A stretch of 64,000 nucleotides of DNA from Formosa algae (GTDB lineage Bacteria > Bacteroidota > Bacteroidia > Flavobacteriales > Flavobacteriaceae), in contig NZ_LMAK01000078.1 in NCBI RefSeq assembly GCF_001439665.1, forward strand, positions 124,001-188,000. Reading direction: 5' to 3'. Each line of letters starts with the position of its first letter. The stretch's first letter is position 1. Below the pieces are notes generated by a model, which had not been told where the DNA came from, did no database searches, and was given only the letters and a program-made list of their open reading frames with translations. This document shows, in pieces, positions 1-64,000 of the stretch. The position numbers and the translations under genes are program-made.

Positions 1-292
1 CAGCTGTAGAGTTCGCGTTCAATCCAATGGAAGCGACGAAAATAGAACAAATTAAAATCCAAGCCGTAGCGCCCTTAAAAGGAATATCGCCTTTAATGGC
101 AGCTATGGTTGCTTGCTGATCTGTATCTTGTCTAAAATCTAATAATTCTGATAAAAAATCTCGAATGCTATCAAGTAAACCCTGAGCATCTTTTTTAATG
201 GCTTGTTTAGACTCACTTACAGCAGCATCCTGAGCTTCTGCTTTCTTTTTATCAGCTTCGTCTTCCGAAAAATCAAACTTATTTTCACTCAT
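1..292 (-). CDS. DUF389 (TIGR00341-type) membrane protein, N-terminal part
   Basis: This is the first 97 codons of a minus-strand gene that continues beyond the window edge. The start codon is at 292-290 and the protein begins MSENKFDFSEDEADKK. Residues 1-50 are charged and probably cytoplasmic. They are followed by a segment with GATAWILICSIFVASIGLNA, which matches my memory of the start of the DUF389 transmembrane domain in Bacteroidota proteins. The function of the family is not established. The gene starts 3 nt after the stop of the mannose-1-phosphate guanylyltransferase gene, so it is probably the last gene of a sprT-like/manC/DUF389 operon. The assignment rests on this one recognisable segment. 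Confidence 0.7.
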   Translation of the reverse strand, partial: MSENKFDFSEDEADKKKAEAQDAAVSESKQAIKKDAQGLLDSIRDFLSELLDFRQDTDQQATIAAIKGDIPFKGATAWILICSIFVASIGLNANSTA

Positions 293-295
293 ATA

Positions 296-1375
296 TTAAC
301 AGTACTTGTCTCCGAATGTATCTCTCACTTTATTTCGTATTCCTTTAATATCTTGCTCTTTTGCTTTTGGATAAATTAGTAAAACATCATCCTTATCGAT
401 TATAATATAGTCATTTAAACCATCAACGACAACAATTTTATTATCTTTGGTTCTAATCATATTTCCTGAAGCATCCTCTACTAATGTTCTTGCATTTACA
501 ACAGCATTATTATCCTCATCTTTATCTAGCTTGTCATAAAGACTTCCCCAAGTTCCTAAATCATTCCAGTCAAATTCCGCAGATAAAACGTATACGTTTT
601 TAGAGCTTTCCATAATAGCGTAATCTACTGAAATATTATCGGCCTTGACATAATTTTCTGCTATAAACTCAGATTCTGAAGCCGTGTTATAAGACGGAAT
701 TCCGTGTTCAAATAATTGAAACAATTCTGGCTGATTGGTTTTAAAAGCTTTTAATACACTAGCCACACTCCACATAAAAATACCGGCATTCCAAACAAAA
801 TTACCTTGCTTAATAAAAGATCTTGCAGTAGCATAATCTGGCTTTTCTCTAAATTGTTTTACAGGCTTTACTACATTTTCAGTTTCTGTATCGTACTCGA
901 TATAGCCATAACCTGTATTTGGAAATGTAGGTTGGATTCCTAATGTCATTAAGGCATCGTTCTGCTCACAGAAATCAAAAGCAGTTAATACATTTTTAGA
1001 AAAAGCAGCTTCATCTTCTATCCAGTGGTCACTTGGTGCAACTAACATTAAAGCATCCGGATTTTCTTTCTGAATTTTTAAAGCAGCATATAAAATACAT
1101 GGTGCTGTATTTCTCATGGCAGGTTCAAGCACAACCTGTTCTTGCGATATATCTGGTAATTGTTCTAATACTAAATCGTTATAATCTGCATTAGTTAAGA
1201 TGTATATATTTTGTTTGGGAATGAACTTTGACAAACGCTGAAACGTTTTCTGGATTAATGTTTCTCCAGTTCCTAGCATGTCGTGAAACTGTTTAGGGAA
1301 ACTGTTCATACTTACTGGCCAAAATCTTGAGCCTACACCTCCTGCCATAATAATGGCATAATTATTTTTGTTCAT
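296..1375 (-). CDS. manC: Mannose-1-phosphate guanylyltransferase
   Basis: This enzyme converts mannose-1-phosphate and GTP to GDP-mannose, the donor for mannose, fucose and related sugars in surface polysaccharides. The 359-residue protein opens with the nucleotidyltransferase signature GGVGSRFWPVS followed by FPKQF (residues about 12-30). It also has LVAPSDHWI (about 112) and the sugar-binding segment EKPDYATA...NFVWNAGIFMW (about 175-200). It has only the transferase domain and a short C-terminal tail. The phosphomannose-isomerase half found in bifunctional ManC/AlgA enzymes of about 470 residues is absent, so isomerase activity must be encoded elsewhere. The gene lies 10 nt after the SprT-like gene and 3 nt before the DUF389 gene, which suggests one transcript. 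Confidence 0.88.
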   Translation of the reverse strand: MNKNNYAIIMAGGVGSRFWPVSMNSFPKQFHDMLGTGETLIQKTFQRLSKFIPKQNIYILTNADYNDLVLEQLPDISQEQVVLEPAMRNTAPCILYAALKIQKENPDALMLVAPSDHWIEDEAAFSKNVLTAFDFCEQNDALMTLGIQPTFPNTGYGYIEYDTETENVVKPVKQFREKPDYATARSFIKQGNFVWNAGIFMWSVASVLKAFKTNQPELFQLFEHGIPSYNTASESEFIAENYVKADNISVDYAIMESSKNVYVLSAEFDWNDLGTWGSLYDKLDKDEDNNAVVNARTLVEDASGNMIRTKDNKIVVVDGLNDYIIIDKDDVLLIYPKAKEQDIKGIRNKVRDTFGDKYC

Positions 1376-1385
1376 TCTATTTATA

Positions 1386-1979
1386 TTAAATAACTTCTAT
1401 TTCTACATTCGGATTAAATAAATATTTTTTTCCGGTTTTAATTTCAATGCATTCAAAACGTTTAACACGCTTATTACCTTTCTTGAATTGTCGTCCATTA
1501 TAAATCTTAAATAAACTTCCTTCGGGGACTTCAAAAATATAGGTTTTATCTGAATTTTCATCATATTGTTTTAAAGCTAATGATAAAATATGATCAGTAT
1601 CGCTTGTTGCTTTAGGATTTATAAAATGTTTAGCTAATAGCGGTAAAAGTTCTTTAGGAAATACATCTGGATTTATAAATGGTAACATTAAATGTTGAAA
1701 CGTATATTTCCACTCCTTACCATGAGGCTTTACGTGTGCGCCGTAAGCTTGGAACGTTTCAAAATGTGCTACTTCATGAATTAAAGTAATTAAGAAGCGA
1801 TACGGATTTAAATTTGAGTTTACAGTAATTAAGTGTCTGCCATTTGGTAATTTTCTATAATCACCATGCCGCGTTTTACGCTCTTGTTTAACGATAAAAT
1901 CTAATTTATCATGCGCTAACAATTCCTGAACTTTGGGAATTGAATTTTCGGGTATATAGCTTTGAAGTAGGTTCTGCAT
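1386..1979 (-). CDS. SprT-like zinc metalloprotein
   Basis: This 197-residue protein has the SprT-type zinc motif HEVAHFE at about residues 68-74, inside ITLIHEVAHFETFQAYGAHVKPHGKEWK. The later histidine in VKPHGKEW is in the place expected for the third metal ligand. SprT-like domains occur in DNA-protein crosslink proteases such as Spartan and in many uncharacterised bacterial proteins, so protease activity is inferred. The C-terminal part (about 130-197) looks like a small beta-rich region with RFECIEIKTGKKYLFNP. It is the first gene of a likely operon with manC. A near-consensus promoter ends only 5 nt upstream of the start codon, so the transcript may have almost no leader. Confidence 0.8.
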   Translation of the reverse strand: MQNLLQSYIPENSIPKVQELLAHDKLDFIVKQERKTRHGDYRKLPNGRHLITVNSNLNPYRFLITLIHEVAHFETFQAYGAHVKPHGKEWKYTFQHLMLPFINPDVFPKELLPLLAKHFINPKATSDTDHILSLALKQYDENSDKTYIFEVPEGSLFKIYNGRQFKKGNKRVKRFECIEIKTGKKYLFNPNVEIEVI

Positions 1980-1984
1980 TACAA

Positions 1985-2014
1985 CAAATGTAAGTGAAAC
2001 AAAGGAAATTTCAA
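1985..2014 (-). promoter_or_regulatory. Promoter of the sprT-like/manC operon
   Basis: Read on the minus strand, TTG (2014-2012) lies 19 nt upstream of TACATTTG (1992-1985). This is a full match to the Bacteroidota vegetative promoter (-33 TTG/TTTG, -7 TAnnTTTG). The start codon begins 5 nt after the -7 box, so transcription should start at or just before the ATG. Confidence 0.65.
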
Positions 2015-2042
2015 TATTATTATAACCTTAAGCTTATATTTT

Positions 2043-2957
2043 TTAATCGCGAACTAGAGGCATTGTAGAGCAGCGTAATAACCCTTCTTGTTTAGATATT
2101 TCTGCATAAGGTACTTCTTCTACGATAAAATCTTTAGATCTTAACCATGTATTTAATCTCACAAACTTCTCTTCAGAAATTACAATGTGTTCATCTATAG
2201 AAAACACATTACTATTCATATTATACATCTCATCTCGCGTAATATAAAACAAGTTATCTGCTCCAAAAAGATCTACAAGATACATGTAGTCAGATTCGGC
2301 TCTAAACCCATCTTTATAAATTATACCTTTGTCTTTACCTACAGGCTGAAAGCAACAATCTAAATGTAATGCATTGTCTCTGGCTTCAGTTTTAGATTTC
2401 GCTAAATCAAACTCCTTTACTATTTTATTTGGAAATAGAGCTTTTATAAATTGAACACCTTCTAAATTTGTTCTTGCAGTTATATGATCTGGATAATCCT
2501 CACCTTTATAAGTTCCTATAAAAATATAGTCGTTCCAGAGCATTACATCTCCACCTTCAATATGTACAGCTTCAGGGGGTTTAACAATGTCTGTAGGATT
2601 AATTTGATCTATTACATGTTGTAAAGCATCTAATTCTTGTTCTCTATCTGGAAGAATGTTAGCTTTAATAAATTTATTATCAATTACAAAAGCGATATCT
2701 CTGGCGAAGATTTGATTATAATTTTCAATGATTTTAGGACGAAATACTTTAACATCGTATTTACTAAACACATTATTTACAGCCTCCATCTCTTTAATCA
2801 TATCAGCTTCATCTGGATAAGTTCCAGCTTTAATATGTTCAATAGATTTCGGGTCGTATGCTTCTTCTATAGAAGGTACGTCTCCGTTACTTACTGCTGT
2901 CCCTAAAACTACGGCTCTTAATCGAGACGTTTCATTTGTAACATTTAATGATAACAT
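2043..2957 (-). CDS. Amidinotransferase/arginine-deiminase-fold hydrolase (DDAH-like)
   Basis: This is a 304-residue member of the guanidine-group-modifying superfamily (arginine deiminase, dimethylarginine hydrolase, amidinotransferase, CtlX). Visible landmarks in order are FARD (about 84-87), EGGD (134-137), the catalytic histidine in ALHLDCCF (H198) and the catalytic cysteine near the C-terminus in LLRCSTMP (C296). The members share a Cys/His mechanism attacking a guanidino or ureido carbon. Which substrate this one uses (arginine, methylarginine, citrulline) cannot be read from the motifs alone. It is monocistronic or follows gltA on the same strand, and the intergenic gap contains a long inverted repeat. 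Confidence 0.8.
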   Translation of the reverse strand: MLSLNVTNETSRLRAVVLGTAVSNGDVPSIEEAYDPKSIEHIKAGTYPDEADMIKEMEAVNNVFSKYDVKVFRPKIIENYNQIFARDIAFVIDNKFIKANILPDREQELDALQHVIDQINPTDIVKPPEAVHIEGGDVMLWNDYIFIGTYKGEDYPDHITARTNLEGVQFIKALFPNKIVKEFDLAKSKTEARDNALHLDCCFQPVGKDKGIIYKDGFRAESDYMYLVDLFGADNLFYITRDEMYNMNSNVFSIDEHIVISEEKFVRLNTWLRSKDFIVEEVPYAEISKQEGLLRCSTMPLVRD

Positions 2958-2975
2958 ATCTTATATTAAATAAAA

Positions 2976-3034
2976 ATGTCATTTTGAATATTGGTAAAAC
3001 ACAGTTTATGTTTTAAAAGTATTCAAAATGACAT
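2976..3034. repeat. Long inverted repeat between gltA and the amidinotransferase-like gene
   Basis: ATGTCATTTTGAATA (2976-2990) is repeated in perfect inverted orientation as TATTCAAAATGACAT (3020-3034). Inside the 29-nt spacer, AAAACA and TGTTTT can form a second inner stem, so the whole element folds into a single long hairpin. No T-run follows on the gltA (minus) side, so it is not a classical intrinsic terminator. It resembles the extragenic palindromes common in flavobacterial genomes. A role as a 3'-end processing or stability element of the gltA mRNA is also possible. Confidence 0.6.
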
Positions 3035-3057
3035 GAGATTATTGAATCTATAGTTCC

Positions 3058-4344
3058 TTAACGGTTATCTACATCAACATAAGGTCTTAAAGTTTCACCT
3101 ACGTATAACTGACGTGGACGACCAATTGGTTCTTTACGTAAACGCATTTCTCTCCATTGTGCAATCCAACCTGGTAAACGACCAATGGCAAACATTACTG
3201 TAAACATTTCTTGAGGAATGTTCATCGCTCTATAAATAACACCAGAGTAGAAATCTACATTAGGGTATAATTTTCTTTCTACGAAGTAAGGATCTTCTAA
3301 AGCTTCTTTTTCTAAACCTTTAGCGATTGCTAAAATTGGATCTTCAATTCCTAAAGCTTCTAAAACTTCATCTGCAGCTTTTTTAATAATTTTTGCTCTT
3401 GGATCGAAGTTTTTATAAACACGGTGTCCGAATCCCATTAATCTGAAAGGATCGTTTTTATCTTTGGCTTTAGCCATATATTTTTTAGTATCTCCACCAT
3501 CTGCTTCAATAGCTTGTAACATTTCAAGAACAGCTTGGTTAGCACCACCATGAAGTGGTCCCCAAAGTGCTGAAATACCTGCAGAAATAGATGCAAATAA
3601 TCCTGCATGTGCAGAACCTACTATTCTTACTGTAGATGTAGAACAGTTTTGTTCGTGATCTGCATGTAAGATTAATAATTTATCTAAGGCATCTACAAAA
3701 ATTTTATTTTGTACATATTGACAGTTAGGCTTTGCGAACATCATTTTAAGAATATTCTCTACGTAACCTAAAGAATCATCACCATAATCAAGAGGTAATC
3801 CTTGTTTCTTACGCATAGTCCACGCTACTAATACAGGCATTTTACCTAATATTTTAACGATAGCTTTATACATATCCTCTTCTGAATTTACATTCACAGA
3901 AGAAGGGTTAAATGCTGTTAAAGCACTTGTTAAAGAAGAAATGATTCCCATTGGATGTGCCGTCTTAGGGAAAGCTTCTAATATTTTCTTTATATCTTCA
4001 TCGACTGTAGATTGCGCTTTAATATCATCATGAAATTTATCATTTTGAGCTTTAGTAGGCAATTCTCCAAATATTAAAAGATACGTCACTTCTAAGAAGT
4101 CTACTTTTTGAGCAAGTTCTTCTATTGAATAACCACGATATCTTAAAATTCCTTTTTCTCCATCTAAAAAAGTAATAGCACTTTCGCAAGATCCTGTATT
4201 TTTAAATCCAGAATCAAGAGTGATTACTCCACCAGTGGCTGATCTTAAAGTAGCTATATCGATTGCGACCTCATTTTCAGTTCCTGTAATTAAAGGAAAT
4301 TCGTACTTTTTCCCATCTATTTCAATTGTGGCTTGTTTTGACAT
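3058..4344 (-). CDS. gltA: Citrate synthase
   Basis: The product condenses acetyl-CoA and oxaloacetate to citrate at the entry of the TCA cycle. The 428-residue length fits the bacterial type II enzyme. Conserved parts are GSCESAITFLDGEKGILRYRG near residue 50, LHADHEQNCSTSTVR (about 230), the active-site histidine segment PLHGGANQAVLEML (about 265), the second catalytic histidine in GFGHRVYKNFDPRAKI (about 305) and the catalytic aspartate in NVDFYSG (about 365). The C-terminus GRPRQLYVG is also typical. The gene stands alone, with an enolase gene upstream on the same strand that has its own terminator between them. Confidence 0.97.
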   Translation of the reverse strand: MSKQATIEIDGKKYEFPLITGTENEVAIDIATLRSATGGVITLDSGFKNTGSCESAITFLDGEKGILRYRGYSIEELAQKVDFLEVTYLLIFGELPTKAQNDKFHDDIKAQSTVDEDIKKILEAFPKTAHPMGIISSLTSALTAFNPSSVNVNSEEDMYKAIVKILGKMPVLVAWTMRKKQGLPLDYGDDSLGYVENILKMMFAKPNCQYVQNKIFVDALDKLLILHADHEQNCSTSTVRIVGSAHAGLFASISAGISALWGPLHGGANQAVLEMLQAIEADGGDTKKYMAKAKDKNDPFRLMGFGHRVYKNFDPRAKIIKKAADEVLEALGIEDPILAIAKGLEKEALEDPYFVERKLYPNVDFYSGVIYRAMNIPQEMFTVMFAIGRLPGWIAQWREMRLRKEPIGRPRQLYVGETLRPYVDVDNR

Positions 4345-4462
4345 ATTAATTTACTTGTATTTTTTCCGTTTTTTTTGCTATCGGCTAAAATACAAAATCT
4401 ATCACAATATTTATATATAAAAAATAAAGCATTTGGTTAAATTTTACTCAAATTTTTAGATA

Positions 4463-4498
4463 AAAAAAAGCGATTATCTCAAGAAATAATCGCTTTTT
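4463..4498 (-). terminator. Intrinsic terminator of eno
   Basis: AGCGATTAT (4469-4477) pairs with ATAATCGCT (4486-4494) across an 8-nt loop. On the minus strand the stem is followed by a run of T (the A-run 4462-4469 on the plus strand). It lies about 20 nt after the eno stop codon. Confidence 0.85.
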
Positions 4499-4518
4499 AA
4501 ATATTTTGATTCTAAATA

Positions 4519-5850
<1,332 letters not shown>

Positions 5851-5882
5851 CTAAATTACAAAATTGTAAGTCTAAATTTCAA
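5851..5882 (-). promoter_or_regulatory. Possible promoter of eno
   Basis: On the minus strand TTG (5882-5880) lies 21 nt upstream of TAATTTAG (5858-5851). This matches five of six fixed positions of the Bacteroidota -7 consensus TAnnTTTG. It would give a leader of about 40 nt for eno. A TACAATTTTG stretch just upstream is a competing but worse-spaced candidate. Confidence 0.35.
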
Positions 5883-5934
5883 CAAATATTGGTATATTTC
5901 TCTTATAAAATTACTACATTGTTTTCGTAACAAA

Positions 5935-5968
5935 AAAACCACAAATAAAGCAAGCTTTTTTGTGGTTT
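5935..5968 (-). terminator. Intrinsic terminator of carA
   Basis: AAAACCACAAA (about 5935-5945) pairs with TTTTTGTGGTTTT (5956-5968) around a short loop. On the minus strand the stem is followed by a T-rich run. It begins within 10 nt of the carA stop codon. The flanking A- and T-runs are nearly symmetric, so it could act in both directions. Confidence 0.75.
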
Positions 5969-5975
5969 TTAGTAT

Positions 5976-7079
5976 CTATTTAGTGATGTTTTCTATAAAT
6001 TCATCGAACAAATAATTGGCATCGTTAGGTCCAGGACTTGCTTCTGGATGATATTGTACCGAAAAACAATTCTTATTCTTCATTCTTAAGCCTGCTACAG
6101 TATCATCATTTAAATGTATATGAGTTATTTCTAAATCTGGGTGAGCTTCAACCTCTTCTCTGTTTACAGCAAAACCATGATTTTGAGATGTAATTTCACC
6201 TTTGCCAGAAATTAAATTCTTAACAGGATGATTAATTCCTCTATGTCCATTATGCATTTTGTAAGTCGATACTCCATTTGCTAAGGCAATAACTTGGTGA
6301 CCTAGACATATACCAAATAAAGGTAAATCTCTTTTTATAATTTCTTTAGCCACCTCTTGTGCTGCTACTAAAGGTTCTGGATCTCCTGGACCATTAGATA
6401 AAAAGTAACCATCTGGATTCCATGCACTCATATCTTCAAAAGTTGAATTATAAGGAAACACCTTAATATAAGCGCCACGTTTAGCAAAGTTTCTTAAAAT
6501 ATTCTTTTTAATACCTAAGTCTAAAGCTGCAATTTTAATTTGAGATGATGCTTCGCCAATAAAATATGGTTCTGAAGTAGACACCTTAGAGGCTAATTCT
6601 AAACCATTCATATCTGGTATCTTTTTCAACTCAGCTTTTAATCCTTCAATATTATCTACATCTGTAGAGATAACAGCATTCATAGCACCATTATCACGAA
6701 TATAACTTACTAGAGCACGCGTATCTATATCTGATACAGCTAATAAATTATTCGCATTTAAAAAGTCTTCTAAACTTGAATCTGCAGCTTCTCGAGAAAA
6801 ATCGTAACTAAAATTTTTACAAATTAAACCTGAGATTTTGATAGTTTCAGATTCAACTTCAGATTTTTCTGTTCCATAATTACCAATATGAGCATTGGTA
6901 GTAATCATTAATTGTCCAAAATAAGAAGGATCTGTAAAAATTTCCTGATAACCAGTCATACCAGTATTAAAACACACTTCTCCAAATGCAGTACCTTCTC
7001 TGTTTCCAACAACTTTACCATAAAAAATAGTACCATCGGCTAATAATACAACTGCTTGATTTCTTTTTTGATATTTCAT
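5976..7079 (-). CDS. carA: Carbamoyl-phosphate synthase small (glutaminase) subunit
   Basis: CarA hydrolyses glutamine and passes ammonia to CarB, making carbamoyl phosphate for pyrimidine and arginine synthesis. The 367-residue protein has the N-terminal CarA domain (DGTIFYGKVVG, GEVCFNTGMTGYQEI, residues 14-45). It is followed by a class I glutamine amidotransferase domain with FLSNGPGDP (about 230), the nucleophile cysteine in FGICLGHQ (about 256) and the His/Glu pair in VQYHPEASPGPNDA (about 342). The domain order and length are normal. The large subunit gene carB is not adjacent and not in this window. The gene follows a secreted protein gene by 30 nt, with a 16-nt perfect palindrome in the gap. 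Confidence 0.96.
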   Translation of the reverse strand: MKYQKRNQAVVLLADGTIFYGKVVGNREGTAFGEVCFNTGMTGYQEIFTDPSYFGQLMITTNAHIGNYGTEKSEVESETIKISGLICKNFSYDFSREAADSSLEDFLNANNLLAVSDIDTRALVSYIRDNGAMNAVISTDVDNIEGLKAELKKIPDMNGLELASKVSTSEPYFIGEASSQIKIAALDLGIKKNILRNFAKRGAYIKVFPYNSTFEDMSAWNPDGYFLSNGPGDPEPLVAAQEVAKEIIKRDLPLFGICLGHQVIALANGVSTYKMHNGHRGINHPVKNLISGKGEITSQNHGFAVNREEVEAHPDLEITHIHLNDDTVAGLRMKNKNCFSVQYHPEASPGPNDANYLFDEFIENITK

Positions 7080-7104
7080 AAGTGAACCCGTTACGAGATA
7101 ATTG

Positions 7105-7120
7105 AAACGTTATAACGTTT
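7105..7120. other. Perfect 16-nt palindrome upstream of carA
   Basis: AAACGTTATAACGTTT reads the same on both strands. It overlaps the stop codon of the upstream gene and lies 25-40 nt before the carA start codon. It has no loop and no adjacent T-run, so a dimeric protein-binding site is more plausible than a terminator. It could also be a chance palindrome in AT-rich DNA. Confidence 0.4.
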
Positions 7121-7823
7121 TAATATAATTTAAAATTAATATAACATCATTGTCATCTTTATAAGACAAATGATGGTTTTTTACGTATTGTTTTACCTCG
7201 TCTGCTTTATCGCTAGAGGTAAAACTATAAACTAATTTTTTGTTTAATTTAACTTCTTTTAAAACTTCATTAGAATCTTCTGCTAAAACAAAATATTTTT
7301 CTTTAACATTATAGGCATCTGCTTTCATCTTTTGATTAGTCATAGGATTTACAGCACCAACTATAATATCGAGTTGATATTTTTTTAACAGCGTTTTTTC
7401 TGAAGTCAAAAATAATTCTTGAAAAAATGAATTTCTTCTGAATTCTGGATCTAAATACCTCTTAAACACAGACGTACCAACAACTACTTTTCTTACATTA
7501 CCTGGATTAATAATAAAAACTGAATCTTTAGATTCTTTTAATTCAAAACGTTCTGCTTGTAAGTTGTAGTTGATTCTAGATGTTTTTAGAGGTGAATTTA
7601 CATCGTCAAAATAAATTTGAGAGTTGTTAGACCAACCATCATACAAATAAATATCTCCCTTTATAGTATTAGTTTCTGAATTGAATGCTCTTGCCCAACT
7701 CCCATTAATTGGTGAATTTGTAGCAAATGCTTGATAATCTTTTGTGGCATTTAAATTCTCTATTTGAGAAAAAGATGACAGTGAAATCAAGAATACTAAT
7801 AAAGTTAGATAGAAATTTTTCAT
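7110..7823 (-). CDS. Secreted protein of unknown function
   Basis: I do not recognise a named family. I chose the start at 7823 because it gives a clean signal peptide, MKNFYLTLLVFLISLSSFSQ, cleaved before IENLN. An upstream in-frame ATG at 7838 would add five residues (MCKKN) and would overlap the -7 promoter box. The mature protein of about 218 residues has no cysteine, no membrane segment and no lipobox. It contains GSWARAFNSETNTIKGDIYLYDGW near its start and alternates beta-type segments with lysine-rich stretches, consistent with a soluble periplasmic protein. It sits between the rplQ terminator and carA and may be co-transcribed with carA. Confidence 0.7.
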   Translation of the reverse strand: MKNFYLTLLVFLISLSSFSQIENLNATKDYQAFATNSPINGSWARAFNSETNTIKGDIYLYDGWSNNSQIYFDDVNSPLKTSRINYNLQAERFELKESKDSVFIINPGNVRKVVVGTSVFKRYLDPEFRRNSFFQELFLTSEKTLLKKYQLDIIVGAVNPMTNQKMKADAYNVKEKYFVLAEDSNEVLKEVKLNKKLVYSFTSSDKADEVKQYVKNHHLSYKDDNDVILILNYIKTL

Positions 7824-7835
7824 ATTTTTTTTACA

Positions 7836-7843
7836 CAAATATA
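7836..7843 (-). promoter_or_regulatory. -7 promoter box of the secreted-protein gene
   Basis: TATATTTG (7843-7836 on the minus strand) is a full TAnnTTTG match ending 12 nt before the start codon at 7823. No TTG is visible at the right spacing upstream, where the arm of the rplQ terminator lies. The promoter overlaps the 3' edge of that terminator. Confidence 0.45.
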
Positions 7844-7876
7844 AAAAAAAAGGCCACCCTGAAAATAGGGTAGCCT
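7843..7876 (-). terminator. Terminator of the ribosomal protein supercluster (after rplQ)
   Basis: AGGCCACCCT (7851-7860) pairs with AGGGTAGCCT (about 7867-7876) with one internal mismatch and a short AT loop. On the minus strand it is followed by an eight-base T-run. It lies about 30 nt after the rplQ stop codon and closes the long ribosomal protein gene cluster. Confidence 0.88.
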
Positions 7877-7906
7877 TTTTTTATTTATTCTAATGCTGTG
7901 TAACAT

Positions 7907-8380
7907 TTATTCTTCTTCGTTAGAAGCTTTAGTTTCTACAACAGGAGCAGTAGTTGCTTTAGAACCACCTCTTCTACTTCTACGAGTAGTTTTCTTTTCA
8001 GCCTTACCAGCGTTATAGATTTCGTTGTAATCAACTAATTCTATCATTGCCATATCAGCGTTATCTCCTAAACGATTACCAAGTTTAATGATACGTGTGT
8101 ATCCTCCTGGTCTATCACCTACTTTAGTAGCAACATCTCTGAATAATTCAGTAACTGCTTCTTTTTGTCTTAATTTACTAAATACTATACGTCTGTTGTG
8201 TGTAGTATCTGCTTTAGACTTAGTTACTAAAGGCTCAATAAATTGTTTTAAAGCTTTAGCTTTAGCAACAGTAGTGTTAATACGTTTGTGTTCTATTAAA
8301 GAACAAGCCATATTAGCAAGCATAGCTTTTCTATGAGCTGTTTGTCTACCTAAGTGATTTACTTTTTTTCCGTGTCTCAT
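7907..8380 (-). CDS. rplQ: 50S ribosomal protein L17
   Basis: L17 is a large-subunit protein near the exit tunnel. The 157-residue protein starts [21 protein letters not shown], and the core ends near residue 118 at [11 protein letters not shown]. The remaining tail of about 40 residues is rich in Lys, Arg, Thr and Ser ([16 protein letters not shown]) and ends NEEE. It is longer than the E. coli protein and usual for Bacteroidota. It is the last gene of the alpha-operon segment, 58 nt after rpoA. Confidence 0.96.
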
Positions 8381-8438
8381 GACATTTGTGTTATCATCTT
8401 GCTACCAAACTCGACATCGAGGAGCAAAATATGATTAA

Positions 8439-9431
8439 TTAATCTTTATCTAATTTGTATTTTGATAAATCCATTCCGAAGTTTAAACCTTTTACATTTA
8501 CAAGCTCTTCAAGCTCTGTTAAAGATTTTTTACCGAAGTTACGGAACTTCATTAAATCGTTTTTATTAAATGATACTAAGTCACCTAATGTATCAACTTC
8601 TGCAGCTTTTAAACAATTTAGAGCACGAACAGAAAGGTCCATATCAACTAATTTAGTTTTAAGCAACTGTCTCATGTGAAGTGATTCTTCATCATAAGTT
8701 TCAGTTTGTGCAATTTCATCAGCTTCTAAAGTGATACGCTCATCAGAGAATAACATGAAGTGGTGAATTAATGTTTTTGCTGCTTCTGTTAAAGCATCTT
8801 GAGGCGTAATAGAACCATCAGATTCAATTTCGAAAACTAATTTTTCGTAATCTGTCTTTTGTTCTACACGGTAGTTCTCAATGCTATACTTAACATTTTT
8901 TATTGGTGTATAAATAGAATCTGTAAAGATAGTACCTATTGGTGCAGTAGCTTTTTTATTTTCTTCTGCAGGAACATAACCTCTACCTTTTTCAATAGAA
9001 ATTTCAATATTTACAGTCACCTTAGGATCTAAATTACAGATAACTAGATCTGAATTTAAAACTTGGAAACCTGAGATAAATTTTTGAAAATCTCCCGCTG
9101 TTATTTGTTCTTGTCCAGAAATAGAAATAGAAACAGATTCGTTATCTACATCTTCTATTTGTCTTTTAAAACGCACTTGTTTTAAATTTAAAATAATTTC
9201 TGTCATGTCTTCAACAACACCAGGTATAGTTGAGAATTCATGCTCTACTCCTTCAATTCTAACTGATGTAATTGCAAATCCTTCTAAAGAAGAAAGTAAA
9301 ACTCTTCTTAAAGCATTTCCAACCGTTAATCCATAACCAGGTTCTAAAGGTCTAAATTCGAATTTACCTTCAAAATCTGTGGAATCAATCATGATTACTT
9401 TGTCGGGCTTCTGAAAATTAAATACTGCCAT
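8439..9431 (-). CDS. rpoA: RNA polymerase alpha subunit
   Basis: Alpha nucleates RNA polymerase assembly, and its C-terminal domain binds DNA and activators. The 330-residue protein has the N-terminal dimerisation domain ([28 protein letters not shown], about 25-52). The C-terminal domain has helix-hairpin-helix features in [21 protein letters not shown] and [16 protein letters not shown] (about 270-318). The length is normal. It is 20 nt downstream of rpsD and likely transcribed from both the supercluster promoter and the promoter before rpsD. Confidence 0.98.
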
Positions 9432-9451
9432 ATTTGCGTTTGTATCAGTTA

Positions 9452-10057
9452 TTATTTAGAATATAGTTCGACGATGAACTGCTCGTTTATGTTTTCTGGA
9501 ATTTGAATTCTAGCAGGTACAGAAACATATGTTCCTTGCTTAGTTTCAGAGTTCCATGTAATCCATTCGTAAACTTGACTTGAGTTAGATAAAGATCTAT
9601 CGATAGCCTCAAGTGATTTAGATTTTTCTCTTACAGCTACAACATCTCCTGCTTTTAAGTTGTAAGAAGGGATATTTACTAATTCCCCATTTACAGTTAT
9701 GTGTCTGTGAGATACTAATTGTCTAGCACCGCTTCTAGTAGGAGCAATTCCCATTCTAAAGACAACATTGTCTAATCTAGATTCACATAATTGTAATAAT
9801 ACTTCACCAGTAATACCTTGTGAAGCTGTTGCTTTTTTGAATAAACCTCTGAATTGACGTTCTAATATACCGTAAGTATATTTAGCTTTTTGCTTTTCCA
9901 TTAATTGGATTGCGTATTCAGATTTTTTTCCACGACGCTTGTTCGCACCATGTTGACCTGGAGGATAATTTCTTTTCTCGAAAGATTTATCTTCTCCAAA
10001 AATAGCTTCACCAAACTTACGAGCTATTTTAGTTTTAGGACCAGTATATCTTGCCAT
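9452..10057 (-). CDS. rpsD: 30S ribosomal protein S4
   Basis: S4 binds 16S rRNA first during 30S assembly and in several bacteria also represses its own operon. The 201-residue protein starts [21 protein letters not shown] and has the S4 RNA-binding domain at about residues 92-155 ([34 protein letters not shown]). There is no N-terminal zinc-binding cysteine cluster, so it is the zinc-free form. It is preceded by a 181-nt gap from rpsK that holds a hairpin, a promoter and a leader of about 100 nt, unlike the tight spacing elsewhere in the cluster. Confidence 0.97.
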
Positions 10058-10160
10058 TTTAAATTTGTTATAAGAGTGATTATGAATTAAGGTCTTAATC
10101 TTATCCTTCGATAATCGTTAATCTCTTGATTATACTTGTTAAATTATTTTTTTACGAGTG

Positions 10161-10190
10161 CAAATTTACATATAAAAAAATTAATACCAA
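10161..10190 (-). promoter_or_regulatory. Internal promoter for rpsD-rpoA-rplQ
   Basis: On the minus strand TTG (10190-10188) lies 19 nt upstream of TAAATTTG (10168-10161), a complete match to the Bacteroidota consensus. Transcription would start near 10156 and give rpsD a leader of about 100 nt. This leader is long enough for S4 autoregulation, but no known structure was recognised in it. Confidence 0.7.
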
Positions 10191-10220
10191 CTGTATATTA
10201 AAGCTGATATTAATTTTTTT
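10174..10220 (-). terminator. AT-rich hairpin after rpsK, possible partial terminator
   Basis: AAAAAAATTAATA (10174-10186) and TATTAATTTTTTT (10208-10220) form a perfect 13-bp stem with a 21-nt loop. On the minus strand it is followed by TATATG after the T-run. The stem is weak because it is all A-T. One arm lies between the -33 and -7 boxes of the internal promoter, so hairpin and promoter are physically interlocked. Confidence 0.45.
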
Positions 10221-10238
10221 TAGTATTTTGAAGTAAAA

Positions 10239-10631
10239 TTATACTCTTCTACGTTTTGGAGGACGACATCCATTATGTGGTAATGGAGTAACATCAATAA
10301 TTTCTGTTACTTCAATTCCTGCATTATGAATAGAACGGATAGCAGATTCTCTACCATTTCCTGGTCCTTTAACATAAACCTTTACTTTCTTTAAACCAGC
10401 CTCTTGTGCTACAGCAGCAGCATCTTCAGCAGCTAATTGAGCAGCATAAGGAGTGTTTTTCTTAGATCCTCTAAATCCCATTTTACCAGCAGAAGACCAA
10501 GAAATTACGTCTCCTTTTTTGTTGGTTAATGAAATAATGATGTTGTTAAAAGAAGCAGTTACATGAGCTTCTCCAACTGAATCTACTACAACTTTACGTT
10601 TTTTAACGCTTTTTGTATTTGACTTTGCCAT
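10239..10631 (-). CDS. rpsK: 30S ribosomal protein S11
   Basis: S11 is part of the 30S platform near the mRNA exit. The 130-residue protein has the conserved region [42 protein letters not shown] (residues about 23-65) and the C-terminal signature [18 protein letters not shown]. It follows rpsM by a 98-nt gap that contains imperfect TTAGTTG repeats and no clear signal. Confidence 0.97.
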
Positions 10632-10729
10632 ATGATTTTAGTTTCTAGTTGTTAGTTGTTAGTGATAGAATCCTAAACTTTTCAATTTCAAACAGATTCA
10701 TCTAACTTCTAAATACTAATGACTTTTAA

Positions 10730-11104
10730 TTATTTAGTTGCTTTCTTCTTGTTAGCAACAGTTTTTCTTCTACCTTTTCTAGTTCTAGAGTTGTTCTTAG
10801 TACGTTGTCCTCTTAAAGGAAGACCCGCTCTATGACGTATACCTCTGTAACATCCAATATCCATTAATCGCTTAATGCTTAATTGAGTTTCAGAACGTAA
10901 TTCACCTTCAATAGTGAACTTTGAAACAGCTTCACGAATAGCCCCTATTTCATCATCCGTCCAATCTTGAACTTTTGTGTTTTCGTCAACTTTAGCTTCT
11001 GCTAAAATTTGTTGTGATCTAGTACTACCTATTCCATAGATATAAGTTAAAGAGATCACTCCTCTTTTCTGTTTTGGTATGTCTACACCTGCAATTCTTG
11101 CCAT
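10730..11104 (-). CDS. rpsM: 30S ribosomal protein S13
   Basis: S13 sits in the head of the 30S subunit and contacts the P-site tRNA and the 50S subunit. The 124-residue protein begins [26 protein letters not shown] and has the signature [22 protein letters not shown] near the end, followed by a basic tail. It starts 2 nt after the rpmJ stop codon. Confidence 0.97.
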
Positions 11105-11106
11105 AA

Positions 11107-11223
11107 CTACCCTTGTCTTTGTTTGAATCTAGGATTCTTTTTGTTAATTACGTAAAGTCTACCTTTTCTACGCACGATTTTACAATCTGCACTTCTTTTT
11201 TTAACTGATGCTCTTACTTTCAT
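11107..11223 (-). CDS. rpmJ: 50S ribosomal protein L36 (zinc-free type)
   Basis: This is a 38-residue protein that starts [20 protein letters not shown] and ends NPRFKQRQG. It lies between infA and rpsM. In zinc-binding L36 three cysteines and a histidine bind the metal. Here only one of the cysteines remains (ADC), with serine, asparagine and phenylalanine at the other positions, so it is the zinc-independent form. It starts 4 nt downstream of infA. Confidence 0.95.
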
Positions 11224-11227
11224 CGTA

Positions 11228-11443
11228 TTAGTATCTATAAGTTATTCTAGCCTTAGTTAAATCGTAAGGACTCATTTCTAATTTTACTTTATCTCCTGGT
11301 AACAACTTAATGTAATGCATACGCATTTTACCAGATATATGTGCAGTCACAATGTGACCATTTTCTAACTCAACACGAAACATTGCATTTGATAATGCTT
11401 CTATAATTGTTCCGTCTTGTTCTATTGCTGCTTGTTTTGCCAT
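11228..11443 (-). CDS. infA: Translation initiation factor IF-1
   Basis: IF-1 occupies the A site of the 30S subunit during initiation. The 71-residue protein is a single S1/OB-fold domain with the family pattern [29 protein letters not shown] and [23 protein letters not shown]. Its place between secY and rpmJ is common in many bacterial groups but differs from E. coli, where infA lies elsewhere. Confidence 0.97.
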
Positions 11444-11454
11444 TGTATAATATA

Positions 11455-12798
11455 TTAAGCTACTGCTTTTCTATTTTTACCCGTTTTCATCAAGCCATCA
11501 TAGTGTCTATTCAACAAATAAGAATTTACTTGCTGCATCGTGTCAATTGCAACTCCTACCAAAATTAATAGTGAAGTACCACCAAAAAATAAGGCCCATC
11601 CAGATTGAACATTCATTAACTTTACAACTATTGCAGGAAATACTGCGATAAGTGCTAAGAAAATTGAACCAGGTAATGTTATTTGAGACATTATTTTATC
11701 TAAATATTCAGAAGTTTCAGATCCTGGTCTAATTCCAGGAATAAATCCTCCGCTACGTTTTAAATCATCAGCCATTTTGTTTGTAGGAACTGTAATAGCA
11801 GTATAAAAATACGTGAATATGATAATTAAAAATGCAAATAATAAGTTATACCAAAATCCGAATATATCAGAAAATTGTGATTGTAACCATTGTCCAGCAG
11901 CAGAGTCTTTCATAAAAGAAGTCCCTCCTATTAAACCAGGTACAAACATAATAGCTTGAGCAAAAATAATTGGCATTACTCCAGAAGCGTTAAGTTTTAA
12001 TGGAATATATTGTCTTGATCCCATAATGTTCTTCTCATATCCTCCAGAGGCAGTACGTCTAGCATATTGAACAGCAATTTTTCTCACTGCCATAATAAGC
12101 ATAATTGATGCAAAAATAATAACAAACCACAACACTAATTCAATAAGGATTAACATAACGTTATTCCCTTCTAAACGTGATGCCGCGTTTTGGAAAAAAG
12201 ATAATGGTAAACGTGCTATAATACCCACCATAATTAAAAGTGAGATACCATTTCCAATACCTTTATCTGTAATCTTCTCTCCTAACCACATAGCAAAGAT
12301 ACAACCTGTAACTAAGATGATTATAGAAGAAAAGTAAAACAATCCACCTTGACCTAATAAAAAGGCGCTTTGAGGTATACCCAAACTTGGTAAACTTGCT
12401 AAATATCCTGGTGCTTGTACCAAACATATCGCAATAGTTAACCAACGTGTGATTTGATTAATTTTCTTTTGACCACTTGCACCTTCTTTTTGTAATTTTT
12501 GCAAGTAAGGAATTGCAATTCCCATTAATTGCACTACAATAGAAGCAGAAATGTAAGGCATAATACCTAAGGCAAATATTGATGCGTTAGCAAAAGCTCC
12601 TCCAGTAAATGCATTTAATAAACCCAATAATCCAGAATCTGTATTACTTTGTAAGGTTTCTAATTGTGCTGCATCTATACCTGGTAAAACTACTTGCGCA
12701 CCAAAACGATAAACTAATAATAAACCAACGGTTAAGATGATTCTATTTCTTAGTTCTTCAATTTTCCAAACATTCTTTAACGTTTCTATAAATTTCAT
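11455..12798 (-). CDS. secY: Protein translocase subunit SecY
   Basis: SecY is the membrane channel of the Sec translocon, which exports the many signal-peptide proteins in this window. The 447-residue protein has about ten hydrophobic segments. It has typical SecY parts such as [11 protein letters not shown] (about 32), [15 protein letters not shown] (about 78), [33 protein letters not shown] (about 250-285) and [15 protein letters not shown] (about 355), and it ends [13 protein letters not shown]. It is 14 nt downstream of rplO and 11 nt upstream of infA. Confidence 0.97.
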
Positions 12799-12812
12799 GC
12801 TCTATTACGTGA

Positions 12813-13265
12813 TTATAAAGTTACAGCTTCTCCTCCAGCCGCTTCGATAGCAGCTTTTGCTGAAGCAGTAAATTTATGAGCAGTTACTGTTAATTTTGCT
12901 TTTAGTTCTCCTCTACCTAAGATTTTAACTAGATCATTCTTTCCAGTTACACCTATAGCCATTAAAGTATCTAAATTTACTGTATCTGTAATTTTCTCAG
13001 CATCAACCAATTGTTGTAGCTTGTCAAGATTTACACCTTGGTACTCAACACGGTTAATGTTTGTAAAACCAAATTTAGGTACACGTCTTTGAAGTGGCAT
13101 TTGCCCTCCTTCAAATCCAAGTTTCCTAGAATAACCAGAACGAGACTTAGCACCTTTGTGACCGCGAGTTGCAGTACCACCTTTACCAGATCCTTGTCCA
13201 CGACCTATTCTTTTTCCTTGATTTTTAACTGAACCTTGTGCAGGTTTTAATTTACTTAAATCCAT
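12813..13265 (-). CDS. rplO: 50S ribosomal protein L15
   Basis: L15 is a large-subunit assembly protein. The 150-residue protein has the Gly/Lys/Arg-rich N-terminal tail ([25 protein letters not shown]) and the RRVPKFGF motif (about 60). A C-terminal domain ends [13 protein letters not shown]. It lies between rpmD and secY with short gaps. Confidence 0.96.
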
Positions 13266-13279
13266 TTCTCAGTTTATTA

Positions 13280-13459
13280 TTAAGCTTCCTCTACAGAAAC
13301 TAAGTGTTCAACTTTAGCAACCATACCAAGAATATTTGGTGTGTTTTCATGCTCTACGACTTGCCCAATACGTTTAAGACCAAGAGCTTCTAAAGTTCTT
13401 TTTTGTCTTTGTGTACGTTTTATTGTGCTTTTAACTTTCGTTACTTTAATCTTTCCCAT
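13280..13459 (-). CDS. rpmD: 50S ribosomal protein L30
   Basis: This 59-residue protein translates as MGKIKVTKVKSTIKRTQRQK followed by a central LEALGLKRIGQVVEH and a C-terminus VAKVEHLVSVEEA. The pattern and size are those of bacterial L30. It fits exactly between rpsE (11 nt) and rplO (14 nt), its normal position in the spc gene order. Confidence 0.95.
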   Translation of the reverse strand: MGKIKVTKVKSTIKRTQRQKRTLEALGLKRIGQVVEHENTPNILGMVAKVEHLVSVEEA

Positions 13460-13470
13460 TTCTATCGCTA

Positions 13471-13995
13471 TTAACCTTTAAAAACTTTTTCTAATGAAAC
13501 GCCTCTATCTTTAGCAATTTTTTGAGCACTTCTTAATTGAAGTAATGCATCGAAAGTTGCCTTAACAACGTTATGAGGGTTTGATGAACCTTGAGATTTA
13601 GATAATACATCGTGTATTCCAACTGCTTCTAAAACTGTTCTCACAGCTCCACCAGCAATTACCCCTGTACCAGGAGCTGCAGGAATAATGTTTACTCTTG
13701 CTCCACCGAATTTACCTTTTTGTTCATGTGGCAATGTACGTTTTACGATTGGAATACGTACTAAATTTTTCTTTGCATCTTCTACTGCTTTAGCAATAGC
13801 ACTTGCAACATCTTTAGATTTTCCTAAACCGTGACCTACTACACCAGCTTCATCACCAACCACTACGATTGCTGAGAAACCAAATGCTCTACCACCTTTA
13901 GTTACTTTTGTAACTCTTTGTACACCAACTAAACGATCTTTAAGATCTAATCCACTTGGTTTAACTAGCTCTGCGCTTTTGTATTTTTGATACAT
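13471..13995 (-). CDS. rpsE: 30S ribosomal protein S5
   Basis: S5 helps decoding fidelity and mRNA unwinding at the entry channel. The 174-residue protein has the S5 double-stranded RNA-binding domain ([31 protein letters not shown], residues about 18-50). The C-terminal domain includes [28 protein letters not shown] (about 108-135). Gaps to rplR and rpmD are 6 and 11 nt. Confidence 0.97.
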
Positions 13996-14001
13996 AATTT
14001 C

Positions 14002-14358
14002 TTAGAATTTAAGTCCTGCTTCTCTAGCTCCTTCAGCTAATGATTTTACTCTACCATGGTATAAATATCCACCTCTATCAAAAGAGATAGTGTCTACACC
14101 TGCTTTTAAAGCTTTTTCAGCTACAGATTTTCCTACTAGAGTAGCAATTTCTGCTTTAGATCCTTTTGCAGCACTAATGTCTTTATCTCTTGAAGATGCT
14201 GAACTGATTGTTTTACCAGTTACATCATCTACTACTTGAGCATAAATTTCTTTATTACTTCTAAAAACAGATAATCTTGGTCTAGTTTCTGTACCAGAAA
14301 CTATTTTACGGACTCTGCTTTTAATTCTTAATCGTCTTTCGTTTTTTGTTAACGCCAT
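14002..14358 (-). CDS. rplR: 50S ribosomal protein L18
   Basis: L18 binds 5S rRNA. The 118-residue protein has the basic start [19 protein letters not shown], then [19 protein letters not shown], and the C-terminus [19 protein letters not shown], all typical. It is 13 nt after rplF. Confidence 0.97.
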
Positions 14359-14371
14359 AACTTATAAATTA

Positions 14372-14914
14372 TTAAGCTGATTTACCTGCTTTTCTTCTAA
14401 TGATTTCTCCTACAAATTTAATACCTTTTCCTTTATATGGTTCAGGTCTTCTAAAGTCTCTAATTTTTGCTGCTACTTGTCCAACAAGTTGCTTATCGTG
14501 AGACGATAGTTTAATTATAGGGTTTTTACCTTTCTCTGATACTGTTTCAACTTTTACTTCTGGAGCAATATCTAATACAATATTGTGAGAAAATCCTAAT
14601 GCTAAATCAAGTTTTTGTCCTTGATTAGAAGCTCTATATCCAACACCAACTAATTCTAGTTCTTTAGACCATCCTTTAGTTACACCTTCAATCATGTTAT
14701 TGATTAAAGCTCTGTAAAGTCCATGTTTAGATTTTTCTTCTTTTCTATCAGAAGAACGCTCAACTATAACATTTCCATCTTCAACTTTAATTGCTACTGC
14801 AGAAAATTCTTGAGATAATTCTCCTAATTTTCCTTTTACTGTAACAATATTTTCGTTAATATCAACTGTAATTCCTTCTGGAATTGCGACTGGGTTATTA
14901 CCTATTCTTGACAT
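14372..14914 (-). CDS. rplF: 50S ribosomal protein L6
   Basis: L6 lies near the factor-binding site of the large subunit. The 180-residue protein has two repeats of the L6 fold. The first starts MSRIGNNPVAIPEGITVDI and the second includes GYRASNQGQKLDLALGFSH. The signature RRPEPYKGKGIKFVGEIIRRKAGK closes it. Confidence 0.97.
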   Translation of the reverse strand: MSRIGNNPVAIPEGITVDINENIVTVKGKLGELSQEFSAVAIKVEDGNVIVERSSDRKEEKSKHGLYRALINNMIEGVTKGWSKELELVGVGYRASNQGQKLDLALGFSHNIVLDIAPEVKVETVSEKGKNPIIKLSSHDKQLVGQVAAKIRDFRRPEPYKGKGIKFVGEIIRRKAGKSA

Positions 14915-14931
14915 TTCTTATAGTCTTTAAA

Positions 14932-15330
14932 TTAGTAAACGTAGCATAATACTTCGCCACCTACATTTTCTTGTTGAGCTTGTTTACCTGTCATTACTCC
15001 GTGAGAAGTAGAAACGATGGCAATACCAAGACCATTTAAAATTCTAGGTAGTTCTGTTGAACTAGCATATTTACGTAAACCTGGTTTACTGATTCTTTGA
15101 ATCTTCTTAATTACAGGCTCTTTAGTTTCCTTATTGTACTTAAGAGCTATTTTAATAGTTCCTTGTACTGAAGAATCATCGAATTTGTAACTTAAAATAT
15201 ATCCTTGGTCGAATAATATTTTTGTGATTTCTTTTTTCAAGTTAGAAGCTGGTATCTCTACCACTCTGTGGTTAGCACGTACAGCATTTCTAATTCTTGT
15301 TAGATAATCCGCTATTGGATCTGTATACAT
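14932..15330 (-). CDS. rpsH: 30S ribosomal protein S8
   Basis: S8 binds the central domain of 16S rRNA and in E. coli represses the spc operon by binding mRNA near rplE. The 132-residue protein starts MYTDPIADYLTRIRNAVRANH and ends with the signature GIAIVSTSHGVMTGKQAQQENVGGEVLCYVY. It lies 67 nt after rpsN, a wider gap than most in the cluster. Confidence 0.97.
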   Translation of the reverse strand: MYTDPIADYLTRIRNAVRANHRVVEIPASNLKKEITKILFDQGYILSYKFDDSSVQGTIKIALKYNKETKEPVIKKIQRISKPGLRKYASSTELPRILNGLGIAIVSTSHGVMTGKQAQQENVGGEVLCYVY

Positions 15331-15397
15331 ATGTATTAATTTGCGGTTTTGGTTTTCAATATTTAAATTGAACCTGAAACCAATTTATAATTATTTT

Positions 15398-15667
15398 TTA
15401 CCAGCTTGCTTTTTTAACACCTGGAATAAGACCGTTATTTGCCATTTCTCTGAATGTTACACGAGAAATACCAAATGTACGCATATACCCTTTTGGTCTT
15501 CCTGTTAGTTTACATCTGTTGTGCATACGTACAGGAGAAGCATTTTTTGGTAACTTTTGTAATGCTTCATAATCGCCAGCTTCTTTTAAAGCTTTACGTT
15601 TTTCTGCATATTTAGCTACTGTATTAGCTCTTTTTACCTCGCGGGCTTTCATTGATTCTTTAGCCAT
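15398..15667 (-). CDS. rpsN: 30S ribosomal protein S14 (zinc-free type)
   Basis: S14 is a late-assembling protein of the 30S head. This is the long, 89-residue form without the CxxC zinc motif, as in E. coli. It has [45 protein letters not shown] at its end. With the zinc-free L36 and S4 it shows that these proteins of the cluster are of the zinc-independent class. Confidence 0.97.
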
Positions 15668-15670
15668 ATC

Positions 15671-16222
15671 TTAGTTCTTTTGAAAAGGTAAACCTAGTTC
15701 AGTTAATAATGATTTTGCTTCTTTATCAGTATCTGCAGAAGTTACAAAGGTAATATCCATTCCTGAAATTTTATTAACTTTATCAATATCAATTTCTGGA
15801 AAGATGATTTGTTCTGTAATTCCAAGGTTATAATTACCTCTTCCGTCAAATCCTGTTGCTTTAATTCCGCCAAAATCTCTTACACGTGGTAAGGCTGAAG
15901 TAACTAAACGGTCTAAGAATTCGTACATTCTTTCTCCTCTTAACGTAACTTTTGCACCAATTGGCATTCCTTTACGTAATTTGAAAGATGCAACATCCTT
16001 TTTAGATAAAGTTGCTATAGCTCTTTGTCCAGAAATAGTTGTTAGTTCTTCTACTGCGTAGTCTACTAACTTCTTATCTGCAACAGCTGCTCCAACACCT
16101 TTAGATATTACTATCTTAGATAATTTTGGAACTTGCATAACATTCTTATATCCAAATTCTTCTGTAAGAGCAGCAATTACTTTGCTTTTATACTCTTCTT
16201 TTAGTCTCGGTGAATATGCCAT
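15671..16222 (-). CDS. rplE: 50S ribosomal protein L5
   Basis: L5 binds 5S rRNA and contacts P-site tRNA. The 183-residue protein starts [20 protein letters not shown]. It has the signature [21 protein letters not shown] (about 34-54) and [19 protein letters not shown] (about 106), and ends [12 protein letters not shown]. It starts 2 nt after rplX. Confidence 0.97.
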
Positions 16223-16224
16223 AA

Positions 16225-16536
16225 CTATATTACTTCATTAGATTTTTTAGAAAATCTCACTTTCTTATCGCCTTCCATTTTATAACCAACTCGAGTAGTT
16301 TCTCCAGTAGCAGTTAATAATGATAGGTTAGATATTTGAATTGGAGCTTCTTTTTCTACGATTCCTCCTTGAGGGTTTTGTGCACTTGGCTTAGTATGTT
16401 TCTTCACCAAGTTAACACCCTCAACAATCGCTTTGTTCTTATCGGTTAATACTTTAAGTACTTTTCCTTCAGATCCTTTATGATCTCCAGTTATTACTTT
16501 TACAGTATCTCCTGATTTTATCTTAAGCTTTGTCAT
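16225..16536 (-). CDS. rplX: 50S ribosomal protein L24
   Basis: L24 starts large-subunit assembly. I chose the internal start at 16536 ([21 protein letters not shown]) over the ATG at 16548. The upstream ATG overlaps the rplN stop codon and adds only MNYK, while the family normally starts just before KLKIKSGD. The 103-residue protein has the KOW motif ([21 protein letters not shown]). It is followed after 2 nt by rplE. Confidence 0.95.
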
Positions 16537-16547
16537 CTTATAATTCA

Positions 16548-16916
16548 TTAAAGCACTTCAGGTGCTAATGATACAATTTTCATGAATTGTTTATCACGAA
16601 GTTCTCTTGCAACAGGTCCAAATACACGTGTACCTCTCATTTCACCCGTTGGGTTTAATAATACACAAGCATTGTCGTCGAATCTGATATAAGATCCGTC
16701 AGGACGTCTTACTTCTTTTACAGTACGTACAACAACTGCAGTAGAAACAGCACCTTTCTTAATGTTTCCATTAGGTGTTGCGTCTTTAACTGAAACAACT
16801 ATTTTGTCTCCTACAGAAGCGTATCTTCTTTTAGTACCACCTAGAACACGGATAGTTAAAACTTCCTTTGCTCCAGTGTTATCTGCTACTTTTAATCTTG
16901 ATTCTTGTTGTAACAT
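16548..16916 (-). CDS. rplN: 50S ribosomal protein L14
   Basis: L14 forms part of the intersubunit bridge region. The 122-residue protein starts [22 protein letters not shown] and has the signature [24 protein letters not shown]. It ends with [28 protein letters not shown]. It starts 2 nt after rpsQ, so the S10 and spc parts are continuous here. Confidence 0.97.
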
Positions 16917-16918
16917 AA

Positions 16919-17176
16919 TTACTTCGCTCTTTCAATTATTTCAACTAATCTCCAACATTTAGATTTACTCATAGGTCGTGTTTCCATGATCTTTACAGTA
17001 TCTCCAATATTACAATCGTTAGTCTCGTCGTGTGCAACGTATTTTTTCGTTTTTAACACGAACTTACCATACATAGGGTGTTTTACTTTTTTAACTTCAG
17101 CAACAACAATAGATTTTTGCATCTTGTTACTAGTAACAACTCCTACACGTTCTTTTCTTAAATTTCTTTTTTCCAT
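16919..17176 (-). CDS. rpsQ: 30S ribosomal protein S17
   Basis: S17 is a primary 16S rRNA-binding protein with an OB fold. The 85-residue protein has [19 protein letters not shown] (about 7-25) and the signature [28 protein letters not shown] at the end. It lies between rpmC and rplN. Confidence 0.97.
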
Positions 17177-17188
17177 CTTTCAGCAGAA

Positions 17189-17380
17189 TTATTGTAATTC
17201 TCTTTTAGTTATTTCTGTCGCAATTTTAGCTACATCGCGTCTTACGCTACGTAGTTGAATTGGATTTTCTAAAGGAGATATTGCATGTGCCATTTTCAGG
17301 TCTGAATAACTCTTTTTTGTCTCACCAAGTTTCTCTTGTAACTCAGCAGTAGATAATTCTTTAATTTCTGATTGTTTCAT
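17189..17380 (-). CDS. rpmC: 50S ribosomal protein L29
   Basis: L29 is a small helical protein at the exit tunnel. I use the start at 17380, giving a 63-residue protein MKQSEIKELSTAELQEKLGE that ends EITKRELQ. The longer frame starting at 17422 would overlap the end of rplP and adds 14 residues not found in the family. The gap to rplP is 13 nt. Confidence 0.95.
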   Translation of the reverse strand: MKQSEIKELSTAELQEKLGETKKSYSDLKMAHAISPLENPIQLRSVRRDVAKIATEITKRELQ

Positions 17381-17393
17381 AACATCAAATAAA

Positions 17394-17813
17394 TTATGCT
17401 TCGTAATCTCTAGCGATAACAAACTTTGTTTTTACCGGTAATTTTTGAGCTGCTAAACGTAATGCTTCTTTTGCAACGTCTAACGGCACTCCTCCTACTT
17501 CAAAAAGTAGTCTACCTGGTTTTACAACAGCTGCCCAATATTCAACGGCACCTTTACCTTTACCCATACGTACTTCAAGAGGTTTCTTTGTGATAGGCTT
17601 ATCTGGAAATATTTTAATCCAAAGTTGTCCTTCTCTCTTCATGTGACGTGTAGCGGCGATACGTGCTGCTTCTATTTGACGCGATGTTAAAAAATTCGAA
17701 TCAAGTGATTTTATCCCAAAAGTTCCGTTTGAAAGTTGGTGCCCTCTTTGAGAGTTCCCTTTCATACGTCCTTTTTGCATTTTACGAAATTTTGTTCTTT
17801 TAGGCTGTAACAT
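17394..17813 (-). CDS. rplP: 50S ribosomal protein L16
   Basis: L16 shapes the A-site and binds tRNA. The 139-residue protein starts [20 protein letters not shown] and has the signatures [29 protein letters not shown] (about 49-77) and [27 protein letters not shown] (about 82-108). Confidence 0.97.
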
Positions 17814-17833
17814 TTTTTCTTTACTTTAAAAAA

Positions 17834-18550
17834 TTACTTTCTACGACGTGGTTTATTATTACCTCCTCGTGTTCCACCTTTTCCTTGCTTCTTAGACAAT
17901 CCAACAAGCGGAGAAAGCTCTCTTTTACCATATACTTCACCTTTCATGATCCATACTTTAACACCTAATCTACCGTAAGTAGTATGTGCCTCAACTAAAG
18001 CATAATCAATATCGGCTCTAAATGTAGATAATGGAATACGTCCTTCTTTGTAGTGTTCTGAACGCGCCATTTCTGCCCCGTTTAAACGTCCACTAATTTG
18101 GATTTTAATTCCTTCTGCATTCATACGCATTGTAGCAGCGATAGCCATTTTAATTGCACGTCTGTAAGAGATTCTGTTCTCAATTTGACGAGCAATGCTT
18201 GACCCTACTAAAAATGCATCAAGTTCCGGTCTTTTAATTTCAAATATGTTTATTTGAACTTCTTTACCAGTAATTTTCTTAAGTTCTTCTTTTAACTTGT
18301 CTACCTCTTGACCACCTTTTCCGATAATAATACCAGGTCTAGCAGTAGTGATAGTAACGGTTACAAGTTTTAAAGTTCTCTCGATAATTACTCTTGATAT
18401 ACTTGCTTTAGATAGACGTGCATGAACGTACTTTCTGATCTTATCGTCTTCGGCTAATTTGTCGCCATAATCGTTTCCTCCGTACCAGTTAGATTCCCAT
18501 CCTCTGATAATTCCTAAGCGATTTCCGATTGGATTTGTTTTTTGTCCCAT
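17834..18550 (-). CDS. rpsC: 30S ribosomal protein S3
   Basis: S3 forms part of the mRNA entry helicase. The 238-residue protein starts [20 protein letters not shown]. It has the KH domain with the GxxG loop in [23 protein letters not shown] (about 70-92) and the C-terminal signature around [31 protein letters not shown]. The tail is basic ([14 protein letters not shown]). Confidence 0.97.
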
Positions 18551-18555
18551 ATCTA

Positions 18556-18963
18556 TTAAGCTTGTATATTATTGTTAGCTCCAACTACGATTGTAACGTG
18601 GTTAGAACGCTTTCTTATTCTGTGCGCGCGACCTTGAGGTGCTGGACGTAATCTTTTTAACATAGATCCGCCATCTACTCTAATCTCCTTAACTATCAAC
18701 TCAGCATCTTCAATGCTTGCATCTTCATTTTTAGATTGCCAGTTTGCAATTGCAGACAATAACAATTTCTCTAAACGGTTAGAAGCTTCTTTTGAACTGA
18801 ATTTCAAAATATTAAGCGCTTTTTCTACCTTTTCACCTCTTACTAAATCGGCTACTAAACGCATTTTTCTCGGTGACGTAGGACAGTTATTAAGTTTTGC
18901 AAAAGCAACTTGCTTTTTGTCTTCCTTAATAGCGTCTGCCATTTGTTTTTTACGACTTCCCAT
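18556..18963 (-). CDS. rplV: 50S ribosomal protein L22
   Basis: L22 lines the peptide exit tunnel. The 135-residue protein has [24 protein letters not shown] (about 27-50) and the tunnel-loop end [24 protein letters not shown] (about 104-127). There is a short N-terminal extension ([15 protein letters not shown]). It starts 6 nt after rpsS. Confidence 0.96.
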
Positions 18964-18969
18964 AGCTTA

Positions 18970-19248
18970 CTACTTTTTACCTTTGTTTTTAGCACCTGCA
19001 TGACCTCTAAAAGATCTTGTTGGTGAAAATTCTCCTAATTTATGTCCTACCATATTTTCAGTTACATACACAGGAACAAATTGACGTCCGTTATGTACTG
19101 CAATAGTTTGTCCAACGAAATCTGGTGTAATCATAGAGGCTCTAGACCATGTTTTGATTACTGTTTTCTTTCCGCCTTCAACATTTTCTTGGACTCTCTT
19201 ATCTAATTTATAATGAACGTAAGGTCCTTTTTTTAATGATCTTGCCAT
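18970..19248 (-). CDS. rpsS: 30S ribosomal protein S19
   Basis: S19 pairs with S13 in the 30S head. The 92-residue protein starts [20 protein letters not shown] and has the signature [35 protein letters not shown]. It lies 3 nt after rplB. Confidence 0.97.
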
Positions 19249-19251
19249 GTC

Positions 19252-20079
19252 TTATTTCTTTCTACGTTCTACAATATACTTATTACTCGCTTTTGTTTTA
19301 GAACGGGTTCTGAATCCTTTAGCAGGTATACCGTTTCTTGAACGAGGATGTCCTCCAGAAGATTTACCTTCACCACCTCCCATTGGGTGATCTACAGGGT
19401 TCATTACAACTGGTCTAGTACGAGGTCTTCTACCTAACCATCTACTTCTACCAGCTTTACCTGATACTAGTAATTGATGATCTGAGTTAGACACAACACC
19501 TATTGTAGCCATACAGTTAACTAAAATTAATCTAGTTTCTCCTGATGGAAGTTTTACTGTTGCAAATTTACCATCTCTTGCCATTAACTGAGCAAAAGCA
19601 CCAGCACTACGAGCCATAACAGCTCCTTGTCCTGGACGTAACTCTACACAAGAAATAATTGTTCCTAATGGAATTTGACTTAACGGCATTGCATTTCCAA
19701 TTTCTGGAGAGACACCTTCTTGCCCAGATACAACTGTTTGACCAACTTGTAATCCGTTTTGAGCAATTATGTATGCTTTCTCACCATCTTGGTAATTTAA
19801 TAATGCAATAAAAGCTGTTCTGTTTGGATCGTATTGAATTGATTTTACTTCCGCAGGGATTCCCGCTTTAGTTCTTTTAAAATCAATGATACGATACCTT
19901 TTTTTATGACCACCACCAATATAGCGCATGGTCATTCTTCCTTGACTGTTTCTACCACCTGATCTTTTCTTCGGAGCTAATAAACTTTTCTCCGGCTTAT
20001 CAGTAGAAATGGCGTCAAATCCATTTACTACTCTAAATCGCTGACCTGGTGTGATCGGTTTTAATTTTCTTACTGACAT
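19252..20079 (-). CDS. rplB: 50S ribosomal protein L2
   Basis: L2 is needed for peptidyl transferase centre assembly. The 275-residue protein starts [20 protein letters not shown]. It has the central [14 protein letters not shown] (about 56) and the signature [29 protein letters not shown] (about 222-250), which includes the conserved histidine region. The length is normal. Confidence 0.97.
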
Positions 20080-20089
20080 TTTTGTCTAA

Positions 20090-20380
20090 TTACATGTTAC
20101 TGTATAAATCAATCACTTCACCTTCCGCCAGTTGTACAAGTGCTTTTTTAACAGCATTTGTTTTACCATGTTGAATACCAGTTTTTGTAAACTTGGTACT
20201 TCTATCTGGACGGACATTTATTGTACGAACTTTTTCAACAGAAACGCCATAAGCAGCTTCCACTGCTTTTTTAATTTCTACCTTGTTCGCCTTAGTACTA
20301 ACCATAAAGCTAAAACAGTTGTTTAATTCACTGTTTGTTGTTGCTTTTTCTGTTATTATAGGTTTAATTAAGATACTCAT
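20090..20380 (-). CDS. rplW: 50S ribosomal protein L23
   Basis: L23 is the docking site at the tunnel exit for trigger factor and SRP. The 96-residue protein has ILIKPIITEKATTNSELNNCFSF at the start and NKVEIKKAVEAAYGVSVEKVRTINVRP (about 32-58). It lies 7 nt after rplD. Confidence 0.97.
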   Translation of the reverse strand: MSILIKPIITEKATTNSELNNCFSFMVSTKANKVEIKKAVEAAYGVSVEKVRTINVRPDRSTKFTKTGIQHGKTNAVKKALVQLAEGEVIDLYSNM

Positions 20381-20387
20381 CGCTTCT

Positions 20388-21017
20388 CTATTTACTTAAA
20401 TTCGTTTCAATTCCTTCTAAAGAACTCTCTAAAAGGACTACTTTATTTGCGTTTAAAATCTTGTAAGTGCTTAATTCTGAGTTTAATAGAACCTCAGAGC
20501 TCTTTAAATTTCGTGATGACAAATATACATTATTATTTGAAGCACCCAACACAAATAGTGATTTTTTATCTTGTAAGTCTAAAGCTTTCAATACACTAGT
20601 GAAATTTTTAGTCTTAACTGATTCAAAATTTAAATCTTCTATTACAACAATTGATTGCTCAGAAGCTTTAATTGTTAGGGCTGATTTACGTGCTAAGCGC
20701 TTAAGGTTTTTGTTAAGTTTGAAACTGTAGTTTCTAGGTCTTGGTCCGAACATACGTCCTCCTCCTTTAAAAACTCCAGACTTAATACTACCTGCTCTAG
20801 CAGTACCAGTTCCTTTTTGCTTTTTAATCTTACGTGTAGATCCAGAAATCTCAGCACGCTCTTTAGCTTTGTGAGTTCCTTGTCTTTGGTTTGCTAAGTA
20901 TTGTTTAACATCCAAATACACAGCATGATTGTTAGGCTCTATAGCAAAAACTGAATCAGAAAGGTCTACCTTTCTTCCAGTTTCTTTTCCATTAATATCT
21001 AAAACTGCTACTTTCAT
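20388..21017 (-). CDS. rplD: 50S ribosomal protein L4
   Basis: L4 lines the exit tunnel and in E. coli also represses the S10 operon at the RNA level. The 209-residue protein has the tunnel loop [29 protein letters not shown] (about 70-98). The C-terminal domain includes [21 protein letters not shown]. Its start codon overlaps the rplC stop codon by one base, which suggests translational coupling. Confidence 0.97.
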
Positions 21018-21634
21018 TACTTCTCAATGATTACATAAGCGTTTTTATGACCAGGAACACATCCTTTAACCACAAGTAGATTCTTTTCAGCAACTACTTT
21101 TAAAACTCTTAAATTTTCAACTTTTACTCTATCAGTACCCATTCTACCGGCCATCTTCATTCCTTTAAATACTCTTGCAGGATAAGAAGCAGCTCCAATA
21201 GAACCTGGTGCTCTTAAACGGTTGTGTTGACCGTGAGTTGCTTGACCTACACCACCAAAACCGTGACGTTTAACAACTCCTTGAAAACCTTTACCTTTAG
21301 AAACTCCAGCGATATCTACGAATTCACCTTCTATAAAGTGCTCTACAGTGATTGCATCACCTAATTTGTACTCCGCATCAAAACCTTTAAATTCAACGAT
21401 TTTGCGTTTTACAGAAGTTCCTGCTTTTTTAGCGTGACCTAAGTCAGCTTTAGTAGCACTTTTTTCTGTCGCGTCATCGAAACCAAGTTGAAGGGCTTTA
21501 TAACCATCAACTTCTTCAGTTCTGACTTGGGTAACGATACATGGTCCAGCTTCAATTACTGTACATGGAATATTTTTTCCATTTTCATCGAAGATGCTGG
21601 TCATACCGATTTTTTTTCCAATTAACCCAGACAT
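21017..21634 (-). CDS. rplC: 50S ribosomal protein L3
   Basis: L3 is an early assembly protein close to the peptidyl transferase centre. The 205-residue protein starts [20 protein letters not shown] and has the signature [32 protein letters not shown] (about 115-146). The loop [15 protein letters not shown] (about 162) is also normal. A 161-nt structured spacer separates it from rpsJ. Confidence 0.97.
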
Positions 21635-21639
21635 AATTA

Positions 21640-21795
21640 TTAATTTATTTATTAGTATTATTTATAAAAAGATTCAGGGTCGAAACACGTTCAACCCTGA
21701 ATGTATTTTTACCGTTTTTCCCTCGCTCGCAGCTTAGGACATGTTTATATAAAACTTTCGTTTCTGTAAAACTTACTTGAGTAAGTATTCTCTAC
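21640..21795 (-). promoter_or_regulatory. Structured spacer between rpsJ and rplC, possible leader or attenuator
   Basis: This is the longest gap upstream of rpsK in the cluster. Read on the minus strand, just after the rpsJ stop codon comes ACTTACT-CA-AGTAAGT (21786-21771). Then follows a locally GC-richer stretch (GCTGCGAGCGAGGG), and then a 9-bp stem ATTCAGGGT/ACCCTGAAT (21702-21694 and 21680-21672) with a 13-nt loop. That stem is followed by CTTTTTATAAAT, which looks like a terminator. No TAnnTTTG promoter box was found. It could be an attenuator, a processing site or an autoregulatory target. Confidence 0.5.
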
Positions 21796-22101
21796 TTAAA
21801 CTTTAATTTCTACTTCTACTCCACTTGGTAATTCAAGTTTCATTAAAGCATCAATAGTTTTAGAAGAAGAGCTATAGATATCAAGTAATCTCTTGTAAGA
21901 GCTTAATTGAAATTGCTCTCTCGACTTCTTATTAACGTGAGGAGAACGTAATACAGTGAAAATTTTCTTGTGAGTAGGTAATGGAATTGGTCCTGTTACT
22001 ACTGCACCTGTACTTTTTACAGTTTTTACAATCTTATCAGCAGACTTATCTACTAAGTTATGATCGTATGATTTTAATTTAATTCTGATTTTTTGACTCA
22101 T
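21796..22101 (-). CDS. rpsJ: 30S ribosomal protein S10
   Basis: S10 is a 30S head protein and, as NusE, a partner of NusB in antitermination. The 101-residue protein starts [20 protein letters not shown] and has the signature [29 protein letters not shown] (about 37-66). It directly follows fusA by 10 nt. A tuf gene, which sits in this place in many bacteria, is absent. Confidence 0.97.
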
Positions 22102-22111
22102 ATTCTTAGTT

Positions 22112-24238
22112 TTAAGCGTCTGTACCTTTAGCTGCCTTAATCACTTCTTCAGAAACATTTGAAGGAGTTTCAGCATAATGTGAAAATTCCATAGTTGATG
22201 TAGCACGACCTGAAGATAATGTTCTTAATGTTGTTACATATCCAAACATCTCAGATAATGGCACGGTAGCTTTTACAGTTTTTGCACCTGCTCTGTCTCC
22301 CATACTGCTCATTTGTCCCCTTCTTCTATTTAAATCTCCTACGATATCACCCATGTTTTCTTCAGGAGTAATAACTTCAATTTTCATAATAGGCTCCATG
22401 ATAACTGCTTTTGCAGCTTTAGCACAATTTTTGAATCCTAACTTTGCAGCTAGTTCAAAAGATAATGCATCAGAATCCACATCATGATAAGATCCATCTT
22501 TCAATGTCACTTTCATTGCATCAACTTCAAAACCTGCTAGAGGTCCATTAATCATTGCAGCTTTAAATCCTTTTTCAATTGAAGGGATAAATTCTTTAGG
22601 AACGTTACCACCTTTAATAATAGATTCAAATTGAAGACCAATAACACCTTCATCAGCTGGTTCAACAGTAAACGCAATATCTGCGAATTTACCACGACCA
22701 CCAGATTGCTTTTTATAGACTTCTCTATGATCTGCAGCTTGTGTAATAGCTTCTTTGTACTCAACTTGAGGTTGACCTTGATTTACTTCAACCTTAAACT
22801 CACGTTTTAAACGGTCTACAATAATATCTAAGTGTAACTCACCCATTCCAGAAATAATAGTCTGTCCTGAAGCTTCGTCTGTACGTGCTGTAAATGTAGG
22901 ATCTTCTTCAGCTAATTTCGCTAAAGCCATACCCATTTTATCTACATCTGCTTTTGTTTTAGGTTCAACCGCAATACCAATTACTGGGTCTGGAAAATCC
23001 ATAGATTCTAAAACTATCGGGAATTTTTCGTCTGAAAGTGTATCCCCTGTTTTGATACTCTTGAATCCAACTGCAGCTCCAATATCTCCTGCTTCGATAT
23101 AATCGATAGCATTTTGCTTGTTAGCATGCATTTGGTAGATACGTGAAATACGTTCTCTTTTACCAGAACGGTTGTTTAACACATAAGATCCTGCATCTAA
23201 ACGACCAGAGTATGCACGGAAAAATGCTAAACGTCCTACGAAAGGATCTGTTGCTATTTTAAATGCTAAAGCAGCGAAAGGCTCCTTTACATCTGGTTTA
23301 CGTTTTTCTTCAACGTCTGTATCTGGATTCGTTCCGACTACACTTTCTCTATCCATTGGAGAAGGTAAGTAACGACATACAGCATCTAATAAGAATTGTA
23401 CACCTTTATTTTTAAAAGCAGATCCACAAATCATAGGAATGATTGCCATATCCATTACAGCAGCTCTAAGTGCAGCATGCACTTCTTCTTCTGTAATAGA
23501 ATCTTCGTCTTCCATAAACTTCTCAAGTAAGTTTTCATCGTAAGATGCAACTTCCTCAATTAATAAAGCTCTGTATTTACGAGACTCTTCTTTTAATTCT
23601 TCTGGAATATCAATAACATCAAAAGTTGCCCCTTGTGTTTCATCATGCCAGATGATTGCTCTGTTTTTAACTAAATCTACAACACCTTTAAAGTTTTCTT
23701 CGTCACCAATGTTTAAAACTATAGGCACAGCATTTGAACCTAACATTTCTTTTACTTGATCACAAACTGCTAAAAAGTTAGATCCTTGACGGTCCATCTT
23801 ATTAACGAAACCTATTCTAGGCACTTTATAATTATCCGCTAATCTCCAGTTAGTTTCAGATTGTGGCTCAACACCATCAACTGCACTAAATAAAAACACT
23901 AAACCATCTAATACACGTAATGAACGGTTTACTTCAACCGTAAAATCTACGTGACCAGGTGTGTCAATAATATTAAAATGGTATCCTTGAGAATCAGCTG
24001 TTGGCTGACCATCTAATCTTGGAAATACCCACTCACAAGTTGTAGCAGCAGATGTGATAGTAATACCACGTTCTTGCTCTTGCTCCATCCAGTCCATAGT
24101 TGCAGCACCATCATGCACTTCACCTATTTTATGAGAAACTCCAGTATAATAAAGAATACGCTCTGTTGTTGTTGTTTTACCAGCATCAATATGAGCAGCA
24201 ATTCCTATGTTTCTAGTTAATTTTAAATCTCTTGCCAT
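22112..24238 (-). CDS. fusA: Elongation factor G
   Basis: EF-G is the GTPase that drives tRNA-mRNA translocation and, with RRF, ribosome recycling. The 708-residue protein has the P-loop [15 protein letters not shown] (about 15-29), switch [23 protein letters not shown] (about 92), NKMD (about 146) and the EF-G signature [16 protein letters not shown]. Domains II-V follow, with [18 protein letters not shown] (about 470) and [23 protein letters not shown] near the end. It is of canonical type and in its usual place between rpsG and rpsJ. Confidence 0.98.
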
Positions 24239-24243
24239 TTTAT

Positions 24244-24720
24244 TTAGAATCTAAAGTGTGAGAATGCTTTGTTAGCTTCTGCCATTTTATGAGTATCAAC
24301 TCTTTTCTTAACAGCCGCACCTTCTTCTTTAGCTGCTGCTAAAATTTCTGATGCTAAACGTTGTGCCATAGATTTTTCGTTTCTTTTACGAGAGAAGCTA
24401 ATTAACCACTTCATTGCTGTTGAAACTTTTCTGTCTGGACGAATTTGCATTGGAATCTGGAATGTTGCACCACCTACTCTACGACTACGTACTTCTACGT
24501 GAGGCATAACGTTAGATAAAGCATCTTTCCACAACTCTAAAGCTGTTTTTTCTTCGTCTGTTTTTTTTGAGTCTACGATGTCAATTGCGTCGTAGAATAC
24601 CTTAAAAGCTACCGATTTCTTACCATCCCACATCATCATGTTAACGAATCTAGTTACTAACTGATCGTTAAAACGCGGATCTGGTAAAAGCGGTCTCTTT
24701 TTTGCTGCTCTTTTTCTCAT
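24244..24720 (-). CDS. rpsG: 30S ribosomal protein S7
   Basis: S7 nucleates assembly of the 30S head and contacts E-site tRNA. The 158-residue protein starts [27 protein letters not shown]. It has [37 protein letters not shown] (about 92-128) and ends [14 protein letters not shown]. It lies between rpsL (23 nt) and fusA (5 nt). Confidence 0.97.
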
Positions 24721-24743
24721 GTCTTTTCTTTAAAAGATTTTAA

Positions 24744-25118
24744 TTACTTCTTAGGGCGTTTTGCACCGTACTTAGATCTACGTTGTGTTCTACCTGCAAC
24801 ACCTGCTGTGTCTAAGGCACCACGAACGATGTGATATCTAACTCCTGGCAAATCTTTTACCCTTCCACCTCTAACCAATACTATCGAGTGCTCCTGTAAA
24901 TTGTGACCTTCACCAGGGATGTATGCATTTACTTCATTACCGTTAGTTAATCTAACCCTTGCTACTTTACGCATTGCAGAGTTAGGTTTCTTAGGTGTAG
25001 TAGTGTAAACACGCGTACAAACCCCTCGTCTTTGAGGACACGAATCTAAAGCAGCCGATTTACTCTTCTTGGTTATTTTGGCTCTTCCTTTTCGTACTAA
25101 TTGTGAAATTGTTGGCAT
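24744..25118 (-). CDS. rpsL: 30S ribosomal protein S12
   Basis: S12 controls decoding accuracy. The 124-residue protein starts [20 protein letters not shown] and has [21 protein letters not shown] (about 39-59) and [14 protein letters not shown] (about 84-97). Lysines that are commonly altered in streptomycin-resistant mutants are present in their wild-type form at both sites. It is the first gene of the supercluster and has a strong promoter 40-75 nt upstream. Confidence 0.97.
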
Positions 25119-25161
25119 ATTTTCTATAAAATTTATAAAATATCCTCTTCTTAGAGGGCTG

Positions 25162-25192
25162 CAAATGTAAGGATTTATTTTTATTTTTCAAA
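25162..25192 (-). promoter_or_regulatory. Promoter of the ribosomal protein supercluster
   Basis: On the minus strand TTTG (25192-25189) lies 19 nt upstream of TACATTTG (25169-25162). Both boxes match the Bacteroidota consensus completely. Transcription would start near 25157, giving rpsL a leader of about 39 nt. Confidence 0.8.
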
Positions 25193-25294
25193 CCCTAAAC
25201 AATTAATTTTCAATTGAATTTAACTTTTATTCTAAGTTATATATTATTCCTTTACTTTTTCCGTTAGTTTTACATCTTTAAAGCCTACCAAATA

Positions 25295-26983
25295 GTGCAA
25301 AATAAAATTTTAATATTCTTCATCTTTTTAGTTGCAACATCTAACGTGCTGTGCCAGAATTTAATATTAAATATTCATGGAGAAACAGATAAAGAAACAA
25401 CAGTTTTAGACTCTGTTGGCTATTTAAAAAATCATAAAAACTACAAATCCTTAGCTAATACAATAGATACACTAGCGGTACAATTAAATAAATTAGGATA
25501 TATAGAACACCTGTTTGAAGCGCCAGAAAAAAGTAACGATTCTACTGTTAATGCATTTGTTACCTTAAATAAAAAATACGAATACTTATATATAAGGTAT
25601 AATCCACATGCTATACCCTCTGAACTATTAAATTCACTTGACATAACTACAGACAATAGTAACTTACAAATTAAATTTATTAATGTAGAATACACACTTG
25701 GGTTACTAAACGCTAAACTTACAGAAAATGGTCTCCCTTTTTCAACATTACAACTTGAGCATATTAAAATTGAAAACGATAGTGTAAAGGCTGAATTAAT
25801 AACTTCTCAAAAAGACACACCTAGACACTTAGATAAGATTGTAATTAAAGGGTACGAGAAATTTCCCAAAAAGTTTATTAAGTATTATGCTAAACTTAAA
25901 CGAGGTAATCTTTTTAATATGGATCAGATTATTGAAAAGACCAATACTATAAATACATTAACGTTTGCCAACTTAATTAGAGATCCAGAAGTACTTTTCA
26001 CAAAAGACTCTACAACACTATATATATATGTAGAAAAACAAAAAAGCAATAATTTTGATGGTTACATAGGTTTTGCGACAAATGAAGATACCAATAAATT
26101 AGAATTTAGCGGATACATAGATATGTTATTCCGGAATAACTTGAATTACGGTGAAACTTTAAAGCTATTATATAGAAGTGACGAAAACGAACAAAAAACA
26201 TTTAATATTAATATAGACGCTCCTTATATATTTAACTCACCTATAGGAGCCGATTTAGAATTAAACATTTTTAAGAAAGATTCAACTTTTTCTACCGTAG
26301 ACCAATCTTTAAAATTGTATTACCAAATTAATACCAAACACAAAGCTTATTTAGGTATTTCATCAACACAATCTAACAATTTGCTAGACGAGTCTTATTC
26401 TACTTCAATAGACGATTATGAATCTACGTTCTATACAACACAATACAAATACTTAAACACCAATCAAGACAACTCCCTGTTACCTACAAAATCTTATGCA
26501 GATATAGAATTAGGATTTGGTTCGCGCACATATGAGGATACCAAAGAAAATCAAATTCTTGTGCAGTCGGAATTATATCATAGTTTTTACCTAAACCACA
26601 ACAATAGCATTTTTACAAGAGTTACGTCTGGTTATTTGCAATCTGAAAATTATTTAGAAAATGAGCTTTTGTATTTTGGAGGTATCAATTCCATACGTGG
26701 TTTTGAAGAAAATAGTTTAACCGCAAATATGTATGGTGTTCTAAATTTAGAATACCGATATCAGCTCAATTCTACCATTTACATCAACACAATTACAGAT
26801 TTTTCCTACTTAGAGAATAATGTGACTGAACAAAAAGAAAAAATAATTGCCATTGGTGTCGGTTTTACACTCTTAACAAAAGCAGGCATATTAAAATTAC
26901 AATATGCTAATGGAAAAACTGAAAGTCAGCCTTTTAATATCGATAATGCAAAAATACACATCAGTATAACAGCTCAATTTTAG
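25295..26983 (+). CDS. Omp85-superfamily outer-membrane protein (POTRA plus BamA/ShlB-like barrel)
   Basis: This 562-residue protein has a signal peptide (MQNKILIFFIFLVATSNVLC). Residues about 25-175 form a soluble region. A POTRA-like segment (LDKIVIKGYEKFPKKFIKYYAKLKRGNLF, about 179-207, continuing to about 248) leads into a barrel of alternating strands from about residue 250 to the end. The barrel holds GGINSIRGFEEN, the form of the Omp85 VRGF/Y loop motif, and the C-terminal residue is phenylalanine. It is shorter than BamA or TamA and appears to have few POTRA domains, so it may be a TpsB/ShlB-like or accessory Omp85 protein with unknown client. The start codon is GTG. No partner gene for two-partner secretion is next to it. 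Confidence 0.8.
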   Translation: MQNKILIFFIFLVATSNVLCQNLILNIHGETDKETTVLDSVGYLKNHKNYKSLANTIDTLAVQLNKLGYIEHLFEAPEKSNDSTVNAFVTLNKKYEYLYIRYNPHAIPSELLNSLDITTDNSNLQIKFINVEYTLGLLNAKLTENGLPFSTLQLEHIKIENDSVKAELITSQKDTPRHLDKIVIKGYEKFPKKFIKYYAKLKRGNLFNMDQIIEKTNTINTLTFANLIRDPEVLFTKDSTTLYIYVEKQKSNNFDGYIGFATNEDTNKLEFSGYIDMLFRNNLNYGETLKLLYRSDENEQKTFNINIDAPYIFNSPIGADLELNIFKKDSTFSTVDQSLKLYYQINTKHKAYLGISSTQSNNLLDESYSTSIDDYESTFYTTQYKYLNTNQDNSLLPTKSYADIELGFGSRTYEDTKENQILVQSELYHSFYLNHNNSIFTRVTSGYLQSENYLENELLYFGGINSIRGFEENSLTANMYGVLNLEYRYQLNSTIYINTITDFSYLENNVTEQKEKIIAIGVGFTLLTKAGILKLQYANGKTESQPFNIDNAKIHISITAQF

Positions 26984-26984
26984 C

Positions 26985-27005
26985 CTCTAAATTTAGAGTT
27001 TTAGA
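26985..27005 (+). terminator. Weak terminator after the Omp85 gene
   Basis: CTCTAAATTTAGAG (26985-26998) is a perfect palindrome that can form a 5-bp stem with a 4-nt loop. It is followed by TTTTAG, directly after the stop codon. The stem is short and AT-rich, so termination may be partial. Confidence 0.4.
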
Positions 27006-27048
27006 ATTTTCAAAGACATTTAACAACTTTTAATTTAAGGATTATTTA

Positions 27049-27095
27049 TTGTTTAATTAACTATTAATTAAGAGTTTTGCCGCCGACTAATTCAA
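27049..27095 (+). promoter_or_regulatory. Conserved susC upstream block, copy 1
   Basis: TTG (27049-27051) and GAGTTTTG (27072-27079) are spaced by 20 nt, close to a Bacteroidota promoter. Between them lies TTAATTAACTATTAATTA, as in copies 2 and 3. CTAATTCAA (27087-27095) ends 11 nt before the start codon. The same order of elements precedes all five susC genes. Confidence 0.6.
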
Positions 27096-27106
27096 AATTA
27101 CTAAAA

Positions 27107-30100
27107 ATGAGATCAAAGTTTAGTGGAATTCTAACGCTATTCCTAGCGTTTGTTGTGCAGTTTACTTTTGCACAAGAAAAACTAATTTCGGGGACTGTTT
27201 CCGATGAAAACGGTATACCTCTCCCTGGGGTTAACATTGTTATTAAGGGCACCTCTCAAGGTACTCAGACAGATTTTGACGGAAATTATACAATTTCTTC
27301 AGAGACAGGTAGCACATTATCTTTTTCTTTTATGGGCTACAAAACAACAGAAAAATTGGTTGGAGCTTCTTCCACAATTAATGTGACTTTATTAGAAGAT
27401 TTGGCTGAACTGGATGAAGTTCTTATTGTAGGATATGGTACATCTACATTACGTTCTTTTACAGGTACAGCAACACAAATTGACAGTGAAGCATTAGGGC
27501 GTAAAGCTGTATCTAACGTTTCTCAAGCTTTAGCTGGAGAAGCTGCAGGTGTACGTGTAATTAACACTAGCGGACAACCTGGTGAAGATGCAACAGTGCG
27601 TATTAGAGGTTTTGGTTCTCTTAACGGAAACAGAGATCCGTTATACGTGTTGGACGGTATCCCTTTTACAGGTTCTGTGAACTCAATTAACCCTAACGAC
27701 ATTGAGTCGACTACTATCCTTAAAGATGCCGCTGCAACAGCTATCTACGGTTCTAGAGGAGCAAATGGTGTTATTGTAATTAACACTAAAAAAGGATCTA
27801 AAAACAATTCTGAAATTGAAATAGATTTAAAAACAGGTCAGAACTTTAGTGCTTTACCTCGTTACTCAACTATCTCTTCTCCAGAAGAATATATTGAAAC
27901 AAGCTACGAAGCTCTTAAAAACAGAGGTAGCCTTTTAGGTTACGATGGTACAGCATATGCTAACAGCCTATTATTTAGTAGTACTGGTATTGCTACAGAA
28001 TACAATATGTGGAATGTAGATAGTGGTGCAGATTTAATCGATCCTACTACTGGAAAAGTAATGGATGGTGTGACACGTAAATACGATCCAGAAAACTGGG
28101 AAGATTACGCGTTCCAAGAATCTAACAGAACAGAAGCTAACGTTAAAATTAGTGGTGGTTCAGACAAAACAAGATACTTTACTTCTTTTGGATATTTAAA
28201 CGATGTTGGATATTCTATTAACTCAGACTTCGAGCGTTACTCTGTAAGAGCAAACATAGATCACCAAGCAAAAGATTGGTTATCTGGTAATCTTAATATT
28301 GGTTACACGAATTCTGAAACTAATAATGGTGGACAGTCTGAAGATTCAGGTTCTGTATTCTGGTTTGTAGACAATATTCCATCTATCTATCCTCTATTCT
28401 TAAGAGATGATGACGGAAACAAAATTGACGACCCATATTACGGTGGTTATGTATACGATTACGGTGAAACTCGTGGATTTGGTGGTTTAACAAATGCCAT
28501 TAGTGATGCACACAACTCTATCTCTAACGATGTTGTTCACGAATTAAATGGTAATGCAAGTATTGATATTGCGTTTAACGATGATTTCAAATTAATTAAC
28601 AAATTTGGATGGAACTACAAAAACAGTAATTTCAATAGCCAAGACGGACCATACTACGGACCAAGCGCGTCTCAAAACGGATCTATCTACAAAGAAAGAA
28701 CAGATATTTTTTCTTACAACTTATTAAATATGTTAACCTATAAGAAAAAATTTAACGGCCATGCTTTTGATGCACTTGTTGCACACGAAGCTAACGACTG
28801 GGAAAGAGAATACTTATTTGGTTCTAAATCTTATTTAACAGATCCTAACAGTACAGACTTTAACGATGCTGTTGTACAATCTAACATGTCTTCTTATACT
28901 GAAAGCTATTCTTTAGAAAGTTTCTTTGGACAAGTAAATTACAACTATAACGATACATATTTTGTATCTGGAACATTAAGACGTGATGGTTCTTCAAGAT
29001 TTGAAGACGGAAACAGATGGGGAACATTTGGATCTGTTGGTGCTTCATGGGTTATGTCTAACGAAGACTTTATGTCTAACCAAAACATTTTTAGTTTCTT
29101 AAAACTAAAAGCAAGTTACGGTAAAGTTGGAGATCAAGGTGGTGTAGATTACTACTCTGGAAACGATTTATATACTGTTGGTAATTTAGATGACCAACCT
29201 ACGTTAATTTTCGATACTAAAGGAAACCCAGATTTAGAATGGGAAGTTTCAGATCAGTTCCAAGCTGGTGTAGAATTTTCTTTAGGAAAATATTTAGATG
29301 CTAGTGTAGATTACTACATTAAAGATACAGACAATTTAATCTTTGACAGACGTGTAGGAGCATCTATAGGTTATGCTTTAGTACAAGTAAACGATGGGGC
29401 TCTAAGAGAATCTGGATTAGAATTTGATCTTACAGCTCACCTTGTAAAAAACAAAGATTTTTATCTTGATTTAGGCGTTAACGGAGAAATAACTTCAAAC
29501 GAATTAACACGTATGCCTATCGATCCTGCTACAGGAGAAGAAAAATTATTAGACATTAGTGGTCGATATGGTAGAGCAGAAGGACATTCTATTTACGATT
29601 TTTATGTACGTGAATGGGCTGGTGTAAATTCTGAAACTGGAGAAGCACAATGGAACCAATACTTCTATGATGGAAACGGTAACGGTGTTGTAGACACCGA
29701 TGAAGGTATTTCATCTTTAACAGAATACGAAGCACTTTATCCAGACAGAGAAGTATCTAAAACAACTACAACAACGTATTCAGATGCAACTCAAAAATTC
29801 GTAAATAAATCTATCCTTCCAGATGTAAGAGGTGCTTTCAATATCGCTACAGGCTACAAAGGATTCCAACTTAACGTACAATTCTTATACTCTATTGGTG
29901 GTTACGCATACGATTCTGTTTACGCAGGATTAATGAGCAACACTCAAGTTGGTGGTAACAACTGGCATACAGATATTAGAAACAGATGGCAACAAGCTGG
30001 AGATATTACAGATATCCCAAGATTATCAAGTAATTTAGATCAGAATGTAAATGCTACATCTACAAGATTTATTACTAAAGCAGACTACTTAAGCTTAAAC

Positions 30101-30307
30101 AACATCCGTTTAGCTTACTCTATTCCAGAAACATTTGTTAAGAAAATGGGTATGTCTAACTTCACACTATCATTAACTGGAGACAATTTAGCACTTTGGA
30201 GTGAAAGAGACGGATTTAATCCTTCTGCATCAGAAACTGGAGTATCAGACACATATAGCTACTCTCCTTTAACAACAGTTACTCTTGGTCTTAATGTAAG
30301 ATTCTAA
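27107..30307 (+). CDS. SusC/RagA-type TonB-dependent transporter, pair 1
   Basis: This is an outer-membrane TonB-dependent transporter that forms a lidded complex with the SusD-type lipoprotein encoded just downstream. I start it at 27107 (MRSKFSGILTLFLAFVVQ), not 27077, because this gives a standard signal peptide cleaved before QEK and fits the four paralogues. The order is signal peptide (1-22), a CarboxypepD_reg-like domain (ISGTVSDENGIPLPGVNIVIKG, to about 98), a TonB-box-like DEVLIVGYGT (about 105), a plug with RIRGFGSLNGNRDPLYVLDGIP and LKDAAATAIYGSRGANGVI, and a barrel ending LGLNVRF. There is no STN domain, so ECF-sigma signalling is not expected. The substrate is unknown. Confidence 0.93.
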   Translation: MRSKFSGILTLFLAFVVQFTFAQEKLISGTVSDENGIPLPGVNIVIKGTSQGTQTDFDGNYTISSETGSTLSFSFMGYKTTEKLVGASSTINVTLLEDLAELDEVLIVGYGTSTLRSFTGTATQIDSEALGRKAVSNVSQALAGEAAGVRVINTSGQPGEDATVRIRGFGSLNGNRDPLYVLDGIPFTGSVNSINPNDIESTTILKDAAATAIYGSRGANGVIVINTKKGSKNNSEIEIDLKTGQNFSALPRYSTISSPEEYIETSYEALKNRGSLLGYDGTAYANSLLFSSTGIATEYNMWNVDSGADLIDPTTGKVMDGVTRKYDPENWEDYAFQESNRTEANVKISGGSDKTRYFTSFGYLNDVGYSINSDFERYSVRANIDHQAKDWLSGNLNIGYTNSETNNGGQSEDSGSVFWFVDNIPSIYPLFLRDDDGNKIDDPYYGGYVYDYGETRGFGGLTNAISDAHNSISNDVVHELNGNASIDIAFNDDFKLINKFGWNYKNSNFNSQDGPYYGPSASQNGSIYKERTDIFSYNLLNMLTYKKKFNGHAFDALVAHEANDWEREYLFGSKSYLTDPNSTDFNDAVVQSNMSSYTESYSLESFFGQVNYNYNDTYFVSGTLRRDGSSRFEDGNRWGTFGSVGASWVMSNEDFMSNQNIFSFLKLKASYGKVGDQGGVDYYSGNDLYTVGNLDDQPTLIFDTKGNPDLEWEVSDQFQAGVEFSLGKYLDASVDYYIKDTDNLIFDRRVGASIGYALVQVNDGALRESGLEFDLTAHLVKNKDFYLDLGVNGEITSNELTRMPIDPATGEEKLLDISGRYGRAEGHSIYDFYVREWAGVNSETGEAQWNQYFYDGNGNGVVDTDEGISSLTEYEALYPDREVSKTTTTTYSDATQKFVNKSILPDVRGAFNIATGYKGFQLNVQFLYSIGGYAYDSVYAGLMSNTQVGGNNWHTDIRNRWQQAGDITDIPRLSSNLDQNVNATSTRFITKADYLSLNNIRLAYSIPETFVKKMGMSNFTLSLTGDNLALWSERDGFNPSASETGVSDTYSYSPLTTVTLGLNVRF

Positions 30308-30319
30308 AAAATAATAAAC

Positions 30320-31786
30320 ATGAAGAAAATAATATATATACTATTAGGAGTTTCGTTAACTACTGCGGTAAGTTGTAGTGATGACTTCCTAGAAAAAGAT
30401 CCATCAGAGTTTATGTCTGATGAAGAAATAGCAGAAATTTCACCAGATTACCCAGAATTATCAGAAGCGATTTTAAGAGGTAATTACGAAAACATGTACG
30501 TAACCGGTTCTGGTGGTACAGATTTAGATCATGATGATTTTGGTCAGAAAAGTTACGATATTTACGGAGACATGTTATCCGGAGATATGGTTCTTGGAGG
30601 CTTAAACTACGGATGGTATTCAGGTATTTCTGAAATGCAATCAACTATCGACTTTACAGATACAGACAACTACAAACCATGGAGATACTATTACCGTATT
30701 GTAAATGGAGCGAACTCTGTAATTGATGGTTACGGTGGAAACGATGCAGAATTAGAAGCTGGTACAGATGCAATCTATTCTTTTGCTCAAGCTCGTGCTA
30801 TGCGTGCTTATGCTTACTTTTACTTAGCAAACTTATTCTCTACATCTTACGATGCTACTGCAGAAATTTTACCTATATATACATCTTTATCTCAAGACAA
30901 CCAACCGTTAAGTACTACGGCAGACGTGTATGCACTTATTATTGAAGACTTAACATATGCTGTTGAAGGATTAGATGGATTTAGTAGAGATTCTAAATCT
31001 TACATCAACCAAACAGTAGCACAAGGACTTTTAGCTTATGCATACGCTGCAATGGGAGAAAATGCTTTAGCAAAACAAGCAAGTTCAGACGCTATTTTAA
31101 GCTCTGGAGCTAGCATTGTTAGCGAAACAGAAGCTGTTGGCGGATTTAACGATGTTACAACTAGTGCTTGGATTTGGGGTACAGACATTACTATTGCTTC
31201 AGACTTAGACTTAGTATCTTGGTGGGGTCAAGTAGATTTATTTACATATAGCTATGCTTGGGCTGGAGATCCTAAAATTATTAACGACGAATTATATGCT
31301 GCAATTCCTGATAACGATGTTAGAAAAGGACAGTTTGTGAATGCCTATGGAGATGGTCAATTATACCCAATCAATAAATTCTACGCTCCAGACAGAGTTG
31401 TAGGAGGACAACGTAACATTGAAACAGATTATTTATACATGCGTATAGATGAAATGTACCTTTTAAACGCAGAAACTGCAGCAAAATCTGGAGACGAAGC
31501 AACTGCAATATCTGTACTTAAAGCGTTATTAGATGAGCGTTTAGATGACACATCTTATGTAGACCAATTAAGCGGAGATGCATTATTAGATGAAATCATT
31601 TTACAAACACGTATCGAGTTTTGGGGTGAAGGAAAAAGTTACTTATTAATGAAACGTAACAATTCAGATATTACCTTAGGTAGTAACCACCTTACTTACC
31701 CAAGTCAAACAATTTCTTCAGACGATGATAGATTGACTTTAGATATTCCTCAATTAGAAATACAAAACAACCCTTTTATCAACTAA
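30320..31786 (+). CDS. SusD/RagB-type substrate-binding lipoprotein, pair 1
   Basis: This is the surface lipoprotein lid of the pair 1 transporter. The 488-residue protein has a lipoprotein signal with Cys19 (TTAVSCSDDFLEKDP). The SDD after the cysteine resembles the flavobacterial signal for export to the cell surface. The SusD fold is indicated by ARAMRAYAYFYLANLF in the first helical repeat region (about 158-173). The C-terminal part has YLYMRIDEMYLLNAETAAKSGD and RIEFWGEGKSYLLMKR, and it ends LDIPQLEIQNNPFIN. It lies 12 nt after susC and is followed by a strong terminator. Confidence 0.93.
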   Translation: MKKIIYILLGVSLTTAVSCSDDFLEKDPSEFMSDEEIAEISPDYPELSEAILRGNYENMYVTGSGGTDLDHDDFGQKSYDIYGDMLSGDMVLGGLNYGWYSGISEMQSTIDFTDTDNYKPWRYYYRIVNGANSVIDGYGGNDAELEAGTDAIYSFAQARAMRAYAYFYLANLFSTSYDATAEILPIYTSLSQDNQPLSTTADVYALIIEDLTYAVEGLDGFSRDSKSYINQTVAQGLLAYAYAAMGENALAKQASSDAILSSGASIVSETEAVGGFNDVTTSAWIWGTDITIASDLDLVSWWGQVDLFTYSYAWAGDPKIINDELYAAIPDNDVRKGQFVNAYGDGQLYPINKFYAPDRVVGGQRNIETDYLYMRIDEMYLLNAETAAKSGDEATAISVLKALLDERLDDTSYVDQLSGDALLDEIILQTRIEFWGEGKSYLLMKRNNSDITLGSNHLTYPSQTISSDDDRLTLDIPQLEIQNNPFIN

Positions 31787-31830
31787 TCTAAACAAAAACG
31801 TTAGATTATATATAAATGGTTAATGTTATT

Positions 31831-31867
31831 AAAGCCTTGTGTACATGTTACACAAGGCTTTTCTTTT
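31831..31867 (+). terminator. Terminator of SusCD pair 1
   Basis: AAAGCCTTGTGTA (31831-31843) and TACACAAGGCTTT (31849-31861) form a perfect 13-bp stem with a 5-nt loop. It is followed by a T-rich run. Confidence 0.92.
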
Positions 31868-32125
31868 TTACATATTTAAAAAATTTAAATAGATAATATT
31901 TATTACTATATAATATAGTATAATAACTTAACATAATTATGACAATCGTGTCAATAATTAATTTACAGAATTAAATAAATGAAAAAAACAACTTTTTATG
32001 TTAAAAAAAGCATTATGAAGTTGAAAAAAACATTGCTGTATTTTCAAAATATCAATTATTTCGTAGCTGTTTTATTAATTTCTCTTCAAAAAATCTAATA
32101 TTTTCCAAATTTTAAGGAATAATTA
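31868..32125. other. Intergenic region upstream of susC pair 2
   Basis: This is very AT-rich DNA without a credible gene. Its only clear structure is the palindrome at 31940-31953, listed separately. A run of short A- and T-tracts follows. The last 25 bases (CCAAATTTTAAGG) resemble the same position before susC of pair 3. Confidence 0.6.
31940..31953. promoter_or_regulatory. TGACA-N4-TGTCA palindrome upstream of susC pair 2 (candidate operator)
   Basis: TGACAATCGTGTCA is a 5-bp inverted repeat with a 4-nt centre, 244 nt before the susC start codon. Upstream of the pair 3 susC the sequence TGACAACCGTGTCA occurs at 241 nt. Including flanks the match is ATGACAAYCGTGTCAA. The regulator is unknown and not encoded in the window. 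Confidence 0.55.
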
Positions 32126-32172
32126 TTGTTTTATTAACTTTTAATTAAGATTTTAGTTTCCGACTAATTCAA
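32126..32172 (+). promoter_or_regulatory. Conserved susC upstream block, copy 2
   Basis: ATTATTG (TTG at 32126-32128) is followed by TTTTATTAACTTTTAATTA and AAGATTTTAG, then CTAATTCAA (32164-32172) 11 nt before the start codon. The -7 match is poorer than in copies 1 and 3, although the overall block is clearly the same. Confidence 0.55.
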
Positions 32173-32183
32173 ATCAAATAAAA

Positions 32184-35100
32184 ATGAAAACAAAGTTTAG
32201 TGGAATTCTAACGCTGTTTCTAGCGTTTGTTGTGCAACTAACATTTGCACAAGAGAAATTAATTTCAGGGACTGTTTCAGACGAAGCCGGCCTACCTCTC
32301 CCTGGGGTTAACATTATTATTAAAGGTACCTCTCAAGGTACACAATCCGATTTTGATGGTAATTATACTATTTCTGCAGCAAGCGGAGATGTATTATCAT
32401 TTTCTTTCATGGGTTACAAAACAACAGCAGTTACTGTAGGCGCATCTAGCTCCTTAAACTTAACAATGGCTCAAGACTTATCTGAGCTTGACGAAGTTGT
32501 AGTAACAGCATTAGGTATTAGAAGAGAAGAGAAAGCATTAGGGTATTCTTCTCAATCTGTATCTTCTGAAGAACTTACAACTGTAAGAGATGCAAACATT
32601 GTAAACTCTTTAAGTGGTAAAGTCGCAGGTATTAACGTAACAAACGCTTCTGGAGCTGTAGGTTCTGAAAGTAGAATTGTTATTCGTGGTATCTCTTCTA
32701 TTAGTGGAAACACTCAACCTTTAATTATTGTAGATGGTGTTGTTATGGACAATACAAGTTATGGTGATTCTGGTGCGTATGGAGGTAATAGTACTCCAAA
32801 CGGTATAGCAGATCTTAACCAAGACGATATTGCATCTATGAACGTTTTAAAAGGTGGAGCCGCAACTTCTTTATATGGTATGCGTGGTGCTAATGGTGTA
32901 ATTGTAATTACAACTAAATCAGGAACTACTAAATCTACCCAATTAGGAATAGAGATTTCTAGTAGTGTTAGTTTTGAAAACGCTTATGTATTACCAGAAT
33001 ACCAAAACTCTTACGGACAAGGTTTTGATACTACATATTTTGAATACGTAGATGGTGTAACTGGAGACGGTGGAATTGACGAAAGTTGGGGAGCACCTCT
33101 AGATGCTGGATACGAATTTATTCAATGGGATTCTTTTGATGGTGAAGCTAAACCATGGGTATCTCATCCAGATAATGTTAAAGATTTCTACGAAACAGGG
33201 ATTACAACTAATAACAACATTGCTTTTTCTAAAAGTGGAGACGGTTATAACGGTAGAATCTCTTTGGGTATGACAGATCAAAAAGGTATTATATACAATA
33301 CAGATTTAAGAAAATATAACTTAGGTGGTAAATTAAATTTCGATTTATCTGATAAGTGGAGTGCAGGAATGTCTGTAAATTATATTAAAACAGAAAGTAG
33401 CAACTTACCTTCTTTAGGATATGGAGATGCGAACAACCAAATCGGTCAATTAGTATGGAGTGGACGTAATGTTGATTTCCAAGCTTTAAAAGATTGGAAA
33501 AATCTTCCTTTAGGTTATGCTGCTGGATCTGACACAGCTACTCCAATTAACTGGAACTTAGCATACAACAACAACCCATATTGGGCTTTAGACACAAACA
33601 CAAATACATTTGATAGAAACAGATTATTAGGTAACATAAATATTACTTATCAAATTACAGACGACTTAAGCTTTACTGCTCAAACAGGTATCGATTATTT
33701 CTCTTCTTTAGATACTAAACGAAGAGCATTTGGTACATACGAAAGTACTAGAGGGTCTTATGAAGAAACACAACGTACACGTTACGAAATTAACAGTCAA
33801 GCGATTTTAAACTATAATATTGATATTACTGAAAAATTCAATACAAGTTTAAGCCTTGGAGGACAAACAATGGTAAATAATTATCACCGTTTATACATGG
33901 CAGCTTCAGAATTACAAGTACCAGATGTATATAATATCTCTAACACAAGAGATGGTGTAACACCAAGTTTAGATCAGTCTCAAACAGATCAAAAAATTAA
34001 TTCAGGATTTGGTATCGCTTCATTTTCTTACGACGATGTGGTATTTTTAGATCTTACCGGACGTAATGACTGGGCATCTGTATTACCATCAACAAAAAAC
34101 AGCTTCTTCTACCCTGGTGCTAATTTAAGTGCTATTGTTAGTGATATAGCTAATATGAATAATACATTTTTAAAGCTTAGAGCAGGTTGGGCACAAGTAG
34201 GTAGTTCAGGACCATTATCACCTTACAGTTTAGAACCAGCATATACATTTGGTACAGCTTGGGGAACAACTCCTGTAGCCTCTTCTCCTACTACATTATG
34301 GAATCCAAACATTAAAAATGAAACTACTGAAGAATTTGAAATTGGTTTTGATGCAAGATTCTTTTCTAATCGTTTACGTGTAGACTTTACATACTACGAC
34401 AAAGAAACGTCTGATGTTATTATGGCAAAAGAAATTTCTGGAGCTTCAGGAAACTTATACTTCTGGGACAATGCAGCAACATTAACTAACAAAGGTTACG
34501 AAGTTACTTTAGGTGCCGATATCATTAGAAATGATGGTGACGGATTCAATTTAGGATTCTCTGCAAACTTTGCACGTAACAGAAACAAAGCTCAAGATAT
34601 TGATGATGATCCAACAACAAACAATGGAAGTATTGTTTTAGGTGGACTTTGGAATGTAGATATCCAAGCTAATGAAGGTGAAGCCGTAGGTACAATTTAC
34701 GGTCCTGCTTTTGCAAGAAACGATGATGGAGCTATTATTTACAGTAATGGTTTACCAACTATAGATCCAACAAACCAAGTATTAGGTAACATTAACCCAG
34801 ATTGGACTGGAGGTTTAAATATAGACATGTCTTACAAAAACATCAGATTCTCTACTTTATTTGATGTGAAATGGGGAGGAGATATTTATTCTCAAACAAA
34901 CAGCTGGGGTAACTACGCTGGTGTACTAGCCGAAACATTACCAGGAAGAGAAACTGGTATTATTGGTGAAGGTGTAAAATCTGACGGTAGCGGCGGATGG
35001 GTTGCTAACGATATCGTACAAACTGCATCTACGTATTACGGAACTGTGTATGGTTCTAACATCGGAGAATCTGCAGTATACGACGCTTCTTTTGTGAAGT

Positions 35101-35330
35101 GGAGAGAATTAGCTTTATTCTATGACTTCCCATTAAAGAAATGGGCTAAAACAGGAGTTGATCAATTATCTTTAGGTGTTACAGTACGTAACTTAGCTAT
35201 TTTATACAAGAAAACACCAAACATCGATCCAGAATCTGCATTTAGTAACAGTACTGGAGCACAAGGTTTAGAGTACGCTCAAGTACCTTCTACACGTAGT
35301 ATTGGTATTAACTTAAATGTTAAATTTTAA
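32184..35330 (+). CDS. SusC/RagA-type TonB-dependent transporter, pair 2
   Basis: This is a 1048-residue outer-membrane transporter. It has a signal peptide (MKTKFSGILTLFLAFVVQ, cleaved near FAQ), a CarboxypepD_reg-like domain (ISGTVSDEAGLPLPGVNIII, to about 98) and a TonB-box-like DEVVVTALGIRREEKALGY (about 105-123). The plug has RIVIRGISSISGNTQPLIIVDGVV and LKGGAATSLYGMRGANGVI. The C-terminus is SIGINLNVKF. The TALGI-[RS]RE-x-K-x-LGY form is shared only with the pair 3 transporter, so these two belong to one subgroup. It heads a four-gene operon with a SusD-like protein and two further lipoproteins. The substrate is unknown. Confidence 0.93.
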   Translation: MKTKFSGILTLFLAFVVQLTFAQEKLISGTVSDEAGLPLPGVNIIIKGTSQGTQSDFDGNYTISAASGDVLSFSFMGYKTTAVTVGASSSLNLTMAQDLSELDEVVVTALGIRREEKALGYSSQSVSSEELTTVRDANIVNSLSGKVAGINVTNASGAVGSESRIVIRGISSISGNTQPLIIVDGVVMDNTSYGDSGAYGGNSTPNGIADLNQDDIASMNVLKGGAATSLYGMRGANGVIVITTKSGTTKSTQLGIEISSSVSFENAYVLPEYQNSYGQGFDTTYFEYVDGVTGDGGIDESWGAPLDAGYEFIQWDSFDGEAKPWVSHPDNVKDFYETGITTNNNIAFSKSGDGYNGRISLGMTDQKGIIYNTDLRKYNLGGKLNFDLSDKWSAGMSVNYIKTESSNLPSLGYGDANNQIGQLVWSGRNVDFQALKDWKNLPLGYAAGSDTATPINWNLAYNNNPYWALDTNTNTFDRNRLLGNINITYQITDDLSFTAQTGIDYFSSLDTKRRAFGTYESTRGSYEETQRTRYEINSQAILNYNIDITEKFNTSLSLGGQTMVNNYHRLYMAASELQVPDVYNISNTRDGVTPSLDQSQTDQKINSGFGIASFSYDDVVFLDLTGRNDWASVLPSTKNSFFYPGANLSAIVSDIANMNNTFLKLRAGWAQVGSSGPLSPYSLEPAYTFGTAWGTTPVASSPTTLWNPNIKNETTEEFEIGFDARFFSNRLRVDFTYYDKETSDVIMAKEISGASGNLYFWDNAATLTNKGYEVTLGADIIRNDGDGFNLGFSANFARNRNKAQDIDDDPTTNNGSIVLGGLWNVDIQANEGEAVGTIYGPAFARNDDGAIIYSNGLPTIDPTNQVLGNINPDWTGGLNIDMSYKNIRFSTLFDVKWGGDIYSQTNSWGNYAGVLAETLPGRETGIIGEGVKSDGSGGWVANDIVQTASTYYGTVYGSNIGESAVYDASFVKWRELALFYDFPLKKWAKTGVDQLSLGVTVRNLAILYKKTPNIDPESAFSNSTGAQGLEYAQVPSTRSIGINLNVKF

Positions 35331-35343
35331 AACTTAAAGTAAA

Positions 35344-36792
35344 ATGAAAAAACTTAAATATATATTCTTACTAGCTACTATATTACCAATGTTGGTAATG
35401 AACACTAGTTGTGACACGAATTTTGAGGAGATAAACACAAATCCAAACGATCCTGCCACAGTACCGAGTACTTTATTATTAGCAGGGATATTAAGATCGT
35501 CTGCAAATGAAGTTCAAAATTACTTCCTAGCGGGAGAAGCGGCCTCTTGTTGGGTACAACACTTAGGAAAACCTGTATATAACGATAGTGAATTATATAT
35601 ACCAAGACAAGGAAGTATTGAAACGTTCTGGAACGTATTTTACGTATCAAACATTAACAATGCTAACTTAATGCAAGGTTTAGCTGAAGAAGAAGGAAAT
35701 AACGATATGCAAGGAATTGCTTTAGTTATGAAAGCTTACGCCTACCAACTATTAACAGATACTTTTGGAGATGTTCCTTACACAGAAGCAGGTCAAGCTT
35801 CAACTACAGGAAACACTACTCCTGTTTACGACGATAGTGAAATTGTATATGCTGGTATTTTAGATATGCTAGATGATGCTATGGTTTTATTAGACGGAAC
35901 AGGTACTATTGATGCCGGTCAAGATTTACTTTACGCTGGAGACTATATGTCTTGGAAACGTTTTGCAGCATCTTTAAAATTTAGAGTTTTAATGCGTGTG
36001 TCTAAAAACGCAAGTGCATTTAACGTACAATCAGAATTACAAGCTTTAGTAGATTCAGGTCTTTTATTCACAAGCAACACAGACCAAGCTGCTTTAACGT
36101 TCTTATCGGTAAGCCCTAATGCAAACCCTTATTTTGAAGGCTTAGTAGATGGTGGTCGTACTAACGAGTGGTGTTTAGGAGAAAGCCTTGTAGACTATAT
36201 GTTAGCTAGCGACGATCCAAGACTTGCTGTATACGCTCAAGAAGTTGGCGGAAACGGATCTGGAAATGGATATGTTGGTAAACCTGCAGGAATCGCTAAT
36301 GTTGGAGAAACTATTTACGGAGACTCTAACAACGTGTCTTTAATTGGTGAAAAATACTTAGAAGCAACGCAACCAGCTTACTTTATGAGCTATGCTCAAC
36401 TAAAACTATTAATGGCTGAAGCTGCTGAAAAAGGATATATTTCTGGTGAAGCAAGTACATATTATGCTGAAGGAATTACAGCGTCTTGTTTAGACAATGG
36501 AGTATCTACAGGTAGCTTATCGTTATTCTATAGCGGAGGAGCAACAGGTTTAAAACAAATAGCAGAGCAAGAATGGGTTGCATTATATATGCAAGGAAAT
36601 GAATCTTGGGCAGAATACTTAAGAACAGGTTACCCAGAATTACCATTAGCAATTGATGCTGTACAACCTAGTATTCCATCTCGTTATAATTATCCTGGAG
36701 CAGAACAATCTCTTAATAATGCAAATTACACAGCTGCAGCAGATGCAATTGGTGGAGATACTTTAGTAACAGAACTTTGGTGGCAAAATTAA
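35344..36792 (+). CDS. SusD-like lipoprotein (SusD_like-2 type), pair 2
   Basis: This is a 482-residue substrate-binding lipoprotein with the lipid cysteine at residue 23 (VMNTSCDTNFEEINTNPNDP). The start NFEEINTNPNDP and the segment LVMKAYAYQLLTDTFGDVPYTEA (about 120-142) are typical of the second SusD family (nutrient-binding SusD-like proteins). So is the end EQEWVALYMQGNESWAEYLRTGYPELPL. This branch differs from the classical RagB/SusD proteins of pairs 1, 4 and 5. It lies 13 nt after susC and 6 nt before the next lipoprotein gene. Confidence 0.9.
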   Translation: MKKLKYIFLLATILPMLVMNTSCDTNFEEINTNPNDPATVPSTLLLAGILRSSANEVQNYFLAGEAASCWVQHLGKPVYNDSELYIPRQGSIETFWNVFYVSNINNANLMQGLAEEEGNNDMQGIALVMKAYAYQLLTDTFGDVPYTEAGQASTTGNTTPVYDDSEIVYAGILDMLDDAMVLLDGTGTIDAGQDLLYAGDYMSWKRFAASLKFRVLMRVSKNASAFNVQSELQALVDSGLLFTSNTDQAALTFLSVSPNANPYFEGLVDGGRTNEWCLGESLVDYMLASDDPRLAVYAQEVGGNGSGNGYVGKPAGIANVGETIYGDSNNVSLIGEKYLEATQPAYFMSYAQLKLLMAEAAEKGYISGEASTYYAEGITASCLDNGVSTGSLSLFYSGGATGLKQIAEQEWVALYMQGNESWAEYLRTGYPELPLAIDAVQPSIPSRYNYPGAEQSLNNANYTAAADAIGGDTLVTELWWQN

Positions 36793-36798
36793 TTTAAA

Positions 36799-37668
36799 AT
36801 GAAAAAAATGAAAAATTTATTATATATATGTTTTGTAATGCTAAGTGTACTTAGTTTTACATCATGTCAGGAAACTGATACAGACACTGTAGTAGAAACA
36901 GAAGGAGAAGCAGGTGTTCTTGTTAATGTATCTAACTACTCATCTGGCGCACTATTAGGTTCTCCAGAATCAGGAAAAGAATTAGACGAAGCTTCTATTG
37001 AATTCTCTGAAAGTTATTTAACATTAGTGGTTACTAAGCAATCTGGAGATTTTTCTCAAGGTGTAGAAAGTATTCAAGCTTACAAGTCGCTTAATGGTGG
37101 TGAAGAAATTTTAATCGGATCTTCAGAAAGTTTACCTTTTAGTGTAGAATATACTACTATTGAAGAATTTGTAGATGGAACAGGATTAGATGTTGCAGAT
37201 TTAAGAATTGGAGATTCTTTTAGCTTCATTATTAAAGTGGTTAAAACAGACGGATCTGTATATACATACAACACAAGTATGGGACGTTTTCTTTTAGCTA
37301 TTAACTGTTCTTACGATTTAAACGGAACTTACACCATGACAAACTCTGTTTGTGGTAGTGAAGTAGAAGTTGAAATTTCACAAAATTCTGATGGTACATG
37401 GTACGCTTCAACAGCAGATGGTGGTTTATTACAATATTGTACAACAAACACAACTTTACAAAACTTTGGTAGTTTTGCAGTGTCTTGTGGAGGTATAGTT
37501 GATGCTTCTACAACTGCAGGAGGACCTGACTATTGTGAAGGTGGAGATTATGGTATTGGATGTATTACTGGCGGAACTTGGGATCAAGAAACAGGAATAC
37601 TACAAATGACACACAACGATGCGTTCTTTGGTGTTGGTGCATATACGTCTACATACGTAAGAAAATAA
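36799..37668 (+). CDS. Cysteine-rich surface lipoprotein of the pair 2 operon
   Basis: I do not recognise a named family. The 289-residue protein has a lipoprotein signal with Cys23 (LSFTSCQETDTD), with acidic residues after the cysteine that fit surface export. Residues 30-165 look like an Ig-like or beta-sandwich domain. Residues 170-289 carry seven cysteines (NCSYDL, SVCGSE, QYCTT, VSCGG, DYCEGG, IGCITGG and neighbours), unusual for this proteome and suggesting disulfide bonds in a small C-terminal domain. It sits where SusE/SusF-like binding proteins are found in other SusCD loci, so an accessory substrate-binding role is inferred from position only. Confidence 0.75.
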   Translation: MKKMKNLLYICFVMLSVLSFTSCQETDTDTVVETEGEAGVLVNVSNYSSGALLGSPESGKELDEASIEFSESYLTLVVTKQSGDFSQGVESIQAYKSLNGGEEILIGSSESLPFSVEYTTIEEFVDGTGLDVADLRIGDSFSFIIKVVKTDGSVYTYNTSMGRFLLAINCSYDLNGTYTMTNSVCGSEVEVEISQNSDGTWYASTADGGLLQYCTTNTTLQNFGSFAVSCGGIVDASTTAGGPDYCEGGDYGIGCITGGTWDQETGILQMTHNDAFFGVGAYTSTYVRK

Positions 37669-37702
37669 TTCATAGTAGAATTAAAACTTTAACATATAAA
37701 TT

Positions 37703-38578
37703 ATGAAAAACATATATAAAACTTTTTGTCTATTGGCTTTATCAGGTATAGTGTTTACATCTTGTGAAGATGGAGACGACCATACAGGAGAATCACTAAT
37801 AGAATATACTAATGTTGGAGCAACGGTATCTTCAGCATCACAATCTTATACGGTAAGCGAATCTGATATTCACACATCTGGTGATTACACCATTCCTTAT
37901 ACTGTAACACTTAACGAAGCTGTAACAGCAACTACTATTATTGATTTAATTCAAACAGGTGGTGAAGCAGATAGCGAAGATTACGAAACATCATCTATTA
38001 CTGTAAGTCCAGGTAACACAACAGGAACGGGTTACATTACTGTATTTAGTAACGCTTATGTAGAAGGTACTGAAACTTTAGAATTAACTGCTAAATCTAG
38101 AGCGAACCTAAACATTAACGATTACTCAATTGATATTACAATTGATGACGACTACATTAATGATCAACTTGATTTCCAATTAACTTGGGAAGGTTCTTTC
38201 ACCGGATCTGTAGGTACTGGAGCAGATTTAGTATTAGATTTCTGTGCTATGGATTTTGATATTCTTATTTATGATGAAACTCTAACTGATGTAGGATTTT
38301 ATAATGCAGCAACAGGATCTTGTCCAGAGTCAGCTACATTGTCAGGTTTACCTGATGGATTTTACTATGTAGTTGTAGATTTATACGACAACCCATTATA
38401 TGTATATGAAGGAGGAATAGATGTACCAATTACATTCTCTTGGAGCCAAGATTACTTTGATTCAGTGACAGGTTCTATAACATTAAATGCATATAATACA
38501 GATTCTACTTCTGGAACTTATGCAATTGCTACTATAACTATTGAAGATGGTTACATTTATACAGTACAAGCGTACTAA
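37703..38578 (+). CDS. Surface lipoprotein with Calx-beta-like domain, pair 2 operon
   Basis: This 291-residue lipoprotein has its lipid cysteine at residue 21 (IVFTSCEDGDDHTGES). Residues about 40-145 resemble a Calx-beta or similar adhesion-type beta-sandwich, with YTVSESDIHTSGDYTIPYTVTLNEA and a later GTETLELTAKSR and DITIDDDY. The second half (about 150-291) is another beta-rich domain with FDILIYDETLTDVGFYN and two cysteines. It is the last gene of the operon, followed by a strong terminator. Its role is unknown. Binding of substrate or calcium outside the cell is possible from the fold, but no specific motif shows it. Confidence 0.72.
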   Translation: MKNIYKTFCLLALSGIVFTSCEDGDDHTGESLIEYTNVGATVSSASQSYTVSESDIHTSGDYTIPYTVTLNEAVTATTIIDLIQTGGEADSEDYETSSITVSPGNTTGTGYITVFSNAYVEGTETLELTAKSRANLNINDYSIDITIDDDYINDQLDFQLTWEGSFTGSVGTGADLVLDFCAMDFDILIYDETLTDVGFYNAATGSCPESATLSGLPDGFYYVVVDLYDNPLYVYEGGIDVPITFSWSQDYFDSVTGSITLNAYNTDSTSGTYAIATITIEDGYIYTVQAY

Positions 38579-38602
38579 TTAAAAGCCATATTTAAATATG
38601 AT

Positions 38603-38632
38603 AAAACCACCTTTAACAAGGTGGTTTTTTTT
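38603..38632 (+). terminator. Terminator of the pair 2 operon
   Basis: AAAACCACCTT (38603-38613) pairs with AAGGTGGTTTT (38618-38628) across a 4-nt loop. It is followed by further T residues. Confidence 0.92.
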
Positions 38633-39139
38633 ATATCTACATTTAAAACAAAAAACCAAGGGCAACAACCTCATTCCTATTCTTGGTTAAGAAATTCAAA
38701 AACACCTATTTTTAAGACAAATTAATCACTCAAAATTAAGTATATAAAATAGCCTAAATAAACTCAAAAATCCGAGCACATTTAAAACCCCAAAAACGAT
38801 CAAAAAACAGACCTGCAAACCAATATTATTCAACTTTGATTTTTTGTGCTTAAAAACACTAAAAAACACCTTAGAAATGTTAATTTAAGGTTAAGCAAAT
38901 CACATAAAAATGTTACAATTAGACATCTTGCAGCCAAAATGGGGTCGAAAAAGAATGACAACCGTGTCAAAAAAGGCTAAAACGAATAATAAACACCATA
39001 AAACGGGGGGTTTGGAACTCTTAAAATATTATCAATTTAAAAATTCATTGAGAAATCACTTAAATATTTATTATTTATACTCGAAATATTAGATATTCCT
39101 CAAAAAACACAAAAACATCCAAACTTTAAGTTATTATTA
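38633..39139. other. Intergenic region upstream of susC pair 3
   Basis: This stretch of about 500 nt has no credible gene. A 60-codon open frame at 38910-39092 overlaps the candidate operator, has no recognisable product and was rejected. Other structure is an inverted repeat AACCAAG (38654-38660) / CTTGGTT (38682-38688) and the palindrome at 38956-38969. The end (CCAAACTTTAAG) resembles the pair 2 upstream region. Confidence 0.6.
38956..38969. promoter_or_regulatory. TGACA-N4-TGTCA palindrome upstream of susC pair 3 (candidate operator)
   Basis: TGACAACCGTGTCA lies 241 nt before the susC start codon. It matches the pair 2 copy (TGACAATCGTGTCA) at 13 of 14 positions. The palindrome to TTG distance is 170 nt here and 172 nt at pair 2. 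The DNA between these elements is otherwise mostly diverged. Confidence 0.55.
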
Positions 39140-39186
39140 TTGTTTTATTAACTATTAATTATGAATTTGGTCATTGACTAATTCAA
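39140..39186 (+). promoter_or_regulatory. Conserved susC upstream block, copy 3
   Basis: TTG (39140-39142) is spaced 19 nt from TGAATTTG (39162-39169), which matches five of six fixed bases of TAnnTTTG. CTAATTCAA (39178-39186) ends 10 nt before the start codon. The core TTTTATTAACTATTAATTA is the same as in copies 1 and 2 apart from one base each. Confidence 0.6.
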
Positions 39187-39196
39187 ATAAAATAAA

Positions 39197-42100
39197 ATGA
39201 AAACAAAGTTTAGTGGAATTCTAACGCTATTCCTAGCGTTTGTCGTGCAAATTACGTTTGCACAAGAGAAGGCAATTTCAGGGACCGTTTCAGACCCAAA
39301 CGGTTTACCTCTTCCAGGAGTTAACATTATAGTAAAGGGTACTACAAATGGAACCCAAACAGATTTTGATGGTAAATACTCCATTACAAGTGCTACGGGC
39401 GAAATCTTATCTTATTCTTTTATGGGATATAAGACGAAAACCGTAACTGTAGGAGCTTCTACAACTATCGATGTGACTTTAGAAGAAGATTTAGCACAAC
39501 TTGATGAAGTTGTTGTAACTGCCTTAGGTATCTCGAGAGAGAAAAAATCTTTAGGGTATGCGAGTCAAGAAGTAGATGGTGAAGCCGTTTCTAAGGTTAA
39601 AGCTCAAAACTTCGTTAACTCTTTATCAGGTAAAGTTGCAGGTTTAAACATTAAACCTTCAGGTACTATTGGTGGTTCTACAAACGTAGTAATACGTGGT
39701 AACAGTTCTGTTGCTGGAAACAACCAAGCTTTATTTGTTGTAGATGGTATTCCAATTGATAACGGAAACTCTAACTCTTCAACGCAACAAGCCGGTGGTG
39801 GTGGTTACGATTATGGTAACGCTGCATCTGACATTAACCCAGACGATATTGAGTCTATTAACGTATTAAAAGGTGCTGCTGCATCTGCATTATATGGTTC
39901 TAGAGCATCGAATGGTGTAATTATGATTACAACTAAAAAAGGTAAAAAACAAAAAGGTATTGGTGTTACTATTAACTCTAGTGTTACTGTAGGTACACCA
40001 GATAAAGAAACATTACCAACTTACCAGAAAAAATATGGTGCTGGTTACGGTGCATATTACTCTAGTAGTGATGGATATTTTGACTTAGTAGATGTAAATG
40101 GAGATGGTATTCTTGATGAAACTGTTGTATTTACAGAAGATGCATCTTACGGTGCTGAGTTTGATCCAGACAGATTAATCTACCAATGGAACTCTATCTA
40201 TCCTGGATTAGATACTTACCAACAAGCTACACCATGGGTTGCTGCAGAAAATGATCCTAACACAGTTTGGACAACATCTTCTACTTTAATCAATTCTGTT
40301 GATTTAACTGGTGGTAACGAAAAAGGAACTTTCCGTTTAGGTTATACAAACATGATGCAGGAAGGTAACTTACCTAACTCTTCAATTAAAAGAAACAACA
40401 TTTCTTTTAACGGATCTTTAAATTTAACAGAAAAACTTACTGCTTCTACAAGCTTTAACTTTAGTAAAACAGATGGTAAAGGACGTTACGGAACAGGTTA
40501 CGATTCTAAAAACCCAATGCAACAGTTTAGACAATGGTTCCAAATGAACGTTGATTTAAAAGAGCAAAAAGATGCTTACTTTAGTACAGGTGAAAACATA
40601 ACTTGGAATTCTAACAGTGTTTCAGACACCTCTCCTATCTACTCAGATAACTTTTACTGGACACGTTACGAGAACTACGAAACTGACACGCGTAACAGAT
40701 ATTGGGGTAATGTAGTTTTAGATTATGAAATTACAGATTGGTTAAGTGTTTTAGGTCGTTTTACTTTTGATACTTATTCTGAATTACAAGAAGAAAGAAT
40801 CGCAGTAGGTTCTGTAGATGTATCTGAATACTCTCGTTACAACAGAAATGTATCTGAATACAACTACGATTTAATGTTATCTTTCAATAAAGATTTAACA
40901 GAAAAAATAAACCTTTCTGGTATTGCTGGTTTTAACTTAAGACAAAACAATACGAATAGCATTTATGCCGTAACAAATGGAGGTTTAAACCTTGCAGGTC
41001 TTTATGCTTTATCTAATAGTGTAAACTCTATTGAAGCACCTTCTGAATATGATGCAACTAAAGTTGTAGATGGTGAATACGTTCAAGCAAGTTTAGGTTA
41101 CGATAACTTTGCCTTTATTGAAGGAACATATAGAACAGACCGTTCTTCTTCTTTACCAATAGACAACAACCGTTATGATTATTGGTCTGCAACTGGATCT
41201 TTAATATTCTCTCAGTTATTAGAAGCAGATTGGTTATCATTTGGTAAATTAAGAGGTAACTACGGTAAAGTAGGTAACGATACAGATGCTTACAATGTAT
41301 TTAATACGTACGCAATTGGAACACCATTTAACGGTGGTATCGCAACTAACCCTAGTGCAAAATCAAATCCAGATTTATTACCTGAAGAACAAACAAACTG
41401 GGAAATTGGTTTAGAAATGCAATTCTTTCAAAAACGTTTTGGTTTTGATGTAACATATTACGATGCACTTAACGAAAACCAAATTACAAGTGTACCATTA
41501 TCTAACTCTACAGGATATACTTCAGCATTACTTAATGCAGGAACAATTTCTAACAAAGGTTGGGAAGTAACATTAAATGTAACTCCTATACGTACAGAAA
41601 ACTTTACTTGGGATATGAATGTTAACTGGTCTAAAAACGAAAGTTTAGTAGAAGAATTAACAGACGGTATTGACAATTTAGAATTAGCTTCTTTCCAAGG
41701 TGGTGTTAGTATTAACGCAACTCCAGGAGAAGCTTACGGTACAATTAGAGGTACAGATTTAACATACAATGAAAACGGAGAACCAATAGTAGGAACTAAC
41801 GGATATTACGTTAGAACAAGTACAAGTAACAATGTAATTGGAGATATTAACGCTGACTGGAAAGCTGGTTTATATAACTCTTTTACTTACAAAAACTTTA
41901 ACTTAAGTTTCTTAATCGACATGCAAAAAGGTGGAGATGTTTTCTCTCTTGATACTTGGTATGGTTATGCAACAGGTCTTTATGACTTTACTGCAGGAAC
42001 AAACGATTTAGGAAACCCAGTAAGAAACTCTGTAGCTGATGGTGGTGGAGTTATTTTACCAGGTGTGCAAGCAGATGGTTCTGTAAACACTGTAAGAGCA

Positions 42101-42403
42101 GAAGCTAACACGTATGCTAACCCTTGGGGATATGCTAGAGCAGCAAATTCACAACACGTTTACGATGCTGGTTATGTTAAACTTAGAGAAGCAACTTTTA
42201 GCTATAGCTTAAAAGATTTAGACAGATTACCATTTACAGGAGTTACTTTCTCTGTAATCGGTAGAAACTTGTGGATTATTGACAAGAGCGTACCTTACTC
42301 AGATCCTGAAGCAGGATTAAGTTCTGGTAATGCTCAAGGATACCAATCTGGTGCATACCCAAGTATTAGAGAAGTTGGTGCAAGTGTTAAATTACAGTTC
42401 TAA
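39197..42403 (+). CDS. SusC/RagA-type TonB-dependent transporter, pair 3
   Basis: This is a 1068-residue transporter. It has a signal peptide MKTKFSGILTLFLAFVVQ, a CarboxypepD_reg-like domain (ISGTVSDPNGLPLPGVNIIV) and a TonB-box-like DEVVVTALGISREKKSLGY (about 105-123). The plug contains VVIRGNSSVAGNNQALFVVDGIPID and LKGAAASALYGSRASNGVI. The barrel ends VGASVKLQF. It groups with the pair 2 transporter by the TALGI motif and by its SusD_like-2 partner. It also shares the upstream palindrome. The substrate cannot be read from sequence. Confidence 0.93.
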   Translation: MKTKFSGILTLFLAFVVQITFAQEKAISGTVSDPNGLPLPGVNIIVKGTTNGTQTDFDGKYSITSATGEILSYSFMGYKTKTVTVGASTTIDVTLEEDLAQLDEVVVTALGISREKKSLGYASQEVDGEAVSKVKAQNFVNSLSGKVAGLNIKPSGTIGGSTNVVIRGNSSVAGNNQALFVVDGIPIDNGNSNSSTQQAGGGGYDYGNAASDINPDDIESINVLKGAAASALYGSRASNGVIMITTKKGKKQKGIGVTINSSVTVGTPDKETLPTYQKKYGAGYGAYYSSSDGYFDLVDVNGDGILDETVVFTEDASYGAEFDPDRLIYQWNSIYPGLDTYQQATPWVAAENDPNTVWTTSSTLINSVDLTGGNEKGTFRLGYTNMMQEGNLPNSSIKRNNISFNGSLNLTEKLTASTSFNFSKTDGKGRYGTGYDSKNPMQQFRQWFQMNVDLKEQKDAYFSTGENITWNSNSVSDTSPIYSDNFYWTRYENYETDTRNRYWGNVVLDYEITDWLSVLGRFTFDTYSELQEERIAVGSVDVSEYSRYNRNVSEYNYDLMLSFNKDLTEKINLSGIAGFNLRQNNTNSIYAVTNGGLNLAGLYALSNSVNSIEAPSEYDATKVVDGEYVQASLGYDNFAFIEGTYRTDRSSSLPIDNNRYDYWSATGSLIFSQLLEADWLSFGKLRGNYGKVGNDTDAYNVFNTYAIGTPFNGGIATNPSAKSNPDLLPEEQTNWEIGLEMQFFQKRFGFDVTYYDALNENQITSVPLSNSTGYTSALLNAGTISNKGWEVTLNVTPIRTENFTWDMNVNWSKNESLVEELTDGIDNLELASFQGGVSINATPGEAYGTIRGTDLTYNENGEPIVGTNGYYVRTSTSNNVIGDINADWKAGLYNSFTYKNFNLSFLIDMQKGGDVFSLDTWYGYATGLYDFTAGTNDLGNPVRNSVADGGGVILPGVQADGSVNTVRAEANTYANPWGYARAANSQHVYDAGYVKLREATFSYSLKDLDRLPFTGVTFSVIGRNLWIIDKSVPYSDPEAGLSSGNAQGYQSGAYPSIREVGASVKLQF

Positions 42404-42417
42404 AACAAGAAAAAATC

Positions 42418-43842
42418 ATGAAAAAAATATTTATTACAGCAATTTCTTTTGTACTTCTTGCATCTTGTATGTCTGATGAGAAATACGAAAGTTATAACGA
42501 AGATCCTAAAAACCCAACACAAGTAGAAGCGTCTTTTCTTTTCAATTCTGCTACTGTAAGTTTATTCGACCAAATGACAAGTACCAGTGTTAACGTAAAT
42601 GTTTTCAGACTACTTGCTCAAAACTGGACAGAAACAACCTATATCGATGAGTCTAACTACGACTTAACGGGAAGAACAATTCCTCAATACCATTGGTCTG
42701 AGTTATATAGAGATGTCCTTTTAGATTTAAAAACAGCTAAAGAATACACTGAAGCTGATACAGAATTATCTGCTGAAGATATGGCAACTCAAGTTGCTCA
42801 AATCGAAATTTTAGAAGTGTATACTTGGCAACAACTAGTTGATACATTTGGAGATATTCCTTATACTCAAGCTTTAGATGCTACAACTTACCCTTTACCA
42901 GTATATGATGATGCTGCAACTATTTACGAAGATTTAATCTCTCGTCTTAATTCAGCAATAGCTGACTTATCTGGAACTGGTTTTAGTTTAGACAACATTT
43001 ACAGCGGAGATGTTTCTGCTTGGTCTAAATTTGCTAACTCTTTAAAATTAAGAATAGGTTCTCGTATTGTAGATGCTCCTGGAATGTCTGCAACAGCTCA
43101 AACGGCTATAGAATCTGCAGTAGCTGCAGGTGTATTTACATCTAACGCAGATAACGCAACTATCGCTTACACAGCAACTAGCCCTAATACAAACCCTTTA
43201 TGGGAAGATTTAGTTGAATCTGGACGTTCAGATTTTGTTGCTGCTAACACTATCGTAGATTTCATGAACGACTTAGATGATCCTAGACGTTCTGTATTTT
43301 TCGATGACAACTTAGGTTCTGGTGTTTACGAAGGAGGACCTTACGGAGATAACAACACATATTCTTTATACACACATATTGGAGACGACATGTACGACCC
43401 TGAATTTAGAGGAGTATTATTAGATTTCTCTGAGGTATCTTTCTTCTTAGCTGATGCAGCACAAAGAGGTTTTTCTGTAGGTGATACTGCTGAAAATTTC
43501 TACAATACTGCAATTACAGCTAATTTCGATGACTGGGGAGTTGATGGTGTAGATGCTTATTTAGCACAACCAGATGTTGCTTACGATGCTTCTGATTGGA
43601 AAACATCTATTGGTACACAAATGTGGTTAGCAATGTATAATAGAGGTTTTGAAAGCTGGACAGCTTGGAGAACTTACGATGCTCCTGAATTTAACTTACC
43701 AGTTAACACAGGAAATCCAGTTCCAACACGTTACACTTACCCTGTAAACGAGCAAAACTTAAATGAATCTAACTGGTCTGCTGCTTCTACTGCTATTGGT
43801 GGAGATGCACAAACAACAAAGTTATTCTGGGATGTTAACTAA
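42418..43842 (+). CDS. SusD-like lipoprotein (SusD_like-2 type), pair 3
   Basis: This is a 474-residue lipoprotein with lipid cysteine 17 (VLLASCMSDEKYESYNEDPKNPTQV). Family features are EILEVYTWQQLVDTFGDIPYTQALD (about 125-150), YSGDVSAWSKFANSLKLRI (about 200) and TQMWLAMYNRGFESWTAWRTYDAPEF near the end. These agree with the pair 2 SusD-like protein rather than classical SusD. It lies 14 nt after susC. Two terminators in tandem follow. Confidence 0.9.
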   Translation: MKKIFITAISFVLLASCMSDEKYESYNEDPKNPTQVEASFLFNSATVSLFDQMTSTSVNVNVFRLLAQNWTETTYIDESNYDLTGRTIPQYHWSELYRDVLLDLKTAKEYTEADTELSAEDMATQVAQIEILEVYTWQQLVDTFGDIPYTQALDATTYPLPVYDDAATIYEDLISRLNSAIADLSGTGFSLDNIYSGDVSAWSKFANSLKLRIGSRIVDAPGMSATAQTAIESAVAAGVFTSNADNATIAYTATSPNTNPLWEDLVESGRSDFVAANTIVDFMNDLDDPRRSVFFDDNLGSGVYEGGPYGDNNTYSLYTHIGDDMYDPEFRGVLLDFSEVSFFLADAAQRGFSVGDTAENFYNTAITANFDDWGVDGVDAYLAQPDVAYDASDWKTSIGTQMWLAMYNRGFESWTAWRTYDAPEFNLPVNTGNPVPTRYTYPVNEQNLNESNWSAASTAIGGDAQTTKLFWDVN

Positions 43843-43878
43843 TTAGTTACTCATTCTAATAAGAGTTTATTTTATAAG

Positions 43879-43916
43879 CAGCCGACTAATAGTATTATTA
43901 GTCGGCTGTTTTTTTA
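43879..43916 (+). terminator. Terminator of SusCD pair 3
   Basis: CAGCCGACTAATA (43879-43891) and TATTAGTCGGCTG (43896-43908) form a perfect 13-bp stem with a 4-nt loop, followed by eight or more T residues. Confidence 0.94.
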
Positions 43917-43925
43917 TCATTACAG

Positions 43926-43952
43926 AACCACTTTTTTTGAAGTGGTTTTTTT
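43926..43952 (+). terminator. Second, tandem terminator after pair 3
   Basis: AACCACTT (43926-43933) pairs with AAGTGGTT (43940-43947) and is followed by a T-run. It lies 10 nt after the first terminator and insulates rlmB from the upstream operon. Confidence 0.85.
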
Positions 43953-43969
43953 ATGCCCAATATTTTTAA

Positions 43970-43998
43970 TTGCAAATACATAATTTATTGTACTTTTG
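43970..43998 (+). promoter_or_regulatory. Promoter of rlmB
   Basis: TTG (43970-43972) lies 18 nt upstream of TACTTTTG (43991-43998), a full -7 match. The chosen start codon begins 4 nt after the -7 box, so the mRNA should be leaderless or nearly so. Confidence 0.65.
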
Positions 43999-44002
43999 GT
44001 GC

Positions 44003-44737
44003 ATGGAAAAAGAGACTCAAATTTTTGGTATTCGTGCGGTAATAGAAGCTATTCAATCTGGAGAAAATATCGACAAGGTATTTGTTCAAAAAGGATTGAA
44101 AGGAGAATTATCTCATGAACTAGAAAGTGTATTACGTAAACAACGTATAAACTTCTCTTATGTTCCTGTAGAAAAATTAAATAAACTTACTTCTAAAAAT
44201 CATCAAGGTGTAGTCGCACAAATTGCTCCAATCACATTTTGGGATATTGAAGAGTTAGTTACTAAAGTCACCGAATCTGGAAAAACACCACTATTTCTTT
44301 TGCTAGATCAATTAAGCGATGTTAGAAATTTTGGAGCTATTATTCGTACTGCAGAATGCACAGGTGTAGATGGTATAATTATTCAGAAAAAAGGTGGAGC
44401 TCCTGTTAATGGAGACACCATTAAGACAAGTGCTGGTGCAGTATTTAAAATGCCCATTTGTAAAGTAGACCATATTAAAGATGCCATGTTTTACATGCAA
44501 GCGTCTGGTATAAAAGTTATCGCTGCCACAGAAAAAACAGAAGACTTAATGTACGATGTTTCTTTTACAGAACCTTGCGCAATAATTATGGGATCAGAAG
44601 GTAAAGGTATAAATCCTTCAGTATTAAAATTAGTAGACGCAAAAGCAAAACTACCTTTATTAGGAGAAATTGGATCGCTAAATGTATCTGTTGCTTGTGG
44701 TGCCTTTTTATATGAAGCGTTAAGACAACGTCGCTAG
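44003..44737 (+). CDS. rlmB: 23S rRNA 2'-O-methyltransferase RlmB (SpoU/TrmH family)
   Basis: RlmB methylates a guanosine ribose in domain V of 23S rRNA using S-adenosylmethionine. I use the ATG at 44003 (MEKETQIFGIRAVIEAIQSG). An ATG at 43970 would lie in the -33 promoter box and adds 11 residues with no family match. The 244-residue protein has the N-terminal substrate-binding domain (to about 80). The SPOUT domain has its three motifs: DVRNFGAIIRTAECTGVDG (about 105-123), IIMGSEGKGINP (about 194-205) and LNVSVACGAFLYEALRQRR at the end. A related TrmH-family specificity cannot be fully excluded. Confidence 0.9.
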   Translation: MEKETQIFGIRAVIEAIQSGENIDKVFVQKGLKGELSHELESVLRKQRINFSYVPVEKLNKLTSKNHQGVVAQIAPITFWDIEELVTKVTESGKTPLFLLLDQLSDVRNFGAIIRTAECTGVDGIIIQKKGGAPVNGDTIKTSAGAVFKMPICKVDHIKDAMFYMQASGIKVIAATEKTEDLMYDVSFTEPCAIIMGSEGKGINPSVLKLVDAKAKLPLLGEIGSLNVSVACGAFLYEALRQRR

Positions 44738-45482
44738 TAGGTAGACTTCTCTCCTACTCTCATAAAAATACACTACTACATTCTATAAATCTATTTTTAA
44801 TGTTTATGCATTACAATTAAGCATTGTTAAAATAAGGAACTATTTATAATACTCATTCAGAAAATAAAACCTCAGTGACTTTATAAAATTGGTTCAACTT
44901 CATTTTATAAAAAAACCGACTCTATATATCAAAAGATTCAGTCTTTATACAAATTAAAGAAGAAAAAAGTTTGACTGTATAACCTGACAAAATACTATTC
45001 CAAACTGCCCGTAAATTAAATCGGCATTAACTGTGCAATAAAGTCTTTTTTTAAATTTTCAATCTTCCTACAATAAAAAGCAACTAATTTTCAAAAATGC
45101 ATGTTTCATAATTCTAAAAACCCTAAACATATTCTAGCATTTTTAGAGCGCAATTCAGACCAAAGCATCAGTAAATACAAGCTTTTTCTCAACTAATCAC
45201 AACATTAATTTTGTGTATTATTGTTAACTAATCGTTAACTTAAAAGCCGAATAATCCAAAAACTGACGTTTTACACATAAAAACGTGTTAAATAAACAGA
45301 CAATTGCATCCGTTTTAAGCAAAAAACGCGAAAAATCTGCGTCGTTTCGGTTATAACAAAGGATGTTTCTTTATTAAGTTATAAAAAATATCAACAGTTT
45401 ACCTTATTATACATTAAAAACTCAAGACTTTTTAGTTATTCTGCAAAAAGCAACATAAACCTTAATTTTTAGTTAAATATTA
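44738..45482. other. Long intergenic region upstream of susC pair 4
   Basis: No gene was found here. A weak hairpin AGTAGG/CCTACT (44736-44758) after rlmB could act as a poor terminator. Inverted repeats are TTTATAAAA/TTTTATAAA (44880-44888, 44903-44911), GTTAACTAATCGTTAAC (45223-45239) and ACGTTTT/AAAACGT (45266-45272, 45280-45286). TATTATTG just before the 45223 repeat resembles the start of the susC upstream block and may be a decayed copy. No TGACA-N4-TGTCA site was seen. Confidence 0.55.
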
Positions 45483-45530
45483 TTGTGTTATTAACAAATA
45501 ATTATGATTTTCACCATTAGACTAATTCAA
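45483..45530 (+). promoter_or_regulatory. Conserved susC upstream block, copy 4
   Basis: TATTATTG (TTG at 45483-45485) is followed by TGTTATTAAC, AATTATGATTTT and CTAATTCAA (45522-45530), which ends 13 nt before the start codon. The -7 region TATGATTT is only a partial match to TAnnTTTG. Confidence 0.55.
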
Positions 45531-45543
45531 ATTAAAAATAAAC

Positions 45544-48500
45544 ATGAAAACAAAGTTACGTGGTATTCTAACGCTATTTCTAGCGTTTGTTGTGCAATTA
45601 ACGTTTGCACAAGAAAAAACAGTTTCAGGTACGGTTACCGGAGAAGACGGATTACCGTTACCAGGAACTACTATTTCAGTTGTAGGAACATCATCTGGAA
45701 CCTCTACAGATTTTGATGGTAACTATACTATTAAAGCCAGTGCGGGCAGCAAATTAAAATATAGTTTCATGGGATTTATTTCTCAAGAAATTACACTAGG
45801 TATGTCTAATACCATAGATGTTGTATTAAAAGAAGATGCAACATCTCTTGAAGAAGTTGTTGTTGTTGCTTATGGTACTACAACAAAAGAAGCTTTTACA
45901 GGATCTGCAGGAGTTGTAAGTACTAAAGATTTAGACTTACGTCCGTTAAGTTCTCCTATTGGAGCAATCGAAGGTAAAGTTACAGGAGTACAATTCTTAT
46001 CATCTTCTGGACAACCAGGATCTTCTCCTAGTATTGTAATTAGAGGTGTTGGTACTTTAAATGGTAATACAGATCCACTTTTTATTGTAGATGGTATTGC
46101 TTTTGAAGGTGGTTTAGGAACATTAAACCAAGACGATATAGAATCTATGACGGTTCTTAAAGATGCGGCTTCAACGTCACTTTACGGATCTCGTGCTGCA
46201 AATGGTGTTGTAATCATTACAACTAAAAAAGGTAAAAGAGGTAGCGGAATTACAGTAAATGCAACTAGCCAATACGGTGTAATTACAAAAGGTATTAACG
46301 AATACGATGCTGTTAATCCAGGAGAGTACTACGAATTAATGTGGCAATCTTACAAGAATGCTTTAGGTGGTGACGAAGCTGCTGCAATAGAAGCTTCGGC
46401 ATCTATTTACAACCGTTTAGGACGTAATCCTTTTAATGTTGCTAACGACGAGATTGTAGATGTTAATGGAAACTTTAACCCTAACGCACAAATTATCGCA
46501 GAAGACTTAGATTGGTACGGTGCTTTAGAAAGAACTGGATCTAGATCTAGTAACTCTATTAACGTATCTGGTGGGGGTGAAAAACACTCAGTATTTTTAT
46601 CTGTGTCTAACTTAGACGAAAAAGGATATGTTATAGAAAGTGACTATAAAAGAGTAACTAGCCGATTAAGCGGTACTTTTGATGCTGCAGACTGGTTATC
46701 TTTAGGTGGTAATATTAATATCTCTAACGAAAAGTCTCATGGACCTCCTTCTAGAGGTACATCTGTAGCAAACGTATTTGCTTTTGCTAAAAACATGGGA
46801 TCTATTTATTCTCCGTATTTATTAGACCCTACTACAGGTGCTATTTTAAGAGATGAATCAGGAGATGTAATTTGGGATCGTGGTGAAAGTGTTGCATCTT
46901 TAGGCATACCATCTAGACCAACAAGTGTAGGACGTAATGCATTAGAAGAAGCAATTTTAAATAATGAACTTACAACTACAGACAATTACGGATACAGATT
47001 TAATGCAGACTTTAAACCTTTAGACGGACTTAAAGTTAGCTTTATATATGGTCAAGATTACCAAGATGGTGTAAACCAAAGTTACGAAAATGCAGAAGTT
47101 GGTGATGGTGCTCCAACAGGTAGATTCGATGACAACAGATACCAAAGAACTACAGAAAACTTTAATCAAATTATATCTTACAACAAATCGTTTGGTGAGC
47201 ATAATTTTGATTTAACTGCAGGTCATGAAAGTTTTAGTAGAAACTATTCTTCAAACAGAGCTTTTAAAAGCACACAAACTGCAACAGGAATTTATGAATT
47301 AGATAACTTCTCTGTAGTGTTAGATGCCTCAGGTAGTAGTACTGACTATAAATTAGAAGGTTATTTAGCGAGACTAAACTACGACTTTGGTAATAAATAT
47401 TACTTAAGTGCTTCTGTAAGAAGAGATGGATCTTCTGTATTTACAAATAACAAATGGGGTACTTTTTACTCTGTAGGTGGGGCTTGGAGAATAGACCAAG
47501 AAGACTTTATGCAAAACTCTGTTTTTAATAGCTTAAAATTAAGAGCTTCTTACGGTGAAGTTGGTAATGACCAATTAGGATCTTACTACATCTCTCAACC
47601 ATTATATGCTATTTACTCTAACGCAGGTGAGCCTGGTATTTATTGGGACACAACTGGAAATGCAGATTTACAGTGGGAATCTTTAGATAGTTATGATGTT
47701 GCTTTAGAATATGGTTTATTTAACAACCGTATATCTGGTTCTTTTGAGTATTACAAGAAAACAACTTCAGATCTTTTATATAACGTGCCAATCCCTGCTT
47801 CAGAAGGACAAATTGAAGCTCCAGATAACATAGGTGATTTATATAACGAAGGTTTTGAAATTAGCATAAATGCAGCCATAGTACAATCAGATAAATTCTC
47901 TTGGAACTTAGGCTTACAAGCTTCTACTTTAAAAAATGAAATTACATTCCTTCCAGACCCTTTTATTGATGGTTCTAAACGTTGGGAAGCTGGACGTTCT
48001 AGATTTGATTTCTACTTATACGATTATGCAGGTGTAGACTCTAGTAATGGAGACGCATTATTCTACATGTACGAAGAAGTAGGTGACGAAGTAGGTGTTG
48101 CTGTATTAAACGAAGATGGTACTCATGCTACAACTAATAGTTGGGCAGATGCTGGTAAAGGTTATGTAGGTGCTACTGCAGTACCAGATTTAATTGGTTC
48201 TATCTCTAACAGCTTTAGCTACAAAAACTTTGAACTTAACGTATTATTATCTTACCAAATCGGAGGAGATATTTTAGATTATGGTTATGCAGATATGATG
48301 CACTCAGGAACCTACGGAGCATCTTTACATCCAGATGCACTTAAAGCATGGAAAAATCCAGGAGACATTACAGACGTACCACGTTTAGAGAACTCAAACA
48401 CAGATTTATCGCCTAGCTTATCATCAAGATGGTTAACAGATGCGTCTTACTTATCTATTAGAAATGTAAATTTAGCTTATAGCTTAAGTAATAATACTAT

Positions 48501-48669
48501 CGATAAAATAGGATTAGATAAATTAAGATTATTTGTAACAGGAGAAAACTTATTTATGTTTGCTGAGAGAGAAGGATTAAACCCTCAATACAATCTTGCA
48601 GGAACACCTTCTGGAAATGACTATAACCCAAACAGAGTAATCTCGATTGGATTAAACGTCGCTTTTTAA
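45544..48669 (+). CDS. SusC/RagA-type TonB-dependent transporter, pair 4
   Basis: This is a 1041-residue transporter. It has a signal peptide MKTKLRGILTLFLAFVVQ, a CarboxypepD_reg-like domain (VSGTVTGEDGLPLPGTTISVVGT) and a TonB-box-like EEVVVVAYGTTTKEAFTGS (about 103-121). The plug contains IVIRGVGTLNGNTDPLFIVDGIAFEGG and LKDAASTSLYGSRAANGVVIITTKKG. The barrel ends VISIGLNVAF. It belongs with pair 1 by its plug sequence and classical SusD partner. It has no STN domain. Confidence 0.93.
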   Translation: MKTKLRGILTLFLAFVVQLTFAQEKTVSGTVTGEDGLPLPGTTISVVGTSSGTSTDFDGNYTIKASAGSKLKYSFMGFISQEITLGMSNTIDVVLKEDATSLEEVVVVAYGTTTKEAFTGSAGVVSTKDLDLRPLSSPIGAIEGKVTGVQFLSSSGQPGSSPSIVIRGVGTLNGNTDPLFIVDGIAFEGGLGTLNQDDIESMTVLKDAASTSLYGSRAANGVVIITTKKGKRGSGITVNATSQYGVITKGINEYDAVNPGEYYELMWQSYKNALGGDEAAAIEASASIYNRLGRNPFNVANDEIVDVNGNFNPNAQIIAEDLDWYGALERTGSRSSNSINVSGGGEKHSVFLSVSNLDEKGYVIESDYKRVTSRLSGTFDAADWLSLGGNINISNEKSHGPPSRGTSVANVFAFAKNMGSIYSPYLLDPTTGAILRDESGDVIWDRGESVASLGIPSRPTSVGRNALEEAILNNELTTTDNYGYRFNADFKPLDGLKVSFIYGQDYQDGVNQSYENAEVGDGAPTGRFDDNRYQRTTENFNQIISYNKSFGEHNFDLTAGHESFSRNYSSNRAFKSTQTATGIYELDNFSVVLDASGSSTDYKLEGYLARLNYDFGNKYYLSASVRRDGSSVFTNNKWGTFYSVGGAWRIDQEDFMQNSVFNSLKLRASYGEVGNDQLGSYYISQPLYAIYSNAGEPGIYWDTTGNADLQWESLDSYDVALEYGLFNNRISGSFEYYKKTTSDLLYNVPIPASEGQIEAPDNIGDLYNEGFEISINAAIVQSDKFSWNLGLQASTLKNEITFLPDPFIDGSKRWEAGRSRFDFYLYDYAGVDSSNGDALFYMYEEVGDEVGVAVLNEDGTHATTNSWADAGKGYVGATAVPDLIGSISNSFSYKNFELNVLLSYQIGGDILDYGYADMMHSGTYGASLHPDALKAWKNPGDITDVPRLENSNTDLSPSLSSRWLTDASYLSIRNVNLAYSLSNNTIDKIGLDKLRLFVTGENLFMFAEREGLNPQYNLAGTPSGNDYNPNRVISIGLNVAF

Positions 48670-48701
48670 ATTATATAATTCTAAATTAAAACATACACAA
48701 A

Positions 48702-50315
48702 ATGATACGAAAAAAAATATTATTACTACTTGCCATGTCAATGGTAGTAATCGTAGGCTGTAGTGAAGATTATCTTGACACTGTACCTACAGATTCAATA
48801 TCAGAAGAGGCAGCACTTTCAAGTACAGAAAATATGGACCTTATTTTAAATGGGCTTCATAGAATGATGTACGGTCAAAACGTTTTAGAAGGCGCTACTT
48901 CTAGTAGATCTGGAGAGAGTTACTTTATCCCATCTTTTGATGCGATTGGAGGAAACGCTATTCATTCATCGCCAGGTAATGGTTGGATGACTTCTGATTT
49001 AAAATGGACTAGTCATACAAACCCAAGTTCTACTACAAATTTTAACTTATGGTTTCAACGTTACCACTTTGTAGAAACGGCAAACACAATTATCAATAAA
49101 GTTGCAGAAAGTGATTTTACAGAAACAGAAGATTTAAATAAAATCTTAGGTCAGTCTTACGCTTACCGTGCTTGGGCATATTTAAGATTAGTAACTAGTT
49201 TCTCTAGAGGATATATCTATGGTACACCATCATCAGATCCTGGAGTTCCTGTTTTAACTGAAGCAGGTGCACCTTACGAAGGAGGTCCTCGTGGAACTGT
49301 AGAACAAGTATATGTACAAATGGAAAGCGACATTAATGCTGCTGTTTCTTATTTACAAAATGCGAGTGCTGCAGATAACAAATCAAACATCTCTTTAAAT
49401 GCTGCTTACGGTATTAAAGCGCGTATAGCTTTATCTAAAGGAGATTGGGCTACTGCTGCAGAAAGTGCTGCTTTAGCAAGAGATGGTTATCCATTATTAA
49501 GCGAATCTGATTGGTTATCTGGATTTAACTCTTATGATTTATCTGAAGTTATTTGGGGTGGACAAGTTATTGACACTGAAACAAACTACTTCCAATCATA
49601 CTTCTACTTTATTGCATTTGCATTCAACGGAAGTTTAAACAGAAGTAATCCAAAATTAATTAGTAAGGAATTATACGACAGAATTCCTGACACAGATTAC
49701 AGAAACCAAGCATGGTTACCTTTAGCACCTAACACTAACTCTGCAGCGTCTAACGACCAAGGAGGAAGTTATGAAACGGATCCTAATTATGATAATGAAG
49801 AAGATTTCTGGGCTGCTTGGTCTGAGATCATCGAAAAATATGGCGCTACAACTGCTCATAACACACACCCTTACATGAATGTGAAGTTTCAACAAAAGAA
49901 TCCAGGTTCTATCGATCCAGATGATGTTATCTATATGAGATCTGCAGAAATGGTTCTTATTGAAGCTGAAGCAAAAGCCATGTTAAATGATGTTGCAGGA
50001 GCACAAGACGCATTAGATGTTTTAGGTTCTGCTAGAGATAGCGCTTTTGATAAAACAGCATTTACAGATCAAGCGTCTTTAATGGATGAAATTAAATGGC
50101 AAAGACGTGTTGAGTTATGGGGTGAAGGATTTAGTTACCACGATAACTTAAGATGGGATGAAGGTATAGACCAAACTAACTCTGGTGCTTCATTTACACT
50201 TTACGGAGATGGTTTCATACAAGATAAACCATCAGTAAATGATGACTGGATTCACAAAATTCCTCAATCAGAAATTGATGCTAACCCTTACATGACTGAC
50301 GCTGACCAAAACTAG
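48702..50315 (+). CDS. SusD/RagB-type substrate-binding lipoprotein, pair 4
   Basis: This is a 537-residue lipoprotein with lipid cysteine 20 (MVVIVGCSEDYLDTVPTDSIS). It has the SusD helical core with YAYRAWAYLRLVTSFSRGYIYG (about 152-173). The C-terminal segments are IYMRSAEMVLIEAEAKAMLND and EIKWQRRVELWGEGFSYHDNLRWDEG, and it ends KIPQSEIDANPYMTDADQN. It is longer than the other four SusD proteins, with extra sequence around GSYETDPNYDNEEDFWAAW (about 350-370). The gap to susC is 32 nt. Confidence 0.92.
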   Translation: MIRKKILLLLAMSMVVIVGCSEDYLDTVPTDSISEEAALSSTENMDLILNGLHRMMYGQNVLEGATSSRSGESYFIPSFDAIGGNAIHSSPGNGWMTSDLKWTSHTNPSSTTNFNLWFQRYHFVETANTIINKVAESDFTETEDLNKILGQSYAYRAWAYLRLVTSFSRGYIYGTPSSDPGVPVLTEAGAPYEGGPRGTVEQVYVQMESDINAAVSYLQNASAADNKSNISLNAAYGIKARIALSKGDWATAAESAALARDGYPLLSESDWLSGFNSYDLSEVIWGGQVIDTETNYFQSYFYFIAFAFNGSLNRSNPKLISKELYDRIPDTDYRNQAWLPLAPNTNSAASNDQGGSYETDPNYDNEEDFWAAWSEIIEKYGATTAHNTHPYMNVKFQQKNPGSIDPDDVIYMRSAEMVLIEAEAKAMLNDVAGAQDALDVLGSARDSAFDKTAFTDQASLMDEIKWQRRVELWGEGFSYHDNLRWDEGIDQTNSGASFTLYGDGFIQDKPSVNDDWIHKIPQSEIDANPYMTDADQN

Positions 50316-50396
50316 GCATCACTTTTAATGTGAGTATAACAATTATAACAAACAGTTATAAATACGAACTAAGCTTATTAGCGGTTTCTAAAAATA

Positions 50397-50474
50397 ACTG
50401 TACGAGGCTCAACAGAAGTCTCAGGAGGAGAAAACTATAGCTCGTTAGAATCTACTGATTTCGATCCCAAGTAA
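50397..50474 (+). other. Possible gene remnant downstream of pair 4
   Basis: After the susD stop codon there is an open stretch of 25 codons without a start codon. It reads TVRGSTEVSGG, then a Ser-rich acidic end (DFDPK) and TAA. The composition looks coding, but the frame upstream is closed by stop codons within a few bases. It may be the tail of a decayed gene or chance. A shorter similar-looking stretch (SIRGRTE, then TAA) follows the susD of pair 5 at about 55552-55577. Confidence 0.25.
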
Positions 50475-50498
50475 TATTTAATTAGTCATTAAATACTT

Positions 50499-50528
50499 AA
50501 ACCACCTCTTTTTGAGGTGGTTTTTTTA
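50499..50528 (+). terminator. Terminator of SusCD pair 4
   Basis: AAACCACCTC (50499-50508) pairs with GAGGTGGTTT (50514-50523) across a 5-nt T loop and is followed by a T-run. It lies 180 nt after the susD stop, so the transcript would have a long 3' end that includes the possible remnant. Confidence 0.9.
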
Positions 50529-51017
50529 TGCTTTTATTTTTTAACTCAAAAGGTAATACACTACAGATTTTAAAATAGAATATAATTGACTTATACATGG
50601 TGAATGCTTATAAACACGGCCCCACTATATGTACTGTATTAAATAAAATCCATTTTGTAATAAATTAGCAAACTTCCCGCCATAAAACTTCATGTGTTAA
50701 TACTTCAATGCTTTACATAACACCGCCCCTATATTCTTCCTTTTCCTATACATTATAAAATTTTCAAAAGGCATTAAACGTAAAATTAGTCATACAAAGC
50801 TTGCTTAAAGCACGTCTTTTTTCAATATCGTCTTAAAGATTGACACTAAAATTCATTAAAATTTCAGTTAACACTTAAAATCAGCAAAATAACATGTCAA
50901 AATATTGATAAATCAATAATTTAACATATAAGATATTTTATATTTAAACAAAAACAACATCTTAATATAATAATTCATTAAAAATCACAAATTACAAAAA
51001 CTAACAAATACAACACC
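50529..51017. other. Intergenic region upstream of susC pair 5
   Basis: This is AT-rich DNA of about 490 nt. I see no gene, no TGACA-N4-TGTCA palindrome and no strong inverted repeat in it. Single TGACA and TGTCA half sites occur near 50840 and 50894, but not as a pair. Confidence 0.5.
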
Positions 51018-51064
51018 TTGTATTATTAACAAAAAATTATGATTTTAGATACAACCTAATTCAA
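51018..51064 (+). promoter_or_regulatory. Conserved susC upstream block, copy 5 (most diverged)
   Basis: TTG (51018-51020), TATTATTAAC, AATTATGATTTTAG (to 51048) and CTAATTCAA (51056-51064) keep the order of the other copies, with a shorter TTG to TATGAT spacing (17 nt). CTAATTCAA ends 10 nt before the start codon. Confidence 0.5.
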
Positions 51065-51074
51065 CTATAATCAT

Positions 51075-54000
51075 ATGAAAAAAAAAGCTTGCGGAGTTTT
51101 AACACTTCTACTGTTCTTTATGCATTTTACATATGCACAACAAAAAACAATTACAGGTTCGATAACAGGACCAGATGATTTACCATTACCCGGCACATCC
51201 ATCATGGTTAAAGGATCTACATCTGGAACATCTTCAGACTTCGATGGAAACTATTCCATTTTAGCTTCACCTGGACAAACTATTATATTCAGTTTTGTGG
51301 GGTACAAACCCCAAGAAAAAATAGTGGGTACTTCTAACACCATTAACGTTACTTTAGAAGAGGACGCTTCTGCTTTAGACGAAATAGTATTAATGGGGTA
51401 TACTAAAACTAGTCGAACAGAACTTACGGGATCTACAGTGCAATTAAACAATGAAGATTTTGAACAAGTTCCTGTTTCAACCATAGACCAAGTACTTCAA
51501 GGAAAAGTAGCTGGTTTAACCTTTAACGTAAACTCTGGTACTCCTGGATCTACTTCAGATATTAGAATTAGAGGTAGAAGTTCTCTAACTGCTGGAAATG
51601 ATCCATTATATGTTATAGATGGTGTACCGGTTTCTAGTACAGCTGCCAATAGCACCACTTCTGGATCTACATTTTCTCCTCTTGCTTCTATTAACTCTAA
51701 CAACGTAGAAAGTATAACCGTATTAAAAGATGCTTCAGCTACGGCTGCCTATGGTGCACGTGGAACAAATGGTGTAATTGTAATTACAACTAAAAATGGA
51801 AAATCTGGAAAAACAACCTTCAACTTTAATTCTTCTTACGGATTTTCTAACGATGCTGTAGATGGACCACAAGTATTAACTGGGGCAGAAAGAGAAACGT
51901 TATACTACGAGGGTGTTTTTAATACTTACGGAGAATCTTATGGTTTTGACTTAGCAGGCGCACAAGCTTTTAGTGAAGCTAATAATTTAGATGGTGGTGT
52001 ATATACAGCTTGGAATGCTGCTGGACGTCCAGAGGCAAACTGGGAAGATGTTATTACAAATAAAGATGCTCCTTTAATGGAATACAATATTTCTGCCAGT
52101 GGTGGAGATGAGACCTACAACTTCTTTACATCATTAGGGTATTATGACCAAGAAGCTACAGTAATTGGATCTGATTTTCAAAGATTCACTGGTCAAGTAA
52201 ATTTATCTAAAGATTTCTCAGACAAAATTACATTTACTACAAGAAACTCAGGGTCGTATTCTTATCAAGATGGTTTATTAGAAACGAGTGCTTATTTTTC
52301 TTCACCTAGAGCCGTTAAATTCTTTATGCCTCCTACAGATCAACCTTATGATGATGCAGGAAATATAAATTTAGATACTTCACTACCAAATCCACTTTGG
52401 ATTGCACAAGAAGATATAGACGATTCTAAATTTACAAGAATTACATCTAACAACTCATTAAACTGGGAATTACCAATACCTAACCTAACATTTAACACGA
52501 CTGTTGCTATAGACTTACAATTATATAACTACAAGAGATATCGTAACCGAGTAGACGGAGATGGTGCCTCTACAAATGGTTATGGATGGCAGTCTAATAG
52601 CACAAGAACTAATTATGTGTTCCAAAACAATTTAGATTACTTACTAAATATTAATGACGACCATAGTTTAAACTTTAAAGCGTTACAAGAATTTCAGAAA
52701 AACAGATATAATTATTTAGAAGCTGATGCTGAAAACTTTGCTGATGATGGCTTAACAAATCTAAACTCTGCAGGTACACCTACTACAGCGAATTCTTATT
52801 TTACGGATTGGGCAGTAGCTTCATACACAGGATTAATGCACTATAGTGGTTACCAAGGAAAATATGTTTTAGACGGAACCATTCGTAGAGAAGGAAACTC
52901 AAGATTTGATGCGTCTGATAGATGGGGAACTTTCTGGTCTGTGGGAGCAGCTTATAACATGCAAAAAGAAGCCTTTTTAGCAAATTCTTCGTGGTTAAGC
53001 ACCTTAAAATTAAGAGGATCTTATGGTTTAACAGGTAATGCTAATATTTCTATTAACCAATACCAATCCCTTCTTGGATATGATGGAGATTACAACGGAA
53101 CCTCTGCCATTTACTTAGATACTTTTGGAGCAGATGGACTATCTTGGGAAACGTCTAAATCTTTAGATCTTGGTATAGATTTAGGTTTTTTTAATAATAG
53201 AATTACAACGAACCTGACTTACTATAGAAGAGTTACAGAAGACATGCTTCTTAATGTTAACTTACCGTATACTTCTGGTTTCTCTTCGCAAATTGCGAAT
53301 GTTGGGGAAATGGAAAACAAAGGATTTGAATTTGAATTAAATGCAGATGTTTATCGTTCAGAAAAAGTAAGCATTTCTTTTGGAGGAAACTTAGCCACTA
53401 ACGAAAATGAAGTTCTAAAAATGTACGAAGACAACTCGGGAGAAGAAACTGTAATTAGCGGAACAACTCAAAGAGTAGAATCTGGTCATCCAGCATATGG
53501 CTGGTATATGGTTACATCGGCAGGTGTAGACACCGAAACGGGTGATGAATTATATTACATAGATGGCAAAGGAAGTGAAACTACTAATGATTATAATGCC
53601 GCTAATCAAGCTTGGCAAGGCGGAAGTGCTTTACCAACAATTACTGCAGGAATTTATGTAAACATAGAAGCATATAATTTCTTTTTAAATGTGTCTTCTT
53701 ATTATGCTGGCGGACATAAAGTTTACGAAGACTGGGCGAGATACACTAACGGAACGGATTTATTTACCACCTTATACTATCAAGGAGTAGACGCTATTTT
53801 AGACAGATGGCAAGAACCTGGAGACGAAGCACGTTTTGGTAAAATGAGATATGCAACCACAGCATGGCAACAAAATAGTAAATTTTTATACGATGGAGAT
53901 TTCTTTAGAATTAAAGATATAACGTTTGGATACAACCTACCTGAAAGCGTTAATTCTATTGCAGGCTTACAATCTGCTCGAATTTTTGTTAAAGCAACAA

Positions 54001-54125
54001 ACCCGTATACTTGGGTTAAAAGTGATTATTTAAAATATGATCCTGAAATAGACTCTGATGGGTTTACTGGTTTAGAAACTCCACCTACCAAATCAATAAT
54101 TCTTGGTCTTAACATTAATTTTTAA
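51075..54125 (+). CDS. SusC/RagA-type TonB-dependent transporter, pair 5
   Basis: This is a 1016-residue transporter. Its signal peptide (MKKKACGVLTLLLFFMHFTYA) differs from the nearly identical ones of the other four copies. A CarboxypepD_reg-like domain (ITGSITGPDDLPLPGTSIMVKG) and a TonB-box-like DEIVLMGYTKTSRTELTGS (about 103-121) follow. The plug contains IRIRGRSSLTAGNDPLYVIDGVPVS and LKDASATAAYGARGTNGVI. The barrel ends IILGLNINF. It is the most diverged of the five and lacks the conserved signal-peptide hairpin. The substrate is unknown. Confidence 0.93.
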   Translation: MKKKACGVLTLLLFFMHFTYAQQKTITGSITGPDDLPLPGTSIMVKGSTSGTSSDFDGNYSILASPGQTIIFSFVGYKPQEKIVGTSNTINVTLEEDASALDEIVLMGYTKTSRTELTGSTVQLNNEDFEQVPVSTIDQVLQGKVAGLTFNVNSGTPGSTSDIRIRGRSSLTAGNDPLYVIDGVPVSSTAANSTTSGSTFSPLASINSNNVESITVLKDASATAAYGARGTNGVIVITTKNGKSGKTTFNFNSSYGFSNDAVDGPQVLTGAERETLYYEGVFNTYGESYGFDLAGAQAFSEANNLDGGVYTAWNAAGRPEANWEDVITNKDAPLMEYNISASGGDETYNFFTSLGYYDQEATVIGSDFQRFTGQVNLSKDFSDKITFTTRNSGSYSYQDGLLETSAYFSSPRAVKFFMPPTDQPYDDAGNINLDTSLPNPLWIAQEDIDDSKFTRITSNNSLNWELPIPNLTFNTTVAIDLQLYNYKRYRNRVDGDGASTNGYGWQSNSTRTNYVFQNNLDYLLNINDDHSLNFKALQEFQKNRYNYLEADAENFADDGLTNLNSAGTPTTANSYFTDWAVASYTGLMHYSGYQGKYVLDGTIRREGNSRFDASDRWGTFWSVGAAYNMQKEAFLANSSWLSTLKLRGSYGLTGNANISINQYQSLLGYDGDYNGTSAIYLDTFGADGLSWETSKSLDLGIDLGFFNNRITTNLTYYRRVTEDMLLNVNLPYTSGFSSQIANVGEMENKGFEFELNADVYRSEKVSISFGGNLATNENEVLKMYEDNSGEETVISGTTQRVESGHPAYGWYMVTSAGVDTETGDELYYIDGKGSETTNDYNAANQAWQGGSALPTITAGIYVNIEAYNFFLNVSSYYAGGHKVYEDWARYTNGTDLFTTLYYQGVDAILDRWQEPGDEARFGKMRYATTAWQQNSKFLYDGDFFRIKDITFGYNLPESVNSIAGLQSARIFVKATNPYTWVKSDYLKYDPEIDSDGFTGLETPPTKSIILGLNINF

Positions 54126-54131
54126 TACACT

Positions 54132-55511
54132 ATGAAAAACATAAAACACATATATAAAATCTTAACAGTAGCCACCCTATTATTTACTATAGGCTCTTGT
54201 ACTACCGAAGATTTAGACCCTTCCTTAGAGCAAAATAAGTCTGTTGAAGATGGTATCAATTCAATAAATAATATTTCTGGATTAATGTTGGGTGCTTACG
54301 AATACTTGACAGAAAGCGGATACTATGGTAGAGATTACATCATTACTAATGAAGTAAGAACAGACAACTGTTTCTCTAACGGAAACTCTGGTCGTTTCAC
54401 CACCGAAGCGTCATTTGCCTATAATGCAAATACAGGATATTTTTATGACGAAGCCTACGAGGCCATTGCGATTGCAAACGTAATTATAGCTCAAGATATT
54501 ACAGCCTTAGCTACAGATACTAGCGAATTAGAAGAAGGTTATCACATCCAAGGGCAAGCCTATGCATTAAGAGCATTGGTTCACTTTGACTTATTAAAAC
54601 AATATGGACAAATGAATACTGGAGGGACTTTAGGAATTGCCTATGTTACAGAATATAAAGGGGAAGATTTATACCCAAGCAGATCGACTTATTCTGAAAA
54701 CGTTACCGCTATTATGGCCGACCTACAAACAGCCTTTGATATGATGAGTGATGACTATTACGATTCTACAAAAATAACAATGTCTAAATATTCTGCTAAA
54801 GCTATAGAATCTAGAGTGGCCATTTATTTTGAAATGTGGGATGATGCAATATCAGCATCTGAAGCCGTAATTAACTCTGGTTTATACAGTATGGTGTCTT
54901 CAGCCAATTACGTTAGCTCATGGTCTGCCGGAAGTCAGCAAAATTCAATTTTCGAACTGGCTTATACAAGCTCAGATAACTTAAGCAGTAACAGTTTAGG
55001 TTTTATTTACAGGTTAGGAGATAGTGGTAGCTACGGTGACGTGCAAGTTCTAGACGAGGTAATCGATATTTTTGAAGAAGGCGATGTAAGAGCAGATATA
55101 TTAGGTTACGAAGGCACTTTGTTACGTAATCTATATAAATATCCAGATATTAATGGATCTGATAATGTCCCTGTTATTCGTTACGAAGAGATTATTTTAA
55201 ATTATGCAGAAGCGTTATACGAATCTACAGGTGGTGGTTTAAGCGAATTAAACTCACTAAGAACTAACAGAGGTTTAGCTGGCTTAACAACTATAACCAA
55301 AGACGCTATTATAGACGAGCGTCGTAAAGAGTTAATGTTTGAAGGTTTTAGATTTGATGATCTTATGCGTACTGGTCAAGACATTGAAAAAACATCTTTA
55401 CAACAAAACTTTACCTCTACTATTAGCTATGGAGATTATAGACTAGCGTATCCAATTCCGCAAAACGATATAGACACAAATGCTAATATGGTACAAAATG
55501 AAGGATATTAA
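54132..55511 (+). CDS. SusD/RagB-type substrate-binding lipoprotein, pair 5
   Basis: This is a 459-residue lipoprotein with lipid cysteine 23 (LLFTIGSCTTEDLDPSLEQ). SusD-fold segments are GQAYALRALVHFDLLKQYGQ (about 142-161), IRYEEIILNYAEALYESTGGG (about 350-370), LNSLRTNRGLAGL and IIDERRKELMFEGFRFDDLMRTGQ (about 398-421). It ends LAYPIPQNDIDTNANMVQNEGY. The pair is tightly linked, with a 6-nt gap to susC. A terminator lies 123 nt downstream. Confidence 0.92.
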   Translation: MKNIKHIYKILTVATLLFTIGSCTTEDLDPSLEQNKSVEDGINSINNISGLMLGAYEYLTESGYYGRDYIITNEVRTDNCFSNGNSGRFTTEASFAYNANTGYFYDEAYEAIAIANVIIAQDITALATDTSELEEGYHIQGQAYALRALVHFDLLKQYGQMNTGGTLGIAYVTEYKGEDLYPSRSTYSENVTAIMADLQTAFDMMSDDYYDSTKITMSKYSAKAIESRVAIYFEMWDDAISASEAVINSGLYSMVSSANYVSSWSAGSQQNSIFELAYTSSDNLSSNSLGFIYRLGDSGSYGDVQVLDEVIDIFEEGDVRADILGYEGTLLRNLYKYPDINGSDNVPVIRYEEIILNYAEALYESTGGGLSELNSLRTNRGLAGLTTITKDAIIDERRKELMFEGFRFDDLMRTGQDIEKTSLQQNFTSTISYGDYRLAYPIPQNDIDTNANMVQNEGY

Positions 55512-55634
55512 TCCTTAAATAAAGACCACTTACTTTTAGAAGTTAAAGAGACTTCTATACGTGGAAGAACTGAGTAAGATCACACTTTAGTTCAACATAA
55601 AGTAATTTTTAATTATTTATGTAATTAGTCTGTT

Positions 55635-55672
55635 GCAAGACTGCTTTTAAAAAAGCAGTCTTGCTTTTTTTT
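55635..55672 (+). terminator. Terminator of SusCD pair 5
   Basis: GCAAGACTGCTTTT (55635-55648) and AAAAGCAGTCTTGC (55651-55664) form a perfect stem followed by eight T residues on the plus strand. There is no T-run on the minus side, so it mainly serves susD. Confidence 0.94.
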
Positions 55673-55680
55673 ATACATTC

Positions 55681-56475
55681 TCAATTAGCAACTTCTTCTT
55701 CATCATCTTCATCTTTGTGCGCCTTAAACACATAGCGATATTCAATTTTAGGACGATGTTGTTGCTGCTCTAAAGACTTCACTGACTCGTCTTCTTCCAA
55801 ATCTTCAATAATCTTATGCTCTATAAAATTACCATCTGTATCAAAATGTTTTAAGAATGTATCATCATCTTCATTATAATCTTCCCTTTCCCAAGCAAAC
55901 TGTTTGGGCTTAGCAATAGCCTTCTTAAAAAACAAAGCAAAAATTAAGCCCGTTATCAATCCCGACAAATGTCCTTCCCAAGACACACCTTCTTGTACCG
56001 GCAACACATACCAAATCATACTTCCGTATAAAAACACGACTAAAAGTGATAAGGCCACCAATCTGTAGTGTTTAGCAAAAACACCTTTAAAAAAAATAAA
56101 ACTTACCAACACATATATTAAACCACTTGCGCCAATGTGGTAAGATGGCCTACCTATACACCAAGTTAAAAATCCAGATACCAAAATACCATAACCTAAA
56201 ACTTTCCAAGCAATTGGTCTATAAAAATAAAACAGAGCAACACTTAATACAAATAACGGAATAGAATTATGGTATAAATGAGAAATCCCTGAATGTATAA
56301 ACGGACTAAAAATGACACCTTGTAAACCAGATAAAGTTCGCGGATAAATGCCATGTGAATTAAAAAAAATATGTGTTTCAATTTCAAACCAGAACACATA
56401 CCAAAGCAATAACACAAAGGCTAACGGATAAGCAATAACGCCGTTCGAAAATTTAAAATGTTCGTATTTTTTCAT
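55681..56475 (-). CDS. Rhomboid-family intramembrane serine protease
   Basis: Rhomboids cleave membrane proteins within the bilayer. This 264-residue protein has six hydrophobic segments in residues 13-185. The catalytic serine is in GASG (Ser117), the catalytic histidine is in the last membrane helix (EGHLSG, His169), and the supporting HxxxN is at His66-Asn70 (SHLYHN). After residue 190 comes a highly acidic cytoplasmic tail of about 75 residues (DYNEDDDTF, DLEEDESV, HKDEDDEEEV). Such tails are common in flavobacterial rhomboids, as far as I recall. The active-site residues are complete, so an active protease is expected. Substrates are unknown. It is transcribed divergently from rarA. Confidence 0.92.
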   Translation of the reverse strand: MKKYEHFKFSNGVIAYPLAFVLLLWYVFWFEIETHIFFNSHGIYPRTLSGLQGVIFSPFIHSGISHLYHNSIPLFVLSVALFYFYRPIAWKVLGYGILVSGFLTWCIGRPSYHIGASGLIYVLVSFIFFKGVFAKHYRLVALSLLVVFLYGSMIWYVLPVQEGVSWEGHLSGLITGLIFALFFKKAIAKPKQFAWEREDYNEDDDTFLKHFDTDGNFIEHKIIEDLEEDESVKSLEQQQHRPKIEYRYVFKAHKDEDDEEEVAN

Positions 56476-56583
56476 GTATTATATTTCAATTCAATAATCA
56501 AATTGTAAACCGTTTTTAGCTATGATGATAAAATGTCAGTCGATAAATATTTAAAAACATTAAAAAATAAGTAATTTTACAAT

Positions 56584-57861
56584 ATGAACGCACCTTTAGC
56601 AGAACGTTTACGTCCTGAAACTTTAGACGACTATATTAGCCAAACTCACCTTGTAGGACCACATGGTCCATTGCGTATACAATTAAAACAAGGCTTAATT
56701 TCATCTATGATTTTCTGGGGACCTCCAGGTACAGGTAAAACTACTTTAGCAAATATTGTTGCTACACAATCCGGCAGACCGTTTTACACGTTAAGTGCCA
56801 TAAATTCTGGTGTTAAAGATATTCGTGAAGTTATTGACAAAGCAAAACAAAGCGGAGGTTTATTTACAACAAAAAACCCGATTCTATTTATAGACGAAAT
56901 TCACAGATTTAGTAAATCGCAACAAGATTCTCTATTACAAGCTGTAGAAAAAGGTTGGGTGACTCTAATTGGAGCAACCACAGAAAACCCAAGTTTTGAA
57001 GTCATTCCTGCCCTACTCTCCCGTTGCCAAGTGTATGTTTTAAATGCATTCGATAAAAACGATTTAGAAGCACTCTTACATCGTGCTATGGAAACGGATT
57101 CATTCTTATTAGAAAAGAACATAAAACTAGAAGAAACAGCGGCTTTATTGCGTCTTTCTGGAGGTGATGGAAGAAAATTATTAAATATTTTTGAGCTTCT
57201 TGTAAATACTTTTGAAGAGGAAGATATTGTAATTACAGATGAGATTGTGCTTAAAAAAGTACAGAACAATACGGTGCGATACGACAAAACTGGAGAACAA
57301 CATTACGATATCATATCGGCCTTTATAAAATCTATTCGTGGTAGCGACCCCAATGCGGCAGTCTATTATTTAGCACGAATGATAGAAGGTGGCGAAGATG
57401 TTAAATTTATTGCCCGCCGCTTATTAATTCTTGCTAGTGAAGATATTGGTAACGCCAATCCAACAGCTCTGGTTATTGCGAATAACACCTTTCAAGCGGT
57501 ATCTGCTATTGGATATCCGGAATCTAGAATTACCTTAAGCCAATGTACTACGTATTTGGCTTGTTCGCCTAAAAGTAATTCGGCTTACGAAGCGATTGGA
57601 AAAGCACAACAATTAGTAAGAGCTACAGGAGACTTATCTGTACCACTAGGCATAAGAAATGCACCAACTAAACTTATGAAAGAATTGGGCTATGGCGAAG
57701 ATTATAAATATGCCCATAGCTATGCAAATAATTTTGCTGAACAAGAGTTCTTACCAGATGAAATAAAAAACACCAAGCTGTATGAGCCTGGTGCTAATGC
57801 TAGAGAGCAATCTGATCGTAACTTTTTAAAGCAACGCTGGAAAGCTAAATATGGTTATTAA
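56584..57861 (+). CDS. rarA: Replication-associated recombination protein A (MgsA/RarA AAA+ ATPase)
   Basis: RarA is a clamp-loader-like AAA+ ATPase that acts at stalled replication forks. The 425-residue protein starts MNAPLAERLRPETLDDYISQ. It has Walker A GPPGTGKTT (about 46-54), Walker B ILFIDEIHRF (about 100-109), sensor 1 IGATTENPSFE (about 130-140) and the RarA C-terminal region (ISAFIKSIRGSDPNAAVYYLARMIEGGED, about 240-268, and AYEAIGKAQQLV). It ends in RWKAKYGY. Length and motifs are standard. A TAATTTTA box ends 4 nt before the ATG, but no -33 TTG is at the right spacing. Confidence 0.95.
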   Translation: MNAPLAERLRPETLDDYISQTHLVGPHGPLRIQLKQGLISSMIFWGPPGTGKTTLANIVATQSGRPFYTLSAINSGVKDIREVIDKAKQSGGLFTTKNPILFIDEIHRFSKSQQDSLLQAVEKGWVTLIGATTENPSFEVIPALLSRCQVYVLNAFDKNDLEALLHRAMETDSFLLEKNIKLEETAALLRLSGGDGRKLLNIFELLVNTFEEEDIVITDEIVLKKVQNNTVRYDKTGEQHYDIISAFIKSIRGSDPNAAVYYLARMIEGGEDVKFIARRLLILASEDIGNANPTALVIANNTFQAVSAIGYPESRITLSQCTTYLACSPKSNSAYEAIGKAQQLVRATGDLSVPLGIRNAPTKLMKELGYGEDYKYAHSYANNFAEQEFLPDEIKNTKLYEPGANAREQSDRNFLKQRWKAKYGY

Positions 57862-57876
57862 TATTTAGAATATTAA
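57858..57876. terminator. Small bidirectional hairpin between rarA and the convergent gene
   Basis: TTAATATT (57858-57865) and AATATTAA (57869-57876) pair with a 3-nt loop. It overlaps the rarA stop codon and lies between two convergent genes. It is AT-only and without a clear T-run, so it is weak. Confidence 0.3.
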
Positions 57877-57883
57877 TTAGTCC

Positions 57884-58633
57884 TTAAAATTTCACGTTAA
57901 GTGTTTCTTGTTTTAAAGTTTCGCCTTCGTAAAATTCGATAACCCATTTATCACCTGATTTACGAACTGTGGCTTGTTTACCCTCAACAAAGAACACATC
58001 TTTTATATTGGTTTCTTTTAAAATGTAAACCACTTTTGGTGTACTATCTACTAACTGATAACCATTAGTAATGGCTTGTGCATATAATACATCAGACACT
58101 GGAGCGACTACTTCTGATACAGCATTTGAAGCAACTGCTTTAGTAGCAACCGCCGTTTCTGTTACTGCAGGAGCAGGAACTGCAGGTGTACTAGCAACTG
58201 CAACAGCTTGGTATTCATAATTTACATCCTCAAAAGATTTAAATGCATTTCTTAATGCCAACTGATAAGCCTTTTTATAATCTTTTTCTTTAGTGGTCCC
58301 ATAATCAGATTCAAACACTATGGCGCTTTTACAATCTCTTAATAACACTTTTAATTTGGTAGTAAATAAACTCGATTCGTTAAGCACATCTACACGTAAA
58401 GCTAAACAGCCATTTGCTTCTAAATCTGCTGGCATTACTTCATTTTCCATGATCGCTACAAATCCTTCTTTTTCCAATAAAAACTGCGTTAACGCATTCA
58501 TTTGGTAAAGATTTGGTTTCTTTAAAAAATCGAAAGTTTCTGGAACAATTACATATTTATAAGCATTTAAATTTGTTTGTGCTATAGAGCTAAAACATAC
58601 GCTTATAAACAATACTAAAAATATTTTTTTCAT
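57884..58633 (-). CDS. Secreted protein of unknown function with Ala/Val-rich linker
   Basis: I do not recognise a characterised family. The 249-residue protein has a signal peptide (MKKIFLVLFISVCFSSIAQ). Residues 20-145 form a compact domain (YKYVIVPETFDFLKKPNLYQMNALTQFLLEKEGF). A low-complexity linker of Ala, Val, Pro and Thr follows (about 146-183, AVAVASTPAVPAPAVTETAV). A small C-terminal domain of about 60 residues (YQLVDSTPKVVYILKETN to the end) closes it. The protein has two cysteines in the first domain. Two domains on a flexible linker suggest a periplasmic or outer-membrane-associated role. Confidence 0.72.
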   Translation of the reverse strand: MKKIFLVLFISVCFSSIAQTNLNAYKYVIVPETFDFLKKPNLYQMNALTQFLLEKEGFVAIMENEVMPADLEANGCLALRVDVLNESSLFTTKLKVLLRDCKSAIVFESDYGTTKEKDYKKAYQLALRNAFKSFEDVNYEYQAVAVASTPAVPAPAVTETAVATKAVASNAVSEVVAPVSDVLYAQAITNGYQLVDSTPKVVYILKETNIKDVFFVEGKQATVRKSGDKWVIEFYEGETLKQETLNVKF

Positions 58634-58650
58634 GAGTTTAATAATTTATG

Positions 58651-58658
58651 CAAAGGTA
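58651..58658 (-). promoter_or_regulatory. -7 promoter box for the secreted-protein gene
   Basis: TACCTTTG (58658-58651 on the minus strand) is a full TAnnTTTG match ending 17 nt before the start codon at 58633. No well-placed TTG is visible upstream. The box lies between this gene and the HAD gene, so the gene may be transcribed separately. Confidence 0.4.
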
Positions 58659-58666
58659 ATTAAGTT

Positions 58667-59353
58667 TTACAAATAGGTTTTTAAATCTATTAATTTGTCT
58701 ATCTGAGTTATATCTTGATGTGTTGTTAACGGTATTTCATTAAAATAAATTGCTTGCAAACCAACATTTATAGCTCCAAGAATATCGGCTTCTAAATTAT
58801 CGCCAATCATAATACTTGTATTTACCTCAGCATTTGCTTGTTGTAATGCAAAATTAAAAATATCTGGATGTGGTTTTTTTACACCAGCTTGCTCAGAATT
58901 TGTAACCGTTTTAAAATATTGATTGATTTTAGAGCCTGCCAATTTAGAGTTTTGCACTTCTTCAAATCCATTTGTAATAATATGAAGGTTGTACTTAGGT
59001 TGTAAATAATTTAATATAGAAATGGTATCGTCGAACAAATGGTTGAATGATGATAGGTAAGCAATATAATCATCAGATAATTTATACACCAAATCTGATG
59101 TTATCGGCATTTTTAACTGTACAAATGTATCATTTAATCGTCCAAATCTCAAGGTATCTTTATCGACTTCTCCTTTTCTAAAACGGCTCCAATAATTAAA
59201 ATTTACCGGAACATAAGCATCTAAAAACACATTTAAATCGATGTCTAATTGATTTACTTCGAATATTTTTTGAAATGTTAAGGACGAATTTTTTTCGAAA
59301 TCCCAAAGGGTATGATCTAAATCGAAAAACACATCTGTTATGTTATTTGTCAT
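58667..59353 (-). CDS. HAD-family phosphatase, YjjG-like nucleotidase
   Basis: This is a 228-residue haloacid-dehalogenase-type hydrolase. Motif I is FFDLDHTLWDF (Asp nucleophile about residue 10), motif II ITNG (about 124), motif III the lysine in GVKKPHPDIF (about 155) and motif IV MIGDNLEADILGA (about 177). The cap is of the helical C1 type. It resembles YjjG pyrimidine nucleotidases that remove phosphate from non-canonical nucleotides, but HAD substrate specificity is hard to predict. Its start codon lies inside the end of the upstream gene (11-nt overlap), which suggests translational coupling. Confidence 0.85.
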   Translation of the reverse strand: MTNNITDVFFDLDHTLWDFEKNSSLTFQKIFEVNQLDIDLNVFLDAYVPVNFNYWSRFRKGEVDKDTLRFGRLNDTFVQLKMPITSDLVYKLSDDYIAYLSSFNHLFDDTISILNYLQPKYNLHIITNGFEEVQNSKLAGSKINQYFKTVTNSEQAGVKKPHPDIFNFALQQANAEVNTSIMIGDNLEADILGAINVGLQAIYFNEIPLTTHQDITQIDKLIDLKTYL

Positions 59354-60647
59354 CTTCTGTAGAGTCTAAAATAATATTGAATAATTCTTTAAAACCTTTC
59401 CAACGGCCGTATCCGCTAAATGTGTAATTATGAAAAATGGGCACAAATTCGCCATTTACTCGCTTTACCTGATTGATAATATATTGTAGCGATTCCTTTT
59501 TATCTAAAAAAGACGAATACCTTAATAATGCAGAATCTATAACGTGATAAGAGTTTATACGTAAAGGTGTTTGTACTTCGTAATCTAAATCGTAAAAGAA
59601 AAACGGCGTACAAGTTCCTGCCCTAAATCCCAACTCATTAACATAACCCATGGTATAATCGTCTAGAACTTCTAACTCGACTAAATTCCGATATAAATCG
59701 GGTAGATTTAATTTAGAAAATGAATTCCGAGATTCCAACAAAGAGGTATTAATTATCCCTTCCATACGTTGCTGCTCTTCCTTAAGTACAGCTTTATCTT
59801 CAATAGCAAAATAAGAGACCTTAAGCCCTACTTTACAGTAATCTGCTACAGATTTAATTAACGACACAAAATCTTTTCTATGTACGCTTATGCCCTTATC
59901 ATAGGTTGAATAATCGCCAATTAAAAAGAAAAAATGAAACCGATGTTTGGTCTGTTTTTGTCTGTTTAAAATGTATTTGAATGTATCGTGCGGATCGCGT
60001 TTTAAATTAAAAAGCACCACATACCTATAGTATAATCGTTTAAATTGGAGAGCAAAGAGATCTTTAAACGTTCCACCCATGGTTCGCATTAATCCTTTTA
60101 ACCTAAAATCGTAAGGCGATGGTACATCTATAACAGGTTTTATACTGTATGTTCGGTTTTTAAATTCGTAATCCGGATAATGGGCTTCTAAAACAGCTTT
60201 AAATTTGTAAGCCCAAATATCGACTACGGGCTGATTTAAAAACTTGTATTTATAAGCTAGACTTTCCTTAGCAACATACCTTCCAAACTCATCTTTTACG
60301 TGTGGTAAATATTCTTCATATCTACTTAACAAATAAAAGGAAGCGGCAAAAATATCGTATGGCAATGCACTCTTATCACCATTAAAAAAGAAACATTTAG
60401 TATCGTCCCAATTGGTAATGTTTAAATCCGGATCTGACAACCCTTGTTCGAATAGCAAATCGTGACTTCTTATAAAAATTTCTTTGCCTAAAGGTTGTCT
60501 GGTATACGACATTTTAAAACTGTCGTGAGCAATAAACGTTTCTATAGTCGTGGTAAACGACACTGGAATACCAAGAATTCTGGTACAGAGATGTTTAAAC
60601 GTAAATTTTATACGTGGCGTTATTTTATGGGTATATACTAGAAGCAC
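59343..60647 (-). CDS. Polysaccharide-deacetylase-like protein (DUF7033-type)
   Basis: This 434-residue protein has an N-terminal domain typical of flavobacterial proteins annotated as polysaccharide deacetylase family. Features are FFFNGDKSALPYDIFAASFYLLSRYEEYL (about 88-116) and VIDVPSPYDFRLKGLMRTMGG (about 172-193), followed by HRFHFFFLIGDYSTYDKG (about 234-251). Later come ELGFRAGTCTPFFFYDLD (about 342-359) and FVPIFHNYTFSGYGRWKG (about 400-417). The VIDVPSPYD segment takes the place of the metal-binding DxDxxY motif seen in related proteins. One position that would be Asp in such motifs is Pro here, so catalytic activity is uncertain. It overlaps the HAD gene by 11 nt. Confidence 0.65.
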   Translation of the reverse strand: MLLVYTHKITPRIKFTFKHLCTRILGIPVSFTTTIETFIAHDSFKMSYTRQPLGKEIFIRSHDLLFEQGLSDPDLNITNWDDTKCFFFNGDKSALPYDIFAASFYLLSRYEEYLPHVKDEFGRYVAKESLAYKYKFLNQPVVDIWAYKFKAVLEAHYPDYEFKNRTYSIKPVIDVPSPYDFRLKGLMRTMGGTFKDLFALQFKRLYYRYVVLFNLKRDPHDTFKYILNRQKQTKHRFHFFFLIGDYSTYDKGISVHRKDFVSLIKSVADYCKVGLKVSYFAIEDKAVLKEEQQRMEGIINTSLLESRNSFSKLNLPDLYRNLVELEVLDDYTMGYVNELGFRAGTCTPFFFYDLDYEVQTPLRINSYHVIDSALLRYSSFLDKKESLQYIINQVKRVNGEFVPIFHNYTFSGYGRWKGFKELFNIILDSTEDDK

Positions 60648-60717
60648 ACATTGATTTTAAAGTAATAAAAGTAATGATTTTACACTAAAGAATACCGATA
60701 ACTCAAGTAAAAGCATA

Positions 60718-61416
60718 CTACATCTCATTTTCATCGGCAAAACTAAAATATGAATGCTCGGTTATAATCACATGATCTAAAACTTTAATATCTAAACTAG
60801 ACGCTGCTGTTTTTAATTTTTGAGTAATTTGTTTGTCGGCTACACTAGGCTTTAAAGTCCCTGACGGATGATTATGCACCAAAATAAGTGCCGTCGCACC
60901 TAGCTCTAAAGCCATTTTTAATGTTAAACGTACATCGACTAAAGTGCCGGTTATTCCGCCTTTACTTAATTGTTGTTTTTGTAGAATAGCATTAGAATTA
61001 TTTAAATAGATAATCCAAAATTCTTCGTGAGCTAATTCACCAAGAATAGGTTGCATAATTTCGAAAACAGATGCAGACGATGTGATTTTGTTTTGTTTTA
61101 CAGCTTCCTCACCTCCACGACGTCTACCTAATTCCATAGCTGCTGCAATAGCTATCGCTTTAGCTTCTCCAATCCCTTTAAAAGCCATGAGTTGTTTGAT
61201 AGATAATTTCCCTAAAGCTCTTAAATTATGATCAACACTTCCTAAAATACGCTTAGTTAAATCTACCGCACTTTCTTCCCGATTGCCACTGCCTATTAAA
61301 ATAGCAACCAATTCGGCATCGCTTAAAGCAGCTTGTCCTTTATAAAGCAACTTCTCTCTAGGCTGATCGTCTTGCGACCAATTTTTAATTGAAAACGGAA
61401 TCTTTTTTTCTGACAT
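60718..61416 (-). CDS. radC: RadC-family JAB-domain protein
   Basis: This 232-residue protein has a helix-hairpin-helix region (ALSDAELVAILIGSG and MAFKGIGEAKAIAIAAAMELGRR, residues about 30-105). A C-terminal JAB/MPN-type metalloprotein domain has the motif HNHPSG followed by Asp eight residues later (LVHNHPSGTLKPSVADKQIT, about 177-196). I start at 61416 (MSEKKIPFSIKNWSQDD). An ATG at 61494 adds 26 residues of a hydrophobic, atypical kind and would overlap the divergent DUF1569 gene. The original DNA-repair link of RadC is doubtful, and its biochemical role is unresolved. Confidence 0.9.
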   Translation of the reverse strand: MSEKKIPFSIKNWSQDDQPREKLLYKGQAALSDAELVAILIGSGNREESAVDLTKRILGSVDHNLRALGKLSIKQLMAFKGIGEAKAIAIAAAMELGRRRGGEEAVKQNKITSSASVFEIMQPILGELAHEEFWIIYLNNSNAILQKQQLSKGGITGTLVDVRLTLKMALELGATALILVHNHPSGTLKPSVADKQITQKLKTAASSLDIKVLDHVIITEHSYFSFADENEM

Positions 61417-61466
61417 ACTATAAATATAAAAATTGTAAATTACCAAACCAACTAAAACAACTGATA

Positions 61467-61919
61467 ATGAACTCTTTATTTGAAACAACCTCATCCCAAT
61501 CTATTTTAGATAGATTAGATAAACTCACACCAGAAACTCCAGCACAATGGGGTAAAATGGATGTGTCCCAAATGCTGAAACATTGCCAAGCACCATTAGA
61601 CATTGCGTTAGAAAACATAACTTTAACTTCAAAAACAGGATGGCTTCAGAAACAAATAATGAAACTTTTTAAACCCTTACTATATAATGACAAACCGTGG
61701 AAACAAGGTTTACCAACCGCTAAAGAATTAATTATAGACACACCTCAAGATTTTGATAAAGAAAAAACACGTTTAGTGTTATTAATTACAGAATTCTCTA
61801 AAAAATCTACCGTAAAAACATGGCCAAATCATCCGCTTTTTGGTTACTTTACACCCGAACAATGGGGCAAAATGCAGTACAAACATTTAGATCATCATTT
61901 AAACCAATTTAACGTCTAA
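61467..61919 (+). CDS. DUF1569 protein (DinB-like fold)
   Basis: This 150-residue protein has the family pattern LDKLTPETPAQWGKMDVSQMLKHCQAPL (about 16-43). Its late segment NHPLFGYFTPEQWGKMQYKHLDHHLNQF holds histidines that could bind metal as in DinB-like four-helix proteins. The function is unknown. I start at 61467 (MNSLFETTSSQ). The ATG at 61389 would run into the divergent radC start region and adds 26 residues without family match. It is 50 nt from radC (divergent) and 16 nt before the PaiB-like gene, with which it may form an operon. Confidence 0.8.
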   Translation: MNSLFETTSSQSILDRLDKLTPETPAQWGKMDVSQMLKHCQAPLDIALENITLTSKTGWLQKQIMKLFKPLLYNDKPWKQGLPTAKELIIDTPQDFDKEKTRLVLLITEFSKKSTVKTWPNHPLFGYFTPEQWGKMQYKHLDHHLNQFNV

Positions 61920-61935
61920 CTAAATTATTTCACCG

Positions 61936-62526
61936 TTGAGTTATCCGCCTAACATACATCAAGATTCCGATAAAAATCACCTGATAGAAGTGATTAAACA
62001 TTACCCTTTAGCTACAGTGATTTCTATAAAAGACAATACGCCTTTTATTACACATTTGCCTTTAATTTATAAATCGGGCAAACTTATAGGGCATATAGAT
62101 AAAAACAATCCTCAGGCTAAACTGCTAACAGGAAACACAGCAGTAACCGTTATTTTCTCAGGTCCAGATTGCTATATATCTCCGAGTCTAATGGGCGCAG
62201 AAGCCCTACCCACTTGGAACTATATAAAAGTACACCTTCAAGGTACTGCAATAGAAATAGAAAATGAAAATGCCATTAAACAATCTATGGTAGATATGAC
62301 ATCGTTTTTAGAAGCACCTGAAGAAGCTTATATTTTAGATTTTCATAATCCTAAAATGGACCAATTTGTAAATTATGTTATGGGATTTGAAATTGATATT
62401 ACCCATTGGGAAGGCAAGTTTAAATTGTCTCAGAACAAAGATCAAGACATACAAAATCTGGCCAAACAACAGTTAATTTCTGTAAATAAAACCACTATAA
62501 AACCGTTTTTAGATAAGGTCTTTTAA
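61936..62526 (+). CDS. FMN-binding split-barrel protein, PaiB family
   Basis: This 196-residue protein resembles PaiB, a putative FMN-binding protein first linked to negative regulation of sporulation and protease genes in Bacillus. Family features are YPPNIHQDSDKNHLIEVIKHYPLATVIS (about 3-30), ITHLPLIY (about 38), LIGHIDKNNPQAK (about 50-62), FSGPDCYISPSLM (about 75-87) and PTWNYIKVHLQGTA (about 91-104). The late GFEIDITHWEGKFKLSQNK is a typical end. Any DNA-binding role here is unproven. The open frame begins with TTG at 61936 with no upstream ATG in frame, so it uses a TTG start unless a base is wrong. Confidence 0.88.
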   Translation: MSYPPNIHQDSDKNHLIEVIKHYPLATVISIKDNTPFITHLPLIYKSGKLIGHIDKNNPQAKLLTGNTAVTVIFSGPDCYISPSLMGAEALPTWNYIKVHLQGTAIEIENENAIKQSMVDMTSFLEAPEEAYILDFHNPKMDQFVNYVMGFEIDITHWEGKFKLSQNKDQDIQNLAKQQLISVNKTTIKPFLDKVF

Positions 62527-62565
62527 ATTTTATAACCTATTTTAGATTTATATCGTCATTAAAAT

Positions 62566-64000
62566 ATGCAACCAAACAGATTTAAATATCTAATTTGTAT
62601 ACTGCTTTTGTTCTCATCTTATGTAACAAAAGCACAAACCGACTTACTTTCAGAGGTAGAAATGGTCACCGGTAATTTAGATTCTACACAAACATCTAAA
62701 CCCAAAGCTATTAGTTCTGTTAATATTGTTCAAGAAATTGAAAACACAAATAACGAGCTAAAATTAACTCAGAAAAAGGTCCAGATTCCAGAAAATATTA
62801 AAAAGATAGATTCTGTACACGCCGTACATTATCAGTTTTTATTACAGGAATCTAATACTCTAGAAAACTTTATTAAGGCCAGTCCTAATCTTCAAAAAAT
62901 TGACAACCTTATTCTAAAATGGTACGGATATAAAAGCACATTATCTAGTTGGCTATCTACAGTAAACAATCAGGAAACCCGTAATTCCAGATATATTAAT
63001 AACATTATTAATAAAGAAAAAACGTGGGAACTCAGTTATAAAAAAGCCATAGAAAACGATTCTCCAAAAGAAATTCTAGAGGCCATAAAGAAGGTTTGGG
63101 ACAAGACAAAGCAGACTAAAGAACTCATTATAGACAACAATAACTATTATCTTATTCTTGAAACTGAAATTAATGATCAGATTAACGTTACCGAACAAGT
63201 AATGGAAGATCTAGAAACATTAAAAAATTCTCATGTTTACGACATTTTTTATCCGCGTCACGAAGCTTTATGGCACTCCACTTTTACTTTAAAATCTGAA
63301 AGCCCAGAAGATAAAGACAATGTAGAATCGATTAAAAATAACGTCTCAAGCTCTTACGAATATTTAAAAAACAGAAAAGGAACCATACTATTATACATCA
63401 TTTTTTTAAGCGTAATTACCTTGTTTATATTACGATTAAAAAAAGGGTTTCTTAAATTTAAATACAAGGAAAGAACTAAACGTTTAGCACGTGCTAGAAC
63501 AACTATTATACATCAAAGTAAGATTTGTATTCTATTTCTGTCTTTGTTGGTTTTGAAATCTATGTTTACAAATACACCTAAACTGTTTTCAGACATTACA
63601 ACCTTATTAATTTTAGCTACAGCAATCCCACTTATGCGGCCATATATGCATAAGCAGTTTAAAGACATTGTATTTTTTGTTATTTTATTTTTTGTACTTA
63701 ACTCTTTAAAATCTTACGTTTGGTTTACGTCTGGATTGTATCGTATTTATATTTTATTTGAAGCCATTGTCGTTATAATTGTGCTTTACAAATTCACTAG
63801 TCCATACAAAAGAATAAAAAACTTGGAAGTTGATGGTTTCGGAAAATTACTAATTCGTCTAACACCTATAATCTACATTTTAAGTGTCATTTCTATTATT
63901 TCTAATATTTTAGGCTACACAAATCTTACAGACATTACTTTAAAAATAAGTACACAAAGCGGAATAATAACAACATTTTTCTATAGTTTACTTATGATTT
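62566..64000 (+). CDS. Membrane protein, probably MscS-type mechanosensitive channel, N-terminal part
   Basis: This reading frame starts at ATG 62566 and is open to the window edge (478 codons, no stop). It has a signal peptide (MQPNRFKYLICILLLFSSYVTKA) and then a periplasmic region of about 240 residues, rich in Lys, Glu and Asn and largely helical (ELKLTQKKVQIPENIKKIDS, EILEAIKKVWDKTKQTKELI). From about residue 274 a series of hydrophobic segments begins (GTILLYIIFLSVITLFIL, ICILFLSLLVLKSMF, DIVFFVILFFVLNSL, IYILFEAIVVIIVLY). A long periplasmic part followed by several membrane helices is the layout of large MscS/MscK-like channels in Bacteroidota. The diagnostic channel domain would lie beyond the window, so this is an inference. 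Confidence 0.55.
   Translation, partial: MQPNRFKYLICILLLFSSYVTKAQTDLLSEVEMVTGNLDSTQTSKPKAISSVNIVQEIENTNNELKLTQKKVQIPENIKKIDSVHAVHYQFLLQESNTLENFIKASPNLQKIDNLILKWYGYKSTLSSWLSTVNNQETRNSRYINNIINKEKTWELSYKKAIENDSPKEILEAIKKVWDKTKQTKELIIDNNNYYLILETEINDQINVTEQVMEDLETLKNSHVYDIFYPRHEALWHSTFTLKSESPEDKDNVESIKNNVSSSYEYLKNRKGTILLYIIFLSVITLFILRLKKGFLKFKYKERTKRLARARTTIIHQSKICILFLSLLVLKSMFTNTPKLFSDITTLLILATAIPLMRPYMHKQFKDIVFFVILFFVLNSLKSYVWFTSGLYRIYILFEAIVVIIVLYKFTSPYKRIKNLEVDGFGKLLIRLTPIIYILSVISIISNILGYTNLTDITLKISTQSGIITTFFYSLLMI

Follow-up and report, generated by a model that had tools for sequence, protein, structure and literature searches.

A conserved promoter, leader and coding hairpin precede unrelated SusC receptors in Flavobacteriaceae

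By comparing genomes of the Flavobacteriaceae we show that a constant module, conserved in the family, with fixed spacing and a covarying hairpin, precedes unrelated, probably exchanged SusC receptors, mostly at one locus. In the window, a stretch of 64,000 nucleotides of Formosa algae, every susC of an array of five appears to carry this module of ~110 bases, reduced in copy 5. Judging from sequence, we favour as whole explanation a shared expression module combined with RNA base-pairing at a box in the leader, a reading for which our confidence falls slightly short of even; pairing of the leader box with 3'UTR RNAs is the putative mechanism.

The blocks, their spread and their promoter

The five genes (susC1, 27107-30307; susC2, 32184-35330; susC3, 39197-42403; susC4, 45544-48669; susC5, 51075-54125; all on the + strand) were assigned by open reading frame and SusC profile. 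The preliminary description had placed the same ordered elements upstream of each of them, and this shared block was confirmed as real and beyond chance; its interpretation is supported in part. The blocks, all on the + strand, start with TTG at 27049 (27049-27051 in block 1), 32126, 39140, 45483 and 51018 and run up to the ATG at 27107, 32184, 39197, 45544 and 51075, spanning 27049-27106, 32126-32183, 39140-39196, 45483-45543 and 51018-51074, with block 5 being the most diverged. The core, described as shared, is exactly TTATTAAC in four of them, but reads TTTAATTAAC in block 1, which has a TTAAC core. A -7 box (GAGTTTTG at 27072-27079, GATTTTAG at 32149-32156 and again at 51041-51048, GAATTTGG at 39163-39170, GATTTTCA at 45506-45513) is followed by the nine-letter box CTAATTCAA, which, as claimed, is exact in all five blocks (27087-27095, 32164-32172, 39178-39186, 45522-45530, 51056-51064) and ends 10-13 nt before the ATG, the gaps being 11, 11, 10, 13 and 10 nt in copies 1-5. 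The surroundings of the box, said to differ, do so only in part: of the four letters that follow it, A T A A, each is conserved in most of 92 copies (91, 88, 82 and 87, respectively), and the pair preceding it consists of purines in 92 and 91. On the + strand of the window CTAATTCAA occurs twice more, at 5433 and 12135, inside minus-strand ORFs.

A profile of the block, searched against the genome of the window, gave five matches at E <= 2.5e-9, the next best having E 0.10. Across the family, such a profile detects the block in 170 of 199 genomes. A motif search upstream of susC genes, as had been proposed, found it before all five window genes but before none of the genome's 24 remaining SusC genes that pass the cut-off; the box was likewise absent upstream of its 16 partial-match SusC genes, the stretch examined in both sets reaching some 0.6 to 1.3 kb upstream of the SusC profile match. 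The result for the 24 genes rules out the block as a general susC leader, and the statement that it is common to all pairs holds for this array, but not for susC genes generally. All 40 inexact block matches that were fetched lie upstream of a SusC-type start. The exact 17 letters are present in 81 of 199 family genomes versus 4 of 199 for a reversed control (read off the table). L065 was dropped from the block set as a chance match. In the genome of the window the box stands 9-14 nt before an ATG in 22 matches, compared with seven for the reversed control; five of the 22 are the window blocks, and among the remaining 17, two of which share one place, only L263 and L270 have open frames of more than 100 codons.

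The first part of the block had been taken for a promoter with a variable -7 box. It is indeed a promoter, and its -7 box departs from the consensus: TTG-N20-[G/C]ANTTT was found in 91 of the 92 copies, with the box 10 nt beyond it in 82, 9 nt in seven and 11 nt in two. TTG was part of the selection pattern for the 92 copies; it is also invariant in 32 rows not selected for it. With an N20 spacer in 91/92 copies, the -33 TTG and the -7 box are spaced as in a Bacteroidetes housekeeping (sigma-ABfr) promoter, and the likeness to this promoter, described as TTTG/TANNTTTG (PMC6847099; SM1-3 of PMC9723704), includes A at -11 and T at -8 and -7 (91/92 copies) and G at -5 (89/91). The blocks differ from it in that TANNTTTG with its near-invariant T at -12 is replaced by a box with G or C at this position (91/92) and a weaker T at -6 (75/91), and in their constant -33 TTG; F. 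johnsoniae promoters are described as having a near-invariant T at -12 and a -33 TTG that is weak overall (PMC6847099).

Transcription in F. johnsoniae starts 4-5 nt after the -7 box (PMC6847099, section 14), and the base two positions 5' of the box is a purine in all 92 copies. The message is predicted to start at this base, two bases upstream of CTAATTCAA, so that the box would be the mRNA 5' end. The distance from TTG to the box is nearly constant (38, 38, 38, 39 and 38 in copies 1-5), whereas the interval between box and ATG differs by up to 3, so the placement of the box follows the promoter and not the start codon. The suggestion that it lies where a ribosome binding site acts is thus not supported, and the leaders, which are of the CTAATTCAAATAATTATAAAATG type, show no GGAGG-like stretch of purines at the Shine-Dalgarno distance of 7-9 nt from the start codon.

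That the spacing of the box follows the promoter and not the ATG would also suit a purely transcriptional explanation, in which a single regulator, compensating for the poor -7 box, recognizes the TTAAC core and CTAATTCAA as DNA on the two sides of the promoter; the -7 box lacks, in 91/92 copies, the T at -12 that is near invariant in F. johnsoniae (PMC6847099). We consider this explanation unlikely, as it leaves the coding hairpin, the rare-codon conservation and the complements described below unexplained, no regulator gene was found among ten window proteins scanned, and no clear dyad was seen within the nine-letter box.

Hairpins and codons in the 5' coding region

The conservation of the module runs past the ATG into susC, which the preliminary description had missed. 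Rare synonymous codons are kept in the 5' coding region across genomes: with each of 79 genomes represented by a single copy, ACG accounts for 95% of 76 Thr at codon 10 (background 7%), GCG for 97% of 75 Ala at codon 14 (7%) and GTG for 99% of 74 Val at codon 17 (8%). Codons 9-15 form hairpin H1 (stem AACGCUA/UAGCGUU), which starts at coding nt 27 and is located on the + strand at 27133-27150 in susC1 (columns 27-44 of alignment A2) and, based on the same alignment, covariation and folding z, at 32210-32227, 39223-39240 and 45570-45587 in susC2, susC3 and susC4. Window copy 5 and L180 have codon gaps and are left out of A2.

With cells counting sequences and not evolutionary events, 94.7% of 756 H1 cells are paired, as opposed to 23-47% in slid registers, and 40 cells in six of the seven pairs carry double (compensatory) changes, compared with 5.5 in shuffles, none of 500 shuffles being as high. 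Compensatory changes exceeding shuffles and slid registers mark H1 as a conserved hairpin, and it was recovered de novo as well; its paired changes include ones that alter amino acids. Relative to synonymous shuffles the mean folding z is -3.94 for 108 copies versus -1.11 for the 24 other susC genes of the same genome. Three or four H1 pairs are broken in four of the 108 copies (G014 copy 1, G314, G251 and G259), and in susC5 H1 is absent (z -0.5) although the box is kept. For a second hairpin, H2 (+ strand; codons 16-23, 27154-27174 in susC1; the same columns at 32231-32251, 39244-39264 and 45591-45611 in copies 2-4), the evidence is weaker, with a slide of -2 giving similar covariation.

H1 probably acts at the RNA level. 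Its G-U cells exceed C-A cells, but this excess supports RNA only weakly, since columns 27, 33 and 39, which hold the G-U cells, fall on third positions of codons. The copies retain H1 stems of widely different sequence, so H1 is unlikely to be a palindrome recognized in the DNA by a sequence-specific regulator. RNAalifold and the folds of copies 2 and 3 gave a further pairing, of the leader with codons 5-6 (ACUAA with UUAGU), which we do not claim because it is lost in genus g127. Copy 1 folds otherwise. An Rfam 15 search of window positions 26900-56500 returned no family at gathering score; the sole match below it, Phe_leader at 38573-38634 (34.3 bits versus 55, E 0.031), is not at a block.

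Leader and H1 might also be combined in an intrinsic tuning of translation, the leader being a non-Shine-Dalgarno enhancer and H1 slowing the first ribosomes, with no partner in trans. F. johnsoniae is described as not using Shine-Dalgarno sequences, initiation being tuned by leader letters and structure (PMC6847099), and the leaders here are A/U rich, with H1 starting from nt 27 of the coding sequence. Nevertheless, we hold this explanation to be decidedly unlikely, since a generic enhancer should not require an exact nine-base word that is near-unique to one gene group (2/17 other matches have open frames of more than 100 codons).

Box-complementary words 3' of other genes

The complement of the box, TTTGAATTAGYC, recurs before terminators 3' of other genes. 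It precedes a T-run in 113 of 199 genomes, compared with 30 of 199 for a permuted word, 12 of the listed places being the blocks themselves. In the genus of the window a terminator follows 10 of 30 intergenic complement sites versus 45 of 1012 control positions, by a terminator criterion that differs from that of the letter-fit and upstream-frame sets below, and at 8 of the 30 sites a terminator lies on the opposite strand; the genome of the window itself holds one intergenic complement with a terminator (L401). Among the matches listed, the terminator share is 36/101 for the complement versus 5/34 for the permuted word (p 0.03), a modest excess, with sites G012, G007 and G006, which belong to the letter-fit set, removed for this comparison.

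In genomes with a known leader the variable letter of the complement fits the leader at 17 of 33 terminator-bearing sites among the matches listed, related genera not being independent in these counts; the 12 block places and G033:C12 are left out of the 33, and the two G014 places, being identical, count as one. The 16 non-fitting sites comprise 12 of the GTT class, one GCT, two GTC and one GCC, again among the matches listed. Where GAC or GGC genomes have GTC or GCC words, the letter fits in 8 + 6 = 14 of 14 listed matches and none is discordant, this subset having been chosen after the table was seen; for genomes with an AGC leader only, it fits in one of nine listed. Where no terminator was detected, the letters lean the same way but less markedly (14, 2, 1 and 4 among the matches listed).

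A mere stop-codon end was rejected as the origin of the complement, as 24 of the 28 matches listed have an upstream frame whose end lies 5 to 195 nt short of the word, and no frame ends within the word. At the other four of these 28 (L416, L423, L467 and L480) there is no frame within 200 nt upstream. We treat the upstream frames as frames, not as proven genes, because many run off the fetched stretch. Several of the putative genes upstream of complement words are of envelope type, with matches to SusD, FecR, TonB, HmuY and a barrel protein.

The coding-region hairpin and the box complements downstream of other genes make the RNA-level role that had been suggested likely. We give little credence to an RNA-binding protein, e.g. 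of the RbpB type, recognizing the single-stranded box and H1 as a composite site: RbpB binds the 5' region of a susC mRNA in Bacteroides thetaiotaomicron (PMC11697453) and H1 is kept in structure rather than in sequence, but the complement findings are left unexplained.

Receptor exchange, favoured mechanism and known systems

The EF-G gene (22112-24238, minus strand) is the conserved left border of the locus, and a probable outer-membrane protein gene labelled omp85 (25295-26983, + strand; ShlB-like match below the Pfam cut-off) is a frequent left neighbour. A SpoU-family rRNA methylase gene (43970-44737, + strand), which we take to be rlmB, lies between pairs 3 and 4 here, and the right border (55681-57861) consists of a rhomboid protease (55681-56475, minus strand) and an MgsA/RarA-like AAA ATPase (56584-57861, + strand). 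In a tree calculated without L201 (<750 aa) the receptors behind the block are polyphyletic, and they are mostly found at one conserved locus; repeated loss of the block may also account for the polyphyly. Because same-genome copies are no more alike than different-genome copies (promoter, 0.72 within versus 0.74 between genomes; first 54 coding bases, 0.81 versus 0.84), no homogenisation was seen, and the 20 within-genome pairs gave no sign of concerted evolution. Since barrels that are unrelated share this 5' module, for the most part at a single locus, the block could be read as a recombination anchor, retained chiefly because it offers homology when receptor genes are swapped into the array, yet this is very improbable, as the copies are not homogenised within genomes and the amino-acid-altering paired changes in H1 suggest another function.

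In the favoured explanation, a shared expression module with pairing at the leader box, the first part would be a housekeeping-type promoter with invariant -33 TTG, TTAAC spacer motif and -7 [G/C]ANTTTNG instead of TANNTTTG, the second a leader of ~22 nt opening with (G/A)(A/G)CUAAUUCAA, and the third the hairpin within the signal-peptide codons. The leader box would most likely be accessible for pairing with RNAs whose 3' end is UUUGAAUUAGYC plus terminator and which may derive from the 3'UTRs of other genes, envelope genes among them. A duplex ~10 to 20 nt upstream of the AUG would hinder ribosome loading, H1 may hold the region around the start codon open or pace the first ribosomes, and one control input could act on whatever receptors sit in the array. 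A family-wide circuit is possible, though we regard it as doubtful: any SusC entering the EF-G/rlmB/rarA locus would come under one module, 3'UTR RNAs would pair with the 5' ends of all mRNAs so controlled, the array would go down when the genes supplying them are highly expressed, and leader and 3'UTR words would co-evolve. The findings illustrate how a large bacterial family that eats polymers and peptides may hold control constant while nutrient receptors are swapped. The analysis adds a covarying hairpin with no Rfam 15 match within the sequence encoding a signal peptide, in which not only codon choice but even the encoded residues follow the stem, and names a concrete candidate RNA-RNA pairing in a group with little-known post-transcriptional regulation.

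Different SusC/SusD-type receptors at one chromosomal place, as in the array, are also known from the rag locus (RagAB) of Porphyromonas gingivalis, where alleles are exchanged; to our knowledge it has no common promoter-leader-hairpin module. For the SusCD pair THC0290_2100/2101 of F. psychrophilum, homologues are reported throughout the family (PMC9723704, section 22); the pair is described as being up in freshwater, with the gene cluster also rising in stationary phase (PMC9723704). As in the array, its locus numbers adjoin a rhomboid protease, THC0290_2103 (PMC9723704, Table 2 and section 15); the likeness consists of the family-wide description and the rhomboid neighbour, the main text of PMC9723704 containing neither CTAATTCAA nor TTATTAAC. 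In Bacteroides thetaiotaomicron, FopS sRNAs and RbpB act on susC mRNAs (PMC11697453), and the array would resemble this system in that RNAs belonging to a multicopy family control susC post-transcriptionally, around the site where its translation starts, with several susC mRNAs under one regulator. As far as PMC11697453 describes that system, the module differs from it in that the target word is identical in all members and located at the predicted mRNA 5' end, that a covarying coding hairpin accompanies it, that the candidate partners are 3'UTR ends, and that the host family is Flavobacteriaceae.

Distribution of the block

The block upstream of susC, comprising in order TTG, the core TTATTAAC, a -7 box, the box CTAATTCAA and the ATG, was confirmed at all five places where the preliminary description had located it (27049-27106, 32126-32183, 39140-39196, 45483-45543 and 51018-51074). 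From copy 1 to copy 5 the distance between TTG and CTAATTCAA is 38, 38, 38, 39 and 38 bases, and the gap between the end of the box and the ATG is 11, 11, 10, 13 and 10. The core, described as common to all copies, is present as TTATTAAC in copies 2-5 only, copy 1 reading TTTAATTAAC. In the genome (4.29 Mb on 82 contigs) 29 SusC genes exceed the TIGR04056 cut-off, of which one is truncated at the edge of its contig and another contains an internal stop; the box is found upstream of all five window susC genes, of none of the remaining 24, and of none of 16 partial-match genes added as controls. A full-length SusC match with a single in-frame TAA lies at G000:C7:164982-167864. The motif search proposed earlier, carried out with a sequence-only block profile built from 32 rows (R1), recovered the five window blocks at E ≤2.5e-9 and nothing else in the genome under E 0.10.

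Across the family, the exact pattern TTATTAAC-N23..27-CTAATTCAA occurs in 81 of 199 genomes and its reversed form in 4, and R1 at E 0.01 finds the block in 170; many of the 29 genomes in which it finds none are small. Among 196 genomes of the order 48 gave a match with R1, 28 of them in the same family, and the best E outside the family was 3.1e-4, so there is no convincing block there. The loci from the exact search run into a SusC-type start in 29 of 30 cases, the remaining one being a chance match, as do all 40 fetched matches lacking the exact pattern, which are strong profile matches and therefore not a selection-free sample. Among the matches listed for a stricter pattern are Kordia, Maribacter, Muricauda, Robiginitalea, Formosa and Flavobacterium johnsoniae.

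Predicted message start and coding hairpin

We analyzed the promoter in 92 copies from 79 genomes, picked with a loose pattern in which TTG, TTAA[CG] and TAA[TC]TCAA are fixed. TTG-N20-[GC]ANTTT is present in 91 of them, and the box, counted from its T, follows the promoter motif by 10 nt in 82 copies, by 9 in 7 and by 11 in 2. In F. johnsoniae numbering TTG corresponds to -35 to -33 and [GC]ANTTTNG to -12 to -5. F. johnsoniae promoters almost always have T-12 and show only a weak -33 element (PMC6847099, excerpt); the block promoter is the opposite, its -33 TTG being constant and T-12 not kept. Transcription in F. johnsoniae starts 4-5 nt past the -7 box (PMC6847099, excerpt). With standard spacing between promoter and box, a start 5 nt past the -7 box falls two bases ahead of the box, on a base that is a purine in all 92 copies, which predicts a message beginning with (G/A)(A/G)CUAAUUCAA. 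Judged from sequence, we infer a transcription start two bases ahead of the box, which would give a leader of about 22 nt; the median leader in F. psychrophilum is 24 nt (PMC9723704, excerpt).

Conservation of the block letters extends into the susC coding region. With one copy taken from each of the 79 genomes, rare synonyms are kept at several codons: codon 10 is ACG in 95% of 76 Thr (background 7%), codon 14 GCG in 97% of 75 Ala (7%), codon 17 GTG in 99% of 74 Val (8%), codon 6 AGT in 98% of 57 (24%) and codon 7 GGA in 99% of 77 (32%), and third-position identity drops from 0.79 in codons 2-9 to 0.42 in codons 25-36. Codons 9-15 form a hairpin, H1, by pairing of AACGCUA with UAGCGUU, and a second stem, H2, lies in codons 16-23; codons 3, 6 and 7 are outside both stems, which do not account for them. 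In a gapless alignment of 108 copies, from which 2 had been removed for codon gaps, H1 is paired in 94.7% of 756 cells, slid registers pairing at 23-47% only. Double changes occupy 40 cells in six of the seven pairs vs 5.5 in shuffles, with none of 500 shuffles as high, these cells being counts of sequences and not independent events. Paired changes that alter amino acids on both sides include UAGUACU/AGUACUA, UUAGCAAU/AUUGCUAA and AACACUA/UAGUGUU. G-U cells abound, with 37, 16 and 10 of them in three pairs, against just 3 C-A cells, an excess that fits a sense RNA, if weakly, because the columns concerned are third codon positions. RNAalifold recovered H1 unaided, together with three pairs of H2; H2 has 14 double-change cells, yet a slid register gives a similar score.

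Fold stability relative to synonymous shuffles gave a mean z of -3.94 for the 108 block copies vs -1.11 for 24 other susC genes of the window genome. H1 is absent from window copy 5 (z -0.5), and three or four of its pairs are broken in 4 of the 108 copies. Two block-free susC genes of the window genome, L016 (z -6.5) and L005 (z -4.4), also have unusually stable coding-start folds. An Rfam scan of window positions 26900-56500 gave no family match at the blocks. Upstream of block 3, at 38573-38634, a sub-threshold Phe_leader match (34.3 bits, gathering 55) is probably chance or a terminator-like hairpin.

Receptors behind the block

The five window SusC proteins share 28-38% identity in most pairwise alignments, the best alignment, between copies 1 and 3, reaching 55% over one stretch of 244-252 residues; the signal peptide is near identical in copies 1-4, and the block is common to all five. 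A tree of 44 barrels comprised 21 with the block (five from the window, 16 hand-picked from other family genomes) and 23 block-free ones from the window genome. The block label changes seven times on it, at least six changes being forced by well-supported branches, vs 14.9 in shuffles, and the block-free L214 is sister to the block-bearing L229 of another genome, G036, with support 100/100; the block therefore clusters, without a single origin on this tree. Of 20 regions, each about 20 kb long, 18 contain a gene for EF-G or an rRNA methylase close to the array, L245 and L251 having neither. The usual order is EF-G, an omp85-like gene, [block-susCD]n, methylase, rhomboid and a RarA-like ATPase; in the window the methylase gene sits between pairs 3 and 4. 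The polyphyletic label and the recurrent locus thus point to a constant module preceding receptors that are exchanged, for the most part at a single locus, to which repeated loss of the block is an alternative. Gene conversion is not evident, since copies within a genome are no more alike than copies between genomes. After susD2, window positions 36799-38578 hold two ORFs (289 and 291 aa) with lipoprotein-like starts and no Pfam family above cut-off; G014 has counterparts of them (80-82%), and G044 weak ones.

Complements of the box and known systems

Six genomes from the window genus each contain 8-13 sites of the box complement TTTGAATTAGYC, vs 1-3 for a reversed control; four of these sites in the window genome, two in G014 and, by position, some in the other four genomes are blocks. 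Among 40 fetched site loci of this genus 30 sites are intergenic, and a same-strand terminator follows within 69 nt at 10 of the 30 vs 45 of 1012 control positions, the sites not being independent because orthologous and duplicated ones are included; an opposite-strand terminator is present at 8 of the 30. In 20 loci from other genera four intergenic complement sites have a terminator. Family-wide, TTTGAATTAGYY-N15..45-T6 is found in 113 of 199 genomes vs 30 of 199 for a permuted word, some of the 113 matching via blocks alone and at least 12 places being blocks; a strong terminator accompanies 36 of the 101 non-block matches listed, compared with 5 of 34 permuted-word matches (p 0.03).

At 24 of 28 terminator-bearing sites in the fetched loci an open frame ends 5-195 nt before the word. 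Above-cut-off Pfam matches in 19 frames upstream of complement words were FecR_C, PDZ, redoxin/thioredoxin, HmuY, outer-membrane barrel, two SusD, TonB_C, oxidoreductase and ankyrin repeats; two frames had below-cut-off matches and seven none at E 0.001. The SusD-linked site L470 is of the GTT class, fitting no leader known here. The variable letter of the word agrees with the leader of its own genome at eight terminator-bearing sites with GTC words in GAC-leader genomes and at six with GCC words in GGC-leader genomes, without GTC/GCC discordance in this subset, which was picked after the fact. The letter fits at 17 of 33 such sites over all classes and at 1 of 9 in genomes with AGC leaders only; sites without a detected terminator follow the same tendency more weakly. 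Pairing of the leader box with the complement words is therefore favoured as a candidate reading.

The box also occurs elsewhere. Five genomes of the window genus (L397, L410, L418, L431, L436) bear GACTAATTCAAA at a similar intergenic place, in L397 7 nt after a canonical -7 box, TAATTTTG; the downstream frame is not conserved, stopping early in L410, and the place might serve as a further target or yield a decoy RNA. A sense box between a gene ending DDLPF, which is probably ssb-like, and a terminator is kept in five genomes (L403, L407, L424, L427, L435). At L404/L270 (G000:C67:231627) a lipoprotein-like gene that lacks the promoter block has GACTAATTCAAA immediately ahead of its ATG. At G072:C43:124584-124647 and L415 the box and its complement are oriented towards each other at a distance of about 40-50 nt, and an element TTTGAATTAGTC-N3..4-GCAGATTG is repeated in G072, G019 and G125.

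Searches of open-access PubMed Central gave no account of the block, hairpin or complement, and none of the papers listed as containing the sequence words concerns it, judged by title or abstract start. The F. psychrophilum SusCD pair THC0290_2100/2101 has homologues throughout the family and is up in freshwater, its gene cluster also in stationary phase (PMC9723704, excerpt). The FopS sRNAs of B. thetaiotaomicron act on the start region of a susC mRNA to block its translation and bind further susC mRNAs in vitro, and RbpB counteracts the FopS block (PMC11697453, excerpt).
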